Shown one piece after another: positions 1 to 64,000 of a DNA stretch of 64,000 bases; positions within the stretch are counted from its first letter, which is position 1, and every line of letters starts with the position of its first letter. The notes beneath the pieces were generated by a model. The model was not told where the DNA came from. It searched no databases and saw only the letters and a program-made list of their open reading frames with translations. This stretch comes from Spirosoma fluviale. GTDB taxonomy: Bacteria > Bacteroidota > Bacteroidia > Cytophagales > Spirosomataceae. The position numbers were made by a program, and so were the translations under genes. The stretch spans positions 62,001-126,000 of the forward strand of contig NZ_OCNH01000001.1 in NCBI RefSeq assembly GCF_900230225.1, written 5' to 3'.

Positions 1-592
1 CGGCTTCAATTTTTGGCCAGATGTCTACATCGTTTTTAACCAATTCAATACCCGTGCCGTAATCCAGCGTTTCATCTACATAGGGGACCATGTTGAAAGA
101 ACGCTTTAACTCAAAATAGTAATGTCCGCGCAGAAAGCGAGCTTCAGCAGCTAACCGTTTCTTGTCGGCTTCAGACACATCAGCGCTTGCTGAGGGTAAA
201 GTCCGCAGAACGGCATTTGCCCGGCTGATGCCTTCGTACATGCCCCGCCACTTATCGTTGATATCACCATTTGAAGGTAATATTTCGTACCGCTGGAAGG
301 TTGAGAAGTTGGTGTTGCCACCGCCGTCACCAGAGTTCGAGCCTTTGTTCGCTTCACCGCCCGAAACGCTGCCACGTACCCAGTTATAGGAACTGGTTGC
401 CCGGGAAAAACCCCGGCCATTCAATTGCGCATAGGAGGAAAGGAGGATGCCTTCAAGTCCGGCTTTGGATGTCAGCTGGTTACTGGCCAACTGGCCTGTT
501 GCCGGTACATCCAGAAATTTGTCTTTACAGGCAAACGTAACCATGGTAAGTACCAATGTTACGATTGTGCCCCTTAATATGATTTTTTTCAT
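1..592 (-). CDS. SusD/RagB-family outer-membrane lipoprotein, 3' part beyond window
   Basis: This is the N-terminal 197 residues of a SusD-like surface lipoprotein; the reading frame is still open at the window edge. SusD proteins cap the SusC channel at the cell surface and bind the incoming glycan or other nutrient. The start at 592 gives MKKIILRG, a hydrophobic segment and a signal peptidase II site with Cys at residue 22 (TFAC), followed by KDKFLDVPATGQ, the usual start of a mature SusD. The motif AEARFLRGHYYFELKR near residue 160 is the typical TPR-like SusD helix. It lies 90 bp downstream of susC on the same strand, so the two form the classic pair. The substrate cannot be read from this fragment. 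Confidence 0.9.
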   Translation of the reverse strand, partial: MKKIILRGTIVTLVLTMVTFACKDKFLDVPATGQLASNQLTSKAGLEGILLSSYAQLNGRGFSRATSSYNWVRGSVSGGEANKGSNSGDGGGNTNFSTFQRYEILPSNGDINDKWRGMYEGISRANAVLRTLPSASADVSEADKKRLAAEARFLRGHYYFELKRSFNMVPYVDETLDYGTGIELVKNDVDIWPKIEA

Positions 593-633
593 GGTTTGAC
601 TTTTACCTACGATTAGATAATTGTTCATTAAAA

Positions 634-664
634 GCAGTGAGTTTGTAGTTAGTAAACTCACTGC
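634..664. promoter_or_regulatory. Intercistronic hairpin between susC and susD
   Basis: An 11-bp perfect stem (634-644 with 654-664, loop 9 nt) occupies the gap between the susC stop and the susD start. It lacks a clear U-run on the minus-strand transcript, so it may act as a partial terminator or as an RNA-stabilising 3' end that sets the SusC:SusD ratio. The structure is seen; the role is inferred. Confidence 0.5.
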
Positions 665-682
665 CAGTGCTTAGTTGCTTTT

Positions 683-3600
683 TTAGAAACCGAAGCTCAA
701 GCCTACGTTATAGCCACGGGTAACAGGGTAGTTACCGATGTCGATACCAAAGTTCTGGTCAGCCGAACCACCAACGGCTGGGTCCAGACCAGAGTACTTC
801 GTAATCGTGAACAGGTTCGTTGCCGACAGCGACAGTCTCAACCGGCTCAGATTAGCCCGGTTCAACAGGGTGGCCGGGAAGGTGTAACCCAGCGTTACGT
901 ACTGCATCCGGCCGTATGAGCCATTTTCAACATAATAGGAGTTCGACTCGGTGTTCGTGCTGAAGTTTGAGGTATTCTCAAAAATCGGTACTCGTGTGTC
1001 TGTATGCGTTGGCAACCACGAATCTTTCACGCGCTGACTAACAGCGGCTCCGGGGAACGAAGGATAGAAGTCGGTGTACCATTTCGAGTTATTGAAGATC
1101 TTGTTGCCAAGCGAAGCATACACCTGGGTGTTTAGGTCGAACCCTTTGTACTTCAGCGTCAGCGTCAGACTTCCCGTAAACTTAGGAATTGGGCTTCCCA
1201 GGAAGGTACGGTCGGCATCGTTGATTTGACCATCACCATTTATATCCTGGAAACGGAAACGGCCCGGAGCGGCACCACTCTGTGTGGGGGCACCATCAAC
1301 TTCTGCTTTGCTGTTGAAGAGGCCAATGACGTTGTAACCATAAAAGGACGACAGATCATGACCCGGCTGGTTACGAACTACAGGCGAGCTTAAACGCTGA
1401 CCATTGGCTGTGAAATAAGGCACTGATGGAGCAATAGCCGTGATTTTGTTGTCCAGGATACTTCCAACCGCTGTAACCTCATAGCCCAGATCGCCAACCA
1501 CATTGCCCCGGGTTGTCACAAGCAGGTCAATACCTTTGTTACGCATGCTGGCTACGTTCACGTAAGGAGCGTTGGCACGAACACCAACGACGCCCGGAAG
1601 GGCAAGCGGATAAAGCAGATCCTTGGTATCTTTCTGCCAGAAATCGAGAACAACTTCCAGTTTGTTGTTGAAGAAAGCACCATCTATACCAATGTTTGAT
1701 GTGATGCTGGTTTCCCATTTAGCAGCAGCATTACCAATCTGGCTACGGTAATAACCGGCCTGTACCGATGTATTGGCCCCCGTAATGTCGTAGCTGTTGG
1801 CCGCGTTGGAACCAAACAGGTTGTACTGGTTTGTAGAGCTCAGGTAGTTCGAGTTACCCATCAGGCCATACCCACCACGTACTTTCAGATCCGAGATCCA
1901 GGGCAGATTCTTCATGAAATCTTCCGAAGAAAGACGCCAGGCCGCCGAAACAGCAGGGAATACCCCGTAGCGGTTCTGAGAGCCAAACTGCGACGATCCA
2001 TCCCGGCGAACAACACCCGTAAGGATATACTTGTCATTAAACGTGTAACGCGCTTGAGCAAAGAGAGAATAGAAATTGTTGCCCTTGCCGTAGTAGCTGT
2101 TTACACTGCGGGTAGCACCCGGTGTTGTTGTGCCAATCGTTACATAGTCTGGGTCTGTCGTGAATGGATTCTGGCCAGAACCATTGATACCCCGACCACT
2201 TCCTGTGTTGAGGGCTTCGATACCGGCTAAAACACTAACGTCATGAATACCAAACTTCTGTTTGTACTGAGCCGTGTTGGTAAACGTCCAGGCTAAACCA
2301 ACGTTCGACGATTCGTTGTACACGTAGTTCGTGTTGTTCTCTGAGTTCTCGTACTGAGACCGGTTGTACGAGTTATTGTAGTTGCTGAAATAGGTTCCGC
2401 CAATGCTGCTGCGCAGTGTTAATGCTGGAATGACATCATATTCCAGGTAAGCATTACCGAAAGCGATCAGGTTGTAGTTGATGTTGTCCTTTGCTCCAAT
2501 ACGGTTAGCCACAGGGTTCCGGGCGTTATTGAAACCCGAGGCTGCTGTGCCTGCGTAGCCACCGAAGGAGTTGTATACCGGAATAATCGGGGCCTGACGG
2601 AACGCCAGGAGGATATCGTTTTCATCGGCCGCAACACTGGAGTTGTTGTTCGTGCCATTGCCAAGCGTGCTTCCTGTACTACCCTGCAAGCCCGTTGTCG
2701 ACACATAGGCGAGCTGTATATTCTCACCAAACCGTAGTTTCTTTGTGATATCGAATTCGGTATTCACACGGAAGGTATAACGCGAGAAATCGTTGTAAGT
2801 GATGATACCAGCCTGTTTCTGCATACCCAGGCTAAGGTAATAACGGCTCGACTCTGAGCCACCGGAGAAGCCCAGCGTGTGACGCATCAGGGGAGCTACC
2901 CGCGTAATGGCTCCGTACCAGTCTGTACCTGCCTTATTGGCGGGAATAACATTGTAAATGGCCCCGTTGGCTGGGTTGATGTTATACTTGGCCCGCTCGG
3001 CTTCCAGATCCACCGCAGAAGCAGCAACGCCTGTCCGGCTACCTACCAGCAGATAATCCGGTAATACAGGGGTTTGCCCCGACCCGTACTGGCCATTGGA
3101 AATACCCGTAAAGCTGTTTGGTCCAATCGTTTCTCCAGCCTGGAAGATGTCGTTTTTGCGTGCCTGCCAGGTCCAGTCAGCCTGTTCCTGTGGTGTCAGA
3201 ATTTTCTGACCATGACCTGGATCGGTAACACCGTACAAGCCGTCGTAGCTGATGCTCAGTTTCTGTGCACGGCGCTGGCCTTTCTTTGTTGTCAGGACGA
3301 TCACGCCCGATGCCGCACGTGCTCCGTAAACGGATGCCGAAGCTGCATCTTTCAAAACAGTGGTCGACTCGATGTCATCTGGAGCAATGTATTGAATGCT
3401 TTGCGTTGGTACACCATCAACAACGTACAAGGGCTGGTTACCACCAAACGAACCGAAACCCCGTACCCGCACCTGGCTGGTCGTACCAGGTTGTCCGTTG
3501 GTAATAACGGTTAACCCGGCTACCCGTCCTTGGAGCTGCTGTTCTACGTTTGTAGATGGCACAACTTTCAACTGGGCTGGCTTTACGGTTGATACCGCCC

Positions 3601-3973
3601 CGGTCACATCCCGGCGATTTTCGGTCGAATAGCCCGTTACAACAACTTCGCTCAGAGCGGTGGCGTCGTCTGCGAGCGTTACGTCAACAGACGAGCGGTT
3701 ACCCACATTTACTTCCTGGGTTTTGAAACCAATGGCCGATATCACCAGCACCGGGCTAGCACCCCGAATGTTCAGTGCGTAATTTCCATCGGCATCAGTG
3801 GCAGTACCCGTTTGGGTACCCTTGAGTACAACGTTGGCCCCTGGTACCGGGCCATCAACGCCCGTGATTTTACCCGTTAGGCGACGGTCCTGGGCGGAAG
3901 CGTTTAAGCTCCACAGTAATAATACTGTACCCAGAAAAGCGGTCTGCAGAAATCTGTAGAACGATGCTTTCAT
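683..3973 (-). CDS. SusC/RagA-family TonB-linked outer-membrane transporter
   Basis: A full-length (1096 aa) SusC-type TonB-dependent transporter that imports a bulky nutrient across the outer membrane together with its SusD partner. Residues 1-27 are a signal peptide ending SLNASAQ. Residues about 30-115 form a carboxypeptidase-D-like regulatory domain (GKITGVDGPVPGANVVLKGT). The TonB/plug region starts at about residue 108 with SEVVVTGYSTE and contains VRVRGFG and PLYVVDGVP, both hallmark SusC motifs. The rest is beta-barrel, ending with the aromatic strand GLSFGF. Length and motifs fit the family and no frameshift is visible. No sigma/anti-sigma pair or enzyme gene is next to it inside the window, so its substrate is unknown. 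Confidence 0.96.
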   Translation of the reverse strand: MKASFYRFLQTAFLGTVLLLWSLNASAQDRRLTGKITGVDGPVPGANVVLKGTQTGTATDADGNYALNIRGASPVLVISAIGFKTQEVNVGNRSSVDVTLADDATALSEVVVTGYSTENRRDVTGAVSTVKPAQLKVVPSTNVEQQLQGRVAGLTVITNGQPGTTSQVRVRGFGSFGGNQPLYVVDGVPTQSIQYIAPDDIESTTVLKDAASASVYGARAASGVIVLTTKKGQRRAQKLSISYDGLYGVTDPGHGQKILTPQEQADWTWQARKNDIFQAGETIGPNSFTGISNGQYGSGQTPVLPDYLLVGSRTGVAASAVDLEAERAKYNINPANGAIYNVIPANKAGTDWYGAITRVAPLMRHTLGFSGGSESSRYYLSLGMQKQAGIITYNDFSRYTFRVNTEFDITKKLRFGENIQLAYVSTTGLQGSTGSTLGNGTNNNSSVAADENDILLAFRQAPIIPVYNSFGGYAGTAASGFNNARNPVANRIGAKDNINYNLIAFGNAYLEYDVIPALTLRSSIGGTYFSNYNNSYNRSQYENSENNTNYVYNESSNVGLAWTFTNTAQYKQKFGIHDVSVLAGIEALNTGSGRGINGSGQNPFTTDPDYVTIGTTTPGATRSVNSYYGKGNNFYSLFAQARYTFNDKYILTGVVRRDGSSQFGSQNRYGVFPAVSAAWRLSSEDFMKNLPWISDLKVRGGYGLMGNSNYLSSTNQYNLFGSNAANSYDITGANTSVQAGYYRSQIGNAAAKWETSITSNIGIDGAFFNNKLEVVLDFWQKDTKDLLYPLALPGVVGVRANAPYVNVASMRNKGIDLLVTTRGNVVGDLGYEVTAVGSILDNKITAIAPSVPYFTANGQRLSSPVVRNQPGHDLSSFYGYNVIGLFNSKAEVDGAPTQSGAAPGRFRFQDINGDGQINDADRTFLGSPIPKFTGSLTLTLKYKGFDLNTQVYASLGNKIFNNSKWYTDFYPSFPGAAVSQRVKDSWLPTHTDTRVPIFENTSNFSTNTESNSYYVENGSYGRMQYVTLGYTFPATLLNRANLSRLRLSLSATNLFTITKYSGLDPAVGGSADQNFGIDIGNYPVTRGYNVGLSFGF

Positions 3974-5307
3974 GAAAAATAGGTTGGTTAATTATTTAAT
4001 AAAACGAATCAATATTATGAATGATAAATTGTATTTCAAAAAGAAATAGTAACAATATAGTAGTGTTAAATCTATTTAAATGAAATTAATTGTCTTTATT
4101 GTTATATATGCATTTTTGCTAACTTGCTACTGGACAATCTGTTGTTTGATCTTCGATATCTTGCTTTATTGAATTGTTTATATTTATTTATTTTAATGTT
4201 TAATAGGAATTAAAAAATTATTTGTTAACTACTTAAGTACTTATACAAAAGTGATTAAGTAGTTATAGGAACAGTTTTGCAGGTATTTACTGTTGAGTTC
4301 TTCTACTTATGGTAATGAAAAGTATTATTTTTTTAAAGTTTGCTTACCCGTAACAACTCAATTCTTGCGCTGGTATTATTTAGTTATAAAATTATACTAA
4401 TTTATTGTTTGCTCATTTTTAAATAAAAGATAAATGACTGCATTATCGCTCATCACTTGGAGAGATATATAGTAGGACATCATCTTGTTTTTGATAGCTA
4501 AAGTTGTCATTAGCAGGCAACATGACTCTGTTATCTGGTAATCATTACTTACTCTACCCTATGGCTATGGATAAAGAAAAGTGCCTTGTGTAGAGTTCTG
4601 GAGGACATCTAACACAGATCAGTGGAAGTCTTGGGAGATAAAATATCCGGGAAGTTATAAAGGTTAGGTAAAAGTTCATGATGCTTTCATTTTAAAGATT
4701 CTGATTTGCTTTGCCAAGCTAAATTCTAATTTTAATTTTTGCATATTTTACTGTACGTTTATCCTGAATGGGTACAGCTCGATGAGTAGTTTGAGTATAA
4801 TGACTAGTTGTAATTACTTATGAATTATAATTAAATTCACTAAAAAACATATTATTTCTGATCAGAATCCATTAAGATGAAATTGATTTCAATGTGCTTA
4901 TTTATGGATAAATTCCATGTTAAGATTATATGCAGAAAGCTATTTTTTTTGACTTCATCTGCTACTCAGACTTTTTTAGTATTTTAAGAAGATAAACAAA
5001 AATTTATTACTAAGCAACGTGGTTAGAAATTATAGCTAATGTGTATCGTTTGCCCGAGTACCATCTATTCAGGATGGGTTAAAATCGCACGTCTATTTGG
5101 TATAATTTAACTTTAATGATAAAAAATTCATTTATTCTAATGTAAGGTAAACGTAATAGCCAAAGAAGAGTATATACTTATAGTCTATTTTCTTATAAAG
5201 AAGCTAAATATTTTTTGATTAGGTCCACTTTAATTCCATTATAAAGTCCGCCACGCAGATATAAACGTCGGCTGTCTCAGCTATTTTGCTTATCTTTCTG
5301 GGTACTC
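3974..5307. other. 1.3 kb AT-rich gene-free region
   Basis: No convincing coding frame, RNA gene or long repeat was found. The stretch is much richer in A and T than the genes on both sides and is unusually long for this gene-dense window. It must hold the susC promoter (reading left) and the promoter of the NFACT gene (reading right). A TATCTTTC box at 5291-5298, only 10 bp before the NFACT start, resembles a -7 element but has no TTG at the right distance. No good TTG/TAnnTTTG pair was found for susC. Confidence 0.6.
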
Positions 5308-6984
5308 ATGCATACCAATTACTACTTCCTCAAGCAACTTGGCCCCGCTCTTGAAAGACACCTTTTATCGCGCACTCCGGCTCCAGATACCAATACCGAA
5401 GAATCAACCACTGGTCTTCGATTTATGGCGTGTTTTAGTCAAGACCGAGATGAGGTAGTTCTTGTATTTGCTCAGGCTAAAGGAAAAATAAATTACTACA
5501 AGCCTTTTTACATCAAGGCGAGTCTTCGCCCTGATTTCTCCGGGTTGTTCTTTCCGGAAAGTGTACAGCGCGCTCGTACAAACAGCGTAGATCTGTTCGA
5601 ATCTATCGTTGGTGAGCCTGGTCAGGAGAGGGCCGTTGTGGGGGTACGAACGTTTCTAAACGAGCGCTGTCTGGCAATTGAACTGGAAGGCGACAGTACG
5701 TTGGTCTTTAAGTTTTTTGGCAACCGGCCCAATCTGCTGGCATTCCATGGTAATGAGGTAGTTGATCTGTTTAACCGCCAGTTGGCAACCGACGCTCAAC
5801 TTCTACTAGATGGCTTTGACCGACCCATCGACCAGTCGTATGCCGCTTTTGAACGGGCTAACTTCGAGCATAGAAAGCTCTTCCCAACATTTGGTAAAGT
5901 AGTAAACAAGTGGATTGACGAACAGGAAAAAAAACTGTCTATCTCGTCGGAAGGTCCCTGGAAATGGCCTGTCATTCAGGAGGCTTTGCGCCAACTTACC
6001 CATCCTCATTACTACCTGATTAGGCTGGAACATAAGCCGACACTTAGCTTACTGCCGTTTGGTGACCTCACCGCCGATGTGTCCCAACGTGAGTTTACCG
6101 ATCCCATAGAAGCAGCCAACCGGTTCTATACTTCCTTTAATGGGCTGACCGTATTTGAGCATGAAAAAGCAAACTTGCTAAAATTGCTCGAAAAACGTCG
6201 AAAACGGGCTGAGTCGCAGATTGACATATCCATGCAGCGCTTAATATCGAAAGAGGAAGGAGCCAGCCATGAAGAGAAAGGACATATTTTGATGGCTAAC
6301 TTACACGAGATTCCATCAACCCCCAGTCTAAAATCGCCGGAACGTGTAACCCTATACGACTTTTATCGGGATCAACCGCTGGTCATTAAACTTAAGCCTG
6401 ATTTAACTCCGCAGAAGAATGCAGAAAACTATTATCGGAAAGCTAAAAATGAAAAGCTCGAAGAGCAGCATTTTGCGGATCAGATAGCAGCTCGGGAAGC
6501 CGAAATGGTTCGTATTGATCAGCAAAAGATCGATTTGGAGGGTATAAAGACCTTAAAAGACCTTCGACGATACATTAAACAGCACAGTTTGCTTACCGAA
6601 GCTAACTATGCCAGTGCGGGTGAGACTGCCTCGCTTTTTAAAGAAGTTGTGTTTGAGTCATTCCGAATACTGATTGGCCGGAACGCAAAAAATAATGACC
6701 TCCTTACTCAGCGCTATTCGTATAAGGATGACCTATGGCTTCACGCACGTGACGTTTCCGGTTCACATGTGATCATTAAATATCAGGCTGGTAAAGCGTT
6801 TCCCAAACGAGTTATTGAACGGGCCGCAGAGTTAGCCGCCTGGTATTCCAAACGCCGAATGGAAAGCTTATGCCCTGTTATAGTAACCCCCAAAAAGTTC
6901 GTTCGTAAGCCAAAAGGTTTAGCTGAAGGGCAGGTTATAGTTGAGAAAGAAGATGTTGTCCTGGTTGTGCCAAAAGGAGACTAG
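5308..6984 (+). CDS. NFACT-family RNA-binding protein (RqcH/Rqc2-like)
   Basis: A 558-aa protein of the NFACT family. In Bacillus the family member RqcH binds the obstructed 50S subunit and adds C-terminal alanine tails to stalled nascent chains, marking them for degradation. The N-terminal half (1-270) matches NFACT-N (GLRFMACFSQDRDEVVLVFA, LRPDFSGLFFPES). A charged coiled coil follows at about 280-440, with EKRRKRAESQIDISMQ and later NYYRKAKNEKLEE. The C-terminal NFACT-R domain has the diagnostic stretch around residues 453-500 (FRILIGRNAKNNDLLT, DDLWLHARDVSGSHVII). The ATG at 5308 is the first start and gives full family length. Whether it performs tailing was not tested here; the family call is firm. 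Confidence 0.88.
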   Translation: MHTNYYFLKQLGPALERHLLSRTPAPDTNTEESTTGLRFMACFSQDRDEVVLVFAQAKGKINYYKPFYIKASLRPDFSGLFFPESVQRARTNSVDLFESIVGEPGQERAVVGVRTFLNERCLAIELEGDSTLVFKFFGNRPNLLAFHGNEVVDLFNRQLATDAQLLLDGFDRPIDQSYAAFERANFEHRKLFPTFGKVVNKWIDEQEKKLSISSEGPWKWPVIQEALRQLTHPHYYLIRLEHKPTLSLLPFGDLTADVSQREFTDPIEAANRFYTSFNGLTVFEHEKANLLKLLEKRRKRAESQIDISMQRLISKEEGASHEEKGHILMANLHEIPSTPSLKSPERVTLYDFYRDQPLVIKLKPDLTPQKNAENYYRKAKNEKLEEQHFADQIAAREAEMVRIDQQKIDLEGIKTLKDLRRYIKQHSLLTEANYASAGETASLFKEVVFESFRILIGRNAKNNDLLTQRYSYKDDLWLHARDVSGSHVIIKYQAGKAFPKRVIERAAELAAWYSKRRMESLCPVIVTPKKFVRKPKGLAEGQVIVEKEDVVLVVPKGD

Positions 6985-6985
6985 C

Positions 6986-7056
6986 AAGTTGTAAAGTGGT
7001 AAGTGGTTGACGCACGAGTATTACTCGCACCCCAGCCACTTACCACTTTACAACTT
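6986..7056. terminator. Long bidirectional hairpin terminator
   Basis: Perfect 21-bp arms at 6986-7006 and 7036-7056, with a second small stem (GAGTA/TACTC) in the loop. It lies exactly between the stop codon of the NFACT gene and the stop codon of the convergent glycosyltransferase gene. The 5' arm contains no C at all. Confidence 0.8.
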
Positions 7057-7058
7057 CT

Positions 7059-8270
7059 TTATTGATCCACTACCACACTTAGCTGGGCCATCATAAGTCG
7101 ATTCATTTCGTTCCAGGTGTGATCCCATGAGTTCTCTTTCAGAAACGAGTCGACCGTTTGCCAGTTAGATGATTTTTTAGCCAGCATACGCTCGATTGAC
7201 TTTTCAAAAGCTTCGGCATTGTCGGCAATTTCAACCAGCTCTTTACTGCCATAAGTTCGTATGACATCCCGGATAGGCGTCGAGACAACCGGCAAACCCG
7301 CAGCTAAATACTCAGGCGTTTTTGTTGGGCTGATGAACCGTGTTGACTCATTTAGGGCAAAGGGCAGCATGGCTACATTCCAGTTGCTGAAATACATTGG
7401 TAGATCTTTATAGGACTTCATGCCCAGATAATGAACATTTGGCTGATGAGGAAGAAGCGCCGGGTCTATTTTAACGATAGGACCAAGGAGCACAAACTGC
7501 CAATCCGGACGACGTTCGGCCAATTCCCCCATCAACTTATAGTCAAATCGTTCGTCGATAACGCCACTGAAGCCAATTCGGGGAGTTGCTAACTGACGTT
7601 GATCGACAGGATCGGGTTGTGGTTTACGGGCTGATGAAAAATGGGTAAAGTCAATACTACTTGGAAACGCAAACACATGTGGGTGTCGGTTTTGTTTGGC
7701 TTCGTACAAACTGTAGCCACCGGTGAAGACAACGTCTGCCTGCTGCATCAGTTGTTTTTCCTTCTGCAACAGCTGCGGAGGAGCACCCCAGAATGCAGAT
7801 AACTCATCCATGCAGTCGTAAACCGTCAGGCTAGGCTGTAGATGGTCGCTAAATAGCATCGCCATGGGTGTATAATACCAGGCAACAAACGAACGAATGG
7901 TTTCGCGGGCAATGAATTCGTCAAGCAATTGGCGTTGTAGACGAATGGCTTCTTCAGGACTTGTGCCATGCGGCAAATGCGGTACCAAAACCGTTATTCG
8001 ATCTGTTTGCTTACTTACACTCATGTGCAGCGTATCACTCCACATGGGTTCTTCCAGAAACCAGACCCGGTAGTTTTTTGCCGCCCGACTTAGTAAGTGC
8101 TGAGGCCGTTGGTAAACGAAGTTCCAGCGTAAGTGCGAGAAGCAAATAAGATCAGGGATAACCTGACCGGCAGAACCTAAGGTAGAATTAGTAACAGTTG
8201 TAGATTTAGTTGACTGGACAGATAGGGTGGCGCTATTTGCCAAATCGTTCGTTGAGGATGATACTGTCAT
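7059..8270 (-). CDS. Glycosyltransferase, GT-B fold (family 1/4 type)
   Basis: A 403-aa cytosolic glycosyltransferase. The N-terminal Rossmann domain begins near residue 40 with DLICFSHLRWNFVYQRPQHLL, a motif of a GT4-like subgroup often found next to surface polysaccharide genes. The second domain holds the nucleotide-sugar site: IGFSGVIDERFDYKLM, then FISPTKTPEYLAAGLPVVSTP near residues 316-336, where the Glu of TPEYLA corresponds to the conserved E of the EX7E-type motif. The first 35 residues are Ser/Thr-rich and probably disordered. It stands alone between two terminators or gene ends, so no pathway can be assigned. The donor and acceptor are unknown. Confidence 0.85.
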   Translation of the reverse strand: MTVSSSTNDLANSATLSVQSTKSTTVTNSTLGSAGQVIPDLICFSHLRWNFVYQRPQHLLSRAAKNYRVWFLEEPMWSDTLHMSVSKQTDRITVLVPHLPHGTSPEEAIRLQRQLLDEFIARETIRSFVAWYYTPMAMLFSDHLQPSLTVYDCMDELSAFWGAPPQLLQKEKQLMQQADVVFTGGYSLYEAKQNRHPHVFAFPSSIDFTHFSSARKPQPDPVDQRQLATPRIGFSGVIDERFDYKLMGELAERRPDWQFVLLGPIVKIDPALLPHQPNVHYLGMKSYKDLPMYFSNWNVAMLPFALNESTRFISPTKTPEYLAAGLPVVSTPIRDVIRTYGSKELVEIADNAEAFEKSIERMLAKKSSNWQTVDSFLKENSWDHTWNEMNRLMMAQLSVVVDQ

Positions 8271-8509
8271 GTTTGCTCGTGTAGGGTATTGAGTTAAATA
8301 GTCTGTTCATCAATTGACCAGCCCATAGATGCCTAATTAACAAACCAAACCAGCCATGAAATGTTAATCCTCATTTCATTTAATTGAGGAAGCGGTTCCA
8401 GCTTGTATCAACGCTTTTTATTCATCTCAAAATGCGGCTGAAACTTGGGTAGATTGTCATCGACTTTCTGTCTTTATCATCATTCTGTCCGAACAGGTAG
8501 CCGTTCAAA

Positions 8510-10531
8510 TCAGTTGATCAAAACTACCCGGTTTTGTCGTCCATCCGGTGTTTCAAGGATTATTGTATACCGCCCAGTTGGTAAGCCGCGAAGGGATATT
8601 GTCTTTGTATGCTTGCCAGCCAGGAGCATTGGTTCGGTTAGTATCTGAACCCGTTGTCCCAGTAAGTTTAGGAGCGAAATGGTAGCGGCTCCGCGAGATG
8701 GCAAAGTAAAATCAACCAGCAGTGTTTCTGATGTTGGGTTTGGATATATCCGGAAGCTGCCTGGTTGGGGCTCATCAGTGGCCGTTACAACAGACGTAGA
8801 GGGAGTAGCTGAGGAAGAGATCGAAACACTTTCAACGGTTTTCAGAATCCAGTTCGAGGGGTCGATGATTAGTCCGGATACGGCCCCTTTAACGGGCAGG
8901 GTAAACGTTTGGTCGGCCCGATCATTGACGACCATTACGGTTGTATCGCCCGTAGCTGATTTGATCTGGAGCTGTACGGGCATTGTAAAAGAAGCTGGAT
9001 TCGTTGCAACGGCATTACGCTGTTCCAGTCGTACAGTTACGGTTTTATCCGTACTCCCCGGCGATACCGTTGCTTTATACGTCGGATATCCTTCGCCATA
9101 AATCCATTCTTTAAAGAAGTAATCCAGCGAACGACCGGAAACTTGCTCGGCCACGGCTTGAAAGTCTTCGGTTACTGCTGTTTTGTAGGCGAGCGTTGGC
9201 GATTCGGCGTACGTGCGCATGGTGCGGAAAAAGGCACTGTCGCCTAAAACGCCCCGCAACATATGCAAAACGGAAGCTCCTTTGGCGTAACTTCTCGAAC
9301 TGCTGAAAATAGTATTGAAGTTAGAAATGTCCTGTACATAAATGGAGCCCCTGGCGGTCCGGGCACTGCTCATGAAGCTGTTCATATAATTCTGGTAGCC
9401 AGTCTGCCCACTTACCGATTCGGTGTAAATGGCTTCAGTATACGAAGCAAACCCTTCATTAAGCCAGATATTTTGCCAGTCGCGGCAGGTAATTTTATCG
9501 CCGAACCACTGATGACCCAGTTCATGGGCAATGACGTTGGGTGTTAATGATGATATACCCATGGACGAGATGGTCTGGTGTTCCATGCCGCCGTTGTTTC
9601 GCGCAAACTGAGCATGACCGTATTTTTCGCGCAAAAAGGGATAAGCCCCAAACCGGTTTGAGAACAACCGAATCATGTCCGGTGTTCTGTCGAGGTTTGC
9701 CTGCACTTGAGCCAGGTTTTCTGGATAAATGTAATGCACGACGGGCATGGTCTGGCTACCATACGTGAAAGGCGTATTGTATTCGCTGTAATTGGAGACG
9801 GCTATCGAAATCAGGTATTGGGCAATAGGGTAACTGTTACGCCAGAAATACGTACGGGTGCTGTCGGTATTTGTCGTTGTGCTGACGAGCGTACCATTCG
9901 AAACGGATACGAGTCGGCCCGGGGCGGTAATCCGTACCGACGAGGAGTCGGCTTTATCGGCGGGGGTATCCCGGCAGGGGAACCAGTCCGAAGCACCGTA
10001 AGGCTCGCTCAAACTCCAGATCACCGGATCGTCCGTACTTTCATGCTTGTCAAATTTGAAACTGCCTTTAGCTGCACCGTTTGGAATGCCCTGATAAAAC
10101 ACGGTAAAGGTGAATGCCTGTCCGGTTGCGAGTGGCTGCGAAGGAGTGATGGTCAGTCTATTTTGAGCATGCTGAAAAACTAACTTCTGATTACCCGCTT
10201 TTACGGAATCGACCCGAAGGCCCTCACCGGTTGTTGCCGTAGTTGAGTTCAGGTCGAGGTAAAAACTGCTAAGGGTGGCCACCGTACTTTTAAGCGTTAC
10301 CGTCGTAGCGGCCCGCAGGGTGTTTGGTGATGTGGTAAGCCGTAAGTCGAGGCCATAATATGTTACATCAATAGACGCATCGCCCGGATACGCCAGTCTT
10401 GCCTTTGGGTTGGCCGCCAACTGACCAAAATAACGAACCTTTCCCATCTGGCAGAAAAGACTTCCGTCGGCATTACCCTGAGCACGGGCAAAACAGGGGA
10501 GGAAAAGTAGAAGCAGGTAGCCAATTCGCAT
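8510..10531 (-). CDS. Secreted M1-family metallopeptidase with T9SS sorting domain
   Basis: A 673-aa zinc aminopeptidase of the M1 (gluzincin) family, exported by Sec and then by the type IX secretion system. Residues 1-17 are a signal peptide (MRIGYLLLLFLPCFARAQ). The zinc site HELGH lies at about residues 332-336, and the third ligand is the Glu of LNEGF 18 residues later. The M1 substrate-binding motif appears as NNGGMEHQ (GxMEN variant) at about residue 314. The C-terminal 80 residues (SFRIYPNPTSETLLVDF to VVLIN) form a type A T9SS sorting domain. Its partner genes for secretion are outside the window. It probably degrades peptides outside the cell or on its surface. Confidence 0.93.
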   Translation of the reverse strand: MRIGYLLLLFLPCFARAQGNADGSLFCQMGKVRYFGQLAANPKARLAYPGDASIDVTYYGLDLRLTTSPNTLRAATTVTLKSTVATLSSFYLDLNSTTATTGEGLRVDSVKAGNQKLVFQHAQNRLTITPSQPLATGQAFTFTVFYQGIPNGAAKGSFKFDKHESTDDPVIWSLSEPYGASDWFPCRDTPADKADSSSVRITAPGRLVSVSNGTLVSTTTNTDSTRTYFWRNSYPIAQYLISIAVSNYSEYNTPFTYGSQTMPVVHYIYPENLAQVQANLDRTPDMIRLFSNRFGAYPFLREKYGHAQFARNNGGMEHQTISSMGISSLTPNVIAHELGHQWFGDKITCRDWQNIWLNEGFASYTEAIYTESVSGQTGYQNYMNSFMSSARTARGSIYVQDISNFNTIFSSSRSYAKGASVLHMLRGVLGDSAFFRTMRTYAESPTLAYKTAVTEDFQAVAEQVSGRSLDYFFKEWIYGEGYPTYKATVSPGSTDKTVTVRLEQRNAVATNPASFTMPVQLQIKSATGDTTVMVVNDRADQTFTLPVKGAVSGLIIDPSNWILKTVESVSISSSATPSTSVVTATDEPQPGSFRIYPNPTSETLLVDFTLPSRGAATISLLNLLGQRVQILTEPMLLAGKHTKTISLRGLPTGRYTIILETPDGRQNRVVLIN

Positions 10532-10566
10532 AACGGATGAGTAATTTCTTAGTTAACCAAAAAGAT

Positions 10567-10605
10567 AATCAGTCCGTTAGAAAACGATTAGTTTTCGGAC
10601 TGATT
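10567..10605. terminator. Hairpin overlapping the DUF4230 stop codon
   Basis: A 10-bp stem (10567-10576 with 10596-10605) extended by an inner GAAAAC/GTTTTC pairing. The TAA stop of the DUF4230 gene (10588-10590) lies in the loop, so the 3' arm for that transcript lies just past the stop. It probably ends the DUF4230 transcript before the peptidase gene. Confidence 0.6.
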
Positions 10606-11268
10606 GCCCACGTTCAACCGTTTTATCGCTTGTGCCTGGTCTTCTGCCTGAGCTTTGAGTGCTTCCAGCTTTTGCTGATCGGCTTCGGGTAACTGAAGCT
10701 GCCACCCCATTGAACTCGCCAACTGGTACATCATGTACTGAATCTGATTATTGGCAATTTTGGGCAAATCACTTTGCATGGCCCGCTCGTTCATGGCTTG
10801 TTTGGCTTCGTCCAGAATCTGCGTATAATCATCACCACTGAAGTGATTAAGAATACCGGCTTGTATGTCGTAAAACTTGTAATCGGTATCAATAGAGAGT
10901 ACTTCGGGCTCGGGAAATGAGTCGATGATCAACTTTTGTTCACCATTGTCCGGCGCCCGGAACCGTACCTTGGCAAAGTCGAAGCCAACCAGTACTTTAG
11001 AACGGGCAATGACCATTGCCTTCTTGGGGTCATTGAGCAGGTATAAAATCTTTTTCTGATCCTGGTAATTATAAATTTCCGAGAAGTACCCTTCCGCCAT
11101 CACGACCTTAAACACTTTCTCGATCCGTTCCAGCAGAATGACCGAGTCATGCCGCACGTTGGTAATGCCAGTACGTTTACGCAAGGCGTTGGCCAGAGCC
11201 ACGCCACCGCCTGCACCGACGAGTAACAGCAAAAGGGTAGTCAGAAAATCCATTTGGTTCAGGTTCAT
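10588..11268 (-). CDS. DUF4230 domain membrane-anchored protein
   Basis: A 226-aa protein with one N-terminal membrane segment (residues 7-27, MDFLTTLLLLLVGAGGGVA) and a soluble domain matching DUF4230: ILLERIEKVFKVVMAEGYFSEIYNY, then KKAMVIARSKVLVGFDFAKV and LPEPEVLSIDTDYKFYDIQ-like sequence. The family is common in Bacteroidota and has no established function. The last 40 residues are charged and Gln-rich and may form a helix. A start at Met6 is also possible. It follows rny on the same strand but is separated from it by a strong hairpin. Confidence 0.8.
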   Translation of the reverse strand: MNLNQMDFLTTLLLLLVGAGGGVALANALRKRTGITNVRHDSVILLERIEKVFKVVMAEGYFSEIYNYQDQKKILYLLNDPKKAMVIARSKVLVGFDFAKVRFRAPDNGEQKLIIDSFPEPEVLSIDTDYKFYDIQAGILNHFSGDDYTQILDEAKQAMNERAMQSDLPKIANNQIQYMMYQLASSMGWQLQLPEADQQKLEALKAQAEDQAQAIKRLNVGNQSEN

Positions 11269-11280
11269 GTGTATAAAATG

Positions 11281-11367
11281 ATAGGAACGCTGATCGAACG
11301 GATTGGGCGGATAAAACTGATAAAAATCTGTTTAAATCCGTATAATCCGTTCGATCAGCGTTCCTAT
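11281..11367. terminator. Long hairpin between rny and the DUF4230 gene
   Basis: Perfect 24-bp arms at 11281-11304 and 11344-11367, with a second GGAT/ATCC pairing nested in the loop. It lies 9 bp after the rny stop and 12 bp before the next gene on the same strand, so it probably ends rny transcription or processes the RNA. Confidence 0.75.
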
Positions 11368-11375
11368 TCAAAAAC

Positions 11376-12986
11376 TTACTTGGCGTAAGCTACTGCCCGC
11401 ATTTCCCGAATAACCGTCACTTTAATCTGGCCGGGATACTGCATTTCTTTCTCTATTTTTTGCGAGATTTCGTACGATAAGATACCCGCACGTTCATCGG
11501 AAACATGATCGGCATCAACCATGATCCGCAGTTCGCGACCGGCCTGAATGGCGTAGCACTTGGTTACTCCAGGGAAATTCCCCGCCAGTTCTTCGAGTTC
11601 CTTGAGCCGTTTGATGTACGATTCCATCATTTCCCGACGGGCACCCGGCCGTGAGCCCGATACGGCATCACAAACTTGAACAATTGGCGAAATCATGCTC
11701 GTCATCTCGATCTCGTCGTGGTGAGCACCGATGGCATTGATAACTTCGGGGTTCTCTTTGTACTTCTTGGCAAGTTCCATGCCCAGGATGGCGTGGGGCA
11801 GTTCGGCTTCTTCGGGCCACACTTTACCAATGTCGTGTAGCAGTCCGGCCCGCTTGGCCAGCTTGGCATTCAGTCCCAGTTCGGCCGCCATAGTAGCGCA
11901 TAGTTTGGCTACTTCGCGGGAGTGCTGGAGCAGATTCTGCCCATAACTTGACCGGAAACGCATCCGACCAACCATCTTGATCAGTTCCGGGTGAAGGCCA
12001 TGAATGCCGAGGTCGATAACGGTACGCTCACCGATCTCAACAATTTCGTCTTCAATATTTTTGCGGGTTTTTGCAACAATCTCTTCAATCCGGGCGGGGT
12101 GAATACGGCCATCCTGTACGAGTCGGTGCAGGGAGAGCCGGGCAATTTCACGTCGAACCGGATCGAAACCCGAAATGATGATGGCTTCGGGCGTATCGTC
12201 AACGATAATCTCAACGCCGGTAGCGGCTTCCAGGGCACGGATGTTACGTCCTTCCCGGCCGATAACTTTACCCTTCACATCATCCGACTCTATGTTGAAG
12301 ACTGATACGCAGTTCTCGATAGCATGCTCGGTAGCCGTCCGCTGAATGGTTTCGATAACCACCTTTTTCGCTTCTTTGGTAGCGGTCAGTTTGGCTTCTT
12401 CAATAATATTTTTGATGTAAGAAGAGGCCCGACTTTCGGCCTCGGCTTTCAGGTTTTCTACGAGTTGCTCACGCGCTTGTTCGGCGGAGAGACCCGCAAT
12501 TTTTTCAAGCTGTGCCACCTGGTCGGCCAGCATCCGGTCGGCTTCCTGTTGCCGACGGTCAACGTCTTCCCGGCGTTTGTTAAGGGCTTCGATCTGCTGA
12601 GCGAGCGTATTTTTTTGCTGACCAAGTTCATTACGCTGCTGGTTCAGTTCACCTTCCCGGGTGCGCTGCTGGTCGGCCTGCTGAGCGAGTTGCTGTTCGC
12701 GCTGCTTGAGTTTTGTTTCGTTCTGGAGAAGTAGATTTCGTTTCTGATTCGTTGTTTCTTCGAATTCGGTTTTCAGCTTCAGGTATTTTTCTTTCGCTTC
12801 CAGTATCCGATCTTTTTTTATCGTTTCGGCCTGTAATTCAGCATTTTTCAAAATAGCCGCTGCCTTTTCTTCTGCATCTTTTTCATGCTTTGCGCGAACG
12901 CCCGCCATCGTTTGGCGGCCAATTAATATGCCAATGCCACCCCCTGCAAGGGCGGCAAGAATCGTTAACCAAATTGGAATGTCCAT
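11376..12986 (-). CDS. rny: Ribonuclease Y
   Basis: A 536-aa membrane-anchored endoribonuclease that starts mRNA decay. Residues 4-24 form the N-terminal membrane helix with a Gly-rich face ([14 protein letters not shown]). A long Gln/Glu/Lys-rich coiled coil runs from about 30 to 190. The KH RNA-binding domain is at about 225-290 with the GxxG loop in [14 protein letters not shown]. The HD phosphohydrolase domain carries [12 protein letters not shown] at about residue 370 and IGAHHDE near 405. The C-terminus ([17 protein letters not shown]) is the standard family ending. Length is close to the usual 520. It is downstream of zapA and pheT on the same strand, a common order in Bacteroidota. 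Confidence 0.96.
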
Positions 12987-13089
12987 TGGACTATATCGTT
13001 AGGATTGAACAAATAAACCATCAACCTGCTGCGATACGAGTGCCCTGAACGCTTACTCTGGGTATTGTGGGATGGAATCCCGCCGTTGT

Positions 13090-13377
13090 TTATGTCGTCA
13101 CGACCGGCGTGATAACCTGGTCTAATTGAGTTATTTTGTCAAACACCATTTGTTGTAATCGCTGCATTTGTCTTTCTCCTCTGAGCTTGGTAACCAAGCA
13201 GTCGAAGGCTATCATTGCCAGGGCTTCCTGCGTATCACTCAGCCCTTTTTCCCGATATTGCTTCAGTTCTTCCTGAATCAGCTTGGCGGCTTCGCGTACA
13301 ATAGCTTCCGAATCCGGTTCTACGGCTAATTTGTAGAATCGGTCGGCAATTTTTACGCGAATTGGCAGTTCTTCCAT
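13090..13377 (-). CDS. zapA: Cell division protein ZapA
   Basis: A 95-aa ZapA homologue, which crosslinks FtsZ filaments at the division ring. The N-terminal beta-sheet part is LPIRVKIADRFYKLAVEPDSE, followed by the VREAAKLIQEEL helix and a long C-terminal coiled coil (DTQEALAMIAFDCL, then LQQMVFDKITQLDQVI). Length matches the family. It sits between the coiled-coil gene upstream and rny downstream. Confidence 0.9.
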   Translation of the reverse strand: MEELPIRVKIADRFYKLAVEPDSEAIVREAAKLIQEELKQYREKGLSDTQEALAMIAFDCLVTKLRGERQMQRLQQMVFDKITQLDQVITPVVTT

Positions 13378-13424
13378 CGCTGCAGTCGGCTCAGATAGGT
13401 CGTTACCCCGGAGCCAATTTGGGT

Positions 13425-13763
13425 TTATGACAAACTACTCAAATGAGCAATGCACCGTTCCAGTTCCCGGATATACTCGTCGAGTTGTCGTTTTAATTCA
13501 GCATTCGTATCTGTCTCAGACAGATTGTCTTTTACAATTATACCAACATCTTTCGACTTTGGTGTATTTTTTTCCGAATTAACAGGTTTTTTCCGCAGTT
13601 GCCTGACCAGATCCTGTTGTTCTCGTAAGCTTTCCTGGAGGGTTGCGTTCTCCAGTTCCAACTGTTCAATCTGCTTCTGCGCATCACCATAACCCTCCCT
13701 AAGCTTTTTGAGTTTGTGCTCAAAGCGCTCAACCAGTGCAATAATTTGATGTTCGCTAACCAC
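13425..13763 (-). CDS. Small coiled-coil protein upstream of zapA
   Basis: A 112-aa, almost entirely helical protein. Residues 5-62 form a heptad-rich coiled coil (ALVERFEHKLKKLREGYG, QIEQLELENATLQESLREQ), followed by a Lys/Ser/Asn linker and a second helix (LKRQLDEYIRELERCIAHLSSL). The only start in frame is GTG at 13763. Position 48 bp before zapA suggests a role with ZapA, similar in principle to the ZapB coiled coil, but no sequence motif proves that. It lies downstream of pheT, separated by a hairpin. Confidence 0.72.
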   Translation of the reverse strand: MVSEHQIIALVERFEHKLKKLREGYGDAQKQIEQLELENATLQESLREQQDLVRQLRKKPVNSEKNTPKSKDVGIIVKDNLSETDTNAELKRQLDEYIRELERCIAHLSSLS

Positions 13764-13781
13764 AGTTTTTAATGAGTGATT

Positions 13782-13843
13782 GAGTGAATGTCTGAATGAC
13801 TAAATAGTTGGACTGCTCTATTCACTCATTCAGGCATTCACTC
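13782..13843. terminator. Long imperfect hairpin after pheT
   Basis: Arms 13782-13807 and 13818-13843 pair over 26 bp with three mismatches and a 10-nt loop. The 3' edge touches the pheT stop codon. It divides pheT from the coiled-coil/zapA genes on the same strand. Confidence 0.7.
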
Positions 13844-13844
13844 A

Positions 13845-16289
13845 TTATTTTCTAATTACCGCCCCCAACTCCTGCTCAAAGGCAGTCATGAGCCGTTGCA
13901 TAGTCTTATCGATTGTTACATCCGTAAGGGTCTGGGCTGTATCCTGTAGCATGAAGCTGACGGAATATGCCTTTTTATCGGCTCCCAGATTTTCTCCTTC
14001 ATACACATCAAACACATTCAGCGACCGTAATAATTTTCGTTCGGTCTGACGGGCCAGCTTGCTGATCTGCTCGAACGAAACAGCTTTGTCAAGCACCAGC
14101 GATAAGTCACGTCGAACCTCCGGGAACCTGGACACCTCCTCGTAGCGTACTTTGGGGCTCGCTAGTTTGAGTAAGGCCTGCCAGTCGAAGTCGGCGTAAA
14201 ATACGGGCTGCTTCAGGTCAACTAACTTCGTCAGTTTCGGGTTTACCAGCCCTAAACTTACCAGTGGTTTTTTATTGACAACATACGTCAGGCCATACTG
14301 GAAAAGGGTAGGGTCGGCTGGCTGGGTGTCGTAAGCTTTGACCCGGAACAGATTCAGCACCCGCTGAACAGCCGTTGCCAGATCATGAAATGCTACCGGC
14401 TGACTTTTCTGAAGCCAGCTTTCGGGCTGTTGGTTGCCAATAATAGCCAGGCTCATCCGCATCCGCTCCACGTACTTGGTGGTCGAATCCTCAAGTTTTA
14501 CTTTATGATAAACCTTGCCGAATTCGAATGTTTTCAGGTCTTTTTGTCTCCGGTTCAGATTGTACAGCAACGTTTCGAGTGCCGAGAACAGCAGTGTTTG
14601 CCGCATAACGGACAACTCCTCACTGAGTGGGTTAAGCAACGTGACGTCCTCACCCGGTAACGACGACCGAATGGCATCATTGTACGCTGGGCGGGTTAGT
14701 GACAGGGTCAGGATTTCGTAGAAACCATTGGCAGCCATTAACTGTCCAACCCGACTTTGCCACTGGTCAGGGTCTGTTTTCGGGAATTCAGACAGGGAGT
14801 CAGCGGCAAGATTTACCGAAAGGGGGACGTTGTCCAGGCCGTAGATTCGGAGGATTTCCTCAATGACATCGGCCTCCCGCGTTACGTCGACGCGGTAGGG
14901 GGGGACAATGGCGAGGAAGCCCTCGGCTGTCTTTTCTTCAGCCTGAATATCCAGCGCTTCGAGAATCCGATGAATTTCGGGATGGTCGATTTTGATTCCA
15001 ATGAGCCGGTCTATGTTTCGGTAGCGAACCGGTACCTGGAATGGCTCGATGGGGGCGGGATAAAGATCCGTAACCTCCGAGCTGACCACTCCACCGGCCA
15101 CTTGCTGAATGAGCAGGGCAGCTCGTTTCAGGGCGAAGACCGTAATGTTCGGGTCGATGCCACGCTCGAACCGGAACGACGCATCCGTTTTTAACCCATG
15201 ATGCTGAGCCGTTTTACGGACAGACGTTGGCGAGAAATAAGCGGATTCCAAAAAGATGCTGGTCGTTTGAGCCGATACTCCCGAGTACTGACCACCAAAA
15301 ACACCGGCAATACACATCGGCTTTTCAGCATCGCAGATCATCAGGTCGGTAGCGGTTAATTTCCGTTCCACGCCATCCAGAGTTACAAAGGGCGTACCCT
15401 CCGGTAACGTTTTGACGATAACCTGTCGGCCGGCAATTTTATCGGCATCAAAGGCATGAAGTGGCTGACCGAGGTCGTGACAAACGTAGTTAGTTACGTC
15501 GACGATGTTATTGATGGGGTTCAGCCCAATACTCAGCAACCGTTGTTTCAGCCAGTCGGGCGATTCGCCAACCGTTAGGCCACTTAACGTAACTCCGGTA
15601 TAACGCGGGCAGGCTGTCGTATCCTCCACACGAACATCGAGCGTCAGGTCTGTATTGGCCACGGCAAAGGCATCTACGACGGGCAGACGAAGGGGTCGTT
15701 TTAGCACGGCTTTCAAATCGCGGGCTGTTCCGTAGTGCGAAGCGGCATCGATGCGGTTGGGTGTGAGGCCAATTGCAATCTGATAATCGGATTCGAGGTT
15801 GAAATAACGGGCTGCGGGCGTCCCGTTTGGAAGCTGGGAGACCGGACCGTTCGGATCCAGCACAATGATGCCCGCGTGCGATGTTCCCAACCCAATTTCG
15901 TCTTCAGCGCAAATCATTCCTTCGGACGCTGCGCCCCGAATTTTGGCTTTCTTAATCTGAAAGGGTTCGCCGGAACTCGGGTGAAGCGTAGCTCCTACAA
16001 GTGCCACGACCACTTTCTGACCAGCCGCTACGTTGGGCGCACCACAAACGATGGGTAATGGCTGTTCGGCACCTACGTCAACCGTAGTGAGGCTCAGCTT
16101 ATCGGCATCGGGATGTTTCGCACAGGTTAGCACCTCCCCAATAACTACGCCAGCCAGTCCACCGGGTACGGCATCTATTTTTTCTATTCCTTCAACTTCA
16201 AGTCCCGTAGCGGTTAATAATTTACCAACTTCTTCGGGTGACTCAGGTAATTCAATAAACTCTTGTAACCATTTATAGGAAACTTCCAT
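13845..16289 (-). CDS. pheT: Phenylalanine--tRNA ligase beta subunit
   Basis: An 814-aa beta subunit of the PheST heterotetramer, which charges tRNA-Phe. The start MEVSYKWLQEFIELPESPEEV is canonical. Residues 40-150 are the EMAP/OB tRNA-binding domain (VVIGEVLTCAKHPDADKLSLT). The B3/B4 editing domain follows at about 200-390 (YTGVTLSGLTVGESPDWL, FLESAYFSPTSVRKTAQHHGL). B5 is at about 400-480 and the catalytic-like core at about 500-690. The C-terminal ferredoxin-like anticodon domain (FPEVRRDLSLVLDKAVSF to FEQELGAVIRK) is complete. pheS is not adjacent within the window. Confidence 0.97.
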   Translation of the reverse strand: MEVSYKWLQEFIELPESPEEVGKLLTATGLEVEGIEKIDAVPGGLAGVVIGEVLTCAKHPDADKLSLTTVDVGAEQPLPIVCGAPNVAAGQKVVVALVGATLHPSSGEPFQIKKAKIRGAASEGMICAEDEIGLGTSHAGIIVLDPNGPVSQLPNGTPAARYFNLESDYQIAIGLTPNRIDAASHYGTARDLKAVLKRPLRLPVVDAFAVANTDLTLDVRVEDTTACPRYTGVTLSGLTVGESPDWLKQRLLSIGLNPINNIVDVTNYVCHDLGQPLHAFDADKIAGRQVIVKTLPEGTPFVTLDGVERKLTATDLMICDAEKPMCIAGVFGGQYSGVSAQTTSIFLESAYFSPTSVRKTAQHHGLKTDASFRFERGIDPNITVFALKRAALLIQQVAGGVVSSEVTDLYPAPIEPFQVPVRYRNIDRLIGIKIDHPEIHRILEALDIQAEEKTAEGFLAIVPPYRVDVTREADVIEEILRIYGLDNVPLSVNLAADSLSEFPKTDPDQWQSRVGQLMAANGFYEILTLSLTRPAYNDAIRSSLPGEDVTLLNPLSEELSVMRQTLLFSALETLLYNLNRRQKDLKTFEFGKVYHKVKLEDSTTKYVERMRMSLAIIGNQQPESWLQKSQPVAFHDLATAVQRVLNLFRVKAYDTQPADPTLFQYGLTYVVNKKPLVSLGLVNPKLTKLVDLKQPVFYADFDWQALLKLASPKVRYEEVSRFPEVRRDLSLVLDKAVSFEQISKLARQTERKLLRSLNVFDVYEGENLGADKKAYSVSFMLQDTAQTLTDVTIDKTMQRLMTAFEQELGAVIRK

Positions 16290-16314
16290 ACAGCGGCAAA
16301 GCAGATAATTAATG

Positions 16315-16322
16315 CAAAGTTA
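16315..16322 (-). promoter_or_regulatory. Probable -7 element for pheT
   Basis: On the minus strand this reads TAACTTTG, a perfect match to the Bacteroidota -7 box TAnnTTTG, 26 bp before the pheT start. No TTG was found at the usual spacing, so only the -7 half is supported. Confidence 0.5.
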
Positions 16323-16392
16323 GCCATTTGGTTGATTGGCTACTTGCTCATTCAGGTAATTGATGCCAAAAAACTAATGGGCCGTACGCCGG

Positions 16393-17037
16393 TTAGTCAT
16401 GGGGTATGTATTTTTCGCCCGCTCTTATGGCTATCTTAAGCGTGTTTTCGGTTGGTGGTAACGGGCAGGCATACCCTGGGTTATAAGCACAGTACGGGTT
16501 GTAAGCGGTATTAAAATCCAATATGGTGCGGGTATCGGTAAGGGTAGCAGGGTCAAGTTCCAGGTAGCGCCCTCCTCCGTACGTTTCTTTACCTGACGTA
16601 GCGTCCCGAAAGAGAATGGAGTAGGTATTTTCCATCTTTACAATTAGAAGCCGATGTGCTTCGCCATTCAGGCTGAAAACCGCGTGAGCGAACTTTTCGT
16701 ATACTTCTTCACTTCCATCGCTCATACCAACGACCAGTTTCTGAGTTTTATCGGCGAACGGTTCGAGCCGAGCTGTAACCCGGTAAGACGGGTCGGCAGC
16801 AAAGTAGGTGAGTCCCTTAAAGGATGACTTATTCGTGAATGGCGACTCCGTACTGGTCTGCATAAACTTGTCTTTTTCAGTACGTTTGGTGTCCATCTGC
16901 TGCCGATACGCGGCCGGGTCAATCACGGCATCTACCCCACTAGACGAGGTTATATTGCCACCGTCGAAGAAGGTATAGTAGAGAACGATCAGGCTGAGCA
17001 GAAATAATCCGGTTATGAAAAATTTGTTTTTTATCAT
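16393..17037 (-). CDS. DUF1684 domain protein, membrane anchored
   Basis: A 214-aa protein with an N-terminal signal anchor (residues 5-25, NKFFITGLFLLSLIVLYYTFF) and a DUF1684 domain. Family marks include the helix YRQQMDTKRTEKDKFM, SPFTNKSSFKGLTYFAADPSYRV-type sequence, LYV-like strands, then TYGGGRYLELDP, DFNTAYNPYCAYN and ACPLPPTENTL near the end. The conserved NPYCAY...CPLPP signature is the diagnostic part of the family. Its biochemical role is not established. It is followed by pheT on the same strand but separated by about 100 bp that hold the pheT -7 box. Confidence 0.85.
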   Translation of the reverse strand: MIKNKFFITGLFLLSLIVLYYTFFDGGNITSSSGVDAVIDPAAYRQQMDTKRTEKDKFMQTSTESPFTNKSSFKGLTYFAADPSYRVTARLEPFADKTQKLVVGMSDGSEEVYEKFAHAVFSLNGEAHRLLIVKMENTYSILFRDATSGKETYGGGRYLELDPATLTDTRTILDFNTAYNPYCAYNPGYACPLPPTENTLKIAIRAGEKYIPHD

Positions 17038-17217
17038 GAGTTAATGGACGATAAGGGGTTTAAAACGGGCATAGAGTTTATAATAGTTTAATTTTACCGA
17101 GATTTGTAGGTATTTGTACTTAAATGGTTAATTGTTGCTTATGCTTTAATAAGTTTTTAATAATTTTAAACCCGCCAATATAAATCAGGTACTTCATTAG
17201 TCAAACCAGTTTCGCGG

Positions 17218-17625
17218 ATGGCCAAACTTTACGAACTGACAACTTACGAATCCGACACCGGAAACTTAACCGTTTTTGAAAAGATTATCCCAGGTGTTAT
17301 CCAGCGTGTCTTCTATATCTATGAAACTGGAAATGGTAGCCGTGCGGGTCATCGACATCACCAGACCTGGAATGCGCTCATTTGTTTACGAGGCAGTTGC
17401 CGGGTTTATAATAATGATGGGAGGCAGGAAGAGGTAATTCGATTGGAAACTCCCCGCCAGTGTCTGGTTCTGGAACCTAAAGACTGGCATAGCATGGATG
17501 AGTTCTCCGAAGATGCTATTCTGCTGGTGGTGTCGAATAAATTGTACGATAAAGACGATTACATTTATGAACCTTATCCGAACAGCCAAATGGCTCCTGG
17601 TTTATTGATGGCCGATTCGGAATGA
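17218..17625 (+). CDS. Sugar 3,4-ketoisomerase-like cupin (FdtA/QdtA family)
   Basis: A 135-aa single-domain cupin of the WxcM-like group. FdtA and QdtA isomerise dTDP-4-keto-6-deoxyglucose to the 3-keto sugar that an aminotransferase then converts. The cupin residues are visible in [19 protein letters not shown] at about residues 41-60 and [16 protein letters not shown] at about 81-97. The stop overlaps the start of the DegT aminotransferase by 4 bp, the same FdtA-FdtB order known from 3-amino-sugar pathways. FdtA and QdtA differ in product stereochemistry, which cannot be decided from sequence alone. Confidence 0.85.
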
Positions 17626-18746
17626 TCCCATTTTTAGATTTAAGACAGATTAATGCGCCTTATTCACAAGCCATTAAGTCGGCCATAAAGCGGGTTTCAG
17701 AATCAGGCTGGTATGTGCTGGGGAAGGAGGTTGAAACGTTTGAAAACGAGTTTGCAGCCTATTGCCAGACAACGCATTGTGTAGGCGTTGCCAATGGTCT
17801 GGAAGCGTTAACACTGATACTGAATGCCTGGGCGTTTCCGGCCAAAAGCGAGGTTATCGTTGCGTCTAACGCTTATATTGCTTCGGTACTTAGTATTACC
17901 CATGCGGGATTAACACCCGTTTTTGTTGAACCTGATCCACACACGTACTTACTCGACCCCCTCCGTATAGAAGCGGCTATTACAGATAATACCAGGGCTA
18001 TCCTGGTTGTACATCTGTATGGACGTTGCTGCGATATGGAGGCTATTAATAAACTGGCACGAAGATATAACCTCAATGTTCTTGAAGATGCCGCTCAAGC
18101 GCATGGGGCTACTTATGCAGGAAGTCAGTTAAATATGCCCCATCGGAAGGCGGGTAATCTGGGCGATGCGGCAGGCTGGAGTTTTTATCCAACCAAAAAC
18201 CTGGGTGCGCTGGGCGATGCCGGAGCTATTACAACAAATGACGGTGCGCTCGCCGAGCGTTTACGTGCCCTGCGGAATTATGGATCGGGCCACAAGTACA
18301 TAAACGACTACCTGGGATTCAATAGTCGTTTGGATGAAATTCAGGCGGCCGTGCTATCGGCTAAATTGCCTGCGTTGCCCGAAACAAATGACCGCCGAAA
18401 AGTACTGGCAAAACGGTACCTTACCGGTATCCGGAACCCGGATGTTGTATTACCACCGGCCGACCAGCTTGAACTCGATGCCTGGCACTTGTTCGTTATT
18501 CAGCATCCCCGGCGCGACGAGCTCCGAACGTATCTGTTGGAACAGGGTATTGGAACGGATATTCACTACCCCATTCCACCCCATCATCAGCAGGCGTATG
18601 CGGCATTCGCTCATCTTTCCCTGCCAATTGCCGAGCAGTTGCACCGGAACAGTCTGAGCTTACCCCTAAATCCGGCGCTGACGGATCATGAGGCAGACTT
18701 TATAATTGAGACAATTAACTTAATGAGTAAGAGAACAAAGGTCTGA
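17622..18746 (+). CDS. DegT/DnrJ/EryC1 PLP-dependent sugar aminotransferase (FdtB/QdtB-like)
   Basis: A 374-aa sugar aminotransferase expected to transfer an amino group to the 3-keto sugar made by the upstream cupin, using PLP. Family marks are [18 protein letters not shown] at the N-terminus, [38 protein letters not shown] with the Asp that holds the pyridine ring, and [15 protein letters not shown], where the Lys at about residue 190 is the Schiff-base lysine. RNYGSGHKY and [13 protein letters not shown] are also standard. ATGA overlap with the cupin indicates translational coupling. Confidence 0.92.
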
Positions 18747-18800
18747 ACCACCGTAAAAACCGTATGCTTTGCTCTTTTGCCCTTTCACTTCTTCGTTTTC

Positions 18801-19739
18801 ATGTTCTTATCCGTCGTCATCCCCGTTTATAACAGCGAGCGTACCATTGCCCCGCTCACAGAACGGCTGCAGCGGTGGTTGTCTGAACTGGCGTTTGAAA
18901 TTATTCTGGTTAACGATGGAAGCGCCGATCGTTCGGAACTGGTGTGTCAGCAATTGGAGAATCGGTACGATAATGTGACGGCGCTTTCCCTTCGTCGTAA
19001 TTTTGGTGAGTTCAATGCGGTACTATGTGGTTTGAATCATACGGTGGGGCAGTACGTGGCCATTATTGACGACGATTTTCAGAATCCTCCTGAGGCTATC
19101 CTGGCGCTTGTTGAGGCTGCTGAGAGCGGGCAATACGACGTGGTCTATAGCCGGTACGCACGAAAACAACATCACTGGTTTCGAAACGTGGGTAGCCGGA
19201 TCGTCAACACGCTCACCACTTACTCCATTGGTAAGCCCAGGGATTTGTACCTGTCGAGTTTTAAGGTTATCCGTCGCGAAGTAGTGGATGAAATTTGCCG
19301 CTACAAAGGGCCTTACCCATACATCGATGGACTGATCTTTCGAATAACATCTACAGTCGGGAGCGTTGAGGTAGCGCACAATGCCAGGGTAGAAGGGCGT
19401 TCGAATTACACGGCTCGTAAACTCATCTCCCTGTTTATGAACGTGTTTATCGGGTACTCACTTTGGCCAATCCGTATGTTTACGGTTTTGGGTGCCGCTC
19501 TGATGAGTCTGGGTTTATTGGGCGGTCTGGTTCTGATCATGGGCTGGCTAACGAACAAGGTTGAACTCGCTGGCTGGATAATCGTTACCTGGGCAATTCT
19601 GACCGGTTTAGGTATTCAATTGCTTTTTCTGGGCGTATTGGGTGAGTACCTTGGCAAATTATTTATGGCCCACAGCGGCTTGCCGCCCTATGTTATCAAG
19701 CATGGAAGCCCGCGAAAGGAGCAGGTCGTGCAGCAATAG
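18801..19739 (+). CDS. Membrane glycosyltransferase family 2 (polyprenyl-phosphate type)
   Basis: A 312-aa GT2 enzyme resembling ArnC/GtrB/DPM1, which transfers a sugar to polyprenyl phosphate. The start at 18801 was preferred over an in-frame ATG 24 bp upstream because it places VVIPVYNSE at the usual N-terminal position. The GT-A nucleotide-binding part has VNDGSADRS and IIDDDFQNPPEAI (the DXD-like motif). Two membrane helices follow at about 225-255 and 260-290 (LGAALMSLGLLGGLVLIMGWL; GWIIVTWAILTGLGIQLLFL), ending in LGEYLGKLF. It belongs to the sugar ketoisomerase/aminotransferase operon and probably loads that amino sugar or another residue on a lipid carrier. Confidence 0.9.
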   Translation: MFLSVVIPVYNSERTIAPLTERLQRWLSELAFEIILVNDGSADRSELVCQQLENRYDNVTALSLRRNFGEFNAVLCGLNHTVGQYVAIIDDDFQNPPEAILALVEAAESGQYDVVYSRYARKQHHWFRNVGSRIVNTLTTYSIGKPRDLYLSSFKVIRREVVDEICRYKGPYPYIDGLIFRITSTVGSVEVAHNARVEGRSNYTARKLISLFMNVFIGYSLWPIRMFTVLGAALMSLGLLGGLVLIMGWLTNKVELAGWIIVTWAILTGLGIQLLFLGVLGEYLGKLFMAHSGLPPYVIKHGSPRKEQVVQQ

Positions 19740-19799
19740 CCGGGCCAGCGTTATTGCCAGATTCCCCACGATAAACCTCTACACACGTTCTCTTCAAAC

Positions 19800-20561
19800 A
19801 TGATTGGTCGTTCGGAAGAATACGAAAAAATGTTCAGGCTGGAAGGCCAATTGTGGTGGTACCGCCATTTACATGAACGGGTGGCAGATGCACTTCTGCG
19901 TCAGTTTGGCAAAAAACGTGATATGTCTATTCTGGACGCTGGTTGCGGTACCGGTGGACTGCTGCTATTTCTGCGGCAGATGGGCTACACCCGTTTACGA
20001 GGTATTGATGGGTCTACCGATGCCGTTGCGTGCTGTCATGATCGGGAGCTTCCTGTCTCCTTCGTTAATCTGAACGACTTAGCTGATTTCGAGCCCACGG
20101 TCACCTACGATGTCATCGTTTGTAACGATGTGTTCTGCTATTTTTTGGATGCTGACTTACTGCCACTGATAGCGGCATTAGCCAATCGGTTAAAACCGGG
20201 GGGCATCCTGATCAGCAATAATAACGCTTTCAGGGCTTTTCGGGGAGAGCATGACTTAGCGGTTGGTATTGTCCGGCGATTTGTGTTGAGTGATTTCGAG
20301 CGGTTACTCCCTCCATGCGGATTGAAACGACAATCATCTACCTATTGGAGCTTTGTGCTTTCACTGCCGATAGTCCTGGTCAGGCAATGGCAGCAGCTTC
20401 AATTAAAGCTGGGTTGGCATACACCCGCAGAGGCTATGTCGGATGTTTATTTACCGAGTCCATGGCTAAATAAAATGCTGCTCGGCATTGTTCGGGCTGA
20501 GCAAAAACTACTGACACGAACCCCCTTTGGCAGTTCGCTGTTTATGGTGTGTGGTAAATGA
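19800..20561 (+). CDS. Class I SAM-dependent methyltransferase
   Basis: A 253-aa methyltransferase. SAM-binding motif I is ILDAGCGTGGLLLFLRQ at about residues 44-60; the acidic end of strand 2 is GIDGSTDAV; motif IV-like DVIVCNDVFCYFLD lies at about 103-116, followed by LANRLKPGGILISNN. The N-terminal EYEKMFRLEGQLWWYRHLH is typical of methyltransferases from surface glycan clusters. The C-terminal 60 residues are hydrophobic or amphipathic and may touch the membrane. It closes the four-gene glycan set. Its acceptor may be the amino sugar or the glycolipid. Confidence 0.85.
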   Translation: MIGRSEEYEKMFRLEGQLWWYRHLHERVADALLRQFGKKRDMSILDAGCGTGGLLLFLRQMGYTRLRGIDGSTDAVACCHDRELPVSFVNLNDLADFEPTVTYDVIVCNDVFCYFLDADLLPLIAALANRLKPGGILISNNNAFRAFRGEHDLAVGIVRRFVLSDFERLLPPCGLKRQSSTYWSFVLSLPIVLVRQWQQLQLKLGWHTPAEAMSDVYLPSPWLNKMLLGIVRAEQKLLTRTPFGSSLFMVCGK

Positions 20562-20570
20562 GCAAGTGGC

Positions 20571-20599
20571 CTTACTCACTTACCGACTTACTCACTTAC
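20571..20599. repeat. 13-bp direct repeat of the CACTTACC family
   Basis: CTTACTCACTTAC occurs at 20571-20583 and again at 20587-20599, just before the riboflavin synthase start. The same CACTTACCGACTT word appears in the hairpin at 29768-29798. Confidence 0.6.
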
Positions 20600-20607
20600 A
20601 TTTATTT

Positions 20608-21210
20608 ATGTTTACTGGAATTGTTGAAACAACCGGTCTTGTAGAGGCTATTGAAGCAGAAGGTACCAATCTGACATTTCGAATTGGGTCGTCATTAACC
20701 CCCGAACTGAAAATTGACCAGAGTGTTAGTCATAATGGCGTTTGTCTGACGGTTACCAGCCTGGATGATCGAAGCTACACCGTAACGGCGGTGGACGAAA
20801 CGCTGAAAAAAACCAATCTTGGCAGGCTTACCGTTGGCGACCGGGTCAATATTGAGCGGTGCATGCCTGCCAATGGTCGATTTGATGGGCACATCGTGCA
20901 GGGGCATGTCGACCAGCCTGGGATATGTACCAACATACAGGATGTTGATGGCAGCTGGCTCTTTGATTTCGAATATGAGCTGGGCGATGACCCCGCCAAC
21001 CGGAACGTAACCGTCGAAAAAGGATCAATATGTATCAATGGAGTCAGTTTGACCGTTTTCAATTCAGAAGACAATCGGTTTAGAGTGACAATCATTCCAT
21101 ACACGTATAATCACACGACGTTTCGGGATTTAAAGGTTGGTGATATGGTCAATCTTGAGTTCGATATTGTTGGTAAATACCTCAAAAAAATGTTTGCAGG
21201 CTATCGGTAG
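20608..21210 (+). CDS. ribE: Riboflavin synthase alpha chain
   Basis: A 200-aa riboflavin synthase, which converts two 6,7-dimethyl-8-ribityllumazine molecules to riboflavin. The start MFTGIVETTGLVE at 20608 is the invariant family N-terminus; a longer in-frame extension would begin inside the upstream gene and is rejected. Two lumazine-binding barrel repeats are present: the first with VSHNGVCLTVTSLD, the second with GHIVQGHVDQPG and GSICINGVSLTVFN. The C-terminus VNLEFDIVGKYLKKM is standard. Other rib genes are not nearby. Some annotations use ribC for the same enzyme. Confidence 0.96.
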   Translation: MFTGIVETTGLVEAIEAEGTNLTFRIGSSLTPELKIDQSVSHNGVCLTVTSLDDRSYTVTAVDETLKKTNLGRLTVGDRVNIERCMPANGRFDGHIVQGHVDQPGICTNIQDVDGSWLFDFEYELGDDPANRNVTVEKGSICINGVSLTVFNSEDNRFRVTIIPYTYNHTTFRDLKVGDMVNLEFDIVGKYLKKMFAGYR

Positions 21211-21227
21211 GGGGTGACGGATTCTGC

Positions 21228-21235
21228 TACTTTTG
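21228..21235 (+). promoter_or_regulatory. Probable -7 element before the PASTA gene
   Basis: TACTTTTG matches TAnnTTTG exactly, about 62 bp before the PASTA-protein start. A TTG at 19-22 bp upstream is missing. Confidence 0.4.
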
Positions 21236-21297
21236 TGAATTAAGTAAACCACATGAACTTAGTGAGCCGATAACGCTCCACCAATCACCACACCCGA

Positions 21298-22074
21298 ATG
21301 GCTAAAATCAGCACCCGCTCCTTTTCTGACCTGCTGATCCATGTTGGCATTATTCTGGCCCTGATAGCTGCTTTGTTCCTGGTATTCTTCTTTGTTTACC
21401 TGCCGTATACAACGAATCATGGGCAAACAATCACTGTACCGGATGTAACGCGCCTGAGTCTGGATGAGATGGAAAACCTGCTGGACGACCGGGATCTTCG
21501 TTACGAAGTTAGTGACTGTACCTTCGTTGCGGGAGCACAGCCATTAATGGTTATTCAGCAGTACCCACGGGCCAATGCAAAAGTTAAGGAGGGGCGTAAG
21601 ATATACCTGACCATTACCAAACGGGTAGCCCCGATGGTGCAGATGCCTAATCTGGTCAACTTAACGCTCCGTAGTGCTGAGCTTAACCTCAAGTCGCTGG
21701 ATTTACTAAGTGGCCCGCCAATTTATGTGCCCGATGTGGCTAAAAATGCGGTACTTCGCCAACTGTACAATGGGAAGGAAATTGCGCCAGGAACGCCCAT
21801 TCCGAAAGGCGCTCAGATAGATCTTGAAGTTGGTGATGGGTTAGGAAGTACGATGTTCGAGATTCCGAACGTTGTAGGATTGCCGGTCGACGAAGCCGAA
21901 GCCGCTATTCGCGGATCGAATTTGAAAGTTGGCACGAAAATTTCCGTTGATGACCCCGAGAAGGAGGTTGGTACTGTAGTCAAACAGCGGCCCGAAGCCC
22001 GGTCTGGCGAGCGTATCCGCGTTGGCGAGTCAATGGATTTGTGGATCGTAGGGCCAATTGAACCGGACCAATAA
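21298..22074 (+). CDS. PASTA-domain membrane protein
   Basis: A 258-aa single-pass protein: a short cytoplasmic tail, a membrane helix at about 14-36 (VGIILALIAALFLVFFFVYL), then three extracytoplasmic PASTA domains. Repeat one starts ITVPDVTRLSLDEMENLL, repeat two VQMPNLVNLTLRSAELNL, repeat three FEIPNVVGLPVDEAEAAI. PASTA domains bind peptidoglycan or lipid II, and elsewhere they form the sensor part of Ser/Thr kinases and PBPs. No kinase or transpeptidase domain is present here; stand-alone PASTA proteins of this layout are common in Bacteroidota. Confidence 0.9.
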   Translation: MAKISTRSFSDLLIHVGIILALIAALFLVFFFVYLPYTTNHGQTITVPDVTRLSLDEMENLLDDRDLRYEVSDCTFVAGAQPLMVIQQYPRANAKVKEGRKIYLTITKRVAPMVQMPNLVNLTLRSAELNLKSLDLLSGPPIYVPDVAKNAVLRQLYNGKEIAPGTPIPKGAQIDLEVGDGLGSTMFEIPNVVGLPVDEAEAAIRGSNLKVGTKISVDDPEKEVGTVVKQRPEARSGERIRVGESMDLWIVGPIEPDQ

Positions 22075-22100
22075 ACACTACTTCCGGCCTTTATTACCAG

Positions 22101-23966
22101 ATGAGAATTGATTTCCTTTATCAGCCGCCTATACCGTTTGCCGGACGCTGTCTGCGCGGTTTTTTGTTTGTGCTGTTGATTCTGTCCTATTCGACGGGCT
22201 GGGGGCAGGGGTCGCTCAATATTCCATTTTTTGAGGATTTTTCGACAGCAACCGGTCGCCCCGGTATCGACCGGCCTGATCCTGCCCGCTGGCAACCAGG
22301 CAGTGGTGTGTACATAAATAACACCATGGCCATCAATCAGCCAACTATAAACGTTGCCTCATTCGATGGATTGGCAGCCAATGGCCGGCCATATGTGCAG
22401 AACAATGCGCTGGCGCAAGGATATACCGATACCCTGACATCACGTCCGATCAATCTGGCTGGGTTGACGGCTGCCGATTCCGTCTACCTGAGTTTCTACT
22501 GGCAGGCTAAAGGCGAGGGCGAATTACCCGATCCCGGCGATTCGCTGAGCCGTCAGGCGGGCGATTCGTTAACCGTGCAGTTTCTGGATAATACAAATAA
22601 CTGGCGGACGGTTTGGGCTAAAGTGGGCGGTGTTCTCAACAATAACTTTATTCAGGTGTTTGTCCCTGTTCGAAACCTGATTTACTTCCATGCCGGATTT
22701 GCCTTTCGCTTTCGAACCTTTGGGCGGGAGTCCGGTCCCTTCGATACTTGGCATATTGATTACATCTACCTGAATAAAGGCAGGTCCGTTAACGACCGGT
22801 TTGTAAAAGATGTAGCCGTAAGACAGAATTTGTCGCCCTTACTGAAGCGATATACGGCCATGCCACTGTCTCAATACGTTGTTAATCCGGCGGCCGAGAT
22901 GGCAGACACTGTTACAACAGATATTAACAACCTGTTCAATAACTTTAACTTTACGACTTTCCGTTTTACCGTTCGCGACGAGGTGTCGGGGCGACTGGTG
23001 CAGGACGATCCGCAAACGAACTCAACCCTGATACCTTCCCTCAGTTCACAGCGTAAAGTAGTAAAGCCAACTCCCGTTACGGGGTTTGGTCAGGCTGCCA
23101 GAGCCATGTTACGGTACAAAGTCGACTTGTTAACCAGCGACGACCAAAACCCATCCATCCCCGGTGTTAACCTTCGGATTAACGACACCATTTCGGCAGT
23201 AGCCGCCCTTGACGATTATTATGCGTATGACGATGGGTCGTGGGAGTACGCTCAACAAATAAGGCAGCGTGAACAGATAGCGGTGCGGTTTATCCTGAAC
23301 AAGCCCGATGCCCTTGGGGGTATTCGGGCTTGCATTGTGCCCTTCATGAACAATCAGACGGGGCAATCTTTTGTCATCAATGTGTATAATAACCGGGGAG
23401 GGCGACCAGGCACGACCATTTATCAGCAATCATTTTCGACTCAATACCCAGCGTCACGAAATGGGTTTGTTGACTATAAGTTCACGAAGAGTGTTTCGGT
23501 AAAAGACACGTTTTACGTTGGTTACCAGCAGATTAGTAGCAGTGACACGGCGTTGTTGCGCCTGGGATTTGATAAAAACAGCCCATTTGGCTCTCAGATA
23601 TTCTACAACAGCGGCACAAACTGGGATCAGAACGGAAGTTCAGCTTCACTAAATGTGCGGGGAGCCTTTATGCTCCGGCCTGTAATGGGTGCCAAACCCG
23701 ACACTATTGTAACGGCTATTCCTGAACCAGCGCCTTTGTTGCCACTACAGACATACCCGAACCCGACAGCCGGGCTTATTCGGTGGGATGAGCCCAAACT
23801 GAACCGACTTGAAGTGATGAGCGGCAGTGGACGTTTACTAAGTAGTTTCGAACCAAGTCGTGGTCAGCAAACGTTAGATTTGAGTTATCTGCCAGATGGT
23901 CTCTATTTAATTCGACTATTTTCTGAAAAACGAACAGCCGTGCACAAATTAATTATTCAACATTAA
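22101..23966 (+). CDS. Large secreted protein with T9SS sorting domain
   Basis: A 621-aa exported protein without a recognised catalytic domain. The signal peptide is unusually long (about residues 1-36, with FAGRCLRGFLFVLLILSYSTGWGQ). The body begins SLNIPFFEDFSTATGRPG and contains DTWHIDYIYLNKG, which resemble beta-sandwich (MAM/jelly-roll-like) secreted modules of Bacteroidota. The C-terminal 75 residues, beginning LQTYPNPTAGLIRWDE and ending AVHKLIIQH, form a type A sorting domain. It lies 26 bp after the PASTA gene and is probably co-transcribed. Likely a cell-surface or secreted structural or binding protein. Confidence 0.85.
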   Translation: MRIDFLYQPPIPFAGRCLRGFLFVLLILSYSTGWGQGSLNIPFFEDFSTATGRPGIDRPDPARWQPGSGVYINNTMAINQPTINVASFDGLAANGRPYVQNNALAQGYTDTLTSRPINLAGLTAADSVYLSFYWQAKGEGELPDPGDSLSRQAGDSLTVQFLDNTNNWRTVWAKVGGVLNNNFIQVFVPVRNLIYFHAGFAFRFRTFGRESGPFDTWHIDYIYLNKGRSVNDRFVKDVAVRQNLSPLLKRYTAMPLSQYVVNPAAEMADTVTTDINNLFNNFNFTTFRFTVRDEVSGRLVQDDPQTNSTLIPSLSSQRKVVKPTPVTGFGQAARAMLRYKVDLLTSDDQNPSIPGVNLRINDTISAVAALDDYYAYDDGSWEYAQQIRQREQIAVRFILNKPDALGGIRACIVPFMNNQTGQSFVINVYNNRGGRPGTTIYQQSFSTQYPASRNGFVDYKFTKSVSVKDTFYVGYQQISSSDTALLRLGFDKNSPFGSQIFYNSGTNWDQNGSSASLNVRGAFMLRPVMGAKPDTIVTAIPEPAPLLPLQTYPNPTAGLIRWDEPKLNRLEVMSGSGRLLSSFEPSRGQQTLDLSYLPDGLYLIRLFSEKRTAVHKLIIQH

Positions 23967-24079
23967 AGGAGTTATAAGTAGCAAGTGATTAAGTGAAACG
24001 TGGCTGGTGCACTAAGATTACCTGTCTTAACTACTCACTAATTGATTACTTATTAGTGACAACTTACAAAACTAAAACC

Positions 24080-24373
24080 ATGGATATTACCGTACAGGAT
24101 TTGAAGGAGCGACTCGATAAAGGTGAAAAATTGAATTTGTTCGACGTTCGTGAGCCAGAAGAATACGAAGCAGACAACATTGGTGCTACCCTTATCCCCC
24201 TCGGCGACTTATCGTATCGTTTGGACGAACTCGATGGCTTACAGGACGAAGAGGTTATTGTTCATTGCCGGTCGGGTAAACGCAGTGGCATGGCCCAGCA
24301 AATTCTGGAGGAAAATGGCTTTAATAATGTTCGTAATGTAATTGGCGGCATGCTTGCCTACCGGGCTCAGTAA
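24080..24373 (+). CDS. Rhodanese-like domain protein
   Basis: A 97-aa single-domain rhodanese, which carries persulfide sulfur on a cysteine. The start MDITVQDLKERLD at 24080 was chosen because the in-frame upstream extension is not protein-like and overlaps a stem region. The active-site loop is VHCRSGKRSG at about residues 60-69, with Cys62 as the sulfur carrier. NLFDVREPEEYEADNI and the C-terminal NVRNVIGGMLAYRAQ are typical family sequence. Similar stand-alone domains act in sulfur relay and thiosulfate detoxification; the partner is unknown. Confidence 0.92.
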   Translation: MDITVQDLKERLDKGEKLNLFDVREPEEYEADNIGATLIPLGDLSYRLDELDGLQDEEVIVHCRSGKRSGMAQQILEENGFNNVRNVIGGMLAYRAQ

Positions 24374-24375
24374 GA

Positions 24376-24487
24376 AGAGAGATGTATGATGTATGATGTA
24401 TGATATAGGATGTAAGATGTATGGAAAAGCAGTACGCTACATCTTATATCATACATCATACATCCTTCCAGTATCATTCATCTCTCT
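24376..24487. terminator. Long hairpin reaching into the miaA coding end
   Basis: The main stem pairs 24388-24414 with 24438-24464 (26 of 27 bp), and an outer 9-bp stem pairs 24376-24384 with 24479-24487. The 5' arm is C-free and made of GATGTAT units. It separates the rhodanese gene from the convergent miaA, whose last codons and TGA (24449-24451) lie inside the right arm. Confidence 0.8.
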
Positions 24488-25387
24488 AACAATTTTTTCG
24501 TCTTCGTCTGGGGCAAACCATCGATAGTTTGCCTGATTCCGGAACCAGGTGAGTTGCCGTTTAGCGTACCGGCGGGAGTTTCGTTTTAGTAAACGAACCA
24601 TTTCTTCATAGTCATACTCACCATCCAGGTAGGGGAAAACCTCCTGGTAGCCAACTGTTTGTAAGGCCGATAGATGCCGATAGGGTATAAGAGACCTTAC
24701 TTCGTCAATAAGCCCTGCCTCAAGCATCGCATCCATTCGGGTGTCAATCCGCAAATAAAGTTCTTCACGTGGGCGTTCGAGAGCAATGAGCACAGATCTG
24801 AATGGACGCTCGGTCGTTTGCCGACGCCGAAACGACGAATAAGGCTGACCGGTTGACAAACACACCTCCAGCGCCCTGGTTACCCGGATAGGATTTTGTA
24901 AGTCGGCAGATTGGGAATACACTGGGTCTAACTCCCGCAACTCAGCCTGTAGATTGGGGAGGCCTTCCTGCTGGAAACGAGCCAGTAACTGCGCCCGCAA
25001 AACAGGATCAACCGGCGGCATGTCGTCAAGGCCAGCGCAAACGGCGTTTATATATAAGCCGGTCCCTCCTGATAGAATAATAATATCCTTTTTGGCAAAC
25101 AGAGCGTTTAGTACACTCAGGCATTCCTGTTCATAACGTCCCGCATTGACAGGATCCAGAATAGAATGTGAATTAACAAAGTGATGGCGTACCCCTTCCA
25201 TTTCAGCCAAGGTCGGTTTGGCCGTACCGATGGAAAGCTCCCGATAGAGTTGACGGGAGTCTGCCGACACAACATCGGTATGTAGTCGTTTAGCCAGACG
25301 GACGCATAAGCTGGTTTTACCAACGGCTGTCGGGCCAGCAATAACAAGCAGCGTTTTCAATAATATAGTCGACGTTGAAAGAAACAA
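24449..25387 (-). CDS. miaA: tRNA dimethylallyltransferase
   Basis: A MiaA enzyme of about 312 aa that adds a dimethylallyl group to A37 of tRNAs reading UNN codons. The P-loop is GPTAVGKTSL near residue 19, followed by VVSADSRQLYRELSIGTAKP, the DMAPP/tRNA site, and ILSGGTGLYINAVCAG. The C-terminal part contains YAKRQLTWFRNQANYRWF. No ATG precedes the P-loop in this frame; TTG at 25387 or TTG at 25360 must be the start. The final residues (GRMYDV) are encoded by an arm of the hairpin described above and probably are not functionally constrained. Confidence 0.95.
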   Translation of the reverse strand: MFLSTSTILLKTLLVIAGPTAVGKTSLCVRLAKRLHTDVVSADSRQLYRELSIGTAKPTLAEMEGVRHHFVNSHSILDPVNAGRYEQECLSVLNALFAKKDIIILSGGTGLYINAVCAGLDDMPPVDPVLRAQLLARFQQEGLPNLQAELRELDPVYSQSADLQNPIRVTRALEVCLSTGQPYSSFRRRQTTERPFRSVLIALERPREELYLRIDTRMDAMLEAGLIDEVRSLIPYRHLSALQTVGYQEVFPYLDGEYDYEEMVRLLKRNSRRYAKRQLTWFRNQANYRWFAPDEDEKIVREMNDTGRMYDV

Positions 25388-25767
25388 AATAAGGCTATTC
25401 TTCCCGTAGTTGTATGAGTAATTCGCAAAAGCCCATCCCCATTACCTAAATAGTTTACTCAAATATTCTCTCCTTACGCCCCCAACTGGTTGTAACATGC
25501 ATTAAGGCTGTTACCTAGTAGGCGCCTGATGCTGAATTTTATTTCGTAGTTGTTTATTCGCTCTCCTTTAAAAATTAGAATAAATAATTTGGTTGAAAAT
25601 TTTTTAGTATTGATTAATAGCGAGTTATCAGCTGCAGAAGTGTTTATATAACCTTCAATAAAAAAGCTCTGCTATAGATTTAATACAAATATCTATATTT
25701 GCTCATATTACTGTAACTCTCTTTTAATCAGTACGTTACAAACCAAAAGGTTAGTGCTATTTTCCTC
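25388..25767. other. AT-rich divergent intergenic region
   Basis: A 380-bp gene-free stretch between the divergent miaA and hxlR-type gene. It is AT-rich towards the right side and includes the -7-like box and palindrome described at 25686-25701. No other feature was recognised. Confidence 0.6.
25686..25701 (+). promoter_or_regulatory. Palindrome overlapping a -7 element, possible HxlR operator
   Basis: A 7-2-7 perfect inverted repeat (CAAATAT, 2 bp, ATATTTG). Its right half overlaps TATATTTG at 25694-25701, an exact TAnnTTTG match 66 bp before the regulator start. A dimeric winged-helix repressor could block the promoter here. Binding is inferred. Confidence 0.45.
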
Positions 25768-26106
25768 ATGAACGATCAAGTAAGTAAACAACAACCTATT
25801 GACCCCAAGCATTTAGCTCTTCAAAAAACACTAGATATAATATGTGGAAAATGGCGACTGTATATTATATATCAGCTAGGCACTGAAGCCCGACGATACG
25901 GAGAGCTTCGGCGCATGATTCCAGCCATAAGTGAAAAGGTTTTAATTCAGGAACTTAAGGCGCTGGTTAGTCTGGGTGTCGTTGAAAAAAAGTCGTATAA
26001 TGAAGTGCCGCCCCGAGTGGATTACAGTTTAACTGAGAAAGGGTTGCAGGTATTACCTACCTTACTGAAGTTAACCGCAATTGGCGAATTATTTCTGGAG
26101 CCCTAG
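25768..26106 (+). CDS. HxlR-family winged-helix regulator
   Basis: A 112-aa HxlR-type transcriptional regulator, expected to bind DNA as a dimer. Family marks are LDIICGKWRLYIIYQL at about residues 27-42, YGELRRMIPAISEKVLIQELKAL at 51-73 (recognition helix) and VPPRVDYSLTEKGLQVLPTL at about 85-104 (the wing). The N-terminal Cys present in many redox-sensing HxlR proteins is absent; a Cys occurs instead in the IICGKW motif, where Gly-Gly is more usual. The signal it senses is not evident. It precedes the possible lysozyme-inhibitor gene by about 60 bp. Confidence 0.92.
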   Translation: MNDQVSKQQPIDPKHLALQKTLDIICGKWRLYIIYQLGTEARRYGELRRMIPAISEKVLIQELKALVSLGVVEKKSYNEVPPRVDYSLTEKGLQVLPTLLKLTAIGELFLEP

Positions 26107-26163
26107 ATTGATCAACTTTTTTTGGCCCGCTGCCGTTCCAGATTAAAAATAGCAGACGGGGCA

Positions 26164-26784
26164 ATGAGTAACAAGGTAGGATATTTCTTGCTAAGCCTGG
26201 TATGGCTTGTCCAACCGGCTCAAAAAAGCGGTTTTCATATCCTTTTACCTGCATCTGTTTACCGGACTTCCTGCTTGAGCGGAAACCCATCCGTTCCTGC
26301 TAAACTCAGCTATACTAAATCGTTGCGATTTAATATATACTCATTTACCATTGCCGCTTCGGATAGTGGGCGTACACGTAATTTGCAGGTCAAAGCCTAC
26401 CGGGGCGCGTTGCTCTTAACCAACTTCACTATGTTGGTAGATGGCCCCGTTATGGGTGCTGAAGTTGCTGATCTGGATAGTAACCGGTTTCCGGAATTGT
26501 ACGTCTACACGACCACCGACGGAAGTGGTTCGTTTGGGAGGGTATACGCCTGGCAGTTTTTGCCCGAACGCAAAGCCGACATCCTCCTGCCTGCCTGGCA
26601 AACGCCAGAGGTGGATGGCTACATGGGGCACGATAGTTTGTGGATAGAACAAAGCCGACTTTTCCGTAAATTTCCGGTATACCGGGCAGGTGATGCCAAT
26701 GTGGCACCATCTGGAGGCTATCGATTAACGCGCTATCAACTCAAACCTTCAAAAAATGGATTTGCTCTCATTGCAGAGCCATAA
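26164..26784 (+). CDS. Exported protein, possible PliI-like lysozyme inhibitor
   Basis: A 206-aa protein; the start MSNKVGYFLLSLVWLVQPAQ at 26164 gives a signal peptide, and an upstream in-frame ATG is less likely. The middle contains AEVADLDSNRFPELYVYTTTDGSGSFG, an acidic FG-GAP-like strand-loop. The C-terminal third has GYMGHDSLWIEQSRLFRKFP followed by VYRAGDANVAPSGGYR and LTRYQL. This DANxxPxGG...YxL pattern recalls the periplasmic PliI inhibitors of I-type lysozyme. That match is from memory of the family and not proven. No catalytic motif is visible. Confidence 0.6.
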   Translation: MSNKVGYFLLSLVWLVQPAQKSGFHILLPASVYRTSCLSGNPSVPAKLSYTKSLRFNIYSFTIAASDSGRTRNLQVKAYRGALLLTNFTMLVDGPVMGAEVADLDSNRFPELYVYTTTDGSGSFGRVYAWQFLPERKADILLPAWQTPEVDGYMGHDSLWIEQSRLFRKFPVYRAGDANVAPSGGYRLTRYQLKPSKNGFALIAEP

Positions 26785-26791
26785 TTCATGC

Positions 26792-26860
26792 TTATTTGGT
26801 TATTGGTGAGTAGTTATTATGTTATGACTAACAAATAACTACTCACCAATAACTAAATAA
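26792..26860. terminator. Long bidirectional hairpin terminator
   Basis: Arms 26792-26818 and 26834-26860 pair at 26 of 27 positions with a 15-nt loop. The 5' arm has no C. It lies between two convergent stop codons (26784 and 26875). Confidence 0.8.
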
Positions 26861-26874
26861 CTATTGGTAGGCAA

Positions 26875-27666
26875 TCAGAATACTCTGAAACCGAGTGATA
26901 CTGTTGCTATACCCAGAAAACCCGTGATATTCGAATCTTTGTACACACCACCCACAGGAGCGGCATAGCGAACATCAATATCCAGGAACGGAAGGGGGGT
27001 ATAACCAACGCCCAATTCCAGCGCGTAAGTGAAATCTTTTACTTCCAGATTCAGGGCTTCGTATTTGTTAAGCAGGTTCGTGCTCGCGCTTGTTGCCGGA
27101 ATGTCCGTTTGGGGGAAACTCACCGACGAGTTGGCATTGATAACACCCGCCGTCGTTCGGTCGAGCTGAGCCTTTTGTACAAAGAGAAAGTTTGGTCCGG
27201 CATAGCCGCGCAACTTTCCGCCCATCCAGCGCTTCCCGAATAAAACAGGTACGTTTACTGATTCCAGAATCGATTCTGACGTTGCATTAAGGGTAGCGTT
27301 CAACAAGCCCGGCCGAACGCTTATAGGCAGCGCATTCGCCAGCAGCGCATTGGCGTTTACATCGAGCGTAACGTTTGTTTTCTGCTTCAGTACAAACCGA
27401 TTATAGGTAATCTCTGCCTGAATGAAAAAGCTGTTGAAGTTCTTTCTTGCCCATATCCCGCCTGAATAGCCATAACCAATCCCGTTATTCTTGTTTTCCA
27501 GGTTAGGTACCTGAACGCTGCCAATCGTTTGAGCAGGTACTTTAGTGAAGCCATGTGTAAACGTACCTCCTCCCTTAATACCAAACTCAAATGGTTTGAT
27601 TTGGGCAAAAGAGGTCGATACACTTGCCAGTAGCAGAGCGGCTATTGAAAGCTGTTTTAGTCGCAT
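26875..27666 (-). CDS. Outer-membrane beta-barrel protein (PorT-like fold)
   Basis: A 263-aa small outer-membrane barrel. The start MRLKQLSIAALLLASVSTSFAQ at 27666 gives a clean signal peptide; the longer in-frame version overlaps the upstream SGNH gene and is rejected. After IKPFEFGIKGGGTFTHGF the sequence alternates in amphipathic strands (GFGYSGGIWARKNFNSFFIQAEITYNRF-like) and ends with GFLGIATVSLGFRVF, an aromatic C-terminal strand. Such proteins belong to the outer-membrane beta-barrel families of Bacteroidota (PorT/OMP_b-brl). The gene starts 11 bp after the SGNH hydrolase gene and is probably co-transcribed with it. Confidence 0.82.
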   Translation of the reverse strand: MRLKQLSIAALLLASVSTSFAQIKPFEFGIKGGGTFTHGFTKVPAQTIGSVQVPNLENKNNGIGYGYSGGIWARKNFNSFFIQAEITYNRFVLKQKTNVTLDVNANALLANALPISVRPGLLNATLNATSESILESVNVPVLFGKRWMGGKLRGYAGPNFLFVQKAQLDRTTAGVINANSSVSFPQTDIPATSASTNLLNKYEALNLEVKDFTYALELGVGYTPLPFLDIDVRYAAPVGGVYKDSNITGFLGIATVSLGFRVF

Positions 27667-27676
27667 GAATACGTAA

Positions 27677-29023
27677 TTATTGTTGCAGTAATACACGGCG
27701 ATAGTTGGCAGGGTTGACCGCCGGAATTGTCGAGCCATATTTTGCATTGATTCCTTTAATAATCTCATTAGCCATTAGAGCATATCCAGCGGGTGTAAGG
27801 TGAATACCGTCCAGGCTGAATACCCCTCCCTGAATGAAAGCGGACGTATAGGTAATGCCATTCTGAGTAACGCCGTTGCCTGACCCTACCTGGTTCAGGA
27901 TTGTGTTAGGATCAACGTAGGCAGTTCCTTTAGCATCTGCCTGCGCCTTCATAATGCCGTTATACGTGGCAATAGCTGCGTTTAGGGCGGTCACCTCACT
28001 TGCATCCAGAACCATCCGGTTCGGCAGTGGATTGGTGATGCTAAGGCCATAAGGCCCCACTTTGGTTCCTACGGATTGACTGCCAATGTTTGCGTAGTCG
28101 AGGGCGTTTGGCAGCATGAGCAAATCACCCGTTTGTGTGGCACGAATACCATTGGCAGTCTGGATAATTAGAGCAGTAATGGGCGTTGTTGGCCTCAATA
28201 ACAGATTTAATTGCGCCAGCACCAGCGGCAGGGGCAAGGTTGTAAAATAGGGCGCCGTAGTAATTGTTGGAACGCCTATGACTACGCCCTTGCGACCACC
28301 TTCGGTTAGTTTGTTCATGGCTGCGGTAAAGTTCGTTGTGAACAAAGCCGTTGGGGTTAAAGGCGTTTCCCCGCCAGAAGTCGCATAGTTTAGGGCATCG
28401 TTGTTACCTAACCAGCACGAGAAAAACGTGGCCCCATTCAGGTTATCGCTCATGTACTGAAAGTAGGTGGTGAGCGGGTTCGCGACCAACCGTTCGAAAT
28501 ACTGGTTTCCCTGGGCAGAGCCATAATTGGGAATCAGTATGTCCGATACACGAATACCCGGTACCCCTAAATTCTGATTCGCATCGGTGAATTTGGTTAA
28601 TAAGGGAAAGCCAGCGGAGGTAAGGCCACCCCGTGCCGCGCCGGGAGCCACCTGGCCGATGGAGGAGATCAGACTGGACGGGTCGGTTAACGAAGGCACT
28701 TTTATTAATTTCAGGTAGCCCGACCCAGCAGCCTGGGCTTCTGTAAATAGTGGCTGCACAAAACTACCGCCACCAACCAGCGCAAACTGGCCCGCCAGAA
28801 TGTTTGGATAAGAATTAAGCTGACTTTCCCGGTATAGTCCACCATCGGCATATCCGGCTGTGAGGGAGTTGCCTACCGCCACATATTTCGTGAAGTCGGC
28901 ACTTCCTTTTGTCGGCGTAATGGTACTGCCTCCCGTTGGATCAATGTCGTTGTTCGTGCAGGCACTTAAACCAACCAGTACGGTTAGAATCAGCCCCCAC
29001 CGAAACCTGTTTTTAACTAGCAT
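27677..29023 (-). CDS. SGNH/GDSL-fold lipoprotein hydrolase
   Basis: A 448-aa lipoprotein esterase-like protein. The signal peptide ends LVGLSAC with Cys at about residue 22. Block I is YVAVGNSLTAGYADGG at about residues 48-63, where the Ser of GNSLT replaces the GDSL motif. The C-terminal block with the catalytic pair is SLDGIHLTPAGYALMANEII near residue 415 (D and H of DGIH). ATFFSCWLGNNDAL at about 195 supplies the oxyanion Asn. Its substrate is unknown; in this family it may be acyl groups on glycans. It leads a two-gene unit with the barrel protein downstream. Confidence 0.9.
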   Translation of the reverse strand: MLVKNRFRWGLILTVLVGLSACTNNDIDPTGGSTITPTKGSADFTKYVAVGNSLTAGYADGGLYRESQLNSYPNILAGQFALVGGGSFVQPLFTEAQAAGSGYLKLIKVPSLTDPSSLISSIGQVAPGAARGGLTSAGFPLLTKFTDANQNLGVPGIRVSDILIPNYGSAQGNQYFERLVANPLTTYFQYMSDNLNGATFFSCWLGNNDALNYATSGGETPLTPTALFTTNFTAAMNKLTEGGRKGVVIGVPTITTAPYFTTLPLPLVLAQLNLLLRPTTPITALIIQTANGIRATQTGDLLMLPNALDYANIGSQSVGTKVGPYGLSITNPLPNRMVLDASEVTALNAAIATYNGIMKAQADAKGTAYVDPNTILNQVGSGNGVTQNGITYTSAFIQGGVFSLDGIHLTPAGYALMANEIIKGINAKYGSTIPAVNPANYRRVLLQQ

Positions 29024-29076
29024 TCGTATACGTGTGTTGATTATAGAAACGAGTGAAAACTTGCAGAAAAAGAACG

Positions 29077-29084
29077 CAAAAGTA
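29077..29084 (-). promoter_or_regulatory. Probable -7 element for the SGNH gene
   Basis: On the minus strand this reads TACTTTTG, an exact TAnnTTTG match 53 bp before the gene start. A TTG partner at standard spacing was not found. Confidence 0.4.
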
Positions 29085-29243
29085 AGGCCTTTATGCGTAC
29101 GCTGAGGGTCTTAATTACTGTATGTCTTTTGTGCTAAGTATATGCTTTTAAACAAACATTAGACCTTTGCTGTTGTTTGTCAGGTATGAGTTGGCGTAAT
29201 TGCTGGCTATAAACAGATGTTTAATTAAAACCTTACTAAACCA

Positions 29244-29711
29244 ATGGGTCTATTATCATTTTTTAAGGGCGTAGGTGAGAAAATATTTCATAAGGATCAG
29301 GTAGCACCAGCCCCGACGCAAGCTGAAACTGTTGAGCCAGTACGTGCTCAGGCGCTACTTGACCATGTGAAGCAGTTAGGCCTGGCCTATAATAGCCTGA
29401 CCGTTAAAACCAAGGGAGATACGGTTACTATAACCGGCTCTGTGAAATCGCAGGAGGACGCTGAAAAAATCGCACTGGCGGTTGGTAACGTCGAAGGGGT
29501 TTCAGCCGTTGATAATCAACTTTCTGTCGACCAGCCTACGCCTGAGGGTAAGTTTTATACCGTAAAATCAGGGGACTCGCTGTCAAAGATCGCGAAAGAG
29601 GTCTATGGCGATCCGATGAAATACGGCGTCATCTTTGAAGCAAACAAGCCCATGCTGAAAGACCCCGATCTAATCTATCCAGATCAGGTGCTCCGTATCC
29701 CCCAGTTATAA
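29244..29711 (+). CDS. BON and LysM domain protein (Kbp/YgaU-like)
   Basis: A 155-aa protein with the layout of E. coli Kbp (YgaU), a potassium-binding protein. The N-terminal MGLLSFFKGVGEKIFH matches the family start. The BON domain is at about 35-95 (LDHVKQLGLAYNSLTVKTKG, VGNVEGVSAVDNQLSV). The LysM domain is at about 105-154 (FYTVKSGDSLSKIAKEVYGD, FEANKPMLKDPDLIYPDQVLRIP). No signal peptide is evident, which also fits Kbp. Function in potassium sensing or osmotic response is inferred from the family. Confidence 0.92.
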   Translation: MGLLSFFKGVGEKIFHKDQVAPAPTQAETVEPVRAQALLDHVKQLGLAYNSLTVKTKGDTVTITGSVKSQEDAEKIALAVGNVEGVSAVDNQLSVDQPTPEGKFYTVKSGDSLSKIAKEVYGDPMKYGVIFEANKPMLKDPDLIYPDQVLRIPQL

Positions 29712-29723
29712 ACGTAAGTTAGC

Positions 29724-29798
29724 AAGTTAAAAAAGTCGGTAAGTGGCTAACGCGAGCGTATTGCTTTCGCGTCAGCCACTTACCGACTTTTTTAACTT
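29724..29798. terminator. Long hairpin after the LysM gene
   Basis: Arms 29724-29754 and 29768-29798 pair at 30 of 31 positions, the longest stem in the window, with a 13-nt loop. It ends the LysM gene transcript before the DUF937 gene on the same strand. The right arm has the word CCACTTACCGACTT, and a related CACTTACCAACTTA follows at 29814-29827. Confidence 0.8.
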
Positions 29799-29883
29799 AC
29801 CGGTTTGGTTACTCACTTACCAACTTAAAATAGAACATTCAGCCAGATGACCGGTTTTATGTATCTCAACTCAACGAAATGTT

Positions 29884-30795
29884 ATGGCCGTTCATCTATT
29901 ATCTTATCTTAAAGAACAGTTTACACCCGGTGTAATTGATAAATTAAGTGCTACCCTGAATGAATCGCCAGCTACTACGCTGAAAGCTGTTAATGGCGTT
30001 CTACCAACGTTACTCGGAGCATTGACTCGCCGGGTACAGGCCACAGGGGGTGCAACCTCAATCGTTAATTTTCTGGATAAAGGAGAGTATGGTAAGACAC
30101 CGCTGGATGTAAGTCAGGTTATGGGTACGCCACAAGCTATAACTGAGACCACCAACGCTGATACTGAGTTCCTGGACCATATTTTTGGCGACAAACTTGT
30201 TCGTTCTACCGAGCTAATTGGCTTGCATAGTGGTACAAAACCCCAGTCGGTCATGACTATTCTTGGGTTGGCGGGTTCGGTACTGATGGGGGTACTGGGA
30301 CGTCAGGAACAGGAAAAGGGATTGACCGCCGAGAGTTTGAAAACGCTACTACTCGGGCAGGCAACCGAGTTCAGGAAAGCCGTTCCATCGGGTCTGGACG
30401 GCGTATCGAGCTTGCTGGAATTTGATGAGCTGGTAACCCCAACCGGTCAGCAAACCGAAGTTCAGGGAACGGATAATTTTAGCGGAACCGCCGTTAATCC
30501 TAACATTCCTAAAAGCCCTGAAGGCGACCGGCGGCACGAAAATGTGCGTTGGCTTCGCTGGGCCATGATTGCCATTGCCGTGCTGGTACTGGCATTACTT
30601 ATTCAGAAGTGCAGTGAGAATCAAAATAGTACGGATGGTATTAGTACAGATTCCACCGCTCGCGCTGAACCCAATGCTGTTGAGGACACATCGGCAGCTA
30701 CGAAAAGAAGCGTTCAGGAGGCTCATGGCCAGGTAAGTGATTCGACGGCCCCCGGAGCACTCGGAATCCGAGATTCGTCTGCTATCAAAAAATAA
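29884..30795 (+). CDS. DUF937 domain membrane protein
   Basis: A 303-aa protein with an N-terminal DUF937 domain (residues 1-150: LLSYLKEQFTPGVIDKLSA, AVNGVLPTLLGALTRRVQ, then MTILGLAGSVLMGVLG). A single membrane helix lies at about residues 226-240 (WAMIAIAVLVLALLIQ), followed by a Ser/Thr/Asp-rich tail that is probably periplasmic and disordered. DUF937 proteins have no agreed function; in Bacteroidota they often sit near envelope stress or OmpA-type genes. Its position with a LysM protein and a lipoprotein fits an envelope role. Confidence 0.82.
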   Translation: MAVHLLSYLKEQFTPGVIDKLSATLNESPATTLKAVNGVLPTLLGALTRRVQATGGATSIVNFLDKGEYGKTPLDVSQVMGTPQAITETTNADTEFLDHIFGDKLVRSTELIGLHSGTKPQSVMTILGLAGSVLMGVLGRQEQEKGLTAESLKTLLLGQATEFRKAVPSGLDGVSSLLEFDELVTPTGQQTEVQGTDNFSGTAVNPNIPKSPEGDRRHENVRWLRWAMIAIAVLVLALLIQKCSENQNSTDGISTDSTARAEPNAVEDTSAATKRSVQEAHGQVSDSTAPGALGIRDSSAIKK

Positions 30796-30867
30796 CCCAG
30801 GGAACACAAACACGGCCTGGAGACTGTTGATTTTAGTACCTATAATTTACTCTAACGTTTGAAAACC

Positions 30868-31155
30868 ATGATTCATACTCGCATACGACCGCTTCGGTCC
30901 TGGTTATTGGCTGCCTGTCTCATCGGGTCCAGCCTGACTGTCTGGAATTGTTCCGGCAAGAAGAATGAGAATGCTACGGAGAACAGTGCCGAATCTACAA
31001 TGAGCGATACCACCGCCACCAGCGACAGTTCGGTGTTTGGTCGGCAGGGGGATACGACTAACAATGCCTTGAATGCTCCCCAGCAGGCTCCGCCCGATAG
31101 TGGTGATCGAGGTGCCGTTGTACCGGCGGAGGTAAAAGTTACACCCAAGAAATAA
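30868..31155 (+). CDS. Small Ser/Thr/Asn-rich lipoprotein
   Basis: A 95-aa secreted protein. The start ATG at 30868 is preferred to a TTG 9 bp upstream. A basic N-terminus (HTRIRPLR) leads into a hydrophobic core (SWLLAACLIGSSLTVWNC) with a possible lipidation Cys at about residue 29, though the -3 to -1 residues are not ideal. The mature part is low complexity and rich in Asn, Ser, Thr, Asp and Pro, as in many small Bacteroidota lipoproteins. No domain was recognised. Confidence 0.65.
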   Translation: MIHTRIRPLRSWLLAACLIGSSLTVWNCSGKKNENATENSAESTMSDTTATSDSSVFGRQGDTTNNALNAPQQAPPDSGDRGAVVPAEVKVTPKK

Positions 31156-31161
31156 GGAGTA

Positions 31162-31217
31162 AGAAGCTGTTTGAGTTAATCGATTTAGGAGCAAATCGAT
31201 TAACTCAAACAGCTTCT
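31162..31217. terminator. Perfect 25-bp hairpin
   Basis: Arms 31162-31186 and 31193-31217 pair perfectly with a 6-nt loop, 7 bp after the stop of the small lipoprotein gene. The next gene is on the same strand, so this should end the DUF937/lipoprotein transcript. Confidence 0.85.
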
Positions 31218-31381
31218 AAGGTTATATTTCGACCGGATTGACTGGATGTTTCGCATGTTTTTCATCCTCTTCATCCGGTAATCCTGTCGGAAAATTAGCT
31301 CTTACTAGTCTTGAACGTTGCTCTGGCCGTTAAGTGAGTCTGGATTCATTAACTTGCAGACTCATTTATCGACACCTTTTT

Positions 31382-32266
31382 ATGTTTGTTGACGCCATTG
31401 AACGCGTTAATCCGTTTACCCAGCCAATGCATTCCATTGTTCGGCTATACGGCCACAATGAAATTGTACCCGGCACGGCCACGCTTTTCTTCATAAATGA
31501 GGAAGGATGTGCTATTACCTGCAAGCATGTGGCCGAACTTATCCGTCAGAGCGATCCTATTTACCATAAGTACCGGGAGTTTCAGGGGGCACGTCGGGAA
31601 GCACTACGAGAAAAGAATGCCGCTCATTTAATTAGCCAGCTGGAGACTAAATTCAAACTCACAGCCGACACCATTATTCGGGTAAGAAACAATTTCATTA
31701 GTTGCGTTGATCAGTTCCAAAAACTGAGTATAGATCACCATCCCACGCAGGATCTGGCCTTACTGCGTTTTGAGGGGTATAATCGGCTTTTATACCGATC
31801 CCATGCTGTTTTTCTGGGCGATACCAGTCGCGTTAAACCGGGCCGGAGTTTATGCCGGCTAGGTTATCCGTTTCCAGAGTTTAACAATTTCCGGTATAAC
31901 CCAGCCATTGATGATATTGAGTGGACAACAACGGGTCGACTGACCTCGCCTAGTTTCCCAATTGACGGCATCGTAACTCGGCTAACGGGTGATAATGGCG
32001 TAATTACGGGTATTGAACTTAGTACACCCGGCCTCCGGGGGCAGAGTGGCGGACCCTTGTTCGATACAAACGGACTTATTTATGGTATGCAGTCTGCAAC
32101 ACGCCATTTGCACCTTGGCTTCGACATTGAAGATCAGGAAGTACTGGTCAATGGTCGCAAAAGCCGTGTGTCGAACTACCCGTTCCTGAACGTTGGCCAA
32201 TGCGTTCATGTAGACGTAATCAAAGCCTTTTTGCGGGAAAAAAAGGTGAAGTTTTACGAAGCTTAG
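31382..32266 (+). CDS. Trypsin-like (S1-fold) serine protease domain protein
   Basis: A 294-aa protein with a chymotrypsin-fold catalytic domain. The start MFVDAIERVNPFTQ at 31382 was taken; a GTG 48 bp earlier is possible. The triad is visible as His at about residue 48 (CKHVAEL), Asp at about 123 (TQDLALLRF) and Ser222 (RGQSGGPLFD). An inserted helical, charged section of about 55 residues follows the His. No signal peptide or PDZ domain is present, so it is probably cytoplasmic. Its substrate is unknown. It resembles the stand-alone trypsin_2 proteins rather than DegP. Confidence 0.85.
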   Translation: MFVDAIERVNPFTQPMHSIVRLYGHNEIVPGTATLFFINEEGCAITCKHVAELIRQSDPIYHKYREFQGARREALREKNAAHLISQLETKFKLTADTIIRVRNNFISCVDQFQKLSIDHHPTQDLALLRFEGYNRLLYRSHAVFLGDTSRVKPGRSLCRLGYPFPEFNNFRYNPAIDDIEWTTTGRLTSPSFPIDGIVTRLTGDNGVITGIELSTPGLRGQSGGPLFDTNGLIYGMQSATRHLHLGFDIEDQEVLVNGRKSRVSNYPFLNVGQCVHVDVIKAFLREKKVKFYEA

Positions 32267-32374
32267 CGGGACAGTACTGGCTTGCCAATAAAGCAGATAA
32301 CATTAACTGATAAAACCGGAACCTCAGAGACTTCGGCTCGTTGGCCTTATATTTGGGCGGTCAATGCTTTTTTT

Positions 32375-33457
32375 ATGACTCAACCCGATCTATCAAATCA
32401 AAAAGTAACGCTTATCAATGACGCTCGTACCTTGCTTAAACGGCTGATAGCGACGCCGTCGTTCAGCCGGGAGGAAACGAATACAGCGGCTGAAATCGAA
32501 GCGTTTTTTCGAGATAAGCAAATACCCTATCAGCGACTTAAAAATAACATCTGGGCCCAGAATCTGCATTTCGACGCTGCGAAGCCAACGATCCTGCTGA
32601 ATTCACACCACGACACGGTGAAGCCGAACAAGTCCTGGACGCTCGACCCGTTTGAGCCACTGGAACGTGATGACAAGCTTTTTGGTCTGGGTAGTAATGA
32701 TGCCGGCGGATGTCTGGTGTCTCTGCTGGCAGCCTTCGTCTACTTTTATGACTGCCCGGCCATGAAGTTTAATATTGTGATGGCCGCCACCGCCGAAGAA
32801 GAGATTTCGGGCCGCGACGGGCTGGAGCTGTTACTGCCCGAATTACCTCCCATCAGTTTTGCCATCGTTGGCGAGCCAACCGAAATGCAACTGGCCATTG
32901 CCGAAAAAGGCTTGCTGGTACTTGATTGTACTGCAAAAGGGACTAGCGGCCATGCTGCCCGCAATGAGGGGGATAATGCAATTTACAAGGCTATTCAGGA
33001 TATAAACTGGCTCACGACATACCAATTTCCCAGGGTTTCGCCAACCCTGGGACCAATAAAGCTATCTGTAACGATTATTAATGCAGGCACACAGCATAAT
33101 GTTGTTCCCGATACCTGCACATTCACTGTAGATGTACGGGTTACTGAACAGTACACTCTCGAAGAAGTGATTGCAACGATCCGGGCAAATGTACAGGCCG
33201 ATGTAAAGCCCCGGTCAATTCGGCTTAAGCCGTCGTCTATACCTGATAATCACCCGATTGTTCTGGCTGGTTTAGCCCTGGGTCGACATACGTATGGCTC
33301 GCCAACCACGTCGGATCAGGCCGTGTTAGACTGCCCATCCCTTAAATGCGGGCCCGGGCACTCGGGGCGTTCGCACTCGGCCGATGAATTTATCTATTTG
33401 CGAGAGCTGGACGAAGGCGTAAACGGGTATATCGGTATGCTGGAACAGGTAGTTTAA
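32375..33457 (+). CDS. M20-family metallopeptidase, ArgE-like deacylase
   Basis: A 360-aa binuclear zinc hydrolase of the ArgE/DapE/CPG2 family. The start MTQPDLSNQ at 32375 was chosen because the upstream extension has no family similarity. Metal ligands and catalytic residues are visible: LLNSHHDTVKP (His and catalytic Asp), GLGSNDAGGCLVSLL (bridging Asp), ATAEEEISGRDGLE (catalytic Glu and ligand Glu), VGEPTEMQ, and the C-terminal His in KCGPGHSGRSHSADEFI. The dimerisation/lid domain begins KGTSGHAARN. Bacteroidota use such enzymes to deacylate N-acyl-ornithine in arginine synthesis, but no arg genes are adjacent, so the substrate is not proven. Confidence 0.88.
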   Translation: MTQPDLSNQKVTLINDARTLLKRLIATPSFSREETNTAAEIEAFFRDKQIPYQRLKNNIWAQNLHFDAAKPTILLNSHHDTVKPNKSWTLDPFEPLERDDKLFGLGSNDAGGCLVSLLAAFVYFYDCPAMKFNIVMAATAEEEISGRDGLELLLPELPPISFAIVGEPTEMQLAIAEKGLLVLDCTAKGTSGHAARNEGDNAIYKAIQDINWLTTYQFPRVSPTLGPIKLSVTIINAGTQHNVVPDTCTFTVDVRVTEQYTLEEVIATIRANVQADVKPRSIRLKPSSIPDNHPIVLAGLALGRHTYGSPTTSDQAVLDCPSLKCGPGHSGRSHSADEFIYLRELDEGVNGYIGMLEQVV

Positions 33458-33460
33458 TCC

Positions 33461-33500
33461 ACAAAATGCCCGCAATAATAGGCTATTGCAGGCATTTTGT
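33461..33500. terminator. Bidirectional hairpin terminator
   Basis: Arms 33461-33477 and 33484-33500 pair at 16 of 17 positions with a 6-nt loop, between the convergent M20 and sigma-factor genes. Confidence 0.8.
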
Positions 33501-33510
33501 TAAGTTGGAG

Positions 33511-34068
33511 TTAAGCATAGAAGTCGTTGCAGAGGCTCTGTATTTTATCCCGTGTTCGTTTTAGCCGCATTTTAACGGCGCTTTCAGATAATTGGTACTG
33601 TTCGCTAATTGCTTTGACGCTCAATCCCTGCTCGTGCTTGAGCCGCAGCATAGTTACCTCCTGATCGGGTAGCTCCTTCAGGAGAAGTTCCAGAATCTGC
33701 ATTTGGATAACACCCGGTTCCTGTTGGTCATTTTCGGGTAATTCACCTATCAGGTCATCCGAAAGCGATTCCTTCTTAAAACGTTTGCTGAGTCGAATTT
33801 GATCCAGACAATAGTTGTGGGCAATGGCATAGATCCAGGTTGCGAAAGAGGCCCGGTTCTGAAATGTGTGAAGTTTGGTAAATACTTTAAGGAAAATATC
33901 CTGCGTGAAATCTTTGGCAGTTTCGTCGTCATTGATCATCATCAGGCATTTTTGATGAATTTTACTAGCGTAGTTACCATAGAGATTATCGAAGTTGTCC
34001 AAAGAACAGTTAGCGTGGTAATCAGTCTCGGTCGTTACGTGGTTTGCAGGTACGGTTTTTCTTTTCAT
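33511..34068 (-). CDS. ECF-type RNA polymerase sigma factor
   Basis: A 185-aa sigma-70 family factor of the extracytoplasmic function group. Region 2 is at about 27-95 (LYGNYASKIHQKCLMMIND, AKDFTQDIFLKVFTKLHTF, FATWIYAIAHNYCLDQIR). Region 4 is at about 125-180 (LLKELPDQEVTMLRLKHEQG, SVKAISEQYQLSESAVKMRL). The 25 N-terminal residues are an extra extension. No anti-sigma FecR or zinc-finger gene is adjacent; it faces an AT-rich 470-bp gap upstream. The genes it controls are unknown. Confidence 0.93.
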   Translation of the reverse strand: MKRKTVPANHVTTETDYHANCSLDNFDNLYGNYASKIHQKCLMMINDDETAKDFTQDIFLKVFTKLHTFQNRASFATWIYAIAHNYCLDQIRLSKRFKKESLSDDLIGELPENDQQEPGVIQMQILELLLKELPDQEVTMLRLKHEQGLSVKAISEQYQLSESAVKMRLKRTRDKIQSLCNDFYA

Positions 34069-34538
34069 TTGATAAAGGAAAATTAGGTGTTTAGCAAGTT
34101 TAAACGGTGGTCAGAGGAATTTTAAAAAAACAAGGTTGGGCAATGACTACAAAAAGGACTATCTGTCTATGGCTGGTAAACAGCGGTCAGGGGTTACGTT
34201 GCCTGACAGATAAGATATGCTTTACGAAAGCGGAAATTGTATAGAGGTTGTCAATGAATAGAATTATGGAGGTACATAGGGGAGGGTTTTACGATAATAT
34301 ACACAGGCAGAACACACTTTTTGTAGATGGCTTTTCATTGCATTTACACAAGCGAAGCGGATCGTACTGCTTACGGTCTGAATGAGTAAATTGATTTAAG
34401 TGATTTCTAATAATAATGCTGAGTTTCTTATCACACTGAGTCGAAATTTAAGTTGTTTCCTAGTGAAGTATCTTAAATCCAGCATAATATAAACTAGATT
34501 TTTGGGATACGTATCTTATTCTAACAAAAACACATGTT
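34069..34538. other. AT-rich gene-free region upstream of the sigma factor
   Basis: No coding frame, RNA gene, palindrome of note or consensus promoter was recognised in these 470 bp. It must contain the sigma-factor promoter. Confidence 0.5.
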
Positions 34539-34958
34539 ATGACATCAAACAGTATATTTAATGATATGAATCGTTTTTTATGCACTATGTTATTTACTAT
34601 ATCGCTACTAAGTTTATTAGTAGGTTACGCACAGAAAAGTTGGCGTTGTTCGCCCTACGATCTGCCGACTTACTTGGCAGCCGTGGAGAAAACGACGTTC
34701 TTTACTTTACGGTTAACACGTTTGTGAGTAAAAAATAGGGTGTTGGAACAGAAACTCTGGGTCCTTCAATCATTTGCTGTCGTGAGTTCCAGGCGACTTT
34801 TTGGCTTTCTGTCCGTTGCATCGTCTAAACTCCAGTTGTTTATTACGAGCGTTAATGGCCCGGTACAGCTGGCCGAAGTAGGTGTTTACAAAGTCTCATC
34901 AGCCGAGCAATCAACAATTGTCAAATACCGACAGTTATTAAAAAGGCTGTCATCCTAA
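34539..34958 (+). pseudogene. Probable degraded secreted-protein remnant
   Basis: Two short frames separated by a stop look like the two ends of a lost gene. The first (34539-34727) encodes a convincing signal peptide (MNRFLCTMLFTISLLSLLVGYAQ, in two overlapping parts) followed by non-family sequence. The second (34740-34958) encodes LQLFITSVNGPVQLAEVGVY near its end, which resembles the last strand of a discoidin (F5/8 type C) module such as those ending alpha-L-fucosidases. Between them the frame is broken and most of any catalytic domain is gone. The alternative is that both are chance frames. Confidence 0.4.
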
Positions 34959-34997
34959 CCAATCATTACTCATCCTTGTCAATACTTACACGTTACT

Positions 34998-35978
34998 ATG
35001 TTATATCCGCTTACATTCGAGACCATTTTCAAAGACAAAATCTGGGGAGGCCAGAAGATCAACACCATTCTGGAGAAAGACTTTTCGCCATTGCCCAACT
35101 GTGGTGAAACCTGGGAGGTTTCCGATGTTGAGGGTAATGTTTCCATTGTGGCGGAGGGCGCACTGAAAGGCAAATCCCTGCATGAACTGGTTGAACAGTA
35201 TAAAGGTGAACTGGTCGGCGAACATGTATATAACGCCTATGGCAACCGGTTTCCGCTGCTGGTCAAATTCATCGATGCCAATGATGATCTCTCTATCCAG
35301 GTACACCCCGACGACAAACTGGCTGCCGAACGCAAAAGCGGGTTTGGTAAAACTGAGATGTGGTACATCATGCAGGCCGACGAAGGAGCTAAGCTTAACT
35401 CAGGTTTCAATCGGGAAGTTACCAAAGACGAATATGTTAAAGCCGTAGCCGACAACACCATTCAGGACTTGCTCAACATTGAAACGGCACAACCCGGCGA
35501 TGTTTTTTTCCTGCCTGCCGGTCGGGTTCATTACATTGGTAAAGGTCTGCTGCTGGCCGAAATCCAGCAGACATCCGATACGACCTACCGCATTTATGAT
35601 TTCGACCGGGTTGATGCTACGACCGGCCAGAAGCGTGAACTACATACCGATCTGGCTGTCGATGCCATCAATTACAAGCATTACAACGACTATAAAACGC
35701 AGTATGACAAGAAGATTAACGAAAGCGTAAATGCTGTTACGAGCGATTATTTCGTAACGAACGTGCTCAATTTCAATCAGGAAGTTGAGCACGACTACAC
35801 GCATATCGACTCGTTCGTCATTCTGATCTGCGTAGCCGGTGCGCTCACCATCGAAGCGCCGGGGGGCTATTCTGTTTCGTTGAAAATGGGCCAGTGTGCT
35901 CTCATTCCGGCCTCGGTCGATACGGTTACGCTCGTGCCTGATGGCGACATGACAGTACTTGAAACCTATGTGCCCTAA
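34998..35978 (+). CDS. manA: Type I mannose-6-phosphate isomerase
   Basis: A 326-aa cupin-fold zinc enzyme that interconverts mannose-6-phosphate and fructose-6-phosphate. The N-terminus YPLTFETIFKDKIWGGQKI is typical. Zinc ligands are in LSIQVHPDDKLAAE (Gln and His at about residues 98-100) and in KTEMWYIMQADEGA (Glu). The second active-site strand is FFLPAGRVHYIGKGLLLAEIQQTSDTTYR-like sequence near residues 172-200, with the third His and the catalytic Arg. The C-terminal cupin half is present. It opens a run of sugar genes ending with the mutarotase at 36999. Confidence 0.92.
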   Translation: MLYPLTFETIFKDKIWGGQKINTILEKDFSPLPNCGETWEVSDVEGNVSIVAEGALKGKSLHELVEQYKGELVGEHVYNAYGNRFPLLVKFIDANDDLSIQVHPDDKLAAERKSGFGKTEMWYIMQADEGAKLNSGFNREVTKDEYVKAVADNTIQDLLNIETAQPGDVFFLPAGRVHYIGKGLLLAEIQQTSDTTYRIYDFDRVDATTGQKRELHTDLAVDAINYKHYNDYKTQYDKKINESVNAVTSDYFVTNVLNFNQEVEHDYTHIDSFVILICVAGALTIEAPGGYSVSLKMGQCALIPASVDTVTLVPDGDMTVLETYVP

Positions 35979-36002
35979 AGCAGAGATGTACTGAGTTGCC
36001 TG

Positions 36003-36055
36003 CCGGAGACGAAAGGAGAAATGACCGAAATATGTCTTTCTCCTTTCGTCTCCGG
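36003..36055. terminator. Intrinsic terminator after manA
   Basis: Perfect 19-bp arms at 36003-36021 and 36037-36055, followed by TGTTTTT on the plus strand, an ordinary intrinsic-terminator tail but with a very long stem. Confidence 0.85.
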
Positions 36056-36084
36056 TGTTTTTAGACCCGATAAATAGATAACCC

Positions 36085-36870
36085 ATGAATTTAAACCTGC
36101 ATGATAAAGTCATCATCGTTACCGGTGGTGCTAAGGGAATTGGCGAAGGAATCTCAAAAGTACTGGCCGCAGAAGGAGCCATTCCTGTAATTATTGGCCG
36201 TAATGAAGTTGATAACATGCATACGGTAGATGCCATTCGGGCTACGGGTGGGCAGGCGCATCAATTTGTAGCGGAACTGACCGAGCCATTGGCCTGCCAG
36301 CAGGCGGTTGAGCAGACGCTCGCTCAGTTTGGCCGGATCGATGGGCTGGTGAATAATGCCGGGGTGAACGACGGCGTAGGCCTTGAGCGCGGGTCTTACG
36401 AAGGGTTTATCGCGTCGCTGCACAAAAATCTGGTTCATTATTACCTCATGGCCCACCACGCATTGCCCGCGCTAAAAGAGTCGAAAGGAGCTATCGTCAA
36501 TATCGGGTCAAAAGTGGCCGAAACGGGCCAGGGCAACACCTCGGCTTATGCAGCATCCAATGGGGGACGTAGTGCGCTAACCCGCGAATGGGCCGTAGAA
36601 CTGCTGCCCTATGGTATCCGGGTCAACTGTGTGGTGGTAGCCGAAAGCTGGACGCCCCTGTACGCCAGCTGGATTAAAACCCTGCCCAACCCGGAAGAGA
36701 AGCTGAAACAGATTGTCTCCAAAATCCCACTGGAACACCGCATGACCACACCCGAAGAGCTGGGCAATGCCGTAGCGTTTCTGCTATCGGACAAATCGAG
36801 CCATACAACCGGGCAGTTGGTACACGTAGACGGTGGCTATACGCATCTGGACCGGGCCATTACGGATTAG
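36085..36870 (+). CDS. SDR-family sugar dehydrogenase with Lys-to-Asn change
   Basis: A 261-aa classical short-chain dehydrogenase. The cofactor site is VTGGAKGIGEGI at residues 12-23, and LVNNAGVNDG is the NNAG motif. The active-site Ser lies in VNIGSKVAE (about residue 142) and the Tyr at residue 155 in SAYAASNGG. The position four after this Tyr, normally the catalytic Lys, is Asn159 (codon AAT). The neighbouring mutarotase suggests a role as an L-fucose or similar deoxysugar dehydrogenase. Whether the Asn is a subfamily trait or a loss of activity cannot be told here. Confidence 0.88.
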   Translation: MNLNLHDKVIIVTGGAKGIGEGISKVLAAEGAIPVIIGRNEVDNMHTVDAIRATGGQAHQFVAELTEPLACQQAVEQTLAQFGRIDGLVNNAGVNDGVGLERGSYEGFIASLHKNLVHYYLMAHHALPALKESKGAIVNIGSKVAETGQGNTSAYAASNGGRSALTREWAVELLPYGIRVNCVVVAESWTPLYASWIKTLPNPEEKLKQIVSKIPLEHRMTTPEELGNAVAFLLSDKSSHTTGQLVHVDGGYTHLDRAITD

Positions 36871-36899
36871 TACGAAAATCTCAGAAAAGCTTAATTTAC

Positions 36900-36972
36900 C
36901 GATTTGGCTGAAGGGTGCTTCAAACGCCGTATCTCCAGAATATGGCATTTGAAGCACCCTTCAGCCAAATCG
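36900..36972. terminator. Perfect 25-bp hairpin between SDR and mutarotase genes
   Basis: Arms 36900-36924 and 36948-36972 pair perfectly. It lies 30 bp after the SDR stop and 26 bp before the mutarotase start on the same strand. Confidence 0.8.
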
Positions 36973-36998
36973 TTTCCTAAATCCAGTTTCAGACACGT

Positions 36999-37325
36999 AT
37001 GCGCTACTGCTTTGCCCTTGACCTGATCGACGACCCCGCCCGGATTGCCGAATACGAAGAATACCATAAACAGATCCGGCCCGAAATTGAAGCCAGCATC
37101 CGAGAGTCCGGTATTACCGAGATGGAAATTTACCGCATCGGCAACCGGCTGTTCATGATCATGGAAACGAACGAAACCTTTTCCTTCGAAGCCAAAGCCG
37201 CTTCCGATGCCGCAAACCCCAAAGTACAGGAGTGGGAAAACCTGATGTGGACCTACCAACAAGCCCTACCCATGGCCAAACCCGGCGAAAAATGGGTGCT
37301 CATGAAAGAGATTTTTAAAATGTGA
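36999..37325 (+). CDS. L-rhamnose/L-fucose mutarotase-like protein
   Basis: A 108-aa protein of the RhaM (DUF718) fold, a small dimeric enzyme that interconverts the alpha and beta anomers of a deoxysugar. The motifs are MRYCFALDLIDDPARIAEY with YHKQIRPEIEASIRESGI (His at about residue 24), ITEMEIYRIGNRLFMIMET, and the C-terminal VQEWENLMWTYQQALP, where the Trp-Glu pair is conserved. In Bacteroidota this type often sits with L-fucose catabolic dehydrogenases, and the SDR next door supports that; true rhamnose genes are absent here. Confidence 0.88.
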   Translation: MRYCFALDLIDDPARIAEYEEYHKQIRPEIEASIRESGITEMEIYRIGNRLFMIMETNETFSFEAKAASDAANPKVQEWENLMWTYQQALPMAKPGEKWVLMKEIFKM

Positions 37326-37498
37326 GTGTAAGGGCGGAAGTTTACTTCTGATGCGGATTGCACATGCTGACGCGGGTATTCACCCGTGCCAGCATGCAAC
37401 TGTAGTACCGACCGTCCCGGTCGGGTATAAATGCAGGACGTTTCTTCCTCATCCATTGTGCAATTCGCTCCAACATATAACAAATTTTTTTTGATGTA

Positions 37499-37566
37499 TA
37501 TGTAAAATAAACTTGACATTATGAAAAACGAACTTTACGTTTGGTATGTCAACTTAACTTTACATA
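37499..37566 (+). promoter_or_regulatory. Consensus promoter inside a 20-bp inverted repeat (likely XRE operator)
   Basis: TTG at 37513-37515, a 20-bp spacer and TACGTTTG at 37536-37543 form an exact Bacteroidota promoter, 26 bp before the membrane-protein start. It is bracketed by an imperfect inverted repeat, 37499-37518 and 37547-37566, matching at 17 of 20 positions. The left arm covers the TTG and the right arm covers the probable start site. This layout fits repression by the XRE protein of the same operon. Confidence 0.75.
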
Positions 37567-37569
37567 TCC

Positions 37570-38046
37570 ATGAAAACAAAGTGGCTTTTCCCGCATCGTT
37601 TCCGGCTGATCGGCTGGTTGATTTTTGTTCCGTTTACAGCTCTTGGTGTAGCTAATCTTTATGCTGATTTTAATCTTTTTGCTAGGCTAATCAGTAAAGA
37701 ATTTGGCGCACCTGTCATGAAGTCTACTGATGTAGTAAGTTATTCTTTTGGTTTTATGGATAATTTTACCGACGAAATAGCTGCCATTGGAGTTATTGTC
37801 GGTTTATTATTCATTGCTTTTTCGCGAGAGAAAATAGAAGATGAAATGATTAGCCAGTTACGACTCGAAGCCCTTCAATGGAGCGTGTATGCGAACTATA
37901 TTATTTTAACAATCGCCATCTTAACCGTTTATGAGGGTGCATTTTTAGATGTCATGATGTACAATATGTTCACTGTTTTGCTAGTCTTCATCATCCGGTT
38001 TCGCTGGCTCATCCATCGGAACAATACTAACCTGCTCGCTTTATGA
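37570..38046 (+). CDS. Four-helix membrane protein paired with XRE regulator
   Basis: A 158-aa integral membrane protein with hydrophobic segments at about residues 12-30, 70-85, 108-128 and 130-147. A conserved-looking loop is FGFMDNFTDEIAAIGVIVGLLF. No enzyme motif is present. Genes of this kind, coupled to a short YozG/YgzD-type regulator, occur in many Bacteroidota and Bacillota, where the role is poorly known. The end overlaps the XRE start by 4 bp. Base composition is more AT-rich than in the flanking genes. Confidence 0.82.
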   Translation: MKTKWLFPHRFRLIGWLIFVPFTALGVANLYADFNLFARLISKEFGAPVMKSTDVVSYSFGFMDNFTDEIAAIGVIVGLLFIAFSREKIEDEMISQLRLEALQWSVYANYIILTIAILTVYEGAFLDVMMYNMFTVLLVFIIRFRWLIHRNNTNLLAL

Positions 38047-38243
38047 AAAACCGACTGAAAGTAGAGCGGGCGGAGCATAACCTGTCGCAGGCCGATCTGG
38101 CCGACCGCATTGGCGTAAGTCGGCAAACGATCAACTCGATTGAAACGGGCCGCTATGTTCCCTCAACGATTCTGGCGCTGAAACTGGCGCAGGTGTTTAA
38201 CAAGGCTGTAGAGTATATCTTTACACTCGAAGAGACCGATTGA
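38043..38243 (+). CDS. XRE-family helix-turn-helix regulator
   Basis: A 66-aa single-domain regulator. The HTH spans about residues 16-40 (SQADLADRIGVSRQTINSIE), followed by TGRYVPSTILALKLAQVF and NKAVEYIFTLEE, the standard ending of the YgzD-like subgroup. It overlaps the membrane-protein gene by ATGA and is thus translationally coupled. It probably binds the inverted repeat at 37499-37566 and represses its own operon. Confidence 0.92.
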   Translation: MKNRLKVERAEHNLSQADLADRIGVSRQTINSIETGRYVPSTILALKLAQVFNKAVEYIFTLEETD

Positions 38244-38317
38244 TACGATGCCGAATCTGTATATCATGACCAGACACTTACACGATCAAACTTTGTGGAA
38301 TTATTTATTGAACAGCT

Positions 38318-38476
38318 ATGGAAACGCCAGATAAACAGGAGGATATTGCAAAAAAAGTAATGGATGGCTTTCGGCTGGCTCACAAACGGTTAGTTGAAAA
38401 GGCAAAGCGAGAAGATGATACCCTTGTCATCGAACGCGACGGCAAAATTCTCCACGTCAGAGCCCGCGATTTGTAG
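38318..38476 (+). CDS. Small hypothetical protein, 52 aa
   Basis: A short frame beginning METPDKQEDIAKKV and ending LHVRARDL. It is strongly charged: a helix (residues 7-32, with VMDGFRLAHKRLVEKAK) followed by a short strand pair (DTLVIERDGKILHV). The codon pattern is like that of real genes and it ends 36 bp before a good terminator (38512-38536). The shape resembles small antitoxin-like or accessory proteins of Cytophagales, but no family can be named with confidence. Confidence 0.65.
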   Translation: METPDKQEDIAKKVMDGFRLAHKRLVEKAKREDDTLVIERDGKILHVRARDL

Positions 38477-38511
38477 AGAACCTCACGTACATACTTGACC
38501 ATACGAATTTG

Positions 38512-38536
38512 AAACGCCTGCATTAGCCAGGCGTTT
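38512..38536 (+). terminator. Intrinsic terminator
   Basis: A 9-bp GC-rich stem (AAACGCCTG with CAGGCGTTT, loop 7 nt) followed by a T-run, after the 52-aa gene. It supports transcription of that gene. Confidence 0.8.
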
Positions 38537-38566
38537 TTTGTTGGTCGCCGGTGTCATGCATATCGC

Positions 38567-38574
38567 TATCTTTA
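38567..38574 (+). promoter_or_regulatory. Possible -7 element for the CocE gene
   Basis: TATCTTTA differs from TAnnTTTG at one position and lies 28 bp before the start. A TTG lies 23 bp upstream (38541-38543), slightly wide. Confidence 0.35.
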
Positions 38575-38602
38575 CGACTATCAACTCCATTAATACCTGT
38601 CT

Positions 38603-40531
38603 ATGAAACATTGGCTTTACGCGCTGCTTTTAATTGCGTTCATCCGTCCCGCACACGCTCAGCAAACCTCAACTGGCAACTTCGTTCGCGATAACTACCA
38701 GAAATTCGAGTACAAAATCCCGATGCGCGACGGCACGAAATTACACACCGCTGTGTATGTCCCGAAAGATGCCTCGGCAACAACGAAATACCCGTTCATG
38801 ATGCAGCGCACGTGCTATAGCGTGGCTCCATACGGTGCCGATGCCTACCCCGCGCAGGTGGGCCCGTCGGCAACGCTCATGCGCGAGAAGTTTATTTTTG
38901 TCTATCAGGATGTGCGGGGACGCTGGGCATCGGAAGGAACCTGGACCAACATGACACCCAATCTGCCCGACCCTCCGGCATCTCCCAAAAAAGGGGGTAA
39001 GAAAGGGCAGTCAACCGTTTCTACTGCTGGCTCGCCCGATGAAAGTTCCGATACCTACGACACCATTGAGTGGCTCCTCAAAAATGTGCCCAATAATACC
39101 GGTCGGGTAGGGCAGTGGGGTATCAGCTATCCGGGGTTCTACACGGCTGCGTCGCTACCCGATGCTCACCCCGCGCTAAAAGCGGCATCGCCACAAGCTC
39201 CCGTTTCTGACTTTTTCTTCGACGATTTCCACCACAATGGCGCTTTCATTCAGGCCTATCTGTTTACGTTTCCTGTCTTCGGCGTGCAGCACCCCGAGCC
39301 AACAACGAAGCCCTGGTACAACGATCAGATGATTCAAACGGGAACCAAGGACGGTTTCCAGTGGCAGTATGATTTGGGGCCACTGAAAAACGCGGACAAA
39401 TACTACAAGGATAACTTTTACTGGCAGGAAACCGTCAACCACCCCAACTACGACGACTTCTGGCAGAAACGAAGCATTCTGCCGCACCTGAAAAACGTTC
39501 GTCCGGCCGTTATGACGGTGGGCGGCTGGTTCGATGCCGAAGATTTGTACGGGCCGCTGAACGTGTACAAAACGATTGAGAAGAACAGCCCCGGTGCCTA
39601 CAACACGCTGGTGATGGGGCCGTTCGGGCATGGCCGGTGGTCGCGCGAGACGGGACATACACTGCACAGCAACGTCTATTTTGGCGACAGTGTCGCTACG
39701 TTCTACCAGCGAAATATTGAAGCTAAATTCTTCACGCACTTCCTGAAAGGGGCGGGCGATGGCAAAAGCGGTCTTCCGGAAGCCTACCTGTTCAATACCG
39801 GCCGCAACGAGTGGAAAACATTCGATAAATGGCCCGTGGCCGATGCTGCCACAAAGCAATTCTTCCTGATGTCGGATGGAAATCTGGCTACCAACCGAGC
39901 CATGGAGACTTCGAACAAGCTGTTTTCGGAGTTCATTAGTGACCCCAAGAAACCCGTTCCATACACCGAAGATATTACCACAACCCAGGGCTTTACGCCG
40001 TTCAATTACATGTCGGAAGATCAGCGTTTTGCGGGTCGTCGGCCGGATGTGCTTACCTTCCAGACGGAGGTACTGACCGAGGACTTAACATTGGGTGGTG
40101 AGATTATGGCCAAACTCAAAGTGAGCACGACGGGTACCGATGCTGACTGGGTCGTCAAACTCATTGACGTGTACCCGCCCGATGAGCCGAATCATCCGTA
40201 TATGCCCAACCGGAACATTACCCTGGGGAATTATCAGCAGATGGTACGGTCGGAGGCAATGCGCGGACGGTTTCGTAACTCCTTCGAGAAGCCGGAGCCG
40301 TTCAAACCCGGCGAGGTAACGGATGTGAACTTCCGGTTACAGGATGTGCTGCACACGTTCAAAAAAGGCCACCGGGTCATGATTCAGGTGCAGAGTACGT
40401 GGTTCCCGCTCATCGACCGGAATCCGCAGAAATATGTGGAGAATATCTACAAAGCCGATGCCGCCGATTTCCAGAAAGCCACGCACCGGGTGTACGATAA
40501 TTCAGTGATCGAATTACAGGTACTGAAGTAA
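38603..40531 (+). CDS. CocE/NonD-family serine hydrolase, exported
   Basis: A 642-aa alpha/beta hydrolase related to cocaine esterase and X-Pro dipeptidyl peptidases. The signal peptide is MKHWLYALLLIAFIRPAHAQ. The nucleophile Ser is in GQWGISYPGFYTA at about residue 175. The catalytic Asp is probably in VGGWFDAEDLYGP near residue 312 and the His in MGPFGHGRWS near 348. The C-terminal jelly-roll domain (X-Pro C-term) begins LTFQTEVLTEDLTLGGE and contains RFRNSFEKPEPFKPGEV. An insertion of Lys/Gly/Ser/Pro (about residues 130-150) interrupts the early cap. It may cleave peptide or alpha-amino ester substrates in the periplasm. Confidence 0.92.
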   Translation: MKHWLYALLLIAFIRPAHAQQTSTGNFVRDNYQKFEYKIPMRDGTKLHTAVYVPKDASATTKYPFMMQRTCYSVAPYGADAYPAQVGPSATLMREKFIFVYQDVRGRWASEGTWTNMTPNLPDPPASPKKGGKKGQSTVSTAGSPDESSDTYDTIEWLLKNVPNNTGRVGQWGISYPGFYTAASLPDAHPALKAASPQAPVSDFFFDDFHHNGAFIQAYLFTFPVFGVQHPEPTTKPWYNDQMIQTGTKDGFQWQYDLGPLKNADKYYKDNFYWQETVNHPNYDDFWQKRSILPHLKNVRPAVMTVGGWFDAEDLYGPLNVYKTIEKNSPGAYNTLVMGPFGHGRWSRETGHTLHSNVYFGDSVATFYQRNIEAKFFTHFLKGAGDGKSGLPEAYLFNTGRNEWKTFDKWPVADAATKQFFLMSDGNLATNRAMETSNKLFSEFISDPKKPVPYTEDITTTQGFTPFNYMSEDQRFAGRRPDVLTFQTEVLTEDLTLGGEIMAKLKVSTTGTDADWVVKLIDVYPPDEPNHPYMPNRNITLGNYQQMVRSEAMRGRFRNSFEKPEPFKPGEVTDVNFRLQDVLHTFKKGHRVMIQVQSTWFPLIDRNPQKYVENIYKADAADFQKATHRVYDNSVIELQVLK

Positions 40532-40562
40532 AGACAAAACACGAGTTATTCCGTTATATACA

Positions 40563-40590
40563 AACGCCGGTTCTGTGCAGAACCGGCGTT
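40563..40590. terminator. GC-rich hairpin after the CocE gene
   Basis: A 13-bp perfect stem (40563-40575 with 40578-40590) and a 2-nt centre, ending 25 bp before the DUF427 start. Confidence 0.75.
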
Positions 40591-40615
40591 ACATCCTTTT
40601 AAACCTTACTGACTC

Positions 40616-40897
40616 ATGAAAGCTATCTGGAACGGCGAAACCATCGCCGAAAGTAACGATACGGTCGTTGTTGAAAATAACCACTACTTCCCGAAAGATT
40701 CGGTCAAAGCGAAATTTCTGGTCGATAGTGACACGCATACTACCTGTCCCTGGAAAGGACTGGCGTCGTATTACAGCCTGACCGTGGATGGGAAAACTAA
40801 CCCGGATGCGGCCTGGTATTATCCCGAGCCAAAGCCAGCCGCCAGCCAGATTCAAAACCGGGTTGCTTTCTGGAAAGGCGTTCAGATCGTCGAATGA
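40616..40897 (+). CDS. DUF427 domain protein
   Basis: A 93-aa protein covering one complete DUF427 domain: AIWNGETIAESNDTVVVENNHYFP, then TTCPWKGLASYYSLTVDGK and DAAWYYPEPKPAASQIQNRVAFW. The family fold is a small beta-barrel, and the CPWKG...Y pattern with its conserved Cys and Trp is diagnostic. Its function is not established. It overlaps the ABC ATPase start by 4 bp, so it is translated with the osmolyte transporter genes. Confidence 0.9.
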   Translation: MKAIWNGETIAESNDTVVVENNHYFPKDSVKAKFLVDSDTHTTCPWKGLASYYSLTVDGKTNPDAAWYYPEPKPAASQIQNRVAFWKGVQIVE

Positions 40898-41628
40898 TTG
40901 AAGTTCGGCAATTAACCAAACGCTTTGAGTCGCATACGGCGGTTAACGACGTGTCGCTGACGGTTGCGCCGGGCGAAACGCTGGTGTTGCTCGGAACAAG
41001 CGGATGCGGCAAAACCACAACGCTCAAGATGATCAATCGCCTGATTGAGCCCACAAGCGGCTTAATTAGCGTCGATGGTATTGATGTGCGGCAGCAGCCG
41101 GGGCCGGAGTTGCGTCGGCGTATCGGCTACGTCATTCAGGATGGTGGCCTGTTTCCCCATTACACCGTTGCCGATGCCATTGCTACGGTGCCTAAATTAC
41201 TGGATTGGGATACGATCCGAATTCAGGACCGCACCCGCGAACTGATGGAGAAGCTTCAACTGCCCGTTTCACTCCTCAATAGATACCCGGCTGAACTGAG
41301 TGGCGGACAGCGCCAACGGGTGGGGCTGGCACGGGCGTTGGCCGTCAATCCGCCCGTCGTGTTGATGGATGAACCCTTCGGCGCCCTCGACCCATTTACC
41401 CGAAAACACGTTCGGCGGGAGTTATTCGGGCTGAATGAACTCCGCGAAACTACGGTGGTGCTGGTTACGCACGATGTCAGCGAAGCCCTCGAACTTGCCG
41501 ACCGCATTGCCCTGATGGATAAAGGGCAGATTGTGCAGATTGGCCCGCCGGATGAATTGCTCAATAACCCCGCTACTGATTTTGTACGGGACTTTCTGGA
41601 CGACAAACCCCACCGGCTGAATGACTGA
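40894..41628 (+). CDS. ABC transporter ATPase, OpuCA/ProV type
   Basis: A 244-aa ATPase for import of quaternary amines or other osmoprotectants. Walker A is LLGTSGCGKTTTLKM at about residues 33-47, the signature is LSGGQRQRVGLARAL at about 134-148, Walker B is VVLMDEPFGALDP at about 155-167, followed by the switch His in VLVTHDVSEAL. It lacks the C-terminal CBS domains found in many OpuCA proteins, so regulation by ionic strength through CBS is unlikely. The stop overlaps the permease gene by 8 bp. Confidence 0.94.
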   Translation: MIEVRQLTKRFESHTAVNDVSLTVAPGETLVLLGTSGCGKTTTLKMINRLIEPTSGLISVDGIDVRQQPGPELRRRIGYVIQDGGLFPHYTVADAIATVPKLLDWDTIRIQDRTRELMEKLQLPVSLLNRYPAELSGGQRQRVGLARALAVNPPVVLMDEPFGALDPFTRKHVRRELFGLNELRETTVVLVTHDVSEALELADRIALMDKGQIVQIGPPDELLNNPATDFVRDFLDDKPHRLND

Positions 41629-43180
41629 CTTTTTTGCCTTTGTCCGCGACCACGCCGATAAGTTACTGGAGCAAACGCTGACCCACATCGGGCTAACGTT
41701 CGTTTCGCTATTACTGGCGTTGCTGATTGGTGTGCCGCTTGGGATTTTTATCGCCCGAAAAACCCGGCTGGCAAACGGTGTGCTGGGCGTTGCGGGTGTA
41801 TTGCAGACAGTGCCGAGTGTAGCCTTGCTGGGTTTCCTGATTCCACTGTTGGGCATTGGTGTTGGCCCGGCGCTGGTGGCGTTGTTCCTGTATGCGCTGC
41901 TGCCCATTATTCGCAACACGTTTGTAGGAATTACCGAAGTTAGCCCGTTGATAAAGGAAGCGGCCCGTGGTGTGGGCATGACCCAAAACCAGATTTTGAC
42001 AAAAGTTGAATTACCACTGGCGTTGCCGGTCATCTTTGCCGGCATCCGGACGGCAACGGTGATCAACGTAGGTGTTGCCACGCTGGCGGCCTATGTAGCA
42101 GCTGGTGGGCTGGGCGAGTTTATCTTTAGTGGTATTGCCCTCAGTAACGTCAATATGATGCTGTCCGGCGCTATTCCGGCTGCTTTACTAGCCATTTGTT
42201 TTGATTTCGGACTGGCGCGTTTGCAACAGTTATCCGGGAAAAAGATGCGCGTTGGGGCGTTGGCGTTTGTGGTGCTGGTTCCGTTTTTGTCGGCGTTTTA
42301 TCTGGTTCCGGGTCGTCAGGATAAGCTTGTGGCGGGTTTTGCGCACGAATTTTACGGTCGTGCCGATGGCTATCCGGGTTTGCAGAAAACGTACGGGCTG
42401 CAACTACGCCCCCGGCTCATCGACCAGAATCTGATGTACGAAGCCATTCATCGAAATCAGGTCGACATCATCAGCGGCTACTCGACCGATGGCCGCATCA
42501 ACGCCTTCAACCTGCTGGTTCTGGCCGATCCTAAACACGCTTTTCCGCCCTACGATGCGGCTCCGGTCGTTCGGCAGGCCGCCCTCGACCGGCACCCCGA
42601 CCTGGGGCTAACGCTGAATTTACTAGCGGGTAAGCTGACCGATTCGGTAATGACAGCGCTGAACTACCGGGTCGATTTTAAGAAAGAAGCACCGGAAAAT
42701 GTAGCGAGAGATTTTTTACGCCAATCAGGCTTATATAAAATGCCCGCACCCGGCAATCGAACCGAAACCGTTGTGATGGGGTCTAAAGTATTTACGGAGC
42801 AGTACATTCTGGCAGAGATTTACCGGCAGTTGATCGAAGGCCAGACGCAGCTTCGGCTGGTGACCAAAACGGGCCTCGGCGGTACGCAAATTTGTTTCGA
42901 CGCTCTCCGCACCGGGGCCATTGACTTCTATCCGGAATACACCGGAACGGGCTTGCTGGTTGTTTTACAGCCAACTGCGGCTGTATTAAAAACAGTACCA
43001 ATGCAATCCGATTCAGTCTATCAGTTCTGCCGAACGCAGTTTCAGAAAAAATACCAACTAACCTGGTTGAAGCCGCTGGGATTCAACAACAGCTATTGCC
43101 TGATGATGCGACGGGGACAGGCCCGACAAGCAGGCATTCAGTCGATTGGCGATTTAGTGACATACCTTGGCAAAAACTGA
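41621..43180 (+). CDS. Fused permease and substrate-binding protein, OpuCB-OpuCC type
   Basis: A 519-aa fusion. Residues 15-210 are an ABC permease with about six membrane helices and the EAA-like loop ITEVSPLIKEAARGVGMTQ at about residue 105. Residues about 235-519 are a type II osmoprotectant-binding domain (VAGFAHEFYGRADGYPGL, TVVMGSKVFTEQYILAEIYRQL, FYPEYTGTGLLVVL). A further membrane helix (VGALAFVVLVPFLSAFYLVP) tethers the domain on the outer face. Together with the ATPase this makes a complete two-gene importer. Which osmolyte is bound (betaine, carnitine, choline) cannot be decided without the aromatic-cage residues being modelled. Confidence 0.93.
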   Translation: MTDFFAFVRDHADKLLEQTLTHIGLTFVSLLLALLIGVPLGIFIARKTRLANGVLGVAGVLQTVPSVALLGFLIPLLGIGVGPALVALFLYALLPIIRNTFVGITEVSPLIKEAARGVGMTQNQILTKVELPLALPVIFAGIRTATVINVGVATLAAYVAAGGLGEFIFSGIALSNVNMMLSGAIPAALLAICFDFGLARLQQLSGKKMRVGALAFVVLVPFLSAFYLVPGRQDKLVAGFAHEFYGRADGYPGLQKTYGLQLRPRLIDQNLMYEAIHRNQVDIISGYSTDGRINAFNLLVLADPKHAFPPYDAAPVVRQAALDRHPDLGLTLNLLAGKLTDSVMTALNYRVDFKKEAPENVARDFLRQSGLYKMPAPGNRTETVVMGSKVFTEQYILAEIYRQLIEGQTQLRLVTKTGLGGTQICFDALRTGAIDFYPEYTGTGLLVVLQPTAAVLKTVPMQSDSVYQFCRTQFQKKYQLTWLKPLGFNNSYCLMMRRGQARQAGIQSIGDLVTYLGKN

Positions 43181-43181
43181 C

Positions 43182-43565
43182 ATGACAAAAACACTTCCCA
43201 AACAGGTATTTACACTACGAAGAGCACTGCTTGTCGTGGCGTTGTTATGTAGCCTCTTTGCTTGTCTGGGAGGTGATTATGCCAATGTAAATCGATTAAA
43301 GCAAACGACTCGAACGGAGTTGTGTAGTACGCATAGGCAGGAGGCTATTCAACGAAGCAAACCTGAACGCACGTGCTTAAAATCGTATGGCTCTACTTGC
43401 CAACTCTCCCTACAAAAAAGCTTGTTGGCTTACAATAAGTTGATTAATGCCGAAATAGCAAGTGCTTGCCGCCGAAAGATTCCGCTTGTACAAGCCGCTA
43501 AATTTGTTCAGCGCAAAACTACCCCCGCTGACGCTTCAGATTGCTCTCTCGTTGCGTTAAGTTAA
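43182..43565 (+). CDS. Cysteine-rich small exported protein
   Basis: A 127-aa protein with a signal-peptide-like start (MTKTLPKQVFTLRRALLVVALLCSLFAC in two pieces) and a basic mature region. Seven Cys are present, five of them in the mature part and well spaced (ELCST, RTCLK, STCQL, SACRR, SDCSL), suggesting disulfides or metal binding. No family was recognised. The ATG is 2 bp after the transporter stop, so it may be the last gene of that operon. A lipoprotein Cys at LFAC is possible but not ideal. Confidence 0.6.
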   Translation: MTKTLPKQVFTLRRALLVVALLCSLFACLGGDYANVNRLKQTTRTELCSTHRQEAIQRSKPERTCLKSYGSTCQLSLQKSLLAYNKLINAEIASACRRKIPLVQAAKFVQRKTTPADASDCSLVALS

Positions 43566-43653
43566 TTCCCATCCTGCCGATCTGGCTGTTATGCTTTCCT
43601 GATTTCTCTTATTACGCTGCGCTAACGCAGCTTCAAATCTCTATTATCCGCTC

Positions 43654-43857
43654 ATGAAACGAGTCAAAAAGCTTGTTAAGCTAATGGGTCTGGTATGTCT
43701 CATTATTCTGGCCTTATGCGGTATCGGCATCAATGGCGCAGGTCCTGTGCTTTCTCAAAGCAAAGAACGTTATCCAGAAAATAATGTCAAAATTGAACTA
43801 GTACAGGTGAAGGAGAAAGATGATGACTCAACGGAGTCAATCGGAGTTAAATTATGA
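43654..43857 (+). CDS. Small single-pass membrane protein, 67 aa
   Basis: A 67-aa protein with a basic start (MKRVKKLVKLM), one hydrophobic helix (GLVCLIILALCGIGINGAG) and a charged tail (KIELVQVKEKDDD). Similar very small membrane proteins are common in Bacteroidota and have no known function. It ends before the long hairpin at 43914. Confidence 0.6.
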   Translation: MKRVKKLVKLMGLVCLIILALCGIGINGAGPVLSQSKERYPENNVKIELVQVKEKDDDSTESIGVKL

Positions 43858-43913
43858 ACCTGTTCAAGAGTCCAGTTTCATCTCATTAAACGGTTCGGTC
43901 TAGCCTGTTCTCC

Positions 43914-43983
43914 TGTAGCCTGGACGGCCACGTCCGGGAGTAAATGAGTTTATGTCTTCCCGGACGTGGCCGTCCAGGCTACA
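43914..43983. terminator. Perfect 26-bp GC-rich hairpin terminator
   Basis: Arms 43914-43939 and 43958-43983 pair perfectly with an 18-nt loop, between the convergent 67-aa gene and the DNA glycosylase gene. The stem is GC-rich, unlike the C-free group. Confidence 0.85.
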
Positions 43984-44000
43984 GCAAACCGCTTTCTCAA

Positions 44001-44636
44001 TTACTTCCGGCTCACAAACTTATTTCCTTTTATATAGTATCGATACGGTAGATCGGTGCCGTGGGTCAGGCCGATGCGCGTGGTCGTGACCATGTCGAAG
44101 TCGTGTAAAACTGGGCCGCGAATGTAGATATTGCCTGTGGTCAGAGACGATGCGTTGTGTTCATTCTTGGTGATTCCCAACGCAATGGTCAGCTTGGCAG
44201 GACCGTTGGCGAGGTTGCGCTGCCCATCGGCGGTTGTGGCGTCGATGGTGTTACTCCGATACCGCTCGAAGCCCGTTTTAAACGCTTCGTTTCGGCGGAG
44301 GCCCATCAGGTCGATGCCTTCTGTGGGTTCGAGGGCACGAATCAATATGGCTTCGCCAACGCCTTCCGGCCCGGTTACGACATTTATGCAGTTGTAGTGG
44401 TTGTAGATCTGGTAGACATACAGCGTGCCCGCCGGTCCAAACATAGCTGCATTGCGGGTAGTTTGCCTACGGTACGCATGGCAGGCTGGGTCGTCGGTTA
44501 GGTAACCTTCTGTTTCGACAATGATCCCCGCCGTAACGCCTTCCGCCGATTCGTGTACCAGTTCGCAGCCTAATAGCAACTGAGCCAGCGTAAGGGTGCT
44601 GTGGGATTGATAGAAGTCAGATGGGAGTTTTTGCAT
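44001..44636 (-). CDS. DNA-3-methyladenine glycosylase (AAG/Mpg family)
   Basis: A 211-aa alkyladenine glycosylase of the human AAG fold, which removes 3-methyladenine and related bases from DNA. Family marks are LAQLLLGCELVHES near the start, GIIVETEGYLTDDPACHAY with the catalytic Glu (about residue 44), RNAAMFGPAGTLYVYQIY and NCINVVTGPEG with the base-flipping Tyr. AEAILIRALEP-like sequence (GEAILIRALEPTEG) and LANGPAKLTIALGI are also conserved. Length is close to the usual 200. Confidence 0.93.
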   Translation of the reverse strand: MQKLPSDFYQSHSTLTLAQLLLGCELVHESAEGVTAGIIVETEGYLTDDPACHAYRRQTTRNAAMFGPAGTLYVYQIYNHYNCINVVTGPEGVGEAILIRALEPTEGIDLMGLRRNEAFKTGFERYRSNTIDATTADGQRNLANGPAKLTIALGITKNEHNASSLTTGNIYIRGPVLHDFDMVTTTRIGLTHGTDLPYRYYIKGNKFVSRK

Positions 44637-44659
44637 ACTAGCTGGAAAGACCCACAGTC

Positions 44660-45082
44660 TTAACTGTAGAGTTTTAAGAACTCATCGTAAAGCAAAATTC
44701 GCCGAAATCCCCTCCGGCGAGCCGCTTCAACAATTGGTTTATCTCGGGTAATTAATACGGAATCAGTTTGAATCGCTAATGCTAAATAACTAATGTCTTT
44801 GGGGTCAATATCGGCAATAAGTCGGGTTGCTTTTTCTACGTTTTCTGGTTCAACCAGATACCGGGGTACAACCGTCAGTTTTGAAGAAACAAAGTGACCG
44901 TACTGAAGATGCGCTGGCCAATCCAATTTTGACTTCTCGACGATGACTTCACTGTATTTGTCAAGCTCGATGAGGGCAAAATCAGGCGTTATTACGTCCA
45001 GTGATGCTAGAATAACTTTGTGAAAAGCCCGTCCACCAATCAGGATAGCCATCAGTATGTTGGCATCGAAAACAAAGCGCAT
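44660..45082 (-). CDS. PIN-domain ribonuclease, probable toxin
   Basis: A 140-aa PIN domain protein. Acidic metal-binding residues are visible at the N-terminus (MRFVFDANILMAILIGG, Asp6), in IELDKYSEVIVEKSK (Glu), in IADIDPKDISYLALA (Asp) and in SVLITRDKPIVEAA (Asp). The layout matches the PIN-type toxin-antitoxin toxin group (COG1569-like), which cleaves RNA. The small gene 23 bp upstream on the same strand is the likely antitoxin. Toxicity is inferred only. Confidence 0.85.
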   Translation of the reverse strand: MRFVFDANILMAILIGGRAFHKVILASLDVITPDFALIELDKYSEVIVEKSKLDWPAHLQYGHFVSSKLTVVPRYLVEPENVEKATRLIADIDPKDISYLALAIQTDSVLITRDKPIVEAARRRGFRRILLYDEFLKLYS

Positions 45083-45105
45083 CTAGTCGTTACGGATTAG
45101 TAATG

Positions 45106-45309
45106 TTATTGTTGCTCCCAAACTTGCTGGCGCGCCTTTTTCCACTCTGACTCATTCACTAATTCATCGAAATAGTCTATGTCGGCCAAGGCTTCCTGAG
45201 CAGCAACTTTGAGCTTGAGTTTGGTAGCCGCATCGTTCAAAAATGCGCTAACCTGATCTGCCCCTAATACATCAATTACTTCCGGGTCAACAGTTACTGT
45301 AAATTCCAT
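45106..45309 (-). CDS. Probable antitoxin of the PIN pair
   Basis: A 67-aa small acidic protein, upstream of the PIN gene in the usual antitoxin-first order. The N-terminal MEFTVTVDPEVIDVLGADQV could form a short strand and helix, and the C-terminus (DELVNESEWKKARQQVWEQQ) is an amphipathic helix of the kind that blocks PIN active sites. No DNA-binding family was recognised, so the assignment rests mainly on position. Confidence 0.65.
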   Translation of the reverse strand: MEFTVTVDPEVIDVLGADQVSAFLNDAATKLKLKVAAQEALADIDYFDELVNESEWKKARQQVWEQQ

Positions 45310-45347
45310 ACGAATGCTGTTTTGATTACCTATGAAACGAGAAACAT

Positions 45348-46235
45348 CTAGATCACATTCATCGTCTGCTCCTTAATTTTTTCCAGCTCGTCTTTCATCT
45401 GTACCACAAACCGCTGGATGGATGAGTCGTTGGCTTTGGAGCCGATGGTATTGATTTCACGGCCAATCTCCTGAGAGATGAAATTGAGTTTTTTGCCGTT
45501 GGCTTCTTCCGTTGCCAGCACTTCCAGAAAATAGCTGAGGTGGTTTTTGAGCCGGACTTTCTCTTCCGAGATGTCGAATTTCTCGACGTAATAGACCAGC
45601 TCCTGTTCAAAGCGATTGTGGTCGAACGATTCGTTGTCTAGTAGTTCACGCACCGAGTTCCGCATCCGGTCGCGCACGGCGGGCATCCGTTTTACATCCT
45701 GCTCTTCTATGTCGGCCAGCCGGTCGGTAATGATCTGAATATATTCCTGAAATTTACTTTCCAGCACCGCTCCGTCCTGTTTACGGAACCCGTCACACCG
45801 GTGAATAGCTTCTTTTACAGCTTGAAGTACCGTTTCCCAATCTGATACATCGGCCGAATGGTCTGTCGACTCGGTGAGGTAGGCATTGGGTTGCTGAAGG
45901 GCCAGTTGAAGCACATCGCCGTCCGAAATACTCATCAGCATCGTATTGGCGGTTTCCTTCACATCGGCTACATAAGCCGCCACCAGCGGGCGATTGATGG
46001 TAACTCCCGGCCGAATGGCGTTGGTGCGGGTCAGGTTCAACGAAAGCTCCACTTTGCCGCGCTCCAGTTGATGGGTTAATAGCGCCCGCAGTTCAATTTC
46101 CTTATCGGAAAACTGGCGGGGCATGCGGCAATAAATATCCAGAAATTTAGAGTTCAGGGTTTTAACTTCTGCAGTTACCGACAGGCCACCAGCCTCCACC
46201 GTTGCGTTGCCGAAGCCGGTCATTGATTTAAGCAT
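45348..46235 (-). CDS. YicC/YloC-family endoribonuclease
   Basis: A 295-aa YicC-like protein; the family has metal-dependent endoribonuclease activity linked to small-RNA decay. The N-terminus LKSMTGFGNATVEAGGLSVTAEV-type sequence (split here) is invariant in the family, followed by KTLNSKFLDIYCRMP and RGKVELSLNLTR. The C-terminal half is helical with RFEQELVYYVEKFDISEEKV, FISQEIGREINTIGSKAND and VVQMKDELEKIKEQTMNV, the normal ending. It is followed by the PIN pair and preceded by pdxA. Confidence 0.95.
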   Translation of the reverse strand: MLKSMTGFGNATVEAGGLSVTAEVKTLNSKFLDIYCRMPRQFSDKEIELRALLTHQLERGKVELSLNLTRTNAIRPGVTINRPLVAAYVADVKETANTMLMSISDGDVLQLALQQPNAYLTESTDHSADVSDWETVLQAVKEAIHRCDGFRKQDGAVLESKFQEYIQIITDRLADIEEQDVKRMPAVRDRMRNSVRELLDNESFDHNRFEQELVYYVEKFDISEEKVRLKNHLSYFLEVLATEEANGKKLNFISQEIGREINTIGSKANDSSIQRFVVQMKDELEKIKEQTMNVI

Positions 46236-46330
46236 TCGTTGAATTAGTTAGTAGTTGTTAAGTTGTTGGTTATTCGCTTTTAGGTATGAAGTTGCCGGAA
46301 CGTGAACTCAAGAACCTGCTAACCAATAAC

Positions 46331-48010
46331 TCATTTTAAAGCTCCTTCTTCCAGTTCGACGAACTCTTTGCGGTTTCGGGCTACATCAATAGCGGTGTAG
46401 ATAGCCTGCAGCATGGAGGTTTCGTCGGCAAGATCTTTGCCCGCAATATCATAAGCTGTGCCATGATCGGGCGAGGTCCGTACAGCAGGCATACCTGCTG
46501 TAAAGTTGACGCCTTCTTCAAACGCAATGGCCTTGAATGGAATCAATCCCTGATCGTGATACATGGCCAGCACCGCATCGAATTTGGAATAAGCGCGGGT
46601 ACCAAAGAAACCGTCGGCGGGGTAGGGGCCAAAAACCAACTGCCCTTTGTTGCGCCAGTCGGCAATGAGCGGCTTGATGATGTCGTTCTCCTCCGTTCCC
46701 AGCAGGCCTTCTTCGCCCGCGTGGGGATTAAGACCCAGCACGGCAATCTTTGGTTTCTCGATGCCAAAATCCTGCTTCAGTGACTGCATCATAAGGGTTA
46801 ACTTCTGCGCAATTCGTTCGCGGGTAATGTTTTGCCGAACACGTCCCAGTGGTACGTGCCCAGTTACAACACCTACGCGCAAGGTTTGGCTAACCAGGAA
46901 CATCAGATTATCCTGAACTCCGAACTCCTGGGCCAAATACTCCGTATGCCCCGGAAATTTAAACTCGTCGGACTGGATGTTATTTTTATTGATCGGTGCC
47001 GTAACGAGGGCATCGATCTTGCCGTCTTTCAAATCGTCGACCGCCCGTTGCAAACACGCCAGGGCTGCCTGACCAGCATCGGCGGTTACCTGTCCCGGCT
47101 GAATATCCTGATTTTGATCGGGCCAGCATGTGATAACGTTCGTCAGCTTATGACTGATTTGGCCCACCGTCTGCGCACCATTAAGGTTCCAGTCTTTCAG
47201 ATTCAGTAGATTGCGATAGCGGTTCAGAATCCGCATAGACCCATAAATAACGGGTGTGCAGATTTTCTGTAGCCGATTGTATTGCAACGCTTTCAGAATT
47301 ACTTCCGGACCAATGCCATTGTAGTCGCCCAGCGAAATGCCGATGACCAATCGCTCGCCCCGGCTATTCGTCTCAGCCAATTGCGCGGGTTGGTTACCGT
47401 CTTCCCGTTGTGCCAGGCCTGGTTCTGGTGCCAGAGAGCTCCGCTGCCCGTTTCGGTTATCGCTAGCCGGACGGCTGCGTTCGTTCTGATTTTCGTCGCG
47501 CTGGCGATTTTCCGCTTGTCGCTGACTATTCTGCCCATTGGCCGGCTGCCCTTGTCCGTCGCGTTGATTTTTAGGTCGCTGCTGGTTGGGCTGGCCGGGC
47601 CGTTGTCCGCGCTCGGGTCTTTCGGTCATGTTGGCTCCGTTTGCCGTAGCTGCCTTGTCATCAACACCGTTTTTAGGTTGCTGTTGCCGGTTATCGCGTT
47701 GATTACGGCTCCCTTCCCGTTGGCCACCCTCGCGTGGTCCGCCATCGCGTGGTCCGCCATCGCGGTTTCGCTCGGGGCGTGGTTCTCCGTTACGTGGTTC
47801 TCCGTTACGTGGTTCGCCATTGCGTGGTTCGCCATTGCGATTATTCCGTTGCGGATTGTCTTGTCGATTGCCAGCGGGTTGATTACCCGTTTGCGGTGGC
47901 GTAGGCTCAGGTTCATTAGCCTGCGTAGCACGCGGTTGAACGTCTGGAGCTGGCGCATCAGATGGATTTGTACGAGTTGGATTCGAATCGTCGGATTGGC
48001 GTTGTTCCAT
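46331..48010 (-). CDS. pdxA: 4-hydroxythreonine-4-phosphate dehydrogenase with long disordered N-terminus
   Basis: The catalytic part (about residues 218-559) is an ordinary PdxA, which oxidises 4-phosphohydroxy-threonine in pyridoxal phosphate synthesis: VIGISLGDYNGIGPEVIL at its start, FPGHTEYLAQEFG with a metal His, LGLNPHAGEEGLLG, and LAMYHDQGLIPFKA. The preceding 210 residues are unrelated to PdxA: Pro/Gln/Asn/Arg/Gly-rich, with four RNGEP repeats and many RDGGP-type units. The start MEQRQSDDSNPTR at 48010 was chosen; an upstream extension runs through a hairpin arm. The extension could bind RNA or phase-separate, as RG-rich tails do, but that is inference. Confidence 0.93.
   Translation of the reverse strand: MEQRQSDDSNPTRTNPSDAPAPDVQPRATQANEPEPTPPQTGNQPAGNRQDNPQRNNRNGEPRNGEPRNGEPRNGEPRPERNRDGGPRDGGPREGGQREGSRNQRDNRQQQPKNGVDDKAATANGANMTERPERGQRPGQPNQQRPKNQRDGQGQPANGQNSQRQAENRQRDENQNERSRPASDNRNGQRSSLAPEPGLAQREDGNQPAQLAETNSRGERLVIGISLGDYNGIGPEVILKALQYNRLQKICTPVIYGSMRILNRYRNLLNLKDWNLNGAQTVGQISHKLTNVITCWPDQNQDIQPGQVTADAGQAALACLQRAVDDLKDGKIDALVTAPINKNNIQSDEFKFPGHTEYLAQEFGVQDNLMFLVSQTLRVGVVTGHVPLGRVRQNITRERIAQKLTLMMQSLKQDFGIEKPKIAVLGLNPHAGEEGLLGTEENDIIKPLIADWRNKGQLVFGPYPADGFFGTRAYSKFDAVLAMYHDQGLIPFKAIAFEEGVNFTAGMPAVRTSPDHGTAYDIAGKDLADETSMLQAIYTAIDVARNRKEFVELEEGALK
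47755..47840. repeat. 15-bp tandem repeats encoding RNGEP units in pdxA
   Basis: Four consecutive 15-bp units (GGTTCTCCGTTACGT twice, GGTTCGCCATTGCGT-type twice) encode RNGEP on the minus strand, with related RDGGP units just before. The DNA copies are nearly identical in pairs, suggesting recent slippage expansion. Confidence 0.75.
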
Positions 48011-48046
48011 GCACTTTTTGTAGTTTCGCCAAGAGTTAGCAGATAA

Positions 48047-48130
48047 TGAAAAATGAAGAATGAAAAGTGACGAACAAACGGAATAAACCAAATACGTGTT
48101 TACTCCTCACTTTTCATTCTTCATTTTTCA
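48047..48130. repeat. Perfect 24-bp inverted repeat between divergent genes
   Basis: Arms 48047-48070 and 48107-48130 pair perfectly (loop 36 nt); the 5' arm is C-free. It lies midway between the start of pdxA (48010) and the start of the dehydrogenase (48164), so it is not a normal terminator. It could be part of both leader RNAs or a protein-binding site. Confidence 0.7.
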
Positions 48131-48163
48131 CTGTATTTGCTGCAAGTTACGAAAACACAACGG

Positions 48164-49096
48164 ATGTCCCAGAATCAACTGTCTATTCTCATTGCCGACG
48201 AGATGCACCCGTCGCTTTTTGCCATGCTCGATCAGGCTGGCTATCATTATGATTATCAGCCTAAAATTACACGGGCTGACTTATTAGCCGCCCTTTCGCC
48301 GTTCGATGGGTTAATCATCCGAAGCAAAACTTTTGTAGATGAAGAGCTGCTGGCCCAGGCACCCAAGCTTCGTTTCATTGGCCGGGCTGGTGCCGGTCTT
48401 GACTTAATTGATCTGGCTGCAACCGAGCAGCGGCATATTCGCGTTTTCCATGCAGGCGAAGGAAACCGCGATGCCGTTGGCGAACACGCGGTTGGTATGC
48501 TGCTTGCCCTGCTTGCCAATATTCTGAAAGCCGACCGTGAAGTGCGGCAGGGTACATGGGATCGGGAGGGTAACCGGGGCTATGAACTCGGTAGCCTGAC
48601 CGTGGGCCTTATTGGCTACGGCAACAATGGACAGGCGACCGCCCGAAGGCTGAGCGGCTTTGGCTGCCGCGTACTGGCCTACGACAAATTCCTGACCAAC
48701 TATGGCAATGCTTATGCCGAAGAAGCTTCTCTGGAGCAGATCAAAGCCGAAGCGGACGTACTCAGCCTGCACATCCCGCTGATCGATGAAACACGTATGC
48801 TGATCAACGACGACTTTATTGCCCAATTCAGCAAACCGTTTTATCTCATCAATATTGCACGTGGGGAAATCGCGTCGCTGTCCGCCATCGTTCGTGGGCT
48901 GGAAAGCAGGAAAATTCGCGGAGCCTGTCTGGATGTACTGGAAAATGAGAAGCTGGCTAAACTCACGCCCGATCAGCAACAGGCATTCGACTACCTCCGC
49001 CAGTCGGACCGGGTGGTGCTGACTCCGCACGTTGCCGGCTGGACGCACGAAAGTTATGTCAGAATCAATGAGGTATTGGTAAGGCAGATGCAGTAG
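48164..49096 (+). CDS. D-2-hydroxyacid dehydrogenase (SerA-like)
   Basis: A 310-aa NAD-dependent dehydrogenase of the D-isomer 2-hydroxyacid family. The start MSQNQLSILIADEMHPSLF at 48164 is preferred to an upstream in-frame ATG inside the hairpin arm. The NAD site is LTVGLIGYGNNGQATARRL at about residues 144-162 with YGNNG rather than the usual GxGxxG (G-Y-G-N-N-G). Catalytic Arg is in INIARGEIASL, Glu in LDVLENEKLA and His in VLTPHVAGWTHESY. No C-terminal ACT domain is present, so it is a short form; 3-phosphoglycerate or another 2-keto acid may be its substrate. Confidence 0.88.
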   Translation: MSQNQLSILIADEMHPSLFAMLDQAGYHYDYQPKITRADLLAALSPFDGLIIRSKTFVDEELLAQAPKLRFIGRAGAGLDLIDLAATEQRHIRVFHAGEGNRDAVGEHAVGMLLALLANILKADREVRQGTWDREGNRGYELGSLTVGLIGYGNNGQATARRLSGFGCRVLAYDKFLTNYGNAYAEEASLEQIKAEADVLSLHIPLIDETRMLINDDFIAQFSKPFYLINIARGEIASLSAIVRGLESRKIRGACLDVLENEKLAKLTPDQQQAFDYLRQSDRVVLTPHVAGWTHESYVRINEVLVRQMQ

Positions 49097-49119
49097 AGAC
49101 AACGCATGCGTTGTCTCTA
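49092..49119. terminator. 28-bp perfect palindrome
   Basis: The 14-bp halves 49092-49105 and 49106-49119 form a perfect palindrome with no spacer, containing the TAG stop of the dehydrogenase and ending 1 bp before the convergent IPT/TIG stop. It can serve both genes as a terminator. Confidence 0.7.
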
Positions 49120-49120
49120 C

Positions 49121-50914
49121 CTACCGGGTTATCGTGAAATTTGAACTACTGCAACTCGTTCCGGCTTCGTTGGTCAGACAGATTTGCCCGGTAATGGCTC
49201 CGGCCGGAATGGTGACCCGGAGGTTTGCGCCTTCCAGCACAAAAGCGGCCGGTGTGGACGTTCCGTTGCTGAATCGAATCTCCTGAACGGTGGCCAGGTT
49301 CTGTCCAGTCAGGACGATCTGGTCGCCAACCTTACCCGATTTAGGTGTGAAGTCGATGTTATTAATGAGCCGTAGAACGGTAAACGGGGCCGTTGTGGTC
49401 GCATCGTTCGTTTCGTTCGTTACCCGCAATGGTCCCGTCTGGGCGTCGTTCGGCACCAGCACCCAGCGTTCTTTATCCTCTTTCTTACCCCCATCGGCGG
49501 CAGGCGTCGTGGAGCCCGTGAATAGGATTGAGGCATTCAACAGAAAGTCCCCCCGGAGAACCACCCGCTCGCCGGGGCGGGCTTTTAACGGAAGGATGTC
49601 TGAAACGACCGCTTTCTGAACGATCACCAACGGGGCTGATGTGGTACCTGCGCGGCTGGTTACCGTAATTGGACCGCTAACGGCGATTTCGGGGATGCCA
49701 ATCAGCAGATCGAAGCCCTCATTACGGCTGGTTACAGGTACCGTAATCCCGCTAACGCTGACGCTGGTAATCCGATATAAATTATTGCCCGATACCGTTA
49801 GCGGGCGTCCGCGTAGTTGCCGGGCTGGCGTGAAGGTCAGATTGGAGGGGGGCAGGAAAAAGAAGAACGGGTCTGTGGCCGTTGTGGTGCCGCCGATACC
49901 GGTGGCGGTTACCGATACTCGCCCGGATGTAGGTAAGGCCGGGACGGTAGCTTCCAGTTGCGTTGCGTTAATTATCCGAAACGGCACGGACACATTACCA
50001 ATCGACACGGTCGAAATTTCCTGAAAATTTCGACCTTCTACAATTAGCTTTTCGCCCGCTGCGCCGTCCTGAGCCATCAGGTGTGTAATAAAAGGAGGCT
50101 GGAAGAGTTTCAGTGTGTCGGTACTGGTGGCTATCAATGACTCAAAAACCTGCACCCGCACCAGTCCTGATGTGGCTGATTGAGGAATAATGGTGCGGAT
50201 TTCGGTATCTTTTATGGTCGTCAGGGCTTTATCGGGAGCCAGCCCGTTAATGCTCACCGTTCCATCGGTGAAGTTCTTCCCAAGAATGACTAACTCCGCC
50301 CCTGGTTTGGCTTTAGTTGGACTTATGCTGGTAATCTGGGGCGTTCCGGCGATAACGAATCGATTGATAACCGTACCTGCGGATGTTTCAACGATAAATG
50401 CCTGCGGTCCTCTGGGTACGGTTGGGGGAATCGTAATCGTCAGTTTCCGGGCCGTACTATCATTAATTATGGCGTCAATATCGTTGAATCGAATTCGTCG
50501 AATTTGATTCAGGTAGTCGCCCGTAACAACAACCTGCGTGCCGGGAAGCCCATTTGTTGGGGTAATGGCGGTAACAATGGGGGCTGGCTGAAGCACCGTA
50601 AAGGGGAGTGGATCGGAGCTGCCTTCCTTCGTCTGAACACGAATCTGGGTTTTGCCCGGTGCCACTCTGGGTACCAGCAGTTGAATAGACGTTTCGTCGT
50701 GGCTGCCAATGGGCGCGTTAACAGCAGAGGTCGCTGTCCCAAATGTAACCGTAGGGTCCGTACCGAACTGATAGCCAGACAGTGTGATGGACTGATCTAC
50801 GTAAGCCTGATTGACAGAGATCTTAACCAGCTCTGGCGGGCTATGCTGAACCCGGCAACCAAAAAACCCAAGAAGGATACTAAGCGAAAAGAAAACTCGT
50901 AATGTTGATTTCAT
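49121..50914 (-). CDS. IPT/TIG repeat surface lipoprotein
   Basis: A 597-aa lipoprotein. The start MKSTLRVFFSLSILLGFFGC at 50914 puts a lipidation Cys at about residue 20. The rest is seven Ig-like IPT/TIG repeats of about 80 residues, each opening with a pattern like ITSISPTKAKPGAELVILG or IDFTPKSGKVGDQIVLTG. IPT/TIG chains are found in surface-exposed binding proteins such as the SusE/SusF or xyloglucan-binding type. No enzyme domain is attached. It probably sits on the outer membrane and binds a glycan or protein partner. Confidence 0.9.
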   Translation of the reverse strand: MKSTLRVFFSLSILLGFFGCRVQHSPPELVKISVNQAYVDQSITLSGYQFGTDPTVTFGTATSAVNAPIGSHDETSIQLLVPRVAPGKTQIRVQTKEGSSDPLPFTVLQPAPIVTAITPTNGLPGTQVVVTGDYLNQIRRIRFNDIDAIINDSTARKLTITIPPTVPRGPQAFIVETSAGTVINRFVIAGTPQITSISPTKAKPGAELVILGKNFTDGTVSINGLAPDKALTTIKDTEIRTIIPQSATSGLVRVQVFESLIATSTDTLKLFQPPFITHLMAQDGAAGEKLIVEGRNFQEISTVSIGNVSVPFRIINATQLEATVPALPTSGRVSVTATGIGGTTTATDPFFFFLPPSNLTFTPARQLRGRPLTVSGNNLYRITSVSVSGITVPVTSRNEGFDLLIGIPEIAVSGPITVTSRAGTTSAPLVIVQKAVVSDILPLKARPGERVVLRGDFLLNASILFTGSTTPAADGGKKEDKERWVLVPNDAQTGPLRVTNETNDATTTAPFTVLRLINNIDFTPKSGKVGDQIVLTGQNLATVQEIRFSNGTSTPAAFVLEGANLRVTIPAGAITGQICLTNEAGTSCSSSNFTITR

Positions 50915-51131
50915 AAAACGACAACCGGAGTTGTCATTCCGGTGCATAATCGGTAAAATTAGTCAATTTGACCATCCAAAAACCATTTCTCCAGAAAGCC
51001 TGTTAGACCTAATGAAGTGTGATTCGTGTAGAAGCCATCAATATGCAGAAATAGAGAGGGGAGTTAATTAAGTTAGCCACTAATTCTCAATTTACACGTA
51101 TCGTTCCACATTCTTCACTAAGAATTATCGA

Positions 51132-52664
51132 ATGAACTACCGCAGCCTGAAAGCATCAAAATTACTGACAATCTCAACGCTCGGCGAACTTAAAGCCGCT
51201 GGCTATGAAACCCGCTCAATTAAACAGGAACTTCGGGATAATCTGATTGACCGAATTAAGGAAAAAGAAGTCGTTTTTCCGGGCATATGGGGGTACGAAG
51301 ATACGGTTATCCCCGACGTTGAACGCGCCATCCTGTCGATGCACCATATTAACCTGCTGGGCCTTCGGGGACAGGCCAAAACGCGTATTGCCCGGCTGAT
51401 GGTCAATTTGCTGGACGAGTATATTCCCGTTGTGGCCGGGTCGGAATTAAATGACGACCCACTGCAGCCACTGTCCCGGTTTGCCATCGACCTTATTGCC
51501 GAGAAGGGGGATCAGACGCCTGTTTCCTGGATGCACCGCAGCGAGCGATACACCGAGAAACTGGCCACACCAGACGTTTCCGTAGCCGATTTGATTGGCG
51601 ACGTGGACCCCATCAAAGCAGCTACGCTTAAACTGCCTTACTCAGATGAGCGGACTATTCACTACGGACTGATTCCACGTTCGCACCGGTGTATTTTCGT
51701 GATCAATGAACTGCCCGATTTGCAGGCACGTATTCAGGTATCGCTGTTCAATATTTTGCAAGAGGGCGATATTCAGATTCGAGGCTTTAAGCTGCGTCTG
51801 CCACTCGATATTCAGTTCGTGTTTACCGCAAACCCGGAAGATTATACTAACCGGGGCAGCATTGTAACTCCTCTTAAAGACCGGATCGATTCCCAGATTG
51901 TGACCCACTATCCGAAATCCATCGAAATCGGAAAGAAGATTACGTTGCAGGAAGCCGTTGTAAAAACCGAGCAGAAAGGCATGGTGAAAACCAATGACCT
52001 GGTTGCTGATTTAATCGAACAGGTAGCGCTCGAAGCCCGCGAAAGCGAATACGTCGACTCAAAAAGTGGCGTATCGGCCCGGATGACTATCTCGGCCTAC
52101 GAGAATCTGCTGTCCTCGGCCGAACGGCGGGCGTTGATCAACGGTGAAAAAGAGACGTATGTGCGCGTCTCTGACCTCTACGGGGTTGTTCCCGCCATCT
52201 GCGGTAAAGTCGAGCTGGTATATGAAGGCGAAGTGGAAGGACCGGTGATTGTGGCCCAAAACCTGATCGGTAAAGCGATCCGTAACCAGTTTCTGGCTTA
52301 TTTCCCAAATCCTGAAAAAGCCAAAAAAGATAAGCGCGGTAATCCGTACAAGAAAGTTACGGACTGGTTTGGCGATGGCAACACGATGGAATTTCTCAAT
52401 GATTTATCGAACCGCGATTACGAAGCCCGGCTCCGTACCATTGACGGTCTCGACGATCTGGTTGATGGTTTCCACCCGCGTCTGGGCAAAACTGAAAAGC
52501 TATTTATGATGGAGTTCGCCCTGCATGGTTTGGCTGAACATTCGCTGGTTGGCAAGAAAGCCATGGATACCGGCCTGTCGTTCAAAGACCTGCTTGGGTC
52601 GATGTTCAACCCCGGCACCAGCTTTGGTGGGGAGGAAGAAGATGAGGACGACGACCGGTTCTAG
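51132..52664 (+). CDS. MoxR/Mg-chelatase-like AAA+ ATPase with variant Walker motifs
   Basis: A 510-aa AAA+ protein of the ChlI/MoxR type. Walker A is GLRGQAKTRIARL at about residues 77-89, with Ala in place of the Gly before the catalytic Lys. Walker B reads CIFVINELPDL at about 189-199, with Asn for the usual Asp but the catalytic Glu kept. Sensor-like VFTANPEDYTNRG follows at about 236-248. The C-terminal region carries a helical lid and an acidic tail (GGEEEDEDDDRF). These variants occur as a set in a known but poorly studied subfamily. The VWA partner usual for MoxR proteins is absent here. Confidence 0.88.
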   Translation: MNYRSLKASKLLTISTLGELKAAGYETRSIKQELRDNLIDRIKEKEVVFPGIWGYEDTVIPDVERAILSMHHINLLGLRGQAKTRIARLMVNLLDEYIPVVAGSELNDDPLQPLSRFAIDLIAEKGDQTPVSWMHRSERYTEKLATPDVSVADLIGDVDPIKAATLKLPYSDERTIHYGLIPRSHRCIFVINELPDLQARIQVSLFNILQEGDIQIRGFKLRLPLDIQFVFTANPEDYTNRGSIVTPLKDRIDSQIVTHYPKSIEIGKKITLQEAVVKTEQKGMVKTNDLVADLIEQVALEARESEYVDSKSGVSARMTISAYENLLSSAERRALINGEKETYVRVSDLYGVVPAICGKVELVYEGEVEGPVIVAQNLIGKAIRNQFLAYFPNPEKAKKDKRGNPYKKVTDWFGDGNTMEFLNDLSNRDYEARLRTIDGLDDLVDGFHPRLGKTEKLFMMEFALHGLAEHSLVGKKAMDTGLSFKDLLGSMFNPGTSFGGEEEDEDDDRF

Positions 52665-52676
52665 TCTGTAAACGAA

Positions 52677-52724
52677 CGTAAAGTGATAAAGGCGAGCCAC
52701 ATGGCTCGCCTTTATCACTTTACG
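52677..52724. terminator. Perfect 23-bp hairpin terminator
   Basis: Arms 52677-52699 and 52702-52724 pair perfectly with a 2-nt centre, 12 bp after the AAA+ gene stop. Confidence 0.85.
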
Positions 52725-52737
52725 TAGGGGCATAAAA

Positions 52738-52755
52738 AAAGGCCATTCGGCCTTT
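52738..52755. terminator. Second short hairpin for the YbjQ gene
   Basis: A 7-bp stem (AAAGGCC with GGCCTTT, loop ATTC) with an A-run on its left, which is a U-run for the minus-strand transcript. It should end the convergent YbjQ gene. Confidence 0.7.
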
Positions 52756-52777
52756 CGCAGTTCGTAGAGCCGGGAAT

Positions 52778-53098
52778 TTATTCTACCACAACGGCAGTAC
52801 CGTTGGCACTAACCATCAGCATGGAGCCGTTGCCGCCAATGGTCTGGTAATCCAGATCAACGCCTATTACGGCGGTTGCACCCAACCGGGTCGCCTGATC
52901 GATCATTTCCTTGAGGGCAATACTTTTTGCTTCGCGCAGTGCCTGTACGTAAGCGCCCGAATGGCCACCGACTACATCTTTAATGCTGGTGAAAAAGTCC
53001 TTGACAAGGTTGGCTCCGATAATGGCCTCTCCATTGACTAGACCTACGTATTTTTTAATAGTTTTCCCCTCTATGTTTGAGGTAGTAGTTACGAGCAT
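52778..53098 (-). CDS. YbjQ-family (UPF0145) protein
   Basis: A 106-aa protein. The start MLVTTTSNIEGKTIKKYVGL at 53098 matches the family start; a GTG 48 bp upstream would give an unneeded extension. Conserved parts are VNGEAIIGANLVKDF, FTSIKDVVGGHSGAYVQAL, AREKA-like REAKSIALKEMI and GATAVIGVDLDYQTI. The fold forms pentamers and was named for a putative heavy-metal-binding role; recent views link it to membrane or dodecin-like structures. Function here is unproven. Confidence 0.9.
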   Translation of the reverse strand: MLVTTTSNIEGKTIKKYVGLVNGEAIIGANLVKDFFTSIKDVVGGHSGAYVQALREAKSIALKEMIDQATRLGATAVIGVDLDYQTIGGNGSMLMVSANGTAVVVE

Positions 53099-53174
53099 GG
53101 GACGACGTGCTAAAGTTATAGTGGGCAGATCACTTTGCTTGATCACTGCCTCTGCCTCGTAAAGTTAGGCAGTT

Positions 53175-53190
53175 GTTCGTTTGAACGAAC
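53175..53190. promoter_or_regulatory. 7-2-7 palindrome upstream of YbjQ gene
   Basis: GTTCGTT, 2 bp, AACGAAC form a perfect inverted repeat 77 bp before the YbjQ start and 115 bp after the response-regulator stop. It looks like a dimeric-regulator site; its owner is unknown. Confidence 0.35.
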
Positions 53191-53304
53191 ACCCGGTATA
53201 AGTTTAACTCCATATAACTTGTCGATAATGAGCCGAAATATATCGTTAGGTAGTCCTCTACCCCAAATTATTGCTTTATAAAGCCCCTTGCATGTTCGTT
53301 ATCG

Positions 53305-54069
53305 TTAAAGCCAGCGGGAAATAAACTGGCTGAACACATCTTTGTATTGATCGCTGACCGGTATAACCACAGAGCCAATCTGGACGGAGTTGCGGGTAAA
53401 TGCACTGATCCGCTGTAAAGACACAATGAACGACCGGTGGACCCGCATGAACTGACTGGCCGGTAGTTTTTCTTCCAGAGCCTTCAAACTCGTCAGCGAT
53501 AACAAGGGTTTATCCGGCTCACTTTGCCGGTATACTTTCACATAATCTTTCAGCCCTTCAATGTAAAGAATGTCGTTGTAAGCAATGCGAACCAACTGGT
53601 ATTCTACTTTGAGGAACAGGTAATCGTCGAACACTTCGCTGGGGGCAGACAGAATCTGAACCGCCGGAGTCGGCTCCGGTCGTTGAACCAGGTCAAAAAA
53701 ATGCCGGGCTTTACTCGCTGCCCGTAAAAATTCTTCGTAGTTGAACGGCTTCAGCAGGTAGTCCAGTGCATCGACCCGAAATCCATCCAGCGCAAATTGA
53801 TCGAAAGCCGTTGTAAAGACAATTCGTGTCATATGCGCTCCCCGGTTGCTCCGCTCCAGCACGCGGGCCAGCTCCAGACCGGTCAAGTCCGGCATCTGAA
53901 TGTCCAGAAAAATTACATTCACGGGAGGGCCGGATAACAACCCCTCCAGAGCTTCGACAGCGCTGCTGTAGCGACCGGCCAACTGGAGAAATGGCGTTTT
54001 TTCGATGAAAGCACAAACAAGGCCCAAGGCCAGCGGTTCATCGTCGACGGCAATACAGGTGAGATTCAT
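53305..54069 (-). CDS. LytTR-family response regulator
   Basis: A 254-aa response regulator. The receiver domain (1-125) has the acidic pair DDEP at 9-12, the phosphorylated Asp in VIFLDIQMPDL at about residue 57, and the Lys in DYLLKPFNYEEF at about 107. The LytTR DNA-binding domain is at about 150-254, with FLKVEYQLVRIAYNDILYIEGLKDYVKVY-type sequence and MRVHRSFIVSLQRISAF. Its start overlaps the sensor kinase stop by 4 bp. Target genes are probably bound through short direct repeats; the receptor gene on the other side is the obvious candidate. Confidence 0.95.
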   Translation of the reverse strand: MNLTCIAVDDEPLALGLVCAFIEKTPFLQLAGRYSSAVEALEGLLSGPPVNVIFLDIQMPDLTGLELARVLERSNRGAHMTRIVFTTAFDQFALDGFRVDALDYLLKPFNYEEFLRAASKARHFFDLVQRPEPTPAVQILSAPSEVFDDYLFLKVEYQLVRIAYNDILYIEGLKDYVKVYRQSEPDKPLLSLTSLKALEEKLPASQFMRVHRSFIVSLQRISAFTRNSVQIGSVVIPVSDQYKDVFSQFISRWL

Positions 54070-55133
54070 GAGAGGTCGAGGGTTAGTTGCACCTGGTATT
54101 CGCCGGCGGGCGTTTGCTCGTTGATCTGTAGCGCATAACGGCCCGGATAGAGCAGGTCGAGTCGTCGGCGAGTGTTGGTCAGGCCAATACCGTTGCCCGT
54201 TTCGAGCGACGGCGATTTGTCCAGAAACAGGGTATTTCGAACATCGAGCATTAATTGATTCTGCTGTTGCCGGATACTAATATGAATCTGGCTCGAATGC
54301 AGGGCGCTGACGCCGTGTTTAAAGGCATTTTCCACGAAGGGAAGCAGGAGCATGGGGGCAATGGGCCGGTCGTTCAGGGGGCTGGGGGGGGTAAGCGTAA
54401 CGGTTACTTTGTCCGTTAACCGCAGCTGCATGAGTTGAATGTAATCGCCCACGAAAGCCAATTCTTTGCTTAGCAGTGTTGTGCCGGACTGGGTATCATA
54501 GAGTACGTACCGCATCATGCGCGAAAGCCGGTGTAACGCTTCGCGGGCGGTTTCTACATCCAGCAGGGTTAGGGCATAGATATTGTTGAGGGTGTTAAAG
54601 AAAAAGTGTGGGTTGATCTGGGCCTTCAGAAAAGAAAGTTCGGAGGTTGTTTTTGCCTGTTCCAGTGCCAGCCTCAGGTTCGCGTCGGCCTGCCATTTCT
54701 GGAGCAGCGACAGGCTGGTACTCATGCCCAGCATCAGTAAAATTGTGAACATGTTCGGCTGAATCCAGCCGTATACTCTGGGACGCCCCTTGCCATCGGG
54801 GTGAAACGCTTTATGTACCAGAACCGGCAGGTTAAACCAGCTTTCGACCGCCCACAAGATGAGTAATATGCAAACGATAACACCGGTGAGGGTAAGTATG
54901 TAGCGGCTTCGCTGGTCCTGCAATAGCAGCCGGGGTACCAATACCTGTAGATTCAGATAAAACATGCCCACCATGAGGCAGAAGAAAATGCCCTGCCGAA
55001 TCCAGAACACCGTAGGGAGCCGTATTTCTGAACCAAAGGACTGTGAAAAGAAAAGCAGATAGCCCAGCAAGCCCCAGCCTAATACATGGCTCAGGAGCGG
55101 GACATACCGGCGTGAAAACAGGGTAGCAGCCAT
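54066..55133 (-). CDS. LytS/YehU-type sensor histidine kinase
   Basis: A 355-aa membrane kinase. The start at 55133 (MAATLFSRRYVPLLSHVLGW) was preferred to one 54 bp earlier. Four membrane helices span about residues 10-150. The His_kinase domain has the phosphoacceptor His in KAQINPHFFFNTLNNIYAL at about residue 180, and the HATPase part has LLLPFVENAFKHGVSAL (N box) and GNGIGLTNTRRRLDLLYP. There is no periplasmic sensor domain of note, as is usual for this class in Bacteroidota. It forms a two-gene operon with the LytTR regulator. Confidence 0.94.
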   Translation of the reverse strand: MAATLFSRRYVPLLSHVLGWGLLGYLLFFSQSFGSEIRLPTVFWIRQGIFFCLMVGMFYLNLQVLVPRLLLQDQRSRYILTLTGVIVCILLILWAVESWFNLPVLVHKAFHPDGKGRPRVYGWIQPNMFTILLMLGMSTSLSLLQKWQADANLRLALEQAKTTSELSFLKAQINPHFFFNTLNNIYALTLLDVETAREALHRLSRMMRYVLYDTQSGTTLLSKELAFVGDYIQLMQLRLTDKVTVTLTPPSPLNDRPIAPMLLLPFVENAFKHGVSALHSSQIHISIRQQQNQLMLDVRNTLFLDKSPSLETGNGIGLTNTRRRLDLLYPGRYALQINEQTPAGEYQVQLTLDLS

Positions 55134-55387
55134 AATTGCTTGATAAGCCACAAGTTTACATGAAATTCTAATCTCCCCATCCGTCAATCGCTGGTTAACC
55201 CGAATTCGCCGATAGTGAGCCTGTTTCAGTCGATAGATAGCTCATCGTACCCGTTAGTATCCCCTGGTTCGATTCTATCGGTTAAAACCGGGTCTCTGTC
55301 GACGTTTATACCCCAGCGGTCTATTGTGTTTTTATGGTTGCTGGAATAGGTGTTGTTTTGGTCTATTATTTACCGATACAACTGACA

Positions 55388-58000
55388 ATGAAAAAACAAT
55401 TCCTTCTTCTGCTCCATATAGGAATGTTGACGAGCCTAATTCTGCCCGGGCTCACCTACGCCCAGTTTGGCCCTCCGGGGGGCGGGCCAGGCGGCCCCGG
55501 CGGTTTTGGCGGACAAGACAATCGCCGTAAAAAAGAATTTACGGGTGTGGCCGAAGATACCCCAAAAGGAAACGGTAAAATAGCCGGGATTCTGGTCGAT
55601 TCGACAACGGGGAAACCCGTTGAATTTGCCACCGTTGCCCTCATAAATATAGTCACGAACAAGCCCATCGACGGAACCACGTCCGATGCCAAAGGTCAGT
55701 TTACGATGACCAAACTGGCACCGGGCGATTACCGGCTTCAGTATTCGTTTATTGGCTACAAAACCCGCGACTCGCAGAAGGTCACCGTTGTAAAAGGCAC
55801 AGATCTTAACCTGGGCTCCATAAAACTCCCGGCCGATGTGCGTACCCTGGGCGAAGTGGTGGTAACAGGCCAGGCTGCACTGATTGAAGAAAAAGTGGAC
55901 CGACTCGTATTCAACGCCGACAAAGACATAACCGCCAAAGGGGGTGATGCGTCGGATGTACTGAAGCGGGTGCCCATGCTGTCGGTCGATCTGGATGGAA
56001 ACGTCAGCCTGCGCGGTAGCCAGAATATCCGGGTGCTGATCAACAACAAACCATCGACGATTGTAGCCGCTAACGTGGCCGATGCCCTCAAGCAACTTCC
56101 CGCCGACATGATCAAGTCGGTTGAGGTGATCACGAGCCCGTCGGCCAAATACGATGCCGAAGGGGCCGCCGGTATCATTAACATCGTTACCAAGAAGAAC
56201 ACCCTACACGGGCTGACGCTGAACGTGGATGCCGGGGCCGGGCTGCGAGCCTCTAACCTAGGCCTGAACGGGTCTTATCGGCAGGGAAAACTGGGCATCA
56301 CATTGGGTGGCTTTGGCCGCGCCGGATATAACGGAGCGTCGTCCACACTGGACCAGACTACGCAGGTAAACGGACGGTCATTGCGAACGAGCCAGCAGGG
56401 CACGGCTTTCGACAAGCCCATCTTTGGTCAGTATACGCTGGGTATGGACTACGATCTGGCCAAGGATCAGTCGTTGTCGGCTAACGTTCGGTTCGGTACC
56501 CGAAATTTCATTCAGCAGCAAACGCAGTTGACGAACACCTACGTTAATGAAACGTTGCTGAATATGACCAACCGCGATGTGGACCGAAAAGACCTGTCCA
56601 ACTCGGTGGATATGAACCTGGATTACATCCGAACCTTCAAGCCACAGCAGGAATGGTCGATCTCCACACAATACAGCCGCACGGGGTTGACCAATAACTT
56701 CTATGCCGATATTCTTGGCCAAACGGGCCAACTCACCAGCCGTCAGCGTAACCTAAATAACAACACCAACCAGGAGTTTACCTTCCAGACCGACTACCAG
56801 ACGCCCATCCGCAAAAATCAATTACTGGAGTTTGGGGCCAAGGCCATCATGCGCCAGGTCGATAGCCGGTTTCAGTACCAGCTAGGCGGCAGCACGGGTG
56901 AACTGGTTTTTGATCCGACAAATCCGTCGGGCTCATTGCTCTACAACCAGAACATCGGCGCGGGTTATATTTCGTACACCTACGTAACGCCCAGCAAATA
57001 CACGTTTAAAGTTGGCACCCGCTACGAACACACGGGTATTACGGCCAAAGCAAACGAAAATACGAACCTGAATATCCCCGATTACAGCAATCTGGTGCCG
57101 AGCATCAACGTATCGAAAAGCCTGAAGGGCGGAACGACCGTGAAGGCCGCCTACAATCGCCGGATTCAGCGGCCGGGCTTACAACAGTTGAACCCGAACG
57201 TGAACACGGCCAACCCCCAGATGATTATGGTGGGTAACCCGAACCTGAGCCCCGAACTAACGGACAATGTTGAACTGAGCTTAAGCTCCACCGTCAAAAA
57301 AACGTACATCAATGCGTCGGTATTCGGGCGGTTGACCAACAACGGCATTTCCCAGATCCGGATACCCTCCGACACGCTGGCCGGGGCAATCATCACAACG
57401 TTTCAGAACATTGGCGTACAGCGCACCATTGGTACCAACATCTTTTTCAATACCAGCATCACGTCCAAGTGGACAGTCAACGGTGGTATTGACGGCTACT
57501 ACGTGTACATGCAGGGCCTGACGCCGGGTGCCGACGGGAAGTCGATTGCCATCAACAACTCGGGCGTGAGCATTGGCGGGCGGCTTATGAGCCAGCTCCA
57601 GCTCGATAAAGGGTGGAGTGCGCAGGTGTTCAGCTTTTTCCGGGGACCAAACCCCCAGTTGCAGGGCACGATGGGAAGTTTCTACATGTACTCGGTGGGT
57701 GTTCGGAAAGATATAGCCAACAAGCGGGGCAGTATTGGGCTGGCGGCTGAGAACTTCGGGGGTGGGGTAACCATGCGTACCACCCTGAACACCCCAACGC
57801 TGTCGTCGGTGAGTGTTACCAACCTGTACAACTCAAACGTAAAGGTGACTTTCTCTTACCGGATCGGCAAAATGACCTTCGAAGCCCCCCGTAAAAAAGG
57901 CCGTTCGGTGAGCAATGACGACGTAAAAGGCGACGGCGATGGCGGTGGTCAACCACAGGCGGCACCCGCAGCGGCCCCGGCAGGTGGTCGGCCCCGCTAA
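55388..58000 (+). CDS. Outer-membrane receptor with CarboxypepD_reg, plug and barrel
   Basis: An 870-aa TonB-receptor-like outer-membrane protein of the Bacteroidota OMP_b-brl_3 type. The start MKKQFLLLLHIGMLTSLI at 55388 gives a signal peptide; an ATG 54 bp earlier is less likely. After a Gly/Pro-rich section (GPPGGGPGGPGGFGG) comes the carboxypeptidase-like domain at about 55-140 (GKIAGILVDSTTGKPVEFATV), then a plug (LGEVVVTGQAALIEEKVDRL, SLRGSQNIRVLINNKPS, IIVT-like INIVTKKN). The barrel fills the rest. The C-terminus is a Pro/Ala/Gly/Asp-rich tail. The divergent LytS/LytTR pair may control it. No SusD partner follows, so it is not a Sus transporter. Confidence 0.93.
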   Translation: MKKQFLLLLHIGMLTSLILPGLTYAQFGPPGGGPGGPGGFGGQDNRRKKEFTGVAEDTPKGNGKIAGILVDSTTGKPVEFATVALINIVTNKPIDGTTSDAKGQFTMTKLAPGDYRLQYSFIGYKTRDSQKVTVVKGTDLNLGSIKLPADVRTLGEVVVTGQAALIEEKVDRLVFNADKDITAKGGDASDVLKRVPMLSVDLDGNVSLRGSQNIRVLINNKPSTIVAANVADALKQLPADMIKSVEVITSPSAKYDAEGAAGIINIVTKKNTLHGLTLNVDAGAGLRASNLGLNGSYRQGKLGITLGGFGRAGYNGASSTLDQTTQVNGRSLRTSQQGTAFDKPIFGQYTLGMDYDLAKDQSLSANVRFGTRNFIQQQTQLTNTYVNETLLNMTNRDVDRKDLSNSVDMNLDYIRTFKPQQEWSISTQYSRTGLTNNFYADILGQTGQLTSRQRNLNNNTNQEFTFQTDYQTPIRKNQLLEFGAKAIMRQVDSRFQYQLGGSTGELVFDPTNPSGSLLYNQNIGAGYISYTYVTPSKYTFKVGTRYEHTGITAKANENTNLNIPDYSNLVPSINVSKSLKGGTTVKAAYNRRIQRPGLQQLNPNVNTANPQMIMVGNPNLSPELTDNVELSLSSTVKKTYINASVFGRLTNNGISQIRIPSDTLAGAIITTFQNIGVQRTIGTNIFFNTSITSKWTVNGGIDGYYVYMQGLTPGADGKSIAINNSGVSIGGRLMSQLQLDKGWSAQVFSFFRGPNPQLQGTMGSFYMYSVGVRKDIANKRGSIGLAAENFGGGVTMRTTLNTPTLSSVSVTNLYNSNVKVTFSYRIGKMTFEAPRKKGRSVSNDDVKGDGDGGGQPQAAPAAAPAGGRPR

Positions 58001-58070
58001 CGTTACTTGTCCGGATAACGTAGTCTTTAGATAGTTCACTTAATTTTTCACAAACCAATCTCAAACACGC

Positions 58071-58670
58071 ATGAAATCACTCGTATTCTCCGTTGCTGCT
58101 CTGCTTAGCTTGTCCACTGCTTACGCGCAAACCTGGGCTGTTGATAAATCTCACTCTCGGGTAGGGTTTACGCTTACGCACAATCTGCTGTCTGATGTGG
58201 ACGGTAATTTCAAAACGTTCGATGCCAAAATCAACTCAGCAAAAGCCGATTTGTCGGATGCTACGTTTGAACTAACGGCCGATGTGAACAGCATTAATAC
58301 CGACAACGAGCGCCGGGATGGTCACCTCAAAAGCCCCGACTTTTTTGATGCCGCCAAATTTCCATCCCTCTCATTCAAGAGCACGTCGTTCAAAAAAGTA
58401 GAGGGAAAACAGTACAAACTGGTTGGTGATCTGACGATGCACGGCGTTACGAAACCCGTAACCCTCAATGTGATCATGGTTGGCCCCGTTGCCATGAAAG
58501 GTATGGGCGGTAAAGAGCAGGAAAAAGCGGGTTTTAAAGCGAGTGGCACCATAAAGCGGTCTGATTTCGGCGTGGGTACCATTCCGGTTGTGGTAGTGAG
58601 CGACGAAATTGAACTCAAAGTGAACGGCGAGTTTACCAAACAGGATGCCGCTGTTGCCGAAAAAAAATAA
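58071..58670 (+). CDS. YceI-family periplasmic lipid-binding protein
   Basis: A 199-aa lipocalin-like protein. The signal peptide is MKSLVFSVAALLSLSTAYAQ. Conserved parts are WAVDKSHSRVGFTLTHNLLSDV, DVNSINTDNERRDGHLKSPDFFD and KLVGDLTMHGVTKPVTLNV, all typical of YceI. The family binds isoprenoid or fatty lipids in the periplasm. A short hairpin at 58719-58753 follows. Confidence 0.95.
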   Translation: MKSLVFSVAALLSLSTAYAQTWAVDKSHSRVGFTLTHNLLSDVDGNFKTFDAKINSAKADLSDATFELTADVNSINTDNERRDGHLKSPDFFDAAKFPSLSFKSTSFKKVEGKQYKLVGDLTMHGVTKPVTLNVIMVGPVAMKGMGGKEQEKAGFKASGTIKRSDFGVGTIPVVVVSDEIELKVNGEFTKQDAAVAEKK

Positions 58671-58718
58671 GTAAGCCGAATTGACTGACTCTACTTAGTT
58701 TCCTCTGTTAACCGGAGC

Positions 58719-58753
58719 GTTGACCACCAGCGGATACCCGTTTGGTGGTCAAC
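58719..58753. terminator. Hairpin between YceI and TIM-barrel genes
   Basis: An 11-bp perfect stem (58719-58729 with 58743-58753, loop 13 nt) after the YceI gene and before the TIM-barrel gene on the same strand. Confidence 0.65.
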
Positions 58754-58826
58754 ATCTCAATCGTTGAATACTACAAAATACCTTTCTGCCGGACCAACTA
58801 TCTCCCAAGCTTATTTACTTGATTTT

Positions 58827-59795
58827 ATGACAACAAGACGACATTTTCTGCATGATGCCGGTGCGCTAACGCTTAGCGGCCTCACTCTGCCAACGCTTGC
58901 CGGTGCAAACAATCTTTTTCTTGCAGCGCCTAAATACCCGATTGGTATTCAGTTATTTACGCTGTTTAAGCCAATGAATGAGGACCCCAAAGGGACATTG
59001 GCAAAAGTAGCGGCTGCGGGCTACAATGAAGTAGAGTCGGCGTTTAGTACGCTTGGCGGTTATTATGGGTATTCGGCCAAAGAGTTCCGGAAACTGGTTA
59101 GTGATCTGGGTATGACCTGGCGGGCACACCATGCCGGTGGCGCACCATTTCGGCCACGTCCCACACCACCCGGTGCCGCCGGTGCCGCCGGTGCACCTCC
59201 TGCCGGTACACCACCCCGCCCGGCTATGGATTTCTCCAAAATGCCGCCCATGCTCAACCTGCGCGATAACTACCAGCAACTGGTCGATGAGGCCAATGAA
59301 GGTGGGCTGTCGTATCTGGTTTGTTCCAGCACACCCGTCGGCACAATTGATGATATCAACAAGTCTATCGAGGTATTCCAGAAAACGGGCGAAGCAGCCA
59401 AAAAAGGCGGTATCGGCTTTGCTTACCACAACCACGCTACCGAGTTCGACCCCGTCGATGGTGGTAAAACCCCGTATGAACTCATTCTTTCTCAAACAGA
59501 TAAAGAACTGGTGAAAATGGAGCTGGATCTTGCCTGGGCCACCAAAGCAGGTAAAGACCCCGTGGCTTTATTTAAAGAGCAGCCGGGCCGGTTCCCGCTC
59601 TGGCACATCAAGGATATTAAGGACGACAACAAAACGATTACCGAAGTGGGTAACGGCGTGGTCGATTTTAAAAAGGTGTTTTCAGCAGCCAAAATAGCCG
59701 GTCTGAAATACTTCTTCGTGGAGCAGGACATGGCCCCGCAGGGTATTGAAAGCATCACGACCAGCATTACCAACCTGAAAAAGATACTGGCTTAA
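58827..59795 (+). CDS. Exported xylose isomerase-like TIM-barrel protein
   Basis: A 322-aa sugar phosphate isomerase/epimerase-type protein. The start MTTRRHFLHDAGALTLSG at 58827 shows a twin-arginine signal (TRRHFLH), so it is exported folded. TIM-barrel motifs are PIGIQLFTLF, GYNEVESAF, GIGFAYHNHATEFDP (metal His), VKMELDLAWATKAGKDP (Asp/Glu ligands), PLWHIKDIKDDNK and FFVEQDM. A Pro/Ala/Gly-rich insertion at about 107-135 (PPGAAGAAGAPPAG) is absent from typical relatives. It precedes the PQQ-type dehydrogenase by 12 bp. Confidence 0.9.
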   Translation: MTTRRHFLHDAGALTLSGLTLPTLAGANNLFLAAPKYPIGIQLFTLFKPMNEDPKGTLAKVAAAGYNEVESAFSTLGGYYGYSAKEFRKLVSDLGMTWRAHHAGGAPFRPRPTPPGAAGAAGAPPAGTPPRPAMDFSKMPPMLNLRDNYQQLVDEANEGGLSYLVCSSTPVGTIDDINKSIEVFQKTGEAAKKGGIGFAYHNHATEFDPVDGGKTPYELILSQTDKELVKMELDLAWATKAGKDPVALFKEQPGRFPLWHIKDIKDDNKTITEVGNGVVDFKKVFSAAKIAGLKYFFVEQDMAPQGIESITTSITNLKKILA

Positions 59796-59807
59796 CCAGA
59801 CTTTCCA

Positions 59808-62735
59808 ATGAAGAAAACTATAAGCAAAGCCTGGAAAAGGAGCATCCGTGTTCCGGGTCTGTTCAGTCTGTCTGTCAACGCAGGATTATTCCTGGGGCTG
59901 GCCTCTTTTGTGATGCAGGATGGACCGGCTAAACCCGACGAAACCCGGTTTACGCCCGTCGTCCTGGCCGAGGATCTGGATGAGCCGATGGCGTTTGAGG
60001 TAGCCAAAGATGGCACGGCGTTCATCATCGAGCGCAAGGGAGCGCTGAAAAAATATGACCCGATCACAAAAACGGTTGATCTGGTCGCTACGATTCCCGT
60101 AAACACGAAGTACACCTCCGCGCAGGGGCGTGTATCGGAAGCAGAAGAAGGTCTTCTGGGCTTGTCGCTTGACCCGAACTTCGAGCAGAATCACTGGATG
60201 TACCTCTACTACGCACATCCAACCGAAAAGAAGCACCTGCTGACCCGATGGGAGTACCGCAACGAAAAACTGGTTGAGAACTCGCAGAAGGTCATGCTGG
60301 AAGTAACGACCCAGCGCGAGGTGTGCTGCCATACGGGTGGCGGAATGACTTGGGACCGGGCTGGCAACCTGTACCTCACGGTGGGTAACAACACCGGAAA
60401 CCAGCAGGCTGCCCAGACCGACGAACGCCCCGACCGCAGCAGTTGGGATGATCAGGGCCATGCCGGTAATACCAATGACTTGCGAGGAAAAATCCTGCGT
60501 ATCCACCCCGAAGCCAACGGTACGTACTCCATTCCCGAAGGAAACCTGTTTCCGAAAGGCACCGAAAAAACCCGCCCCGAAATATATTCTATGGGGCATC
60601 GCAACCCCTGGCGCATTTCGATCGACAGCCAGACGGGCTATGTCTACTGGGGCGAAATCGGCCCCGATGCTACGAAGGATTCTGAAATTGGTCCGCGTGG
60701 TTACGACGAGATGAACCAGGCCCGGAAGCCGGGTAACTTCGGCTGGCCGTGGTTCGTGGGAAACAATCAGGCGTTTCCGGTATACGACTACGCCAACAAG
60801 AAACCTCTGGAGAAAAAAGACCCGAAAAATCCGGTCAACAACTCGCCCAACAATACGGGACTGACGAAGCTGCCGCCTACGGCTCCGTCGTTTATTTATT
60901 ACCCATACGCCGTTTCGGAGGAGTTTCCGCTGGTGGGTACAGGGTCTCGTTCGGCAACGGGCGGGCCGGTGTATCACCAGACCGACTTTAAAGGTGCCAA
61001 GCGCCCCTGGCCCGCGTATTACGAAGGGAAATGGCTCATCACCGACTTCTCCCGAGGCTGGATTATGGCCGTTTCTATGGATGCCGAGGGCAATTACAAG
61101 TCTATGGAGCGGGTGCTGCCTGGCTATCATCCGGTGGAGCCCATCGACATGAAGTTTGGTCCCGATGGCGATATGTACGTACTCGAATACGGCAGCAACT
61201 GGTTCCGGAAAAGCGACAATGCCCGGCTGGTTCGGATCGAGTACAACAGCGGAAACCGCAAGCCAATCGTGCAGGCGTCCGTAGCGACGGACCGCGCCAG
61301 TAAGCCGGGCGGTACGCTGCCGCTTCGGCTCACGTTATCGGCCGATGGGAGTAAGGATAATGACGGTGATGCGCTTAGTTATCAGTGGAAAGTGACCTCG
61401 CCGGGTATTGCTCCACGGGTGTTTACGACTGCTAACCCAGCTGTTACCTTCGATAAAGCTGGTGTTTACACCGCCACGCTGACGGTTACGGATACGCACG
61501 GGGCAGCCAACAGCCAGTCCGTACGCATCATTGCCGGAAACGAAGCGCCCGTTGTTGCGGTGAATCTTACCGGAAATAAAACGTTCTTCTTCCCCGATCA
61601 GCCCATCCAGTACGCGGTGAATGTGTCGGATAAGGAAGATGGAACCCTTGCCAAATCGGCCGCTGCGCCGGGCAAAATAAGTCCGGCCAGGGTAGCCATG
61701 AGCATCGACTATACCTCCGAAGGCTTTGATTATGCCGAGGTTGCGCAGGGCCAGCGAAGTGTCGATGCATCAACGCAATATGCTGTAGCACAGGCTTTAA
61801 TTAGCCAGAGCGACTGTAAAGTGTGCCACCAAATCGACACAAAGTCGGTTGGTCCGGCCTTTACTGCCGTTGCTGCCAAATACAAAGGAGATGCCGCAGC
61901 GCCCGAGCGACTGGTTACCAAAATCCGGCAGGGTGGCGTAGGTGTTTGGGGCGATGTGGCCATGCCGGGTCACCCGGCGATGTCGGTTGCCGATGCGGGT
62001 ATTCTGGTGAACTACATTCTGCACATCAACGAGAAAACCCTCAGCAGCTTACCCATGGAGGGCACGTATAGCCTGAAGATTCCGGAAGGCGACAAAGGCA
62101 ATGGGTCTGTACTGATCCGGGCGGCTTATACCGACCGGGGCACACCGGCAGTGAAAGGTGGTAAGCCTGTACCAGCCCAGACCGGTGAGCAACTGCTCGT
62201 ACTGCGCAGCCCACAGCTCGATGCGTCTACCGCTGCGTTTATTCGCGGGGCCGACGTAAAGGCCAAGGGTATGGGAAAAGGGGAGAATGTGATTCCGTAT
62301 GCAAACAGCTACATCGGTTTCCGGAAACTGGATTTAACGGGTATCAAACAGCTTGAACTGACCGCTACCGCTCAGCGACGCGAAGGCAGCTCGGGCGGTA
62401 CCATTGAAGTTCACCTCGACTCACCCACCGGCCCCCTCGTTGGCGAAACCATCGTTGAACTGGCCCCGGAAGTGGATATGGAAAAGCTAATGGCCCAAAT
62501 GGAAGCCGGTCCCCGACCCGCTGGTGGTGGAAACGGCCCGGCGGGAGCACCAGCAGTTCCCGGCGAACCCGCTAAACCCCGTCCCAACCCCTTTGCCCGT
62601 CCACCCGTTTACCTGACGCTTAAAAATGCCGAAGGTGTTCATGACGTGTATTTCGTCTTCAAAAACGATCAGGCAAAAAATAGTCAGCCGCTGATGTCGC
62701 TATCGAGTATCAAGTTTATGAATAAAGAGAAGTAA
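59808..62735 (+). CDS. PQQ-type sugar dehydrogenase fused to PKD and cytochrome c
   Basis: A 975-aa exported multidomain oxidoreductase. An atypically long signal sequence occupies residues 1-38. The GSDH-like six-bladed propeller is at about 45-480 (VAKDGTAFIIERKGALK, GLLGLSLDPNFEQNHWMYL, GHRNPWRISID, MKFGPDGDMYVLEYGSNWF). A PKD domain follows at about 495-580 (DGSKDNDGDALSYQWKV). The haem site CKVCH is at about residue 670 in a class I cytochrome c, with Met in VAMPGHPAM as likely axial ligand. The C-terminal part contains a CBM-like beta domain with a Pro/Gly/Ala-rich insertion. Sugar oxidation with electron transfer to its own haem is the likely role. It is co-transcribed with the TIM-barrel gene. 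Confidence 0.93.
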   Translation: MKKTISKAWKRSIRVPGLFSLSVNAGLFLGLASFVMQDGPAKPDETRFTPVVLAEDLDEPMAFEVAKDGTAFIIERKGALKKYDPITKTVDLVATIPVNTKYTSAQGRVSEAEEGLLGLSLDPNFEQNHWMYLYYAHPTEKKHLLTRWEYRNEKLVENSQKVMLEVTTQREVCCHTGGGMTWDRAGNLYLTVGNNTGNQQAAQTDERPDRSSWDDQGHAGNTNDLRGKILRIHPEANGTYSIPEGNLFPKGTEKTRPEIYSMGHRNPWRISIDSQTGYVYWGEIGPDATKDSEIGPRGYDEMNQARKPGNFGWPWFVGNNQAFPVYDYANKKPLEKKDPKNPVNNSPNNTGLTKLPPTAPSFIYYPYAVSEEFPLVGTGSRSATGGPVYHQTDFKGAKRPWPAYYEGKWLITDFSRGWIMAVSMDAEGNYKSMERVLPGYHPVEPIDMKFGPDGDMYVLEYGSNWFRKSDNARLVRIEYNSGNRKPIVQASVATDRASKPGGTLPLRLTLSADGSKDNDGDALSYQWKVTSPGIAPRVFTTANPAVTFDKAGVYTATLTVTDTHGAANSQSVRIIAGNEAPVVAVNLTGNKTFFFPDQPIQYAVNVSDKEDGTLAKSAAAPGKISPARVAMSIDYTSEGFDYAEVAQGQRSVDASTQYAVAQALISQSDCKVCHQIDTKSVGPAFTAVAAKYKGDAAAPERLVTKIRQGGVGVWGDVAMPGHPAMSVADAGILVNYILHINEKTLSSLPMEGTYSLKIPEGDKGNGSVLIRAAYTDRGTPAVKGGKPVPAQTGEQLLVLRSPQLDASTAAFIRGADVKAKGMGKGENVIPYANSYIGFRKLDLTGIKQLELTATAQRREGSSGGTIEVHLDSPTGPLVGETIVELAPEVDMEKLMAQMEAGPRPAGGGNGPAGAPAVPGEPAKPRPNPFARPPVYLTLKNAEGVHDVYFVFKNDQAKNSQPLMSLSSIKFMNKEK

Positions 62736-62753
62736 TAGTCTGGTAATGAAAGG

Positions 62754-62784
62754 ATTGGCTAGTGTGATGATCACGCTAGCCAAT
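62754..62784 (+). terminator. Intrinsic terminator after the dehydrogenase
   Basis: Arms 62754-62767 and 62771-62784 pair at 13 of 14 positions with a 3-nt loop, followed by TTTTTTA. Confidence 0.85.
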
Positions 62785-62872
62785 TTTTTATAGCGCCGGT
62801 AGGCTACATCATACTTGGTGATAGCGGCAAGCGTTCTGTACATTAAGTCAGTAGTAGCCAGTTGAACTTTCT

Positions 62873-62897
62873 TACTTTGCGATAAGTATACGTTATC
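62873..62897 (+). promoter_or_regulatory. Promoter-like box and LysR-type palindrome
   Basis: TACTTTG at 62873-62879 resembles a -7 box. It is followed at 62881-62897 by GATAA, 7 bp, TTATC, which contains a T-N11-A core (LysR box). It ends 7 bp before the LysR start, suggesting autoregulation. Confidence 0.45.
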
Positions 62898-62904
62898 AGC
62901 ATCT

Positions 62905-63807
62905 ATGGAATTACGCCAGCTTCGTTATTTCGTTGAAGTAGCGCAGGAACTGCATTATAGACGAGCCGCCGGTCGGCTTTTTATTTCCCAGCCAGCCTTA
63001 AGCCAGCAAATACAACTGCTGGAAAATGAACTGGGGGTAGAACTGTTTGTCCGGAGCCGACGAACCATCCAACGGAAAGTAGAACTGACGGATGCGGGCC
63101 GGGTGCTCTTAAAAGAAGCCCGCCAGTTGATCCAGTTGAGTCAGCAGGCTATTGAAGCTACCCGGCGGGCGGGATTGCAGCAACCCATTCGGATGGGCGT
63201 TTTCAAGACCTTACTTCGGAGCCGTATCGTCGATGTGATGAATCTGTTGTCGGAGCGGGTGCCGCAGGCGACCGTCAAACTGGTTGAACTGCCTTCGTTT
63301 CTGGCGGTGCAACAGGCATTGATTGATAATACGATCGACCTGGGGCTGACAATTTTGCCGTTGCAGTTCGCTACCCTATCGGCCATTCCATTCACAAAAG
63401 GCTCTACGTCCGTACTTCTTCCACGGCATCATGCGCTGGCTCAACGAGATAGCATTTCTCTGGCTCAGTTACAACACGAGGCATGGGTTGAAATTCCTCC
63501 CCCGCTCAATCCCGTCTTCGAATCGGTTGAGTGGCTTTGCCGACAGGCGGGGTATCAACGGCACATTGCGCAGGAAGTGACCTCGCTCGAACTGCTGGCC
63601 GAACTGGTACAACTTGGGAAAGGAGTGGCCCTTATTCCATCTCATTTCAACGTGAGCCAGTTGGCGGGGGTAGTCGCCATACCCTTGGTCAATCAGCAGA
63701 ACAACCCCTATGCAGAACTGGAACTCCAGCACGTAGTGGCTTATTTGTCGAGCAATTCGTCTCCGGCAATTATTGCCCTTGGTCAGCAGATCCAACTTAA
63801 TACGTAG
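62905..63807 (+). CDS. LysR-family transcriptional regulator
   Basis: A 300-aa LysR-type regulator. The winged HTH covers residues 1-60: MELRQLRYFVEVAQELHYRRAA, then LFISQPALSQQIQLLENELG and VELFVRSRRTIQ. The effector domain follows from about 90 (IRMGVFKTLLRSRIVDVM, TIDLGLTILPL, LAELVQLGKGVALIPSHF). It stands alone at the right end, after a strong terminator, so its targets may lie further right or may be itself. Confidence 0.93.
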   Translation: MELRQLRYFVEVAQELHYRRAAGRLFISQPALSQQIQLLENELGVELFVRSRRTIQRKVELTDAGRVLLKEARQLIQLSQQAIEATRRAGLQQPIRMGVFKTLLRSRIVDVMNLLSERVPQATVKLVELPSFLAVQQALIDNTIDLGLTILPLQFATLSAIPFTKGSTSVLLPRHHALAQRDSISLAQLQHEAWVEIPPPLNPVFESVEWLCRQAGYQRHIAQEVTSLELLAELVQLGKGVALIPSHFNVSQLAGVVAIPLVNQQNNPYAELELQHVVAYLSSNSSPAIIALGQQIQLNT

Positions 63808-63992
63808 TAGTCATTGCTACAGTTAATCGGGTAATTCAGTAGCTCGAAGAAGACGGTCTTCAGTTGTCTACTGCATTGAATCACGAAATAGGGTTCTCCT
63901 GATAAATTAACGGGACATTAACTCAGGAACCGTTTTTATTTGTAGGTAAAAGCAATCGCCTACTCCAGATTTTACGTCTTACAACCAGGAAA

Positions 63993-64000
63993 ATGAAAAA
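63993..64000 (+). CDS. Possible start of the next gene, cut by the window
   Basis: ATGAAAAA at the very end looks like the start of a signal-peptide gene (MK...). Only two codons are visible, so it is a guess from position and start context. Confidence 0.2.

What the first reader, a model, noticed from the sequence alone, without database searches (positions are those of the whole stretch)
6986..52724. A family of extra-long, nearly perfect hairpins at gene borders, each with a private sequence
Arms are 21 bp (6986/7036), 24 bp (11281/11344), 26 bp with 3 mismatches (13782/13818), 27 bp (24388/24438), 27 bp (26792/26834), 31 bp (29724/29768), 25 bp (31162/31193), 19 bp (36003/36037), 25 bp (36900/36948), 26 bp (43914/43958), 24 bp (48047/48107) and 23 bp (52677/52702). 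Ordinary intrinsic terminators have stems of roughly 7-12 bp. The stems differ from one another, so they are not copies of one mobile element, yet the arms stay almost perfectly matched, which means something keeps both arms in step (gene conversion, palindrome-making replication errors, or strong selection on RNA folding). They could act as RNase III substrates, exonuclease blocks, or barriers between convergent transcripts.
Basis: partly seen in the sequence, partly recalled or inferred. Interest (0 to 1): 0.8.

Follow-up and report, generated by a model that had tools for sequence, protein, structure and literature searches.

The report
Self-perfecting long hairpins at gene ends
In this bacterium many genes end in an unusually long, almost perfectly folded-back stretch of DNA, and comparison with sister species indicates that copying errors during DNA replication re-match the two halves and sometimes flip the middle, so the shape survives while the letters change.

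Summary
All 12 hairpins sit where stated (arms 19-33 bp); the window has 14 at my cut-off against 0.05 per shuffle. In 464 kb of the same genome there are 1.75 per 10 kb. They mark gene 3' ends: 28 of 42 convergent gaps, 42 of 156 co-directional, 2 of 54 divergent. The longest rarely have a U-tract and begin with a G-rich arm.

Sister species often keep a hairpin at the site but with other letters. Arms change in step: of 1783 stem pairs, 92 changed on both sides (23.8 expected), 74 of them to Watson-Crick, 36 of those by transversion. In 9 of 77 tested loci the loop is inverted between sister species (permuted partners 14 of 770; ordinary aligned DNA 2 of 1166).

Best reading: 3'-end RNA hairpins (terminators or exonuclease stops), re-perfected by replication template switching between the arms. 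The process is known (yeast, rRNA, plastids); the scale at bacterial gene ends, the long-loop flips and the U-less G-first form look new. No RNA data were available.

The parts
6986..7056 (.). Hairpin, 21-bp arms, between convergent genes (NFACT-like + and glycosyltransferase -)
   Evidence: orthologous junctions with other hairpin letters
11281..11367 (-). Hairpin, 24-bp arms, downstream of the RNase Y gene
   Evidence: junction compared in 30 species
13781..13844 (-). Hairpin, 27-bp arms with 3 mismatches, downstream of pheT
24388..24464 (.). Hairpin, 27-bp arms with 1 mismatch, GATGTAT stutter, convergent gap, overlaps the 3' end of the right-hand ORF
26792..26860 (.). Hairpin, 27-bp arms with 1 mismatch, convergent genes
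29724..29798 (+). Hairpin, 32-bp arms with 1 mismatch, apex of the GGCTGACGC-like family
31162..31217 (+). Hairpin, 25-bp perfect arms; replaced by unrelated hairpins in G034 and G042
33461..33500 (.).
36003..36055 (+). Hairpin, 19-bp arms, followed by TGTTTTT; covariation over 5 species
36900..36972 (+). Hairpin, 25-bp perfect arms (33 with extension); no counterpart in G034 or G042
43913..43984 (.). Hairpin, 27-bp perfect arms; no counterpart in G034, not anchored in G042
48047..48130 (.). Hairpin, 33-bp arms with 3 mismatches; classed as divergent gap by my gene calls; alignable in G042, weaker in G034
52676..52725 (.). Hairpin, 23-24-bp perfect arms, convergent genes; related hairpins with other outer stems in G034 and G042

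Best explanation
They are RNA hairpins that define transcript 3' ends (terminators and/or stops for 3'-to-5' exonucleases; between convergent genes one hairpin serves both strands). Their two arms are repeatedly copied from one another by DNA-polymerase template switching during replication (quasipalindrome correction). One-arm mutations arise; now and then the nascent strand switches template between the arms, copying the mutations of one arm into the other and, when the switch is between strands, inverting the loop. Selection keeps a stable hairpin near the stop codon but hardly cares about its letters, so position and shape tend to persist while sequence turns over. Shown: location, rarity of U-tracts in the longest ones, in-step changes, loop inversions, and at the RNase Y junction the alternation with a conventional terminator. 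Inferred: the replication mechanism and the RNA function.
For: Location: hairpins in 28 of 42 convergent, 42 of 156 co-directional, 2 of 54 divergent gaps. In-step change in four close species pairs: 1783 stem pairs in 86 alignable hairpins, 92 two-sided (23.8 expected), 74 Watson-Crick, 38 transitions and 36 transversions; on the stricter set 48 two-sided (10.1 expected), 40 WC, against 9-18 two-sided and 2-5 WC with slid partners. Two-sided changes are clustered by hairpin (0 of 2000 shuffles as uneven). Loop inversion: 9 of 77 loci against 14 of 770 with permuted partners and 2 of 1166 in non-hairpin DNA, one with 19 of 19 nt. Two loci combine a loop inversion with matched stem changes (read by eye). 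RNase Y junction: hairpin >=10 in 24 of 30 species, 16 of 276 arm pairs share a 9-mer; five of the six species without one show a short A/T-flanked GGGG..CCCC terminator.
Against: One-sided changes still outnumber two-sided ones (228 against 92), so correction is far from complete. No inversion in 17 tested loci of the pairs G001/G031 and G007/G010. 33 of 77 loops are unclear. Permuted partners give 1.8% inverted calls, more than the 1% design rate, because arms stutter; five of the nine inverted loci only just pass their threshold. Some hairpins have no counterpart in the sister species. No RNA or read-level data.
Confidence: 0.65

Rival explanations
1. Ordinary compensatory evolution: selection on RNA pairing alone, one arm mutating and the other following, with no special mutational process.
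For: Two-sided changes restore Watson-Crick pairs (74 of 92); location at 3' ends; covariation in the 36003 hairpin.
Against: It does not invert loops (9 of 77). Double transversions, which cannot pass through G-U, are as common as double transitions (36 against 38), and one-sided changes are only modestly G-U (71 of 228; about a quarter would be expected if neutral, my estimate from the loop transition share).
Confidence: 0.15
2. Mobile palindromic elements (REP- or MITE-like) that insert at gene ends.
For: Small families exist: exact GGCTGACGC apex 7 copies in G000 and in 24 of 36 congeners; 8 of 54 hairpins share an apical and 6 of 54 a basal 10-mer with another. Y1 transposase matches: 8 in G000.
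Against: 12 of 14 window hairpins have no relative in the 464 kb held. G001 has no Y1_Tnp match yet 24 hairpins in 200 kb. In-step changes occur inside orthologous, not newly inserted, hairpins.
Confidence: 0.08
3. DNA-level elements (cruciforms, protein-binding or supercoil sinks) rather than RNA elements.
For: Long near-perfect palindromes can extrude; convergent gaps collect positive supercoils (general knowledge).
Against: Stems start a median 13 nt from the stop codon, divergent gaps are avoided, and at the RNase Y junction they alternate with conventional terminators. Fits RNA better, does not exclude DNA.
Confidence: 0.06
4. Chance, base composition or assembly artefact.
For: None found; stuttering arms (22 of 47 with p<=0.05) could raise the chance rate locally.
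Against: 0.05 per shuffle against 14; the same class in separately assembled congeners, several of them single-contig.
Confidence: 0.02

Closest known systems
Template switching that creates and maintains RNA hairpins (Monttinen & Loytynoja 2022, PMC8794818; passages read)
   Same: In-step stem changes and loop inversions explained by one replication event; they also show loop inversions in bacterial rRNA.
   Different: Their data are rRNA and microRNA; stem change plus loop inversion was extremely rare there (6 cases in their table) and inverted loops mostly 4 nt. Here loops of 8-19 nt at intergenic gene ends, 9 of 77.
Arm homogenisation and spacer inversion in yeast inverted repeats (Abraham & Hazkani-Covo 2021, PMC8604942; passages read)
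   Same: Same two signatures, ascribed to intra- or intermolecular template switching.
   Different: Coding repeats in yeast strains with short spacers; here long non-coding 3' hairpins in bacteria.
Small inversions in plastid hairpin loops (Jo et al. 2019, PMC6824564; passages read)
   Same: Loops that flip between species inside stem-loops of gene spacers, for which an mRNA-stabilising role is cited.
   Different: 11 sites in plastomes; here many bacterial hairpins, with arm sequence turnover as well.
Intrinsic (Rho-independent) terminators (Kosinski et al. 2025, PMC12207403; passages read)
   Same: Stable hairpin close behind stop codons, shared by convergent genes.
   Different: The canonical form has a U-tract right after the stem; the longest ones here rarely do.
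REP palindromes and RAYT transposases (GTAG/CGTC repeats, PMC3733652; passages read)
   Same: Palindromes preferring convergent and unidirectional gaps, next to gene 3' ends.
   Different: REPs are multi-copy families tagged GTAG or CGTC; these are mostly single-copy and longer.
Survey of perfect inverted repeats in 118,019 genomes (PMC13155455; passages read)
   Same: Inverted repeats enriched near bacterial terminators, spacers more variable than arms within species.
   Different: The passages do not discuss template switching (0 hits for the term) or loop inversion; this genus is not named (0 hits).

Membership tests
Canonical intrinsic terminator | Stable RNA hairpin shortly after the stop codon | tested here: met
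   (median 13 nt)
Canonical intrinsic terminator | U-tract immediately after the stem | tested here: not met
   score >=20: T-run >=4 in the 9 nt after the stem at 4 of 56 gene ends (9 of 56 counting the stem end; 7 of 56 with >=5 T in 8, background 7.6%); score 14-19: 7 of 49 (21 of 49 counting the stem end). So not met for most long ones, met for part of the shorter ones
Canonical intrinsic terminator | Terminates transcription | not testable with these tools
   no RNA data
Template-switch (quasipalindrome-corrected) hairpin | Both arms change together, several sites at once | tested here: met
Template-switch (quasipalindrome-corrected) hairpin | Loop (spacer) inversion | tested here: met
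   9 of 77 loci; none in two of the four species pairs
Template-switch (quasipalindrome-corrected) hairpin | Single-event origin seen in a pedigree or mutation-accumulation line | not testable with these tools
   one genome per species held
REP / MITE mobile palindromes | Many copies of one sequence | tested here: not met
   12 of 14 without a relative in 464 kb; 7 exact copies of the best family apex genome-wide
REP / MITE mobile palindromes | Associated RAYT-type transposase | tested here: inconclusive
   Y1_Tnp 8 matches in G000, 0 in G001, which still has hairpins; nearness to hairpins not examined
Known Rfam RNA family | Match above the gathering score | tested here: not met
   0 matches in the window

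The most novel reading that the evidence does not exclude
In this genus conventional U-tailed terminators have been replaced again and again by long U-less hairpins that repair themselves at the DNA level: transcripts entering from either side meet a G-rich arm first, which may favour RNA-DNA hybrids there, and these (as proposed for yeast quasipalindromes, PMC3820800, abstract start seen in search listings only) prime template switches that re-copy one arm onto the other and flip the loop, about a quarter of a flip per hairpin between sister species at 8-9% divergence. The 3'-end structure would then be maintained largely by a mutational mechanism rather than base by base by selection. The R-loop link is speculation.
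Probability: 0.3. Interest if true: 0.78.

Novelty: new variant of a known kind. Interest (0 to 1): 0.58.

Why it matters
How long perfect RNA stems arise and stay perfect is an open question; template switching is a proposed answer whose strongest signature (stem change together with loop inversion) was reported as extremely rare (PMC8794818, passages). A bacterial genome with an estimated thousand or more such hairpins (1.75 per 10 kb over 464 kb, extrapolated to 7.8 Mb) makes it measurable with plain resequencing. It also warns that covariation at bacterial 3' ends need not mean selection on RNA, and that loop inversions may account for part of the excess spacer polymorphism reported near bacterial terminators (PMC13155455, passages; that link is my inference).

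Tried and rejected
Rfam: 0 matches in the window. Absence of SbcCD as the reason for tolerated palindromes: sbcD is present in G000; among congeners G004 has no match and is hairpin-rich, while G015 (no match) and G003 (sub-cut-off match only) had no hairpin >=14 in 20 kb, so no relation shows. RAYT-driven spread: see rivals. 'One apex family explains all': the exact core has only 7 copies in the genome. A nested model (mobile apex inside an older stem) was tried by comparing apical with basal sharing; 8 against 6 of 54 in G000 does not support it. One search was read with reverse-strand loci not flipped, so its minus-strand rows show the wrong flank; one search repeats that junction correctly. 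A first loop test (120 comparisons, both directions, 60 direct, 20 inverted, 40 neither) counted short and weak cases and each locus about twice; the stricter replace it. The gap classes rest on a simple gene finder of mine that misses some genes (for example 26875-27768 and 30859-31155), so they are approximate. Literature searches. None of the listings showed a paper on long 3' hairpins in Spirosoma or Bacteroidota, but listings are capped (12 of 3,046 papers, 3 of 5 terms required), so this is no proof of absence. van Noort et al. 2003 (quasipalindrome correction) and Kelchner & Wendel 1996 are recalled; Kim & Lee 2005 seen only as cited in PMC6824564.
Full report
What is there. Two scans place all 12 hairpins at the stated coordinates. 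At score >=14 the window has 14; 20 dinucleotide shuffles average 0.05. Each of the 12 folds at -33.3 to -64 kcal/mol with z from -8.3 to -13.3. The genome (G000, 7.8 Mb) is unnamed. Its genes include Por-secretion-tail and beta-barrel proteins, and the nearest named RNase Y relatives listed are Fibrella aquatilis (88% aa) and Arsenicibacter rosenii (80%) (80 loci kept, and records of the window's own genome or one very near it may be left out). I take it to be Spirosoma or a close neighbour in the Cytophagales; that is inference.

How common. In 464 kb of G000 there are 81 hairpins of score >=14 (1.75 per 10 kb), 54 of them >=18. Congeners vary: G004/G040 2.05 and 2.25, G034/G042 1.79 and 1.64, G011 1.88, G038 1.62, G009 1.50, G001/G031 1.20 each, G007/G010 0.75 each per 10 kb; G003 and G015 had none in 20 kb. 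E. coli K-12 has 2 in 100 kb, none >=18. Five grouped samples of other Cytophagales and Sphingobacteriales have 0.19-0.65; Hymenobacter has 2.31, but only 0.46 for >=18. Single loci outside those groups can be richer: Fibrella aquatilis, the nearest named relative, has 3 hairpins of score >=20 in 12.5 kb. The long class is thus mainly a feature of this genus and its nearest relatives in what I sampled.

Where. Of gaps >=40 bp, 28 of 42 convergent, 42 of 156 co-directional and 2 of 54 divergent contain one; 4 of 81 hairpins fell inside genes or outside any gap. One of the two divergent cases is in the window (48047-48130). The median distance from stop codon to stem is 13 nt over 105 hairpin-facing gene ends.

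What they look like. For score >=20, 4 of 56 gene ends have a T-run >=4 in the 9 nt after the stem (background 5.7% of positions), 9 of 56 if the stem end is counted, and 7 of 56 have >=5 T in 8 nt (background 7.6%); for score 14-19 it is 7, 21 and 8 of 49. So the longest ones mostly lack a U-tract and the shorter ones are mixed. The first arm, whichever strand is read, is G-rich: for score >=18, G>C against C>G is 46 and 4 in G000, 22 and 1 in G004, 21 and 2 in G040, 21 and 6 in G034, 20 and 5 in G042, 9 and 3 in G001. Nearly half the arms (22 of 47, p<=0.05 each) show period 5-9 stutter. Most are private within what I held (12 of 14 window hairpins; 8 of 54 share an apical and 6 of 54 a basal 10-mer). 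Small dispersed families exist, notably the apex GGCTGACGC..GCGTCAGCC: 7 exact copies in G000, all with different loops, and present in 24 of 36 congeneric genomes.

Sister species. The window's synteny was followed into five congeners (83.6% nt identity to G034 and G042, 72.8-75.5% to the others). Behind RNase Y the arms are 24 bp in G000, 31 in G042, 27 in G034, 42 in G011 and 37 in G038, with different letters. Across 30 species that junction has a hairpin of score >=10 in 24 and >=18 in 12 (one of these, G016, is an extended A/T-flanked GGG..CCC type); 16 of 276 arm pairs share a 9-mer. Six species score none: five of them (G001, G015, G029, G031, G045) show a short GGG(G)..(C)CCC stem followed by TTTTT, the sixth (G012) does not; G003 and G009 carry the same conventional type with scores 12 and 10. 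At the NFACT junction 9 of 18 species have a hairpin >=10 and 3 of 18 >=18. For hairpins >=18 with an anchored orthologous site, a hairpin >=14 is found in 33 of 44 (G034/G042, both directions), 22 of 32 (G004/G040) and 17 of 21 (G001/G031), against 23 of 2000 random segments; for the window it is 5 of 10 anchored in G034 and 6 of 10 in G042. So sites are often held, not always: 36900 has no counterpart in G034 or G042, and 43913 none in G034.

In-step change. Four close pairs were used: G034/G042 91.7%, G004/G040 90.8%, G001/G031 93.0% nt and G007/G010 (96.6% over a 4.6-kb locus). Of 121 hairpins in the first-named members, 86 had arms alignable at >=60% identity. In their 1783 stem pairs, 228 changed on one side (71 to G-U) and 92 on both, where independence predicts 23.8; 74 of the 92 are Watson-Crick (a third would be expected for random pairs of changes), 38 by transition and 36 by transversion. 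On the stricter set (70 hairpins, >=75% identity, 1432 pairs) it is 145 one-sided, 48 two-sided (10.1 expected), 40 WC; sliding the partner by 1-3 columns gives 9-18 two-sided and 2-5 WC. Dropping loop-inverted loci leaves 43 two-sided (8.0 expected), 36 WC. By pair the two-sided counts are 16, 27, 5 and 0. Two-sided changes concentrate in particular hairpins, for example 7 two-sided and 0 one-sided at G004:87744 (0 of 2000 shuffles as uneven). In the window, the 36003 hairpin shows it with an independent tool: 94.6% of cells paired over five species, 5 of 19 pairs changed on both sides against 0-2 in slid controls.

Loop inversion. Of the 121 hairpins, 21 had no anchor, 16 loops were under 7 nt, 4 sites were empty and 3 too long, leaving 77. 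Against shuffled loops, 35 are direct, 9 inverted, 33 unclear; with partners permuted 14 of 770 are inverted, in non-hairpin aligned DNA 2 of 1166. Four are far above threshold: G004:154539 (19 of 19 nt; its left arm is also shortened in G040), G034:182800, G034:241406 and G004:103792; the other five pass narrowly. In G034:182800 and G034:241406 the inversion comes with matched stem changes, read by eye from the alignments. No inversion was seen in G001/G031 and G007/G010 (17 loci). Inverted over inverted plus direct is 9 of 44, about 0.26 flips per hairpin between sister species if flips are random; the unclear loci make this rough.

Mechanism. Site-specific recombination is unlikely because there is no shared site, and loops of 8-19 nt between arms of about 20 bp are too short for homologous exchange (general knowledge). 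Selection for pairing cannot flip a loop. Replication template switching does both and is documented elsewhere: Monttinen & Loytynoja (PMC8794818, passages) state that a stem change with loop inversion would be the strongest support, found it extremely rare, and show loop inversions in bacterial rRNA; Abraham & Hazkani-Covo (PMC8604942, passages) describe arm homogenisation and spacer inversion in yeast; plastid hairpin loops flip between species (PMC6824564, passages). Function as transcript 3' ends is inferred from location and from the alternation with ordinary terminators. Rho is encoded (799-aa frame), so a long hairpin could also be the stop to which Rho-terminated transcripts are trimmed (recalled from other bacteria).

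Verdict. Observation confirmed; interpretation partly supported and sharpened. Not a new principle, but a rich and testable bacterial case with features (few U-tracts, G-first arms, long flipping loops, turnover across the genus) that I did not find described in the capped searches listed under Tried and rejected.

Noticed in passing
window and L028-L047: First arm of long hairpins is strongly G-rich and C-poor on either strand (46 against 4 in G000); cause unknown (perhaps an arm that cannot fold on itself, or R-loop formation).
   Followed up: partly
window 24381-24464, 13770-13847, 48047-48130 and many arms: Arms are built of degenerate short tandem stutters such as GATGTAT or AATGAAG; 22 of 47 arms exceed shuffles at p<=0.05.
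   Followed up: partly
G000 whole genome and congeners: Dispersed apex family GGCTGACGC..GCGTCAGCC with a different loop in each of the 7 G000 copies; up to 27 copies in one congener (G035); 24 of 36 genomes.
   Followed up: partly
L028:6766-6850, L030:4961-5050, L042:4139-4245, L039:10535-10627: Hairpins with GTCATCCCGAGGAACGAGGGATCTTCGG and CACAGAGATGCACGGAG type arms; similar strings occur in many unrelated bacteria (recalled, not tested).
   Followed up: no
window 37485-37580: A 35-nt imperfect inverted repeat (83%) overlapping the start of the ORF at 37570; looks like a 5' or regulatory element rather than one of the 3' hairpins.
   Followed up: no
window 52733-52756: Right behind the 52676 hairpin lies an ordinary A/T-flanked short hairpin (AAAAAAAGGCCATTCGGCCTTT), so two kinds of terminator-like element sit in one convergent gap (sequence).
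   Followed up: no
congeneric genomes: A match over the sbcD cut-off is present in 26 of 36 genomes; the single-contig genomes G004, G001 and G033 have no match at all. No relation to hairpin density was apparent.
   Followed up: partly
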